From positions 1 through 22,665 of the IMG/VR virus record IMGVR_UViG_3300030098_002945: DNA of 22,665 nt; one strand, 5' to 3'. Below, piece by piece: positions 1 to 22,665 of this stretch. Numbering within the stretch: the first letter of the stretch is position 1; every line of letters begins with the position of its first letter. The notes below the pieces were generated by a model. That model was not told the DNA's origin and did not search any database. It saw nothing but the letters and a program-made list of their open reading frames with translations. Source of the stretch: a virus. Position numbers and translations under genes: made by a program.

Positions 1-873
1 GGTGGACATGAGTGGTTTCAATCATGGGCAGGTAACACAGATACCATGACAATAAGCCACACCACTGGCAAGATTTACAAAGGTATTAATCAAATGTTAT
101 TGAGTATGTCAATGTACTTCAATAATTATTCAAGCAGAGAGTTTATCACATTTAATCAAGCTAAAAATTTAGGTGGCAAAGTTAAAAAAGGTAGTGTTTC
201 AGACATTGTAGTCAATTGGAGAGTAGCTTATTTTGTAACAGATAGCAAAGGCAAAAGAATATATCTAAAGGGCAGTAGATTGGAAGATTTAGTAATTCCA
301 AAGGGTTACACCATGAAAGATGTTGACAAGTCAATGAGTGCTAGTTATTTTAGAGTATTCAATCTTGATTGTATTGAAGGCATAGAGGACAAACATAACA
401 TTGATAAAGTAGTCAAGGGTAGCATATTTGAACCAATAAAAGATGCTGATTTAGTTTATACTAACATGAGAAAGAGACCAGAATTAGAGCATAGAGACAA
501 CATTGGTTGCTATTACAGACCAAGTCAACATCTAATCAATATGAGTAGTCCAAATACATTCATTTCATCTGATGACTACTACAAAGTATTCTTCCACGAA
601 TTAGTACATTCAACTGGTCATAAAGACTTACTAAACAGAAAGACTTTGAATGCTACAAACTCCAATAAGACTAAATATAGTCAAGAAGAATTAGTAGCTG
701 AATTAGGTGCAATGTTTCTAACTAATATATTAGGACTTGAGCCAAAAGATAATGACAAGAATAGTCAAGCATATATCAATGGTTGGATTAAGCATCTAAA
801 AGACCACCCAAGAGAGATTGTTTATGCGAGTAGTCAAGCACAAAAAGCAGTAGAGTACATACTCAACAGATAA
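1..873 (+). CDS. ArdC-family antirestriction protein (5' partial)
   Basis: The frame is open to the left edge, so the true start lies outside; the ATG at 46 is internal because family-like residues (W-F-Q-S-W-A-G-N-T) precede it. The first part matches the ArdC N-terminal ssDNA-binding domain pattern: a TGKIYKGIN segment, then FNQAKNLGGKVKKGS. The C-terminal part is a zincin-like metallopeptidase domain with HELVHSTGH at 595-621 (HExxH plus a third His) and a downstream AELGAMF Glu around 700. ArdC proteins are known to protect incoming DNA against host restriction, and they occur on plasmids and phages. It heads a run of tiny unknown genes, which suits an early counter-defence region. Both the DNA-binding and peptidase-like halves look intact in the visible portion. 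The family call is strong; the role in this phage is inferred. Confidence 0.88.
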   Translation, partial: GGHEWFQSWAGNTDTMTISHTTGKIYKGINQMLLSMSMYFNNYSSREFITFNQAKNLGGKVKKGSVSDIVVNWRVAYFVTDSKGKRIYLKGSRLEDLVIPKGYTMKDVDKSMSASYFRVFNLDCIEGIEDKHNIDKVVKGSIFEPIKDADLVYTNMRKRPELEHRDNIGCYYRPSQHLINMSSPNTFISSDDYYKVFFHELVHSTGHKDLLNRKTLNATNSNKTKYSQEELVAELGAMFLTNILGLEPKDNDKNSQAYINGWIKHLKDHPREIVYASSQAQKAVEYILNR

Positions 874-888
874 TTAATAATAGGTTAA

Positions 889-911
889 GGGGGACACCTT
901 AAAGTTCCCCC
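889..911 (+). promoter_or_regulatory. G-run/C-run stem-loop between genes
   Basis: GGGGGA (889-894) pairs with TCCCCC (906-911) around an 11-base loop. An alternative stem, TTAAGG (885-890) with CCTTAA (897-902), uses the same G residues, so the two are mutually exclusive. The downstream sequence is A-rich (CAAAATTTAAAAC), not a T-tract, so it is not a classical intrinsic terminator. The next start codon is 21 bases on. It is one of a series of similar elements. Confidence 0.6.
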
Positions 912-932
912 AAAATTTAAAACTAAATAACT

Positions 933-1217
933 ATGACAATAAGACAATCTAAACTATGGGCTAGAGTATGCGATATAACAGGCGAAGGAATGAACGAGGG
1001 TTATGTGTTGGAAGATGGTACTTGTATTATAAAATATGAAAAAGATTTAATAAAAGAATTGAGAGATATGGGAGACGAAGAATATAATAATGCAAGTGAT
1101 GAATTTATATTGAAAGAGGCATACGAGAATGAAGTTTATTATTGGACTGAATGGGAGTGTCCAAGCGATATAACATACATGGAAGATGGACAAGGAAATA
1201 TAACAGCAATAGATTAA
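933..1217 (+). CDS. Small acidic protein of unknown function
   Basis: A 94-residue protein that I do not recognise. It is rich in Glu and Asp with several Trp and Tyr (for example VYYWTEWECPSD near the C-terminus) and has no signal peptide or membrane segment. The start ATG is preceded by AAATAACT, the A-rich context used across this window. It lies between the first G/C stem-loop and the next small gene, 4 bases upstream of that gene's start, so the two are probably co-transcribed. An acidic, surface-charged small phage protein next to ArdC could be a DNA mimic or host-interaction factor, but nothing in the sequence proves this. Confidence 0.75.
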   Translation: MTIRQSKLWARVCDITGEGMNEGYVLEDGTCIIKYEKDLIKELRDMGDEEYNNASDEFILKEAYENEVYYWTEWECPSDITYMEDGQGNITAID

Positions 1218-1221
1218 AGTT

Positions 1222-1530
1222 ATGAACAACAACAAAAAAATAAAAACCATGAATTTATTAGATAATGCACACGAACAAATAACAAGAGATATGCTTGAGC
1301 ATATGGAAGAAAGACAAGAAATAAAATTGAATAAAAGATTCACACTTTATAAGTATAGTTTGGATTATTGTTTAGGGTATGAATCAGATGAAGAAATACC
1401 TGAATACTTTGTACTAATAGACAACAAACATGATGATGAAGAAACATTTTGCGTACAATATGGAAAAGATGATGAAATTGTACTAACAGATGTTTGGGGA
1501 TATGATGATGATGAAGACTTTAACACTTGA
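1222..1530 (+). CDS. Small acidic protein of unknown function
   Basis: 102 residues, unrecognised. The C-terminal two thirds are strongly acidic, with repeated DE/DD runs (ESDEEIPE, DDEETF, GYDDDEDF). The N-terminus is basic and Asn/Lys-rich. The start has the AAAGTTATG context and follows the preceding stop by 4 bases. No transmembrane segment or zinc site is visible. The charge pattern would fit a DNA-mimic type protein, but that is inference from composition only. Confidence 0.72.
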   Translation: MNNNKKIKTMNLLDNAHEQITRDMLEHMEERQEIKLNKRFTLYKYSLDYCLGYESDEEIPEYFVLIDNKHDDEETFCVQYGKDDEIVLTDVWGYDDDEDFNT

Positions 1531-1550
1531 TTAATGATTAGTTATACACA

Positions 1551-1573
1551 TGGGGAGATGAATGTTCTCCCCA
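1551..1573 (+). promoter_or_regulatory. Perfect 8-bp G/C stem-loop
   Basis: TGGGGAGA (1551-1558) and TCTCCCCA (1566-1573) are exact inverted repeats with a 7-base loop (TGAATGT). The stem starts 20 bases after the preceding stop codon and is followed by AAAAAAATTACTATG, an A-tract and then a start-like ATG. With no T-run it is more like an RNA processing, stability or translation element than a plus-strand terminator. Read on the minus strand it would be followed by no gene. Confidence 0.6.
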
Positions 1574-1611
1574 AAAAAATTACTATGATAATATTACTAT
1601 GACAAGCATGA

Positions 1612-1721
1612 ATGAAAAAAACATACGTGAAAAGATCTAAACAAAAAAACTATAACTACTAAAATTATACAACTATGAATTACTTAAAAATTATACAAAT
1701 GGAAAAAACATACGTGAAAGA
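1612..1721 (+). repeat. Imperfect duplication of a gene start region
   Basis: The segment at 1612-1636 (ATG, A-run, ACATACGTGAAAAGAT) recurs at 1699-1722 with one substitution and one-base differences in A-runs, giving MKKTYVKR and MEKTYVKD. A 12-mer, AAAATTATACAA, is also repeated at 1661-1672 and 1687-1698. The left copy opens a 16-codon frame that stops at 1662. This looks like a local duplication that left a vestigial gene start ahead of the intact gene. Confidence 0.55.
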
Positions 1722-1965
1722 TATGTCTTTCGCTTACTTAATGGAACTATGGTTTGCAGTTCATCAAGGAGAAACAGATAAATATAATTCTATTTATAAA
1801 AACCTTGATAAATATAGTGTTCCTTTTTCAATTCAAAATAAAGTATCTTCTAATGCAAGTGAAAGCAGAAGCAAGAAATCTATTGACACTTTAGAGGTAA
1901 AAGATAGAATAAAAACAATTGTTAATAACTTTGTTAATATCTTTGGAATAATAAATGTAAAATAA
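1675..1965 (+). CDS. Hypothetical protein with operator-like repeats in its 3' end
   Basis: 96 residues, unrecognised. The first half is helical and aromatic (YLMELWFAVHQGE), followed by a Ser/Lys-rich linker and a C-terminal hydrophobic helix-like stretch. The start at 1675 has the usual AACTATG context; 1699 is an alternative, because the segment beginning there is the one duplicated upstream at 1612. The last codons carry two tandem boxes (GTTAATAAC, GTTAATATC), and the stop codon is immediately followed by the -33 element of a promoter. The 3' end therefore doubles as regulatory DNA. Confidence 0.68.
   Translation: MNYLKIIQMEKTYVKDMSFAYLMELWFAVHQGETDKYNSIYKNLDKYSVPFSIQNKVSSNASESRSKKSIDTLEVKDRIKTIVNNFVNIFGIINVK
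1921..1941 (+). promoter_or_regulatory. Tandem GTTAATAAC-type operator pair 1
   Basis: GTTAATAAC at 1921-1929 and GTTAATATC at 1933-1941, repeat period 12 bp. GTTAATAAC is palindromic except for the central base. The pair sits 47 bp before the -7 element of the promoter at 1966-1996 and inside the upstream gene's 3' end. Matching pairs occur at 3311-3331 (plus strand) and 13412-13437 (minus strand). Confidence 0.6.
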
Positions 1966-1996
1966 TTTGACATTAACAAGAAAAGCAGTATATTTG
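1966..1996 (+). promoter_or_regulatory. Bacteroidota-type promoter TTTG-N19-TATATTTG
   Basis: TTTG at 1966-1969, a 19-bp spacer and TATATTTG at 1989-1996: an exact fit to the known Bacteroidota sigma-A consensus (TTTG-N19-21-TAnnTTTG). Transcription would begin near 2003 and read through a leader of about 190 bases into the gene at 2191. This is the best promoter match in the window. Confidence 0.8.
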
Positions 1997-1999
1997 TAT

Positions 2000-2190
2000 A
2001 AAGAGTATTAACCTTCTGGGTATGATAATAAATACAGAAGTAAAACAACAAGAATTATCTGAAAGAAAAACAAAATAAAATAAAGAAACATTAATGTTAG
2101 TGTCCACTTGTGAAACAAAGAAGGTAGGGATAAAAAGACAACAATATGCTAACCAAGTCCTTACAAAGACACTTTAAAAACTAAATAATT
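2000..2190 (+). promoter_or_regulatory. Untranslated leader with possible leader peptide and RNA fold
   Basis: About 190 bases between the promoter and the next clear gene. It holds a possible 18-residue frame at 2022-2078 (MIINTEVKQQELSERKTK) of doubtful reality. It also holds a segment from 2094 to 2173 beginning ATGTTAGTG. There, AGTGTC (2099-2104) can pair with GACACT (2168-2173), and GTTAG (2096-2100) is complementary to CTAAC (2149-2153). The same 9-mer ATGTTAGTG starts the stem at 3402. Confidence 0.45.
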
Positions 2191-2385
2191 ATGAAAAATA
2201 GACAAGAACAAATAGATGAATTTGTAGAATCAGTAAACATATCTCAAGTATTAGACAGTGCTTGTAGTGGGGCAATAGATGAGATCTTTAGACAATTAGA
2301 AAGAGAGGGTTGTCCTAAAGAAATCTTACAAGAAGTCAAAGATGAGGTATTTGTAAATAGAATAATAATAGATAATGAATGGTAG
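2191..2385 (+). CDS. Small acidic hypothetical protein
   Basis: 64 residues, unrecognised, predicted largely helical and acidic (EQIDEFVESVNISQVLD, then RQLEREGCPKEILQEVKDEVF). No membrane or zinc motif is visible. The start has the AATAATTATG context. It is the first clear gene after the promoter at 1966-1996 and its long leader. Confidence 0.7.
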   Translation: MKNRQEQIDEFVESVNISQVLDSACSGAIDEIFRQLEREGCPKEILQEVKDEVFVNRIIIDNEW

Positions 2386-2555
2386 AGTGTATAAATGAGA
2401 TATAACTATCCCTAATACAAATCTACTATTCAGAGAGAGTATTGAGAGAGATATTTAAAAAGTCTCTTTTTGAATAATCTCCTAAATAAAAACGCTGGGC
2501 AAGGTACAAGTAATTTTTGACAATGTCAAGTAGTGTTAATAAAAAAAATAAAATT
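2386..2555 (+). promoter_or_regulatory. Intergenic segment with inverted repeats, possible weak terminator
   Basis: 170 bases without a convincing gene. AGAGA (2447-2451) pairs with TCTCT (2463-2467) and is followed by TTTT; flanking ATTCA (2428-2432) pairs with TGAAT (2471-2475). The duplicated GAGAGAG stretch (2433-2451) offers alternative partners for TCTCT. This is the only hairpin in the early region followed by T residues, so a weak terminator or attenuator is possible. The rest is unremarkable. Confidence 0.35.
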
Positions 2556-2843
2556 ATGAGCAAAATATATATAGATAATTCAAAATTTATGGAGTACATA
2601 GATGAATTAGCAACACAAATAACAGAGATAAATTTTGGTGCAGAAACATACAGAGAACTTAAAAGTGATTTAGATAACGATATTAGAATGATTTTTACAG
2701 ATGAGGCACAAGATTATTATAATGAGATGTATGATGAATTTGAAACACTAACTAATAATCTGTTAGGCGTGTATAGCAATACTGAATTAGATAATTTAGA
2801 GGATATTGCAAAGAGTTATAGAGAATTAAAATTAAAGAAATAA
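2556..2843 (+). CDS. Small acidic hypothetical protein
   Basis: 95 residues from the ATG at 2556, chosen over the upstream ATG at 2517 because it carries the AAAATTATG context seen at neighbouring starts. The protein is acidic and probably all-helical (MEYIDELATQITEINF; a DEAQDYYNEMYDEFE stretch rich in Asp, Glu and Tyr). I recognise no family. The stop is 4 bases before the next small gene, suggesting one transcript. Confidence 0.7.
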   Translation: MSKIYIDNSKFMEYIDELATQITEINFGAETYRELKSDLDNDIRMIFTDEAQDYYNEMYDEFETLTNNLLGVYSNTELDNLEDIAKSYRELKLKK

Positions 2844-2847
2844 AGTT

Positions 2848-2988
2848 ATGGATAAGAAAGAAATTATAGAATGGTTAGATGAAACTGCATTTTATGTAGA
2901 GCAAGTAGTAGGATCTGATAGTTTAGAGGATCATCATCATAAAATGTTTAAAGCAATAGATAAAGCAATAGAATTATTAAATAAATAA
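2848..2988 (+). CDS. 46-residue acidic peptide
   Basis: ATG at 2848 with AAAGTTATG context, stop at 2986-2988. The product begins MDKKEIIEWLDETAFYVEQ, has a His-His-His run and ends in a Lys/Ala amphipathic helix (MFKAIDKAIELLNK). The spacing to both neighbours (4 bases each side), the same start context and similar composition argue that it is real despite its size. Function unknown. Confidence 0.62.
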   Translation: MDKKEIIEWLDETAFYVEQVVGSDSLEDHHHKMFKAIDKAIELLNK

Positions 2989-2992
2989 AATT

Positions 2993-3124
2993 ATGAATCA
3001 AGAAACACAAGCAGAACTATTTAAAGTGCTTTACAATTTAGAAGTTAAGTACGAGTTTGATGAAACTGAAATAGGTAGATCGTTAGGTAAATTAATTAAT
3101 AAATTACAAAAAGAATTACTATGA
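2993..3124 (+). CDS. 43-residue hypothetical peptide
   Basis: ATG at 2993 with AAAATTATG context. The product starts MNQETQAELFKVLYNLEVKY and ends in a Leu/Lys helix. Its stop overlaps the next start in an ATGA arrangement at 3121-3124, typical of translational coupling, which supports a genuine gene. No recognised family. Confidence 0.62.
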   Translation: MNQETQAELFKVLYNLEVKYEFDETEIGRSLGKLINKLQKELL

Positions 3125-3315
3125 AAAAAAGAAACGACTTAGATTATGCAAACTCTCAGCCAAACGAGAATGAATTAACAATAAAAAGTTCAACAAACAC
3201 AGTGTTGGGTAAACAATTAGCATGGTTTAATAACTTTGTTGATTATATCTATGAATTAGATAGCAATCTATATAATGAAGCGTGTGAATATGCAGATGAA
3301 CTTGAAGATTGTTAA
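3121..3315 (+). CDS. Small acidic hypothetical protein
   Basis: 64 residues; starts in the ATGA overlap with the preceding peptide. A polar N-terminal third (KKRNDLDYANSQPNENE) is followed by an aromatic and acidic second half (YIYELDSNLYNEACEYADE). It ends in DC just as the first GTTAATAAC box begins, so the stop codon lies within the operator-like repeat. Function unknown. Confidence 0.65.
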   Translation: MKKRNDLDYANSQPNENELTIKSSTNTVLGKQLAWFNNFVDYIYELDSNLYNEACEYADELEDC

Positions 3316-3331
3316 TAACATTGTTAATAAC
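3311..3331 (+). promoter_or_regulatory. Tandem GTTAATAAC operator pair 2
   Basis: Two exact copies of ATTGTTAATAAC run head to tail at 3308-3331, giving GTTAATAAC boxes at 3311-3319 and 3323-3331 with a 12-bp period. The pair ends 37 bp before the -7 element of the following promoter. The first box contains the stop codon of the upstream gene. Confidence 0.65.
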
Positions 3332-3345
3332 TATTGTCAAAATAG

Positions 3346-3376
3346 TTTGCAATTAACGAAAAAATAATTACCTTTA
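3346..3376 (+). promoter_or_regulatory. Bacteroidota-type promoter TTTG-N19-TACCTTTA
   Basis: TTTG at 3346-3349, a 19-bp spacer and TACCTTTA at 3369-3376: one mismatch (final A for G) to the Bacteroidota consensus. Transcription would begin near 3383, some 20 bases before a strong stem-loop. The placement below an operator-like pair mirrors the promoter at 1966. Confidence 0.65.
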
Positions 3377-3400
3377 CAATGAATTAAATTTTTCATATTT

Positions 3401-3466
3401 GATGTTAGTGGAGTGTTTGCGATAAAGCAATTTTATAATCTAACTCATTGGCACTCCACTATCATC
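3401..3466 (+). ncRNA. Strong leader stem-loop, possible regulatory RNA
   Basis: GATGTTAGTGGAGTG (3401-3415) and CACTCCACTATCATC (3452-3466) pair over 15 positions with one mismatch. The 36-base apical region contains a small hairpin, TTGC (3417-3420) with GCAA (3427-3430). No T-tract follows (ATCTTTTAACAAGG is the closest). It lies between a promoter and the gene at 3513 and shares ATGTTAGTG plus a downstream CTAAC with the leader at 2094. It could be a cis-regulatory leader or a free small RNA. Confidence 0.5.
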
Positions 3467-3512
3467 TTTTAACAAGGAAACTGAAACATTAACTAAACAA
3501 AGTCTGAAACTG

Positions 3513-3671
3513 ATGGATAAAGATTTAGAAAAATTAAGAAAAGAGTGGGGTATTGAAAAAATAATATCACCATTTATAACCAAAAAAGAATTAGATCTAT
3601 TTTGGAAGAAAAGACAAGAGATAGAAGAATTAGAATTAAAATTAAAAAAATTAAAGAATGGAAAAGAATAA
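3513..3671 (+). CDS. 52-residue charged helical protein
   Basis: ATG at 3513, stop at 3669-3671. The product begins MDKDLEKLRKEWGIEKI and its C-terminal half is a Glu/Leu/Lys heptad-like helix (KRQEIEELELKLKKLKN), probably a short coiled coil. It overlaps the next gene by 14 bases. It is the first gene after the 3346 promoter and the structured leader. Function unknown. Confidence 0.6.
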   Translation: MDKDLEKLRKEWGIEKIISPFITKKELDLFWKKRQEIEELELKLKKLKNGKE

Positions 3672-3885
3672 CGCATATCAAGATATAGTAAGTAGAATAG
3701 ATTTCTACATGAAAAACCCACATCTAAACCCTTTGGATAAAATTTCTCCAATAGATAGAGAAAGAGTAATAAATGAGATACAAAAGATAAACGACAAGGG
3801 TAGAAACAATATAAGAGAGTTAGCAAATCTAACTGATAATGAATTGTCAGAAAGATTAGAGGAATTAATTAAATACACAAAATAA
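3658..3885 (+). CDS. Small hypothetical protein
   Basis: 75 residues. It overlaps the end of the preceding gene, suggesting translational coupling. The sequence is polar and helical (YQDIVSRIDFYMKNPHLNP, then RVINEIQKIN, then LTDNELSERLEELIKY). No membrane, zinc or catalytic motif is apparent. Unrecognised; probably soluble. Confidence 0.65.
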   Translation: MEKNNAYQDIVSRIDFYMKNPHLNPLDKISPIDRERVINEIQKINDKGRNNIRELANLTDNELSERLEELIKYTK

Positions 3886-3893
3886 ATAAAATT

Positions 3894-4034
3894 ATGATGA
3901 AGTGGTATTATTTAAACATGACTGAACCATACCAAGATCTTGCAGACAAATCAGAATGTGCGTTCTGTGGAGAAGTATTAACTGAGTATAAATTTTGTTC
4001 TGATGATTGTGCGAAAGCATATTGGAACGATTAA
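3894..4034 (+). CDS. 46-residue Cys4 zinc-binding protein
   Basis: ATG at 3894 with AAAATTATG context, stop at 4032-4034. The second half reads CAFCGEVLTEYKFCSDDCAK, a C-x2-C ... C-x4-C set that would bind one zinc in a zinc-ribbon or treble-clef knuckle. The pattern FCSDDC followed by an aromatic pair resembles small zinc-ribbon proteins found in phages and archaea, but I cannot assign a family. The spacing and start context match its neighbours. A nucleic-acid or host-protein binding role is possible but unproven. Confidence 0.7.
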   Translation: MMKWYYLNMTEPYQDLADKSECAFCGEVLTEYKFCSDDCAKAYWND

Positions 4035-4040
4035 TAACCA

Positions 4041-4110
4041 ATATAAAGGGGGTGGAAAAGAGTTGACACTTTTCTTAAATGTGCTGTCTGCGAAACAGCC
4101 CCCCTTATAT
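4041..4110 (+). ncRNA. Three-way-junction-like RNA element
   Basis: An outer stem, ATATAAAGGGGG (4041-4052) with CCCCCCTTATAT (4099-4110), pairs at 11 of 12 positions. Inside are two hairpins: GAAAAG (4055-4060) with CTTTTC (4069-4074), and GCTGT (4083-4087) with ACAGC (4095-4099), sharing one base with the outer stem. The next gene starts at 4128 after an A/T-rich spacer with no T-tract. Candidate regulatory or processing RNA structure. Confidence 0.55.
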
Positions 4111-4127
4111 TTTAATAAATAAACATT

Positions 4128-4304
4128 ATGGAAAAATGGCAAAGTAATAATTTAGAATCATTAATTGAGTTAGTGGATAAAACCATAAACTTAATTGAGG
4201 AAAAAAATTTAGAAAGTGATTTTGATAAAGAAATTGTAATGTTGGAAAGATTGGCAACAAGACTAGTCCAGCTAAATGAAAATGAAAATTATAGTAGACA
4301 TTAA
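4128..4304 (+). CDS. 58-residue helical acidic protein
   Basis: ATG at 4128 (AACATTATG context), stop at 4302-4304. It is almost entirely predicted helix with regular Leu/Ile spacing (LESLIELVDKTINLIEEKN, then IVMLERLATRLVQLNENEN), so it probably forms a helical hairpin or short coiled coil. It follows the structured RNA segment directly. No family recognised. Confidence 0.65.
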   Translation: MEKWQSNNLESLIELVDKTINLIEEKNLESDFDKEIVMLERLATRLVQLNENENYSRH

Positions 4305-4323
4305 AATAAAAAAGAATAAAATT

Positions 4324-4578
4324 ATGAAACAACTACCAGAAGATATTATAGCGATTAATGATAAGATCGCAGATGCAAAAGAATTGTTAAGGGAGAATGG
4401 ATATTACATATACTCTATGTACCATATTGAAGATGTACAATCTTATTATGAGTGTACTGATTCAGAAGCAATGGATGTGTTAGATCAAGCATTAGATAAT
4501 GATGGAACTGCAAATCAAGTATGGGAAAGCATAAGATACTTTGCTGAAGACATGGGACTTAAAGAAAAAGAGGATTAG
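4324..4578 (+). CDS. Acidic hypothetical protein
   Basis: 84 residues from the ATG at 4324 (AAAATTATG context); the in-frame ATG at 4276 would add a Lys/Ile-rich tail and overlap the previous gene, so it is less likely. The protein has a helical start (EDIIAINDKIADAKELLREN), an aromatic middle (YYIYSMYHIED) and an acidic second half with repeated helices. In form it resembles small phage accessory proteins, but I recognise no family. The next gene begins 2 bases after its stop. Confidence 0.7.
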   Translation: MKQLPEDIIAINDKIADAKELLRENGYYIYSMYHIEDVQSYYECTDSEAMDVLDQALDNDGTANQVWESIRYFAEDMGLKEKED

Positions 4579-4580
4579 TT

Positions 4581-4817
4581 ATGAAAAAAATATCAATTAC
4601 TATGTGTTGGATCTTAACTATAATTATACTAATAATGGTTAATGGCACAATAAAAACATTTAACGAAACAATTAAAAACGTAGAGGATAAAACTCAAGAT
4701 ATGATGATAACATCTCTAAATATAGAGATAGTGGAACTAAAGACAGAGATGATGGATATTGGTTGGAAATTAGACTCTATGGTATTAAAATATGATTTTA
4801 ACTATAAAATGGATTAA
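4581..4817 (+). CDS. Small membrane protein with cytoplasmic-type coiled coil
   Basis: 78 residues. The N-terminal hydrophobic segment (about residues 8-23, MCWILTIIILIMVNG) is a membrane anchor or uncleaved signal. The remainder is a charged helix (IKTFNETIKNVEDKTQD and onward) suited to a coiled coil. It is followed 2 bases later by another single-span peptide, so the pair may act together at the inner membrane, for example as a spanin-like, superinfection-exclusion or holin-associated unit; no function is shown by the sequence. Confidence 0.68.
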   Translation: MKKISITMCWILTIIILIMVNGTIKTFNETIKNVEDKTQDMMITSLNIEIVELKTEMMDIGWKLDSMVLKYDFNYKMD

Positions 4818-4819
4818 TT

Positions 4820-4954
4820 ATGAAACAATACTGGCAAGACTACTGGTTGGCGAACATAGGATGTGTTCCTGATGGATTAGATTTAATAATAGTTATGGGA
4901 ATAATAATCATAACATCAACAATAACAATTAAAGTAAATAATAAAATAAAATGA
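4820..4954 (+). CDS. 44-residue single-pass membrane peptide
   Basis: ATG at 4820, stop at 4952-4954 overlapping the next start (ATGA). A Trp/Tyr-rich N-terminus (MKQYWQDYWLANIGC) leads to one hydrophobic span (LDLIIVMGIIIITSTITI) and a basic tail. Together with the preceding membrane peptide it forms a two-gene set just ahead of the replication block. Function unknown. Confidence 0.6.
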   Translation: MKQYWQDYWLANIGCVPDGLDLIIVMGIIIITSTITIKVNNKIK

Positions 4955-5430
4955 AAATAATGGAAATACTAGAAAAGAATATAATAAATATAGTATCTGA
5001 AGTTTGTAATGTTCCTGAAGATAAAATAATAAGAAACAGAACTGCGACAAGACACGCAAACGTAGTTATAGCAAGGCAGGTGTTGGTTAATTTACTATAT
5101 AGAAATTTTAACTACACTAACCACAACTTGAGAGATATATTAGGATATAAAAACCACGCATCTATTGTTCATGCAAGAGGTATGCATGACATAGACTATA
5201 AAACAAACATCATGTATAGAAATTTCTATAATAAATCAATGGATCATCTAGGACTATATGTTAATAGTGAAGACATTGAAGCATCTAGAAATATGGATAT
5301 GAAAAAAAAGATAGAAGAACAAGAAAAAACCATAGGAAGATATAAAGATCTATGGATGAATGAAAAATTAGAGAAAGAAAGAATACATGGATTGTTGATA
5401 AATTTTAAGAAAAAATACATGCTAAAGTAA
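4951..5430 (+). CDS. DnaA domain IV-like DNA-binding protein with coiled coil
   Basis: 159 residues. Residues about 15-80 resemble the C-terminal DNA-binding domain of DnaA: IARQVLVNLL (40-49) corresponds to the family's ARQ helix, and GYKNHASIVHARG (65-77) to the DnaA-box-recognising signature GGRDHSTVLHA. No AAA+ ATPase domain is present; instead residues about 113-150 form a Lys/Glu-rich coiled coil. A DnaA-type HTH without ATPase at the head of a replication module could mark a phage origin, compete with host DnaA, or recruit the helicase loader. The fold call is good, the role inferred. Confidence 0.75.
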   Translation: MKIMEILEKNIINIVSEVCNVPEDKIIRNRTATRHANVVIARQVLVNLLYRNFNYTNHNLRDILGYKNHASIVHARGMHDIDYKTNIMYRNFYNKSMDHLGLYVNSEDIEASRNMDMKKKIEEQEKTIGRYKDLWMNEKLEKERIHGLLINFKKKYMLK

Positions 5431-5452
5431 GCATATTGTAAAGAAAGTTTAA

Positions 5453-5460
5453 TATATTTG
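5453..5460 (+). promoter_or_regulatory. Possible promoter -7 element TATATTTG
   Basis: TATATTTG lies 26 bases before the next start codon in the only short gap (55 bases) of the replication block. No TTTG is found 19 bases upstream; the nearest TTG is at 5436-5438, with only 14 bases between. No GTTAATAAC box is present. A weak or differently regulated promoter is possible. Confidence 0.35.
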
Positions 5461-5485
5461 TAAAAACAATTTAATTTAATTAATT

Positions 5486-6004
5486 ATGACTAAACTAAAA
5501 ACTATAAACATTAAAGGGAAAGAGTACGTTGAAGTTAACGAAAGACTCAAATACTTTAGAGAGAATCATCCTGAACATTCACTAGTAACAGAAATTATAC
5601 AATGTACAGAAGAACATTGTGTTATAAAAGCTACTATCGTATATGGTGGAGTTCCAATTGCAACAGGACATGCACACGAAGTTAGATCAGCTAGTTTTAT
5701 TAACAAAACATCCTTTGTCGAGGTTTGTGAAACGTCTGCGTGGGGTAGGGCATTAGCAAACTTTGGCATTGGAATAGATAGTCAGGTTGCTTCAGCACAT
5801 GAAGTTGCAAACGCAATAGCACAAACAGAGTTACCTAAAAAGAAACAAGCTAGTGGTAAAAAAAAATTAACAAGTAGTCAGTTTGATGCCATGATGAAAG
5901 CTATTAGAGATGGAGAATCTTTAGTTGTTAAACAAAGAATGGATAGCTACTCTATGACTGAGGATCAAAGAAAGTTATTAATGTTAGAAATAGAAAAGCA
6001 ATAA
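5486..6004 (+). CDS. Probable phage single-strand annealing/ssDNA-binding recombination protein
   Basis: 172 residues. The first 100 residues resemble a widespread phage family by the order KEYVEVNERLKYFRENHPEH, then IKATIVY, an IATGHAHE motif and finally CETSAWGRALANFGIGID. Such proteins normally sit next to exonucleases in phage recombination modules and are usually considered annealing or ssDNA-binding proteins of Rad52/Erf-like type. After residue 120 comes a Lys-rich linker and a C-terminal helical region. The exonuclease gene starts 1 base after the stop. The family resemblance is clear to me; the biochemical role rests mainly on context. Confidence 0.65.
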   Translation: MTKLKTINIKGKEYVEVNERLKYFRENHPEHSLVTEIIQCTEEHCVIKATIVYGGVPIATGHAHEVRSASFINKTSFVEVCETSAWGRALANFGIGIDSQVASAHEVANAIAQTELPKKKQASGKKKLTSSQFDAMMKAIRDGESLVVKQRMDSYSMTEDQRKLLMLEIEKQ

Positions 6005-6005
6005 T

Positions 6006-6770
6006 ATGGATTTCGCTAAATACATAAAAAATTTTGATAGTGATACTATTTATTATGGTGACAAGAATTTTATAACAAATTCTCAGCTAGGTAAATTAGC
6101 ACACTCACCAGCTAAATTAGAGCATTATAGAAAGTATGGGCAAGATGATACTAACGCTTTATTATTTGGTAGAGCCTTTCACCAAAATATACTAGAACCA
6201 AAGAAGTATAAGGATCAAGTTATATCTTATGATGGTGTTAGAAGGGGAAAGGCATGGGATGAATTTAAACTAAATAATGATGATAAAACTATCATAACAA
6301 AGGGGGAGGAGAAATCTTTACATAAAATGAGAGAAAAATTATTATCCATACCAAGAGTTAAAAATCTATTATCTAATGGACAAGCAGAGGTTGTTAATTG
6401 TTGGGAAGATCAAGATACTGGTGTTTATTGTAAGGGTAAGGCAGATTATGTAAAAGATGAGAATGGAAGAAAGATTATTGTAGACATCAAAACAACTCAA
6501 AGCCATGTTATGAATGAGTTTAGACGTTCATCTTTGAAATATGGGTATGATAGGCAGTCAGCATTTTATCTTGATGGGTTTGGTGCTGATGAGTTTTGGT
6601 TCATTGTTATAGAAAAAACAGAACCATTTGATGTTGGAATATATATGTCAAGCGAAAGTTTTATGGAAGTTGGAAGAACTAAATACAAAGAACTATTAAA
6701 CTTGTATGATACATATTTTATAAAACAAGACAGAGAAATTAATGACTATTACGTTGAATCAATACTTTAA
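6006..6770 (+). CDS. PD-(D/E)XK exonuclease, RecE/lambda-exonuclease-like (DUF3799 type)
   Basis: 254 residues. Motifs in order: ITNSQLGKLAHSPAKLEHY near the N-terminus; GRAFHQNILEP (55-65) with the conserved His59; KGKADY (143-148) with Asp147; and IVDIKTT (158-164) with catalytic-type Asp160 and Lys162. A YDRQSAFYLDG segment follows, as in RecE-like nucleases. These enzymes resect double-stranded ends 5' to 3' and hand the strand to an annealing protein, here encoded directly upstream. The length fits a stand-alone phage exonuclease, and the active-site residues look complete. Confidence 0.87.
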   Translation: MDFAKYIKNFDSDTIYYGDKNFITNSQLGKLAHSPAKLEHYRKYGQDDTNALLFGRAFHQNILEPKKYKDQVISYDGVRRGKAWDEFKLNNDDKTIITKGEEKSLHKMREKLLSIPRVKNLLSNGQAEVVNCWEDQDTGVYCKGKADYVKDENGRKIIVDIKTTQSHVMNEFRRSSLKYGYDRQSAFYLDGFGADEFWFIVIEKTEPFDVGIYMSSESFMEVGRTKYKELLNLYDTYFIKQDREINDYYVESIL

Positions 6771-6781
6771 AAACAATTACT

Positions 6782-6973
6782 ATGAAATTAAAAACAGAAC
6801 TTAGAGCAAGAAAAATATCTCAGCAAGAGATAGCAGACTACGTTGGTGTGTCTAGACCAACTATATCAAAGAGGTTAGAATCTCCTGATACGTTTAACGC
6901 ACAGGAAATTAGACTGATCTCTGAAATGATGAGTGTGGATGACACTTGGGCGTACAACAATTTATTTATATAA
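6782..6973 (+). CDS. Small helix-turn-helix regulator
   Basis: 63 residues, essentially one HTH domain of XRE/Cro type: SQQEIADYVGVSRPTISKRL (about 13-32) gives helix-turn-helix, then a helix ending in the wing-like C-terminus. There is no separate dimerisation domain. It is embedded in the replication block, unusual for a lysogeny repressor, so it more likely tunes phage transcription timing. It is the only clear sequence-specific regulator in the window besides the DnaA-like protein, and so the first candidate for binding the GTTAATAAC boxes (inference only). Confidence 0.8.
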   Translation: MKLKTELRARKISQQEIADYVGVSRPTISKRLESPDTFNAQEIRLISEMMSVDDTWAYNNLFI

Positions 6974-7002
6974 CTATTTACTAACTATTTAATTATTTTA
7001 TT

Positions 7003-7272
7003 ATGGAAAAGAAAGAAGCAATTTTTTGTGGAAATGGAAAAGAAGTTACCTTTAATGATGGTGGCTCAATTATAAACATGACTCTACACTTAGATAAGAT
7101 TGGAGAACACGTTTATACTTACGAGGGTAAGAAGTATGTTAACTTAACTATTGGTGCCAATAAAGATGGTGCTAATGAATATGGTAAAACACACTATGTT
7201 AAGATCAATGATTTTAAGCCTGAACCTCAAAAGGAGACAGCATCAGCAACAAAGGATGATTTACCATTTTAA
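7003..7272 (+). CDS. Probable ssDNA-binding protein with SSB-type C-terminal tip
   Basis: 89 residues. Strand-rich body (KEVTFNDGGSIINMTLHLD, then YEGKKYVNLTIGANKDG, then KTHYVKINDF) consistent with a minimal OB-like barrel, followed by a Lys/Glu/Ala linker ending in KDDLPF. Acidic tips ending in Pro-Phe (DDIPF/DDLPF) are the hallmark of bacterial and phage SSBs and recruit partner proteins. It lacks the typical length and signatures of host SSB, so it would be a divergent phage SSB. The location between recombination and helicase genes fits. Confidence 0.62.
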   Translation: MEKKEAIFCGNGKEVTFNDGGSIINMTLHLDKIGEHVYTYEGKKYVNLTIGANKDGANEYGKTHYVKINDFKPEPQKETASATKDDLPF

Positions 7273-7293
7273 TTTTTTATTTGTTCTTTATGG

Positions 7294-7315
7294 GGGGGTG
7301 TGTCATGGCATCCCC
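7294..7315 (+). promoter_or_regulatory. G-run/C-run stem-loop before the helicase loader gene
   Basis: GGGGGTG (7294-7300) pairs with CATCCCC (7309-7315), including one G-T (G-U in RNA) pair, around an 8-base loop. It belongs to the series of G-first, C-second hairpins of this genome; the next start codon is at 7339. No T-tract follows. Confidence 0.5.
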
Positions 7316-7338
7316 TATAATAACCATAACTTAATTAT

Positions 7339-7836
7339 ATGTTAATAAAAATAAATACAGACTCTTTTATAGAGAGTAATAAAATAGATCAATACTACCT
7401 AGATGGAAAGAAGATAACTTTTTACATATCTTCTAGAAAGCACGAAGAAGTTTACCCATCTGAAGGATTTGCTAAAAATGTTTTTGATAGGATAGCTAGT
7501 TCTTTTAAAGATGCAACAATGGATAGTGCAATAATTAGACCAAGTGAGAAGATAATGTCAGAGAAGATGGATATGTTTAACGACTTTTGGGATAGGTATG
7601 ATAAAAAGATAAACAGAGACGATTGTTTAAAGAAGTGGAAAAAGCTATCTATATCAGACATGAAAGATGCTTTGAAGATGGTAGAATTATATGTAAAATC
7701 TACCCCTGATAAACAATATAGAAAAAACCCAAGTACTTGGATATATCAAAAGGCTTGGAGAAATGAGGTTATAGGTAAATCAAATGAAAGCAGTATTAAA
7801 TATGTAACACCAAAATTTACAGATGTCAGCAGATAA
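7339..7836 (+). CDS. Probable replisome organiser / helicase loader
   Basis: 165 residues. The N-terminal half is unrecognised. The C-terminal half has the FWDRYDKK (83-90) ... WKKLS ... MVELYVKSTPD ... KNPSTWIYQKAWRNEV (129-144) pattern, which recurs at the C-termini of phage replication initiators and replisome organisers. It overlaps the start of the DnaB-type helicase gene by 14 bases, the usual position for a helicase loader. The module resemblance is good; the loader role is inferred from order. No Walker motif is present, so it is not a DnaC-type ATPase. Confidence 0.65.
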   Translation: MLIKINTDSFIESNKIDQYYLDGKKITFYISSRKHEEVYPSEGFAKNVFDRIASSFKDATMDSAIIRPSEKIMSEKMDMFNDFWDRYDKKINRDDCLKKWKKLSISDMKDALKMVELYVKSTPDKQYRKNPSTWIYQKAWRNEVIGKSNESSIKYVTPKFTDVSR

Positions 7837-9130
7837 TAGTCAAATAGAAAGAACATTGTTGGGTAAGATAATAAACAACCCTCAGGAGTATTATAATAAT
7901 CACTCTCTTTTAAGTAGTGAATTATTTGAAGATTCTAAAAACAGAAGGATATATAAATACATATCAGAGGAGTTAGAGAACGATAAGAAGATAGACTTAC
8001 TTAGTTTAGTAGATACTATATCAAAGAAAGGTGAAAACCTATCTTATGATCTAGCAACAATGGTTAACGAAGAATCTTATCTTCAAACACAAGCTTTAAC
8101 CTGTATACTTATATTAAATGAAAGAAAGAAGAAAGAACAATTACTTAGCTTAAATGTTAGAATATCAGAGATGCTATCTAATGACGATGATATATTTCAC
8201 ATATTAGAATATGTTGAGGGAGAGGTTGGAAAGATAGGTAATATTTCAAAAGATGGAATAGTTAATGTATCAGAACAATTAGGTGGATTATTAAAAAGCA
8301 TTGAGCATAAGATAAACAACAAGGGTTTAAATGGAATAACAACAGGATTTGAAAGTGTTGATAAATTTACAGGAGGTTGGCAAGAGACTGATCTAGTCAT
8401 CATTGGGGGTGCTAGTTCTATGGGTAAAACCTCTCTTGCCTTAGCCTTTGCTTTTAATAGTGCGTTCTATGGCAAAACTCCAACGTGCTTATTTTCTTAT
8501 GAGATGAGTTCTCAACAGTTATTAAGTAGATTAATATCTTCTGACACAGGAATAGATAATAAATGGATAATGAAAGGAACTCTGGATCAATCAGAGTTAA
8601 GCAAAATACATGAAAGCGTTGGAAGAATAGAAAGAGTTCCCCTGTATGTTGATGAGTGCTCCTCCTCCTCTCTTAAATACCTTCTTAACAGGATAAGACA
8701 ATATGTTATAACCAAGAAGGTTAAGTTATTTATGGTTGACTACCTACAACTAGTATCTAACGACAAAAAAGGGAGGAGTAGAGAGCAGGAAGTTTCTGAG
8801 GTAGCTAGAGCATTGAAAAATATAGCTAAAGAACTTAATATAACTATCATCGCATTATCTCAACTAAATAGGGGAGTTGGTCAAAGAGCAGAGAGCAGAC
8901 CAACAATAGCAGATTTAAGGGAGTCAGGAGAGATAGAACAAGCTGCAGATGTAGTGGTCTTAGTTTATAGGCCAGAGTATTATGGTATAACGCAGGATGA
9001 AAAAGGCAATAGCACAGATGGTTTAGCAGAAATTATATTTGCTAAAGGAAGGAATATTGGAACAGGCGTTCTAGGATTGAGATTTCAGAGGGAGTTAACT
9101 AAGTTCCATGAGATACAAGAGTTTGCATAA
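7823..9130 (+). CDS. DnaB-type replicative DNA helicase
   Basis: 435 residues, typical DnaB length. The N-terminal helical domain starts with SQIERTLLGKIINNPQEY; the RecA-type core has Walker A GGASSMGKTS (about 195-204), the GSxS-like YEMSSQQLLSRL segment, Walker B-like KLFMVDYLQLV with Asp306, SQLNRGV and DLRESGEIEQAADVVV. It acts as a hexameric 5'-3' helicase at the phage replication fork. It overlaps the preceding gene by 14 bases and the possible start of the next by 23. All core motifs are present, so it is likely active. Confidence 0.96.
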   Translation: MSADNSQIERTLLGKIINNPQEYYNNHSLLSSELFEDSKNRRIYKYISEELENDKKIDLLSLVDTISKKGENLSYDLATMVNEESYLQTQALTCILILNERKKKEQLLSLNVRISEMLSNDDDIFHILEYVEGEVGKIGNISKDGIVNVSEQLGGLLKSIEHKINNKGLNGITTGFESVDKFTGGWQETDLVIIGGASSMGKTSLALAFAFNSAFYGKTPTCLFSYEMSSQQLLSRLISSDTGIDNKWIMKGTLDQSELSKIHESVGRIERVPLYVDECSSSSLKYLLNRIRQYVITKKVKLFMVDYLQLVSNDKKGRSREQEVSEVARALKNIAKELNITIIALSQLNRGVGQRAESRPTIADLRESGEIEQAADVVVLVYRPEYYGITQDEKGNSTDGLAEIIFAKGRNIGTGVLGLRFQRELTKFHEIQEFA

Positions 9131-9563
9131 GAAAGCAAAGGATATGGCTAGAGGTAAACGTGCTGAAAAGGAGTACGCTAAACTATATAAAAATGTATCT
9201 CTACCTACAGAAGAAGAGGATTGTAATGAACATTGGGATTTAAAAATAAATGAAATAAAGATAGACGTAAAAGCTATTAAAAAAAATGACGAGAATATAC
9301 ATTTTGTAGAATTTAAAAATGTATTAGGGAAGAAAGGCTGGTTGTATGGTGATGCAGATGGATTTGCTTTTGAAACTGAGGATTACTGGATTGAGGTAAA
9401 GAAAGAAGATTTACAAGAGATGGTTCACGACAAGTGTATAGATAAAGTAAAGGGTTGGGATTTTTACGAGTTAGCAACTAGGCCAGGGGCAAAAGATTTG
9501 TTTACAAAAGTAAAGACAATAGATTTGTGTTATATAGGAAAAATAAAAAACAAAAAACTATGA
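9108..9563 (+). CDS. Probable PD-(D/E)XK-type phage nuclease
   Basis: 151 residues from the ATG at 9108; an internal ATG at 9144 (MARGKRAEKEYAKLYK) is an equally plausible start and would remove the overlap with the helicase gene. The core runs DLKINEIKIDVKAIKK (a D...DVK arrangement), followed by IHFVEFKNVLGKKGWLYGDA and FETEDYWIEVKKEDL. This order recurs in a phage protein family that I regard as PD-(D/E)XK-like, perhaps a Holliday-junction or DNA-end nuclease. The placement after the helicase supports a DNA-processing role. The exact function is not certain. Confidence 0.6.
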   Translation: MRYKSLHKKAKDMARGKRAEKEYAKLYKNVSLPTEEEDCNEHWDLKINEIKIDVKAIKKNDENIHFVEFKNVLGKKGWLYGDADGFAFETEDYWIEVKKEDLQEMVHDKCIDKVKGWDFYELATRPGAKDLFTKVKTIDLCYIGKIKNKKL

Positions 9564-9838
9564 GTAAAAATAAAGATCCATTCCCAATAAGGCAATTAGT
9601 AGAAGAAATAGCATCAGAAAAAACCTTGTTTGCAGATGGACTTGATGACGCTATAATAGGGGTGGTTGAAAGGTCTGGTTTTAATGAAACGATTATACTA
9701 TATGATACAAATAAAATAATAGAGTTGTTAGAGGCTGATGGGATGAGTAATGAAGAGGCTACAGAGTATTTTCAATACAATATACTTGGATCATACATGG
9801 GAGAGGGAACACCAGCTTTTGCAACATTATTAAAATGA
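9560..9838 (+). CDS. Conserved phage protein of unknown function
   Basis: 92 residues from the ATG at 9560 (overlapping the previous stop); the ATG at 9527 is in frame but would overlap the nuclease gene by 37 bases. The pattern LDDAIIGVVERSGFNETIILYD, then IIELLEADGMSNEEATEYFQ and finally YMGEGTPAF, recurs in many tailed phages, often in replication regions, without known function. The stop overlaps the next start (ATGA). Confidence 0.75.
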   Translation: MSKNKDPFPIRQLVEEIASEKTLFADGLDDAIIGVVERSGFNETIILYDTNKIIELLEADGMSNEEATEYFQYNILGSYMGEGTPAFATLLK

Positions 9839-10098
9839 AAAAACAAATATGGCATATAGAAGTTGAGTATGAATGGAACACTTGGAGAATTGTTAAAGGG
9901 GTTAAGAAAAGTACTCAAAAAAAAAACAAGGGAACATTTGTGACATGTTCTATTGGTGACACTGTTGAAGAACTTAATAAAAGAAGTTATTTAATTTCGT
10001 GTATAAAAAAACAAATAAAATCTACTCAGGGTATTGATGTAAAAATCACTGGATGGAAATGGAGAGAAGAAATGGGAATGAGTAATGACGTTTACTAA
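9835..10098 (+). CDS. Hypothetical protein
   Basis: 87 residues, unrecognised. It is basic and Trp-rich (KQIWHIEVEYEWNTWRIVK), with alternating strands and a C-terminal GWKWREEMG motif. It starts in an ATGA overlap with the upstream gene, so it is translationally coupled to the replication block. The strand-rich, basic character would be compatible with nucleic-acid binding, but nothing diagnostic is visible. Confidence 0.7.
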   Translation: MKKQIWHIEVEYEWNTWRIVKGVKKSTQKKNKGTFVTCSIGDTVEELNKRSYLISCIKKQIKSTQGIDVKITGWKWREEMGMSNDVY

Positions 10099-10119
10099 GT
10101 ATTAATTAATATATATATT

Positions 10120-10368
10120 ATGTGTTATACAACAATTAAAATTCACGCAGAGCAATTAGCAGCAAAACTTGCTCAAAGAAAAGTTGAAAAAAAATGGGAG
10201 GCCTTAGGATGGTCTCCATATGTGGAAAACATACATGAGTATGTTGGTGCTAGGTACACAGAAAACGCAGAAAAAGATTATAAAAAGCACTACGATTATT
10301 TTATGGAAATAATATTGAGCAAAAAGCTTACAGAAAAGAAACTAGAGGAGAAGCCTTTAGCTGAGTAG
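10120..10368 (+). CDS. Hypothetical protein
   Basis: 82 residues, helical and Lys/Glu-rich, starting MCYTTIKIHAEQLAAKLAQ. The Met-Cys N-terminus recalls SRAP peptidases, where Cys2 is catalytic, but the protein is far too short and the downstream catalytic residues are not seen. A motif YVENIHEYVGARYTENAEKD lies in the middle. The start has an ATATTATG context. Function unknown. Confidence 0.68.
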   Translation: MCYTTIKIHAEQLAAKLAQRKVEKKWEALGWSPYVENIHEYVGARYTENAEKDYKKHYDYFMEIILSKKLTEKKLEEKPLAE

Positions 10369-10399
10369 TTAATTTAGTATTAATTTAATTTAATTTATT

Positions 10400-10819
10400 A
10401 TGAAGAAGATGATTTTTTTAGCGATCTTATTCCTGTCGTTACAGGGTATTTCGCAAATAAGGACAGGAGTTTATCAGTCAAGTGAGTCTATAGATTACGA
10501 GTGGTCAAATGGTGAGCAGACTGGAGATGTATATATTTATTCTGAACCAATGTTTATACATATATCAGAAACAGGATTCAGAGTTTATATGAATCAATGG
10601 GAAACAGGTGTGAGCTACCCATTTATATATATGGGCAAAGGCTCTGATGGCTACCATGTCTATGCAGTTCCATTTGGAGATAAACTTGAAATAAATGAAG
10701 ACGTTGCTGTTTTGTTTTATAATTTTAATAATACTACAGGATGGTACGACAGCTCTAGAGAATGGAGAGGCTTGGAATATATTTCAAATACTCCTATATT
10801 AGATTATGAAAAAGAATAA
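10400..10819 (+). CDS. Secreted protein with signal peptide, unknown function
   Basis: 139 residues. Residues 1-19 (MKKMIFLAILFLSLQGISQ) form a classical signal peptide, with likely cleavage after SQ, common in flavobacteria; there is no lipobox Cys. The mature part is strand-rich with many Tyr/Trp, like a small periplasmic beta protein. It sits in a phage DNA-metabolism region, 14 bases overlapping the next nuclease gene. Phage-borne exported proteins often alter the host envelope or block superinfection; here that is inference. No domain recognised. Confidence 0.75.
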   Translation: MKKMIFLAILFLSLQGISQIRTGVYQSSESIDYEWSNGEQTGDVYIYSEPMFIHISETGFRVYMNQWETGVSYPFIYMGKGSDGYHVYAVPFGDKLEINEDVAVLFYNFNNTTGWYDSSREWRGLEYISNTPILDYEKE

Positions 10820-11405
10820 AAAAGGTAGAGTAAAGAATGTTCAGTCCACCAAAATTGATGGAATAGAATTTAGGTCAAGACTGGAGGCTTTTACCTATGC
10901 TGAATTAAAAAAAGAAGGTATAAAATTTGATTATGAAAAAGAAAAATTTGTACTTTTGGATAAGCTTAAATACGAAGGAGTAAGCATAGAGAAAAGAAAA
11001 AAGAAGGGCAAGTTGGTTTTCGATCAAGCTTTGAGTAGTATTAGATCCACTACCTACTTGCCTGACTTTACTAACTTAAAGGATGGGTGGATAATAGAAG
11101 TAAAAGGATTGAAGTCTGATGTTTTTAACCTTAAATGGAAACTATTTAAACATTATCTTGTAAAAAACAATTTAAATTACGAACTTTACATGCCTGGAAG
11201 TAAAAAACAAATACTTCAATGTATTGATATGATTAAAGAGAAAATAAAAATATCAGAGGCAGACAAAAAGAGAATAGCTAAAATGGTTAGAAGAGATTCT
11301 GATATTGAAGCTAAAAACAATGGAATGGATCTTAGGTCTAAGCCATATAAAAATAAGAAAAAATATACACGCAAATCAAAACACAATGTTGCAAGGAATT
11401 TTTAA
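10806..11405 (+). CDS. PD-(D/E)XK endonuclease, T7 endonuclease I-like/DUF1064-like
   Basis: 199 residues. SRLEA (24-28, Glu27), YLPDF (84-88, Asp87) and IIEVKG (96-101, Glu98 and Lys100) give a complete E...D...ExK active site of the T7 endonuclease I/DUF1064 kind. FNLKWKLFKHYL follows, as usual in the family. Residues after about 150 form a basic Lys/Arg-rich tail likely to bind DNA. Such enzymes resolve branched DNA or cut phage recombination intermediates. It overlaps the upstream signal-peptide gene by 14 bases and the holin gene by 20. Confidence 0.8.
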   Translation: MKKNKKGRVKNVQSTKIDGIEFRSRLEAFTYAELKKEGIKFDYEKEKFVLLDKLKYEGVSIEKRKKKGKLVFDQALSSIRSTTYLPDFTNLKDGWIIEVKGLKSDVFNLKWKLFKHYLVKNNLNYELYMPGSKKQILQCIDMIKEKIKISEADKKRIAKMVRRDSDIEAKNNGMDLRSKPYKNKKKYTRKSKHNVARNF

Positions 11406-11790
11406 ATCACTTATTGGTAATGCATCAAACATTATTGATGAATGTGTAACAACTAAAGAAGAGAAGTTAGCTTTAAAAAACAAGATGAAAGAGATCTTGG
11501 TTAACGCAGAATCTAACGCACAAGAGCAGGTGACTAGAAGGTGGGAGGCTGACGCTAAAGCTGGATGGCTTCCAGCTAATATAAGACCACTAACATTAAT
11601 ATTCTTAACCTTCGTGTTTGTGGTAATATCAGTGTTTGATGGGAACCTTGGTGGATTTTCAATTTCACCAGCATATGTCCCAATTTATCAAACTTTGCTA
11701 CTTTGCGTGTACTCAGCGTACTTCGCTGGTCGTTCAATTGAGAAGGTAAAAATTAATAATAAAATTAAAGACAATGGAAAAAGAAATTAA
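11386..11790 (+). CDS. Holin of the 3TM phage family
   Basis: 134 residues from the ATG at 11386 (MLQGIFKSLIG); the in-frame ATG at 11305 would add 27 residues buried in the previous gene and is unlikely. A charged N-terminal helix carries the family-like RRWEADAKAGWLPANIRPL segment (51-69), followed by hydrophobic spans at about 69-85 and 97-115 and a basic tail. This matches the 3TM holin family (PF11351 type), which permeabilises the inner membrane at lysis. No endolysin lies directly beside it; the DUF5675 gene on the other strand is the nearest candidate. Confidence 0.8.
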   Translation: MLQGIFKSLIGNASNIIDECVTTKEEKLALKNKMKEILVNAESNAQEQVTRRWEADAKAGWLPANIRPLTLIFLTFVFVVISVFDGNLGGFSISPAYVPIYQTLLLCVYSAYFAGRSIEKVKINNKIKDNGKRN

Positions 11791-12121
11791 ATTAGAAGAA
11801 AAAGAAATAAAAGAAATCAGAGCAATAAGATCAGAAAACAGTAGAATGATGGTTGACTTTGGAAAAATAAAAATGGATTGCATATTGCTTAATTCTAGAT
11901 TATCAGAATTAGAGAAGATGGAGTCAGATATGGCAGCTAGACTTAAGGGAAACAGAAACAAAGAACAAAAGATTTCTGAAAAATTAAACAAGAAGTATGG
12001 AGTTGGTAGTGTAAACATAGAGAAAGGAACATTCACAAGACAGGGAGGTATCATTACAGAGGGAGAAACAGATATAGAGGTAACACTAGAGCCTGTAAAA
12101 GAAGAAGATGGGAAAAGCTAA
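11774..12121 (+). CDS. Coiled-coil protein of unknown function
   Basis: 115 residues. Residues 1-75 are a Lys/Glu-rich coiled coil (EKEIKLEEKEIKEIRAIRSE, LLNSRLSELEKME). The C-terminal part has a KYGVGSVNIEKGTF segment and ends acidic. Proteins of this layout (coiled coil plus YGxGxxxxxxGxF) are common in Bacteroidota phages next to holins, without known role; a lysis-associated or structural accessory function is possible. It overlaps the holin gene by 17 bases. Confidence 0.72.
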   Translation: MEKEIKLEEKEIKEIRAIRSENSRMMVDFGKIKMDCILLNSRLSELEKMESDMAARLKGNRNKEQKISEKLNKKYGVGSVNIEKGTFTRQGGIITEGETDIEVTLEPVKEEDGKS

Positions 12122-12254
12122 TGCAAGAAATAAAGCTAAGAGAGAGAAGCTTACAATGTTAAACATTCTTAGAAAGAGAATGAAGAGATCTAAGTTTAAA
12201 TCTAAGGTTGACGAAATACAGGGTAGAATAAATTCTATTAAATCTAAGCTCTAA
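12108..12254 (+). CDS. 48-residue basic peptide
   Basis: ATG at 12108, stop at 12252-12254. It overlaps the preceding gene by 14 bases. Very basic (KANARNKAKREKL, then ILRKRMKRSKFKSKVDEIQ), so probably nucleic-acid binding or ribosome-protein-like in charge. It is the last plus-strand gene; its stop overlaps the end of a minus-strand frame by 4 bases, leaving no room for a terminator between the convergent blocks. Confidence 0.6.
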   Translation: MGKANARNKAKREKLTMLNILRKRMKRSKFKSKVDEIQGRINSIKSKL

Positions 12255-12393
12255 TATTCTATAGTTACAAATACAACCATAAAGCCTAAGAATACCTGAA
12301 CTTCATAATAGTTACATACGTTGTCTGGCTCGTAATGTCTTATGCCAAATACTATGCCATTAGAAAACTGAAAACCAAAACCAATTCTTTTCA
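12251..12393 (-). pseudogene. Small phage protein frame with a one-base disruption near its start
   Basis: Read from the ATG at 12393 the frame stops after 13 codons. Shifting by one base after the second codon, at AAAA, opens an uninterrupted frame to the TAG at 12253-12251 with protein-like text (FSNGIVFGIRHYEP ... EVQVFLGFMVVF). The ATG with one more A would give MKKNWFWFQF followed by this segment, so a single A seems to be missing, by mutation, assembly error or programmed slippage. About 47 residues if restored. I recall similar small proteins in flavobacterial phages, but not their function. The position as last gene of the minus-strand operon fits. Confidence 0.5.
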
Positions 12394-12395
12394 TA

Positions 12396-12626
12396 TTACC
12401 ATTTGTCTTTAGGGCAAGTTGAGGTTTGCCATTTAGCTTTTACATCCATGTAGCAACCACAAACACCACATATATTATCTTTTTTCACAAAGTGAACACA
12501 AGTATCACATACCATAGCTCTCCTTAAATACTCTTCTTTAGATACGTTTTGTGCACGATTTAAAACGTGGTTTGTTGTGTCTCTTATTAAACTTTTTGCT
12601 TTATCTATAAAACTTGGTTTACTCAT
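12396..12626 (-). CDS. Cys-rich zinc-binding phage protein
   Basis: 76 residues. Cysteines at 40, 43, 53, 56, 58 and 71 (CDTC, CGVCGC, TSTCP) surround KAKWQ and the protein ends CPKDKW: a two-zinc-knuckle layout common in phage late regions. The N-terminal 35 residues are a basic helix. It overlaps the HNH gene upstream by 8 bases. It probably binds zinc as a structural or nucleic-acid-binding factor; the function is unknown. Confidence 0.75.
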   Translation of the reverse strand: MSKPSFIDKAKSLIRDTTNHVLNRAQNVSKEEYLRRAMVCDTCVHFVKKDNICGVCGCYMDVKAKWQTSTCPKDKW

Positions 12627-13014
12627 TTTTTCTTCCTTTTAATTCTTTTCTTTTCTTTCTATATTCAGCTCTAGCTTTTTTACACCCATCACATCTACAT
12701 CCTTTTCTGTAGGCTGTAACTGATGGACATGGCATACCATGTTTAACTCTAGCTGCACGATAATTACAACCAGCATGTGAAAACGCTATATTGTCTAGAT
12801 CAAAAAAAACCTCAGGTGGATTATCAGAATCTAACCAAGGTTTTTTATGTTCTATTGTAAAATTATCTATATCTACTATTTCTGTTGCACATTGGTAACA
12901 CCAATTAAATCCCAACTTCTTAGCAAAGCTAAATAAAATAGATTTTCTAAGTCTATGGGCAGCAGTTCCAGGATTCATTCCTAGCTGCTTTGTTTTTTTT
13001 TCTTTAATTGACAT
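12619..13014 (-). CDS. HNH-type endonuclease
   Basis: 131 residues. CYQC (39-42), FTIEHKKPW (His56), LDNIAFSHAGCN (Asn75, His80, Cys83) form an HNH domain with zinc-stabilising cysteines. A second Cys cluster, GCRCDGCKKA (105-114), and a Lys/Arg tail follow. Phage HNH proteins range from homing endonucleases to terminase-associated nucleases that assist packaging; the minus-strand location downstream of a virion-type gene makes the packaging-related option reasonable. The start overlaps the previous gene by 11 bases. Confidence 0.8.
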   Translation of the reverse strand: MSIKEKKTKQLGMNPGTAAHRLRKSILFSFAKKLGFNWCYQCATEIVDIDNFTIEHKKPWLDSDNPPEVFFDLDNIAFSHAGCNYRAARVKHGMPCPSVTAYRKGCRCDGCKKARAEYRKKRKELKGRKNE

Positions 13015-13285
13015 TACGTTTTACGTACTTTCTTTTTTTAGGGTAATTATGTCCAACACCTTTCTTTCTTCCTCCTTCCCCTTTTTTACCTCTATTTTTT
13101 TTAGCAGACACAACGCTTAGTTTATTTGAGTTTATACCCTCAGTATGATGAACTTCCTTTCCATCAAACTTAGAAACCTTTCCACCCTTTTCTAACTTAT
13201 ACCTATCTCTCTTTCTTTTTCTATTATTAGCTCTTTGCTTAGGGCTAGATTGAAACTTCTTATATTCGTCTTTATAATCTCTCAT
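13004..13285 (-). CDS. Small basic HNH-like protein
   Basis: 93 residues, very basic. FDGKEVHHTEG (40-50), then NKLSVVSAKKNRGKKG resembles the HNH pattern of phage endonucleases (D/E-V-x-H-x-D/E-G ... N ... V-V-S ... N-R), with His46/His47 and Asn64 in place. Zinc-binding cysteines are lacking. The N-terminal KFQSSPKQRANNRKR is a basic helix. It could be a compact nicking nuclease or a DNA-binding remnant. It is the first gene after the spacer with the minus-strand promoter candidate. Confidence 0.65.
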   Translation of the reverse strand: MRDYKDEYKKFQSSPKQRANNRKRKRDRYKLEKGGKVSKFDGKEVHHTEGINSNKLSVVSAKKNRGKKGEGGRKKGVGHNYPKKRKYVKRNVN

Positions 13286-13303
13286 ATTACTAATTAAAAG
13301 GAT

Positions 13304-13340
13304 GGGGGGCAGTTTAATACAGAATCAAACAAAACCCCCC
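13304..13340. promoter_or_regulatory. G6/C6 stem-loop in the spacer between minus-strand genes
   Basis: GGGGGG (13304-13309) and CCCCCC (13335-13340) form the outer stem, with GTTT (13312-13315) and AAAC (13327-13330) pairing inside. On the plus strand it is followed by AAAACTAAACATTATG, like the leaders of plus-strand genes. On the minus strand it lies in the leader of the HNH operon, so the functional strand is uncertain. Confidence 0.5.
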
Positions 13341-13353
13341 AAAACTAAACATT

Positions 13354-13392
13354 ATGAAACTTACTGTCAAATATAGTGAATTTATTTGTTAG
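13354..13392 (+). pseudogene. Vestigial plus-strand gene start
   Basis: ATG at 13354 with a CTAAACATTATG context reads MKLTVKYSEFIC and then stops at 13390-13392, touching the minus-strand DUF5675 stop. The hairpin-plus-start layout copies that of true plus-strand genes here, which suggests the 5' remnant of a gene lost on rearrangement. A chance match is possible. Confidence 0.3.
13368..13375 (-). promoter_or_regulatory. Minus-strand promoter -7 element TATATTTG
   Basis: TATATTTG read on the minus strand, identical to the -7 element at 1989. The -33 element is weak: the best TTG lies 22 bases upstream. A GTTAATAAC pair lies 36 bases upstream, compared with 37 at the 3346 promoter, which raises confidence. 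It would drive the HNH/zinc-protein operon. Confidence 0.55.
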
Positions 13393-13893
13393 TTAGGCAA
13401 TATCTTTGTAAGTTATTAACACCTCTTTGTTATTAACTAAGGCTTCTGCTATCCTAGGATATATTCTTTTATAAGCCTGTGTTGACTTACCTATAAAACC
13501 ATTTTCATTTATTTGATTGTTTTCTTGCGAGTCCCCCACGAGTAAGCATCCTGCAGTATGCTCATCAGTATTACCACAATGAATAAGGATGTACTCAAAG
13601 TTAGGTACGTCAGTAATATGAAGCATACCACGATGAATTTTAGGAAATCTTTTAGAATATTTTTGATGGTATCCACCTTCTTTTCTAAGTTTAATTTTAT
13701 ATGTCCCAGCAGGGATCCTTGTTTCTCCATATTTTTTTTCATCTCTATGTTCATCTTCTAATGTATAACACACAAAACTTCTTTTACATCTAAAACCTTC
13801 TCCATGTGGGTTTTCTGCAGAATCATCTACTATAAATAATATTCCAGAGGTTGAGTCTGGGCCACTTGATATTCTTAATACTTCTAATTTCAT
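13393..13893 (-). CDS. DUF5675 family protein, possible cell-wall-active lysis protein
   Basis: 166 residues. Recognised from FVCYTLEDEHRDEKKYGETR (40-59), the IPAGTY turn (60-65) and ILIHCGNTDEHTAGCLLVG (102-120), with His105, Asn108 and Cys116 as prominent conserved residues. This is the DUF5675 pattern found in phages and prophages. The H-G-N-T ... G-C arrangement recalls L,D-transpeptidase-like catalytic sites, and the family is often suspected to act on peptidoglycan, but activity is not established to my knowledge. With a holin on the opposite strand 1.6 kb away and no other lysin seen, it is the best endolysin candidate in the window. The giant gene ends 2 bases upstream. Confidence 0.82.
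   Translation of the reverse strand: MKLEVLRISSGPDSTSGILFIVDDSAENPHGEGFRCKRSFVCYTLEDEHRDEKKYGETRIPAGTYKIKLRKEGGYHQKYSKRFPKIHRGMLHITDVPNFEYILIHCGNTDEHTAGCLLVGDSQENNQINENGFIGKSTQAYKRIYPRIAEALVNNKEVLITYKDIA
13412..13437 (-). promoter_or_regulatory. Tandem GTTAATAAC operator pair 3
   Basis: Two exact GTTAATAAC boxes on the minus strand (13437-13429 and 13420-13412), with a 17-bp period instead of 12. They lie in the last codons of the DUF5675 gene, coding V-N-N and V-L-I-T, and 36 bp upstream of the TATATTTG element at 13375-13368. Confidence 0.6.
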
Positions 13894-13895
13894 AT

Positions 13896-16800
13896 TTAAT
13901 TACTTAATTCTTTTTCTCTTATATCTTGTACTTGTTCTGTTTGCCAAGGTTTTAAAATCTCTGCCCAGTCATTGGACTTTGACCATGTTTCAAAATCAGG
14001 TTGAGAAACCCTATCTCTATTTAAGAACATGTAAAGTTCATCATTAGAATTATATCCAGGATAATACTGTAGAATTATATTATCTCTATTAGTTTCACTC
14101 CTGTTAAATTTATCTTCCATAGATTTAATCAAAGCTTTTTTTACACCTTCTGTTTCTATACCAAAAAATTCAGAATACAAATATAATTTATCTAAATATT
14201 CCATTTGTCTTTTAACCCTATTAAAAACATTGACTTCTTCTTTTTCTCTTGGCTTTGTGTTGTTTAAGTTAGTAATTACTTCTTTCACTCCATATTTAAA
14301 ATTTTCTTGTATATTAAATCTAGAGAACCTATTACCAGTAAAAGACATTGCTTCGTGTAAAAAACTTTTTTTCATATACTTCAACTCATCTTCACTTAAA
14401 AATGTGTCAGGCTGCCAACTTTCTAATAAATCATATACCTGTGTCGCAAAGCCAGGTGCCCCAGCTTTTAAGGTATAAGAAAGCCATTTTGTAAATTTAT
14501 CACGACCAATGTCATCTTCATCCCATATACTAGCTCCAGATTTCTTTTTATTTCTACCAGTCTCAAGAATTAATTGAGTCATCATACTTGGACTAATAAA
14601 TGGATCTAATGTGGTGTGTAAAACATCATTAAATATCTTTGTGTCAAAAGATGGATCGTCTTCAGGTGGGTTAAAAATTGAGTTAACAAATTCTCTAAAT
14701 ATACCATCAGACATATTATCAGTTGAGTTCCAAACATACATTGTGCCATCAAAGTCTCCATTTTCATTTGATTGAGCAGAAACAAGTTTTACATCTCCAT
14801 ATTTCATCCAAGGTGGCAAAAATAATTGAATCATTTTATCTCTATCCATATCATCTAATCCTGTTTTTTCCCAATCATCAAACTTTTTAACTTCGTAATA
14901 ATCAGATAAACTTTCAAAAAACTCCCATCCTCCAACTTTATCTTGTTTTCCATTCATGAGTTTCCAATTCATTAATTCATTTTCTCCTTCTTCTGGTTCA
15001 TCATCAAATAGATTTTTTATAAACTCAAGGGCAGTAGCCCATGTCCCAGCAAGTAAAGTAAAAGCATGAGGCATAGCATATCCTGCAAATCCTATTCCAA
15101 ATAACCTTTTAGCACCCTGAGTCATTAACACTGGGTTACCAGACATTAATTGTTTTTTTGCTATTAAAATTGCATTTACACTGGTTCTAACTACTTCAGC
15201 AGGGAAAGAAACGAAGTCACTAACAAATAAAGATCTTCTAAGTCTTTTACCAACTTTAGGAACCATAGAGTAGGTAGTATAACCTCCCCTTATATTTTCA
15301 GAAGCCTCTTTCAAAGCTTGTTCTCTAGTATATCCTGCATCCAAATATACTTGAACTTCATTCAAGAACCCTGCACCCTTCCAAACAACATCTTCAAAAA
15401 GGTAAGCCTTATTAACAAAATCATTTAGAATCTTACGAAGACCTGGTTTTTTCTTTTTTATAGCATCTACATCCACATTGTTTTCAAAGAGTTCAGAACC
15501 AAGTTTTCCTAAATTACTTTCTTTCAATATAGCTTTTAGTTCATCTGCATAAACAGAATCTATTATTCCAGCTCTAATCATTGTGGCAAACATATCCTCT
15601 CTCTCTTGGGTTGTGCTACTATCAAACAAATTCTGCATAACTTTCCAGCTTTCAAAAAAGTTTGAACCAGGAACATGTCCATTAATAGATGCAAAATACA
15701 TATTACCAAAGAAGTTCCTAACGTGAGTCTTTGGAGACCATACAGTTTTCCCAAGTTTTAAAACACCATTTAAGCCTTGAGCAAGTGTCATTATTTTACC
15801 ATAGTTAAGTTCTTCTCCCTCAATAAATTCTTTAATTTCTTTGGTTGTATAATAAGTCTTGTTATTAAACTTTAAAGTAAATTTATTGTTTCTATATCTA
15901 TCTCCATCGCTTCCAACAGGAATGTTTGAGTCATCAAAAATTAAAATACCATTTAAAGCTTCAACTGTTTTTGCTTTAAAGTTTAGGTTTTCATACTCAT
16001 CAACCATTTTAGTTATAGAGTTAGTTATGTTGTATACAGGGTTTTCTATTGGACTATATAAATCTTTTATAGCATCAGGTATTTCTTTTCTTGTAGTAAA
16101 AATATTAGTATTAATATTTCTTGTTTTTAAAACAGACTTAACAAAATCATCTCTACTATCGTTATCAAGGAATAATTGAGAAACAAATCTTAACACTTTT
16201 TCTTCAGTTATTTCATCAGATGGAAGGCCTTGATTTTGAAGGTATTGTTTGTATTTTTCTGAAAAAAGATTCATAGCACTTTGTATGATATTATATTCTT
16301 TTTCAAAGCCCTCTATAGATTCTTTTATTTTTCCTGTACTAACCTTTTCGTTAATCATAGATTCAATTAGGTTTCTCATCTTGTCTCTATACTCTGTGTC
16401 GTTAAATATTCTATATTGTCTATTAATATATATACCTAAATTATCATCTATAACAACTCCAAGACCATCTGTAACAACGCTTTTTAATTTGTTACTTAAA
16501 GAATCTATTTTTCTTCTAACCTTTTTTACTAGATCTTGAAGCTCAGGGTCAGAGTCTAAATCTTTTATGGTCGCCCTACCTGCGTGACCATCTTTAAGTT
16601 GCTTTATTGTTTTCTCAACATTTCTTATTTTTTCTAAAACAATACCAGCAGCATAACTTTTACCACCCCTATCTAATGTTTCTAAATCACTTTCGTACAT
16701 AGAAAGTTCTGAGTTTAGTGATTTTATTTTAGCAGTTGGATCTGTCAACGCATCATTTATTTCTTTTAATGATATTGGGTTTTCTCCTTTTTGATTTCTC

Positions 16801-19800
16801 TCTACTATATTTCTGAACCTGTCAATTAATTTTTTTAGTTCAAATTTTTCTGCATCAATATTGCTTTTAGCTTGAACACCCATTTCAAATACAGACTCAG
16901 GTATATTACCTTTTGGTAAAACTTCCCTGTTTAAAAACTCTTTAAAAGAATTGATTCTATTAAATTTTTGAAACTTAGGGTTTGTTGTGTAAAATAATTT
17001 ATCCTTATTGTCAAAAACCTGAGCCTTGGAAGATGGGTTACTCATATCTTCAGAAAGACTTGTTATAGAGTTTGTTATATCAATAGATACATATCCATTA
17101 TTATCTACATCTGTTAAGACTATTCCTTGACTTGGGTTTATGTCTGATATAATATCATTCATAACTTCAGGAACAACACTATCAAAGAACTCTGACTTAG
17201 CCCCTTTGAAGCTGCTACCATTCTCAAAAGCAATAGTATCATAATTATTATCAGAGGCAAACTTAATTAAGGTTCTGATTGTTGGTGGAGTATTAGACAT
17301 CATTTCCCTGTTTGGTGCTTTTATGTCTCTTATTAATAAAACTCTCTCACCATCCTCGTTTGTTATATCTTCAAAATTTACGTTAGATAATTCAAACATA
17401 GGATTACTAATTCTCATAGTATTTTCTTCTATATCTATAGAAGTATTATTCATAGATATATAATCTTGAATAGCAGCTTTTGGTATAAGACCATCAGCGT
17501 AAGACCTTTCAACAGACTTTAAAAAATCTCTCATTCCTATAAACTTAAGCTCATTAAGTGTATTTCTATCTCCAACTCTTTTTATTTCTTTTATCCATTG
17601 TTTTGGTGTACCACTAATTATATCTGTAAACTCTAAAGAAGAATCTAATGATGAAAATCCATCATCTCCATATGTTTGAAACTTAACTTCTGGCATTTGT
17701 CTTCCTGCAGAGTACAAAGTTAAATTTGTATCGTATTTACCTTGCTTATAATACTGGTCTTTTTTATATTCTTCAACAAGTTCTTCTATAGGTATAGATT
17801 TGTTTAAGACAGCTATTGGAGATCCTTTAACAAGATATCTATAAGACTCATGAATTGGCCCATCGTAATCAGATGATTTTGTATCAACAATTACATTAGG
17901 GTCGTTTACATCTATTTGTACCATAGAAACAACACTAGCTTTCCTTACCCCTTTTAAGTCTGGGTCGTTTACATATTCTAAAATTTTATTTTCCCCTGGT
18001 AAATTAAACTTACTTAATGTACTGTCTTTAGCTTTTACTATTTGTTGCACAAACTTAGCTCTAGAGCCAAAATCTAATTTTTCAAATATTGGAATAATTT
18101 CATCTAAACTTTTAATTCCCTTTCTTTTTCCTAATAAATTCCTTTTATCTATAGCTGACCTTATCTTAGTGTTGTTTAGTTTACCATTTATAAATTCTAA
18201 AACATCTTTTTTACTAGCTATCTTGTTATCTATAACATTTTGAAACTCGTTTATAATGTATTGAGACATTAATAAACTACCATTTATACCTGCATCAGCC
18301 TGAATCATTATAGCAACTCTACCATCTGTTTTTTTTGCAGCATTTATTAATTTTGTTCCCACTTGCGTTCCATCCACTGCCCAAGCATAACCTTTAAAAG
18401 CGTATGGGAAATACATTCCACCTTTAAACTCCATTTCTAAACCTGTTGGTGATTTAACCAAACCTGTTAATGCTTTATCTGCTGCTATAACTGTAAATGT
18501 TTGACCCTCATAATCACCTCTATCTGCTCTTATAACATCACCCTCCTCAAATGTCCTCTCCACATTATCAACACTAGTGGGTGAAACATTTTGACCAATA
18601 TCACTATCTACACTAGTTATGGTTACATTTTCTGCAATAACTTCACCTGGAGTAGAATTATCAACTTGTTTTTTTATTGTTGGTTTAACTTCACCTCTAG
18701 CCTTCTCGTTAACTGTCATCCCCCTTGATGTAGACTCTTTGAATATTTGTGCAACGTCATCTATATTAGTTAAATTACTTAACTCTTCTAAGCTTATGTT
18801 TACAGGATTATCAGTTTCTATTCCAAGTATTGAATTAATTGTTGATTTAGCGTAACTAATAGCTTTATTTAAATTAGATTGATTATCATCAAACTTTTTA
18901 AGACCAGCATCTGCTAAAAACTCAGCTAGTGCTTCAGCAAGTGGACCATTTGAATCATATTTATTGGTAACCTTCTTCCTGTCTACATTGCCATTTTTAT
19001 CTAATGGAACTTTACCATCTTTATTTTTTGCATAACCTGCTCTTGGATTATATCCAAAGTCTAAATACTCCTTTGGTAATGTTGTCTCTATGCTATCAAC
19101 TAATTTTTTAGCATTTTTATTTCCTTGTTTAGCAGCCTCAAATATGGATGTTACAAATGGGTGAGCTGCCTCATGAAACAATGTGTTATCATTAGCCAAC
19201 TCAAAGTTTACATGCATTGTTGCTTCATTACCTAGTCCACTCTCTAAATTAAATCCATTTCCACCCATAGCTAAATACATGGCTTCTGTTGGACTTTTGC
19301 CCTGGTTTATAAAATACTCAACCTCTGAGGCAGTATCTTGATGAATAATTATATTTTGCCCTTGGGACTGGAATAAATTTTTAGCTTGTCTTAGTATTCT
19401 GGCTTTTGCTTTATATTCTGCACCCTCAAGTTTGTCGTACTCCTCTATTAAGGAGTCTATATCAGTTCCCTCTCTAGAATCAAAAAGTGGTTTAGTAGAT
19501 CTCTTATCGTCTTTTATGTTTTCTTTTTTATCCCTCTTAGATTGATTAGATTTTTCTTGTTTAGACTTCTGTGATTTTGTTTCGTACTCCTGACCAAGTT
19601 CACTTATGGCCTCCTCTATCATTTGCTCCACGTCCTCCATTGTTATAACATCAATACCACCTTGATTAACTATATCATTTGTTAATTTGGTAGCTGCAGC
19701 ATTAAATTTAACATCGCTATCTGTTAACACATTGAGTCCTTGAATTTCGTTAACCTTATTTAAAAACTCTCTTTGTGATATTTTACCTTCATTTCTTCTT

Positions 19801-22665
19801 TTTTGCAATCTTTTAAGTTTGGAAATAGTTTTATCTTTATCTACTATAAGGTCTCCAACATTATCATCAATAGTAATTACACCACCTAAAGATCCTGAGT
19901 CATCTTTATATAAACCAACAATTTCTCCAGAATCCTGACCATCTATTGTTAGCTTGTTGTTTGAGTCTACACCCACATTCGCACCTTCATACTTAAGGCC
20001 AACAGTCCCCATTCTCATGTTACCTCTCTTAACACCTTTAATTTTTATACCTCTCCCCTTTCCTTCTGGTTTAATTATAAAGTTTCCATTTTTATCTTTT
20101 CCAAGTATACCTCTCTTACCTTTATAAGAAACTCTCTTGCCTATATTTTGATTGAGGGTTGTTTTTTCTGATTCTGTTGCAACCTGTTCAGTATCTTCTC
20201 CAATACCTTCACCTTCAGTTCCTCTGGCAGTTCTTCCAGCCTCTGTTCCAGTTGCAGTGGTAGTTGTTGTTTCATCTTTTTTAACTTTTAAGTTACTAAT
20301 ATCCTTTTCTATTCTTTTGTAAAGGGTTAATTTCTTTTTATCTACATCTGTCATTTTATCTGGATCCATGCTATCCAGTCTTTTTATATCGTTTTGCAAT
20401 GCAGTTAGATACATTTTTTGCTGACTTTCTGTTGTGATTTTACCACCAGACAATTGTCTTATAATAGCTTTAGCCCCTTCAGGTATGTCCTCAGACTTAG
20501 CAAAACCTCTAATATAATTATTAACTGCATCATCATTCTTTATAGCAAGGTCACTCATAACCTTTATTGGGTCAGCTCCTTTAAGTATTTTGTCCATAGA
20601 GCTGTTATAGTCTTTTAATCTACTTTTCATCATCTCTGCCTGAACAGGATCAAGAGAACCTTGAAGTGCTTCAGCATTTTTCCTAGCTTCTATAAGATTT
20701 AAAAGTTCTCTTTTAGACAAGTCATTATCGTACAGTTGATTGTCACCAACTAAATTATCTAATTCTCCAAAAAGGTTAGTTAGATTGTCTTTTAATTTTT
20801 TAGCATCAGTATTTGTGAATTTTTTGTCAGGGCTAATATTTTTACCAACCATGTTATCTATGTATGAAAAAATATCTGCCTCACCACCTTTAGACTTATA
20901 GTTATTATACGATGTCAATAAAGCATCTTTATATAAATCACTTTCTATATAATCTCTACTTGTGTTTCTATTGGAAACAAAGGTTGTTCCTCCCCCAAGT
21001 ATAGCACCAATAAAAAACTCTTCAGCAGAAGCTCTAGTAAGTCCTTCTGTCTCAAAGTTATATTCACGATAATAATTATCTTTTAAAGCTTCGACACCTT
21101 GACTTTGAAGAACCTCTTCAGAGCCCTCCATGACACCATAGAAGGCAGTATTTCTTATAGTGTTTTTTCTAATTATATCAGTTACTGCTTCTTTTTTTGT
21201 AGTTTTAGTGAGTGCATCAAAAACCTTATCAGTAGCTAATTTTTTAGTACCTGGACTAAGCATACCAAAATCAGGTGTAAGAATTTCTACTGCTGAAACT
21301 ATAGCAGTTGCTTCGTTAGCAAATCTAGAAGCGTCTCCAGGTAGCATACCTTGATTTATTGCTTCTTCTTTAAAACCATGGTACATTCTTAAATTTGTAG
21401 CACCATATAGACCACCTGTAAAAGCATATCTTTGAGCCTTAAGTCCAGCACCAAAAGCTTTTGCTCTACCTCTAGTCAACCAAGCAAGTCCCATGTCTAT
21501 AGCAAAACCTCCACCTGCATGCATGACATTGTAAAGTGTATTCCCCCACTGGTAACTTTCTTCTATTGGATATGATTCTTGATTTTTGTTATATTCTTCT
21601 ACTATTTCTTTGTATGCATCTGTGCCATTTTCAACCTTTAAGCCATCGCTATTTAATATGTGTTTTATTTTTCCTTTATCATCAAAATAAACTGAATTTC
21701 CATTCACTTTTGATGAATAAACCTTACCCAAAGCTTCAGCATTATTAAGAGCAGTTGGCTTTGCAATATTAAATGGAGATGTCTCCCATGCGTCAGCAAC
21801 TTCTTTTGCCACCATGTCTGTCCAGTCAAATTCATTTTCATAAGAAAATATACTCTTTATTTGTTCAGGTGTACTAGAAATACCTTTTAAAAGATTCCCA
21901 GTTAAGTCAGATCCAAGTTGAGCCAAAACAAAAGCTGGCACCTCAGACCAATTCATTTCGTTCCAAGTTTTGTCCACAATTTCTTGTCTCTTTTTTATTT
22001 TATTATAGTGAGATTGCCACACTTCATTTTCTTTAACAGCGTTAAGATATTTCACTGTTTCGTTAAATCCTTTAGATAAATTATTTATAGTATCTATATT
22101 AGGGTTTTCTTCAAATAACTTGTTTTGCTCATTTAAAAGATTTTTATACGTTCCATTATATTGTTCATTATAACCCTTAACTAAATTATTATAATCCTCT
22201 ATATCTTTTTCAGACATATACCTTGTGTCAACAAAACCATATGCAGTTTTAGGATAGGAGTTTATTAACTTTTGCTGTTTGGTTAGCCAATCTTCTATTA
22301 AAGAAAGCTTCTTTCCAAACTCTATAGTTTTCTCATTAAAATCTTTTGGTATAGTTTTTTCTAAATTGGTTAATATGCTGTTTTTTTTACTTAAAACAAA
22401 CTCTCCCATTTCGTTTTTAAGCTGTTGCTCTAAAAGTTCTTTTTTATCTCCCTCATCTTTTGTATCTATCTCTTGCTGAAGGTAGTTAAATCTAATTGGG
22501 TTAAACTCCTTATAAAGTTCTTTAATCTTAGTGTCATTAATCTCGTTAAAATAATCAGGGTTTTCCCTAGATAATTTTATCATTTTAGGTATAGCAGAGT
22601 TATTTGCTATCAAAGGATTTCTACCCTGTGAATCTTCAGGGGATATAACAATACCTGTTTCTGTG
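13896..22665 (-). CDS. Giant polyvalent/ejection-type virion protein (5' partial)
   Basis: The frame is open to the right edge; at 22613 it merely passes a TTG codon, so the N-terminus lies outside. At least 2,922 residues. Numbering from 22613: Gly/Ala-rich hydrophobic segments near 365-395 and 530-541; a Thr/Gly/Glu low-complexity linker near 780-820; a small SH3/KOW-like beta segment near 824-865 (GKRVSYKGKRGILGKD); a metallopeptidase-like domain with LFHEAAHPF (HEAAH 1147-1151) and a possible third ligand in AEALAEF (Glu1227 or 1231); another beta segment near 1351-1405; a coiled coil near 1921-2040; and a C-terminal domain from about 2280 (WSPKTHVRNFFGN, W2292) with hydrophobic stretch 2500-2530. 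Large polyvalent phage proteins mix such domains and are injected with DNA to disarm host defences or aid entry. That role is inferred. Confidence 0.85.
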   Translation of the reverse strand, partial: TETGIVISPEDSQGRNPLIANNSAIPKMIKLSRENPDYFNEINDTKIKELYKEFNPIRFNYLQQEIDTKDEGDKKELLEQQLKNEMGEFVLSKKNSILTNLEKTIPKDFNEKTIEFGKKLSLIEDWLTKQQKLINSYPKTAYGFVDTRYMSEKDIEDYNNLVKGYNEQYNGTYKNLLNEQNKLFEENPNIDTINNLSKGFNETVKYLNAVKENEVWQSHYNKIKKRQEIVDKTWNEMNWSEVPAFVLAQLGSDLTGNLLKGISSTPEQIKSIFSYENEFDWTDMVAKEVADAWETSPFNIAKPTALNNAEALGKVYSSKVNGNSVYFDDKGKIKHILNSDGLKVENGTDAYKEIVEEYNKNQESYPIEESYQWGNTLYNVMHAGGGFAIDMGLAWLTRGRAKAFGAGLKAQRYAFTGGLYGATNLRMYHGFKEEAINQGMLPGDASRFANEATAIVSAVEILTPDFGMLSPGTKKLATDKVFDALTKTTKKEAVTDIIRKNTIRNTAFYGVMEGSEEVLQSQGVEALKDNYYREYNFETEGLTRASAEEFFIGAILGGGTTFVSNRNTSRDYIESDLYKDALLTSYNNYKSKGGEADIFSYIDNMVGKNISPDKKFTNTDAKKLKDNLTNLFGELDNLVGDNQLYDNDLSKRELLNLIEARKNAEALQGSLDPVQAEMMKSRLKDYNSSMDKILKGADPIKVMSDLAIKNDDAVNNYIRGFAKSEDIPEGAKAIIRQLSGGKITTESQQKMYLTALQNDIKRLDSMDPDKMTDVDKKKLTLYKRIEKDISNLKVKKDETTTTTATGTEAGRTARGTEGEGIGEDTEQVATESEKTTLNQNIGKRVSYKGKRGILGKDKNGNFIIKPEGKGRGIKIKGVKRGNMRMGTVGLKYEGANVGVDSNNKLTIDGQDSGEIVGLYKDDSGSLGGVITIDDNVGDLIVDKDKTISKLKRLQKRRNEGKISQREFLNKVNEIQGLNVLTDSDVKFNAAATKLTNDIVNQGGIDVITMEDVEQMIEEAISELGQEYETKSQKSKQEKSNQSKRDKKENIKDDKRSTKPLFDSREGTDIDSLIEEYDKLEGAEYKAKARILRQAKNLFQSQGQNIIIHQDTASEVEYFINQGKSPTEAMYLAMGGNGFNLESGLGNEATMHVNFELANDNTLFHEAAHPFVTSIFEAAKQGNKNAKKLVDSIETTLPKEYLDFGYNPRAGYAKNKDGKVPLDKNGNVDRKKVTNKYDSNGPLAEALAEFLADAGLKKFDDNQSNLNKAISYAKSTINSILGIETDNPVNISLEELSNLTNIDDVAQIFKESTSRGMTVNEKARGEVKPTIKKQVDNSTPGEVIAENVTITSVDSDIGQNVSPTSVDNVERTFEEGDVIRADRGDYEGQTFTVIAADKALTGLVKSPTGLEMEFKGGMYFPYAFKGYAWAVDGTQVGTKLINAAKKTDGRVAIMIQADAGINGSLLMSQYIINEFQNVIDNKIASKKDVLEFINGKLNNTKIRSAIDKRNLLGKRKGIKSLDEIIPIFEKLDFGSRAKFVQQIVKAKDSTLSKFNLPGENKILEYVNDPDLKGVRKASVVSMVQIDVNDPNVIVDTKSSDYDGPIHESYRYLVKGSPIAVLNKSIPIEELVEEYKKDQYYKQGKYDTNLTLYSAGRQMPEVKFQTYGDDGFSSLDSSLEFTDIISGTPKQWIKEIKRVGDRNTLNELKFIGMRDFLKSVERSYADGLIPKAAIQDYISMNNTSIDIEENTMRISNPMFELSNVNFEDITNEDGERVLLIRDIKAPNREMMSNTPPTIRTLIKFASDNNYDTIAFENGSSFKGAKSEFFDSVVPEVMNDIISDINPSQGIVLTDVDNNGYVSIDITNSITSLSEDMSNPSSKAQVFDNKDKLFYTTNPKFQKFNRINSFKEFLNREVLPKGNIPESVFEMGVQAKSNIDAEKFELKKLIDRFRNIVERNQKGENPISLKEINDALTDPTAKIKSLNSELSMYESDLETLDRGGKSYAAGIVLEKIRNVEKTIKQLKDGHAGRATIKDLDSDPELQDLVKKVRRKIDSLSNKLKSVVTDGLGVVIDDNLGIYINRQYRIFNDTEYRDKMRNLIESMINEKVSTGKIKESIEGFEKEYNIIQSAMNLFSEKYKQYLQNQGLPSDEITEEKVLRFVSQLFLDNDSRDDFVKSVLKTRNINTNIFTTRKEIPDAIKDLYSPIENPVYNITNSITKMVDEYENLNFKAKTVEALNGILIFDDSNIPVGSDGDRYRNNKFTLKFNNKTYYTTKEIKEFIEGEELNYGKIMTLAQGLNGVLKLGKTVWSPKTHVRNFFGNMYFASINGHVPGSNFFESWKVMQNLFDSSTTQEREDMFATMIRAGIIDSVYADELKAILKESNLGKLGSELFENNVDVDAIKKKKPGLRKILNDFVNKAYLFEDVVWKGAGFLNEVQVYLDAGYTREQALKEASENIRGGYTTYSMVPKVGKRLRRSLFVSDFVSFPAEVVRTSVNAILIAKKQLMSGNPVLMTQGAKRLFGIGFAGYAMPHAFTLLAGTWATALEFIKNLFDDEPEEGENELMNWKLMNGKQDKVGGWEFFESLSDYYEVKKFDDWEKTGLDDMDRDKMIQLFLPPWMKYGDVKLVSAQSNENGDFDGTMYVWNSTDNMSDGIFREFVNSIFNPPEDDPSFDTKIFNDVLHTTLDPFISPSMMTQLILETGRNKKKSGASIWDEDDIGRDKFTKWLSYTLKAGAPGFATQVYDLLESWQPDTFLSEDELKYMKKSFLHEAMSFTGNRFSRFNIQENFKYGVKEVITNLNNTKPREKEEVNVFNRVKRQMEYLDKLYLYSEFFGIETEGVKKALIKSMEDKFNRSETNRDNIILQYYPGYNSNDELYMFLNRDRVSQPDFETWSKSNDWAEILKPWQTEQVQDIREKELSN

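Follow-up and report, generated by a model that had tools for sequence, protein, structure and literature searches.

Three pairs of short boxes in a 22,665-nucleotide stretch of viral DNA (IMG/VR record IMGVR_UViG_3300030098_002945, positions 1 to 22,665; the window) stand at set distances from the core promoter, as in DnaA-regulated promoters. Sequence comparison suggests that the pairs are upstream activator sites for a DnaA-type protein, probably the DnaA of the host. The boxes, the promoters P1, P2 and P3 and the associated genes are located in the window as follows.

1920..1929, plus strand: P1 distal box, TGTTAATAAC (motif search)
1932..1941, plus strand: P1 proximal box, TGTTAATATC, at a 12-bp period (motif search)
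1966..1969, plus strand: P1 -33 element, TTTG, 19 bp before the -7 element (sequence)
1989..1996, plus strand: P1 -7 element, TATATTTG, 47 bp after the tandem
2191..2385, plus strand: first ORF after P1, 64 aa
3310..3319, plus strand: P2 distal box, TGTTAATAAC, containing the stop codon of ORF 3121-3315 and invariant in the relatives L006 and L058
3322..3331, plus strand: P2 proximal box, TGTTAATAAC (motif search, comparison with relatives)
3346..3349, plus strand: P2 -33 element, TTTG, 19 bp before the -7 element (sequence)
3369..3376, plus strand: P2 -7 element, TACCTTTA, 37 bp after the tandem
3513..3885, plus strand: small ORFs after P2
4951..5430, plus strand: DnaA domain-IV-like protein, 159 aa, with the helix GYKNHASIVHA and without an ATPase domain
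6782..6973, plus strand: Cro/CI-type HTH protein, 63 aa
12396..13285, minus strand: leftward unit after P3, encoding a 93-aa protein (phrog_4590), an HNH endonuclease and a 76-aa ORF
13368..13375, minus strand: P3 -7 element, TATATTTG, 36 bp after the proximal box
13412..13421, minus strand: P3 proximal box, TGTTAATAAC, inside the 3' end of the upstream gene
13429..13438, minus strand: P3 distal copy, AGTTAATAAC, at 17-bp spacing

An exact search for GTTAATAAC returned five copies in the window, at 1921, 3311 and 3323 on the plus strand and at 13412 and 13429 on the minus strand, with the variant GTTAATATC as the second copy at 1933 on the plus strand. This confirms the pairs described in an earlier sequence-only reading, which had seen no other exact copy. 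The near-identical contig IMGVR 3300030329_001120 (42,009 bp) contains the same five copies and no further one, and the reversed control motif is absent from it. The five copies compare with a mean of 0.43 (maximum 4) when the window is simulated 1000 times by a second-order Markov model; no simulated version contained two copies within 20 bp of each other. The proposed distances of 47, 37 and 36 bp between pair and -7 element are exact, and each pair indeed overlaps the 3' end of an ORF before it. The supposed palindrome around the central base did not hold up: the site is asymmetric, and its unit is the directional decamer TGTTRATAAC, including the leading T and a free fifth base, repeated head to tail. 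The full element reads TGTT(R)ATAAC-nn-TGTT(R)ATAAC with a period of 12 bp, which is the spacing in P1 and P2, while the P3 copies are 17 bp apart.

Promoters of the sigma-ABfr type in Bacteroidota consist of TTTG and TAnnTTTG elements (PMC6847099; F. psychrophilum transcription start map, PMC9723704). P1 has the full pattern with its 19-bp spacer, P2 has TACCTTTA as its -7 element, and P3 has a -7 element with no TTTG 19 bp before it. Conservation in relatives extends to the P2 boxes in L006 and L058, where the -7 elements are TAACTTTG and TATGTTTG and the ORF after the L058 promoter resembles ORF 3513-3671. It also extends to the P3 proximal box, which is kept in L376, L381 and L384 and reads TGTTGATAAC in L378, but not to the P3 distal copy, which is not conserved as a box in the relatives compared. 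Of the three pairs originally proposed, P1 and P2 share the 12-bp period found elsewhere and P3 is weaker. Neither the assignment of P3 to a late unit nor a coordination of early with late units is established; the leftward unit holds the 93-aa protein and the HNH endonuclease.

The same element recurs widely in other phages. Viral stretches with tandem TGTTAATAAC number 57 and those with tandem TGTTGATAAC 71, and shuffles of 24 carrier contigs yielded about zero tandems. Some matches of the viral scans are coding sequence (for example the 12-member L515 cluster and the L568 cluster) and were discounted. In about 15 unrelated Bacteroidota phage lineages, the tandem lies 37-40 or 46-48 bp before TAnnTTT(G/A). 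Across dereplicated viral sites, the same-strand distance to TAnnTTT(A/G) peaks at these two values, with no comparable peak on the upstream side of the tandem. The remark that 47 and 37 bp differ by about one helical turn is strongly supported, as the two preferred distances occur in unrelated phages. One 413-kb phage contig has 21 such promoters, with the -7 element at 37-39 bp. Of the repeat pairs, 58 are spaced by 12 bp and 5 by 11 bp, with few others; inverted pairs are almost absent, and the site is directional across 84 sites. A regulatory operator before several promoters is strongly supported; it is not restricted to this phage, since many Bacteroidota phages and a host gene family carry it. 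The window DNA had no match among cultured phages, and blastn with the short motif returned only noise (staphylococcal tail genes).

On the complementary strand the 9-mer reads TTATNAACA, which differs by a single base from the DnaA box TTATNCACA. The window boxes (TTATTAACA) depart from that consensus by one mismatch, at position 6, while the fifth base is free (A/G/C/T), matching the N of the DnaA box. In other phages, tandems of the canonical box TGTGNATAA lie 37-41 bp before TAnnTTTG, and mixed canonical/variant tandems take the same promoter position at 38-40 bp. Within one family of homologous promoters in other phages, G and T interchange at position 4 and any of the four letters may stand at position 5; the patterns searched allowed variation only at positions 4 and 5 and in the spacer. 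Also in favour of DnaA, Bacteroidia oriC-like clusters use TTATCCACA and contain tandem pairs of 11-12 bp. Several observations run counter to the DnaA reading. The canonical letter occurs in 0 of 84 sites of the TGTTRATAAC type (position 4 is never G), although the Bacteroidia oriC-like clusters use it. In phages of the TGTTRATAAC type, canonical TGTGNATAA is not enriched (109 seen versus 119 expected).

Bacteroidia chromosomes are almost devoid of the tandem, which is a further point against DnaA; Flavobacterium is the exception. There, 22 of the 200 genomes searched carry the strict arrangement, with 24 sites in all and 0 in the control, and nearly all of these sites precede one outer-membrane beta-barrel gene family, which is no obvious DnaA target. 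In one further Flavobacteriaceae genome, sites precede nrdD and ftsA; nrd genes are known targets of DnaA (PMC8203912). No box enrichment was found upstream of host dnaA genes, which is consistent with the location of oriC far from dnaA in Bacteroidetes (PMC4755523).

The strongest alternative is that the binder is another Bacteroidota transcription factor, such as an OmpR/PhoB-type response regulator, and that the phages copy a strong host outer-membrane operator. Outer-membrane genes are classical targets of such regulators, which bind direct repeats just upstream of the promoter. The near restriction of host copies to the beta-barrel family would fit this, as would the directional repeats of fixed period adjoining the -33 region and the T at position 4, which is not the canonical DnaA letter. 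However, the direct-repeat period of the OmpR/PhoB-type family is usually 10-11 bp, whereas 12 bp prevails here and 11 bp accounts for 5 cases, canonical DnaA boxes and mixed pairs take the same place in other phages, and the free position 5 suits a DnaA box. On balance, we regard such a factor as unlikely.

The DnaA domain-IV-like protein of the phage itself was an early candidate for the regulator. It is a genuine DnaA domain-IV fold: the best solved structure is 1j1v (DnaA bound to its box; TM 0.80 of target), and the Bac_DnaA_C profile (PF08299) scores 29.8 bits against a cut-off of 31.5, with relatives at 31.6 and 32.6. The protein has 72 matches in the module set, and, among relatives in its phage clade, every locus that combines boxes with a -7 element belongs to the KNHAS helix group (9 of 22 loci versus 0 of 56; p = 3e-6, uncorrected for relatedness or locus length). 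A de novo search in relatives with other DnaA-like helices revealed no other recurring tandem operators. These points would suit a regulator dedicated to the three promoters of this phage, but only 5 of 50 tandem carriers have a Bac_DnaA_C match, the multi-site phages have none, and host genes bear the same operator without the phage genes. A dedicated role for this protein is thus improbable. A search for a regulator family common to all carrier phages was negative: the most widespread family is present in 6 of 15 lineages, and no evident regulator is among the most widespread ones. The host factor that the sequence-only reading had allowed for is now favoured: because the operator is common to phages without a DnaA-like protein and to host outer-membrane genes, host DnaA would be the most general binder.

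It is very unlikely that the tandems belong to a replication origin of the phage, with promoters that are incidental or serve origin transcription. DnaA boxes and head-to-tail pairs are features of origins, and TGTTAATAA arrays lie next to hemE in a SAR11 contig and at the ends of contigs in a Rikenella assembly; yet a phage may carry up to 21 copies, all of them at a single distance from a -7 element, the window has three separate pairs and no box cluster or single location, with no further pair in the 42-kb contig, and the same arrangement precedes ordinary host genes. Binding of GTTAATAAC as a palindrome by the Cro/CI-type HTH protein, the other candidate originally named, is hardly credible: the protein does belong to a family of DNA-binding repressors, but nothing links it to the boxes, the 84 sites are directional, the operator is common to phages and hosts unrelated to this protein, and repressor sites normally overlap the promoter.

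We then propose a model in which host DnaA acts at these promoters. Two head-to-tail DnaA-type boxes with a 12-bp period would form an activator site that keeps to one face of the helix and lies about 15 or 25 bp ahead of the -33 element of a primary-sigma (sigma-ABfr type) promoter. The DnaA-type protein may bind the pair cooperatively and aid RNA polymerase at the promoter, and we infer activation rather than repression. The phage DnaA domain-IV-like protein may share, replace or block the site. It is conceivable, if not quite probable, that this represents a phylum-wide class of Bacteroidota phage promoters switched on by host DnaA through a fixed-distance tandem, with canonical and C-to-A boxes used in different hosts. 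The same switch would drive the Flavobacterium outer-membrane family, and some phages would add a stand-alone DnaA DNA-binding domain for control. To our knowledge, next to nothing is known about how Bacteroidota phages control transcription. The fixed-geometry upstream element makes it possible to predict regulated promoters both in Flavobacterium and in uncultured phages, and points to a common host regulator that is directly testable. If this regulator is DnaA, phage gene expression would be coupled to host replication state, a link known from lambda that would here be far more widespread.

Several known systems bear on this proposal. The 4951-5430 protein resembles Bac_DnaA_C by profile and fold, but differs from Bacteroidia DnaA in having KNHAS for (K/R)DHAT, no ATPase domain and a long C-terminal helix. 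P1 and P2 resemble sigma-ABfr promoters (TTTG-19 bp-TAnnTTT(G/A)); the available text of PMC6847099 and PMC9723704 reports no upstream direct-repeat element. DnaA acts as a transcription factor at E. coli nrdAB, dnaA and gua (PMC8203912), and the resemblance lies in TTATN(C/A)ACA, the free fifth base and the head-to-tail pairs near promoters; the nrdD promoter of one flavobacterium even carries the same pair. The window boxes differ in having A instead of C at position 6, and that review describes no fixed -7 distance across many phages and mentions neither phages nor Bacteroidota. Host DnaA also stimulates transcription of phage lambda (Szalewska-Palasz et al. 1998, as cited in PMC3985674). 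If host DnaA binds here, the systems would be alike in that the host initiator stimulates phage transcription. As far as that citation goes, the effect in lambda is tied to origin activation, whereas the pairs described here precede ordinary promoters, many of them in each large-phage genome.

A both-strand search of the window located exact GTTAATAAC at five places and nowhere else, as the sequence-only reading had counted, and a recount returned its distances from the box pairs to the -7 element, TAnnTTT(G/A): 47, 37 and 36 bp for promoters P1, P2 and P3, respectively. In P1 and P2, TTTG precedes the -7 element by exactly 19 bp; P3 has no TTTG at this spacing. The features of the window are as follows.

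1-873, plus strand: ArdC N-terminal and zincin-like metallopeptidase (anti-restriction type), left end of the window
1921, plus strand: exact GTTAATAAC, P1
1933, plus strand: GTTAATATC, P1, from the both-strand search
3311 and 3323, plus strand: exact GTTAATAAC, P2
4951-5430, plus strand: DnaA-like protein
13412 and 13429, minus strand: exact GTTAATAAC, P3
13896-22613, minus strand: single open frame of 2905 aa, occupying the right part of the window

When the window was regenerated 1000 times with a second-order Markov model, GTTAATAAC occurred 0.43 times on average and no close pair arose. The 42,009-bp contig IMGVR 3300030329_001120 carries the same five copies and none besides, lacks the reversed control pattern, and encodes an identical DnaA-like protein.

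The tandem recurs in other viruses. Among 2.9 million viral contigs, TGTTAATAACnnTGTTAATAAC was present in 57 stretches and TGTTGATAACnnTGTTGATAAC in 71; in bacterial genomes totalling 257 Gb, the stricter TGTTAATAACTTTGTTAATAAC turned up just 16 times. Shuffling 24 carrier contigs, each taken over its whole sequence, gave an expectation of about zero tandems. The unit had been read as a palindrome, but the consensus of 84 sites from a tolerant collection, T-G-T-T-(A/G, rarely C/T)-A-T-A-A-C with a repeat period of 12 bp, is directional. Given this consensus, the spacing (12 bp in 58 pairs, 11 bp in five) and the near absence of inverted pairs, the apparent palindrome is one directional half of a head-to-tail repeat. 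With near-duplicates removed, TAnnTTT(A/G) lies 37-40 or 46-48 bp downstream on the same strand, so that the difference of one helical turn proposed for the window is general; the other side of the viral tandems shows no distance peak. One 413-kb contig alone holds 24 near-tandems, 21 of them with a -7 element at 37-39 bp.

Conservation before the same promoters in relatives was partial. All 20 box letters of P2 are kept in two relatives (L006 and L058) despite differing flanks, and the proximal box of P3 is kept in four, but these same four have lost the distal copy. Since the proximal box lies inside a gene, its conservation may be partly due to coding constraint. In a set of 80 loci found via the neighboring gene 5486-6004, plus close relatives, the DnaA-like protein had 72 matches. 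Boxes with a -7 element were confined to loci whose DnaA-like protein has the KNHAS recognition helix (9 of 22 versus 0 of 56 others); the p-value of 3e-6 is indicative only, because the loci are akin to one another and unequal in length.

The tandem is nearly missing from Bacteroidia genomes (sample of 296). Its strict promoter form is missing in 394 of 395 genomes, the sole positive being the center genome, picked for carrying it. Within Flavobacterium, the genus of the center genome, 22 of 200 genomes have this form (24 sites; control, 0). All inspected Flavobacterium loci except L454, an unclear case, place it directly upstream of a small outer-membrane beta-barrel gene, often divergent from aroQ, with the start codon about 25-30 bp past the end of the -7 element. 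A family-wide search added four genomes with one or two sites each; one of them, the Flavobacteriaceae genome G687, has the form before both ftsA and nrdD (L476, L478). Thus, the element is very probably read by a host-encoded factor, and the carrier phages very probably share a host promoter type. In two Bacteroidales genomes (L081, 4774-4795, plus strand; L087, 358-379, minus strand), the rpsL (S12) promoter has the same tandem upstream of its -7 element with a gap of about 11 bp, a placement resembling that of a repressor site.

The opposite strand of the 9-mer, TTATNAACA, is one base off the DnaA box TTATNCACA and has its free base in the same place. Because the window boxes miss the DnaA box at one position in a strict consensus test, we describe them as working like DnaA boxes, not as members. 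The canonical box is the one used in origin-like clusters of Bacteroidia, where tandem pairs are spaced 11-12 bp, and the DnaA proteins of this class carry the usual recognition helix, (K/R)DH(A/S)T. If DnaA is the binder, canonical boxes should be able to occupy the same promoter position, and in phages this is the case. In 33 viral stretches, TAnnTTTG follows a canonical tandem at a distance of 37-41 bp, and many of these stretches also have TTTG at -33; mixed tandems lie 39-40 bp away, counted from the 9-mer end (14 and 12 stretches, some coding). A homologous promoter family (L480, L488, L569, L576, L583, L585, L587, L589, L590, L591 and L593) alternates G and T at position 4 and takes any letter at position 5; its evidence is for exchange at these two positions alone, as the search patterns fixed the others. 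Against DnaA, phages of the window's type have the canonical letter at 0 of 84 sites and show no enrichment of canonical boxes. The two box types may track differences between host DnaA proteins; alternatively, weak boxes may be favored.

Dense box arrays were also seen elsewhere. In a Pelagibacterales MAG contig (L077, VHBV01000005.1, around 3365-3386, minus strand), eight TGTTAATAA/TTATTAACA boxes within less than 300 bp adjoin hemE, which adjoins oriC in alphaproteobacteria; this is likely a SAR11 origin with the same box variant. A Rikenella microfusus MAG has dense TGTTAATAA arrays in both orientations at two contig ends (L073 and L083, the latter adjoining a queA-like gene), possibly a chromosomal origin. 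Two Bacteroidia genomes (L365, L366) have conserved clusters that span 500 bp and comprise 13 DnaA-type boxes, for the most part TTATCCACA, with tandem pairs 227 bp apart; these are likely oriC.

The phage's own DnaA-like protein, an earlier candidate, falls slightly below the Pfam cut-off, its relatives above it. Both a profile search of solved structures, which identified DnaA domain IV, and a search with the predicted fold (pLDDT 83.5, TM 0.80 of target) gave as top match 1j1v, in which the E. coli domain is in complex with a DnaA box. A role of the phage protein as general binder is ruled out, because multi-site phages lack it and only 5 of 50 tandem carriers have a match to its family. 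The protein has no ATPase domain; at tandem sites it might act alongside host DnaA, take its place or keep it off. Stand-alone DnaA domain-IV proteins (window 4951-5430, relatives L374-L450) are one core component of a replication module that is widespread among Bacteroidota phages, and their recognition helices are of at least five types: KNHAS, KNHTS, KSHSS, RDHAT and KDRST.

In the reading that we favor, the tandem would act as an upstream activator site to which a DnaA-type protein binds; the pair would lie on one helix face, roughly 15 or 25 bp ahead of the -33 element, and might link these promoters to replication. The analysis shows the motif with its direction, period, distance, recurrence, host copies and exchange with canonical boxes; the binder, activation and the link to replication are inferred from these. 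The parts consulted of two flavobacterial promoter studies (PMC6847099, PMC9723704) describe no tandem upstream element. DnaA is an established transcription regulator in other bacteria, with nrd genes among its targets (PMC8203912), and host DnaA is cited as stimulating phage lambda transcription (in PMC3985674).
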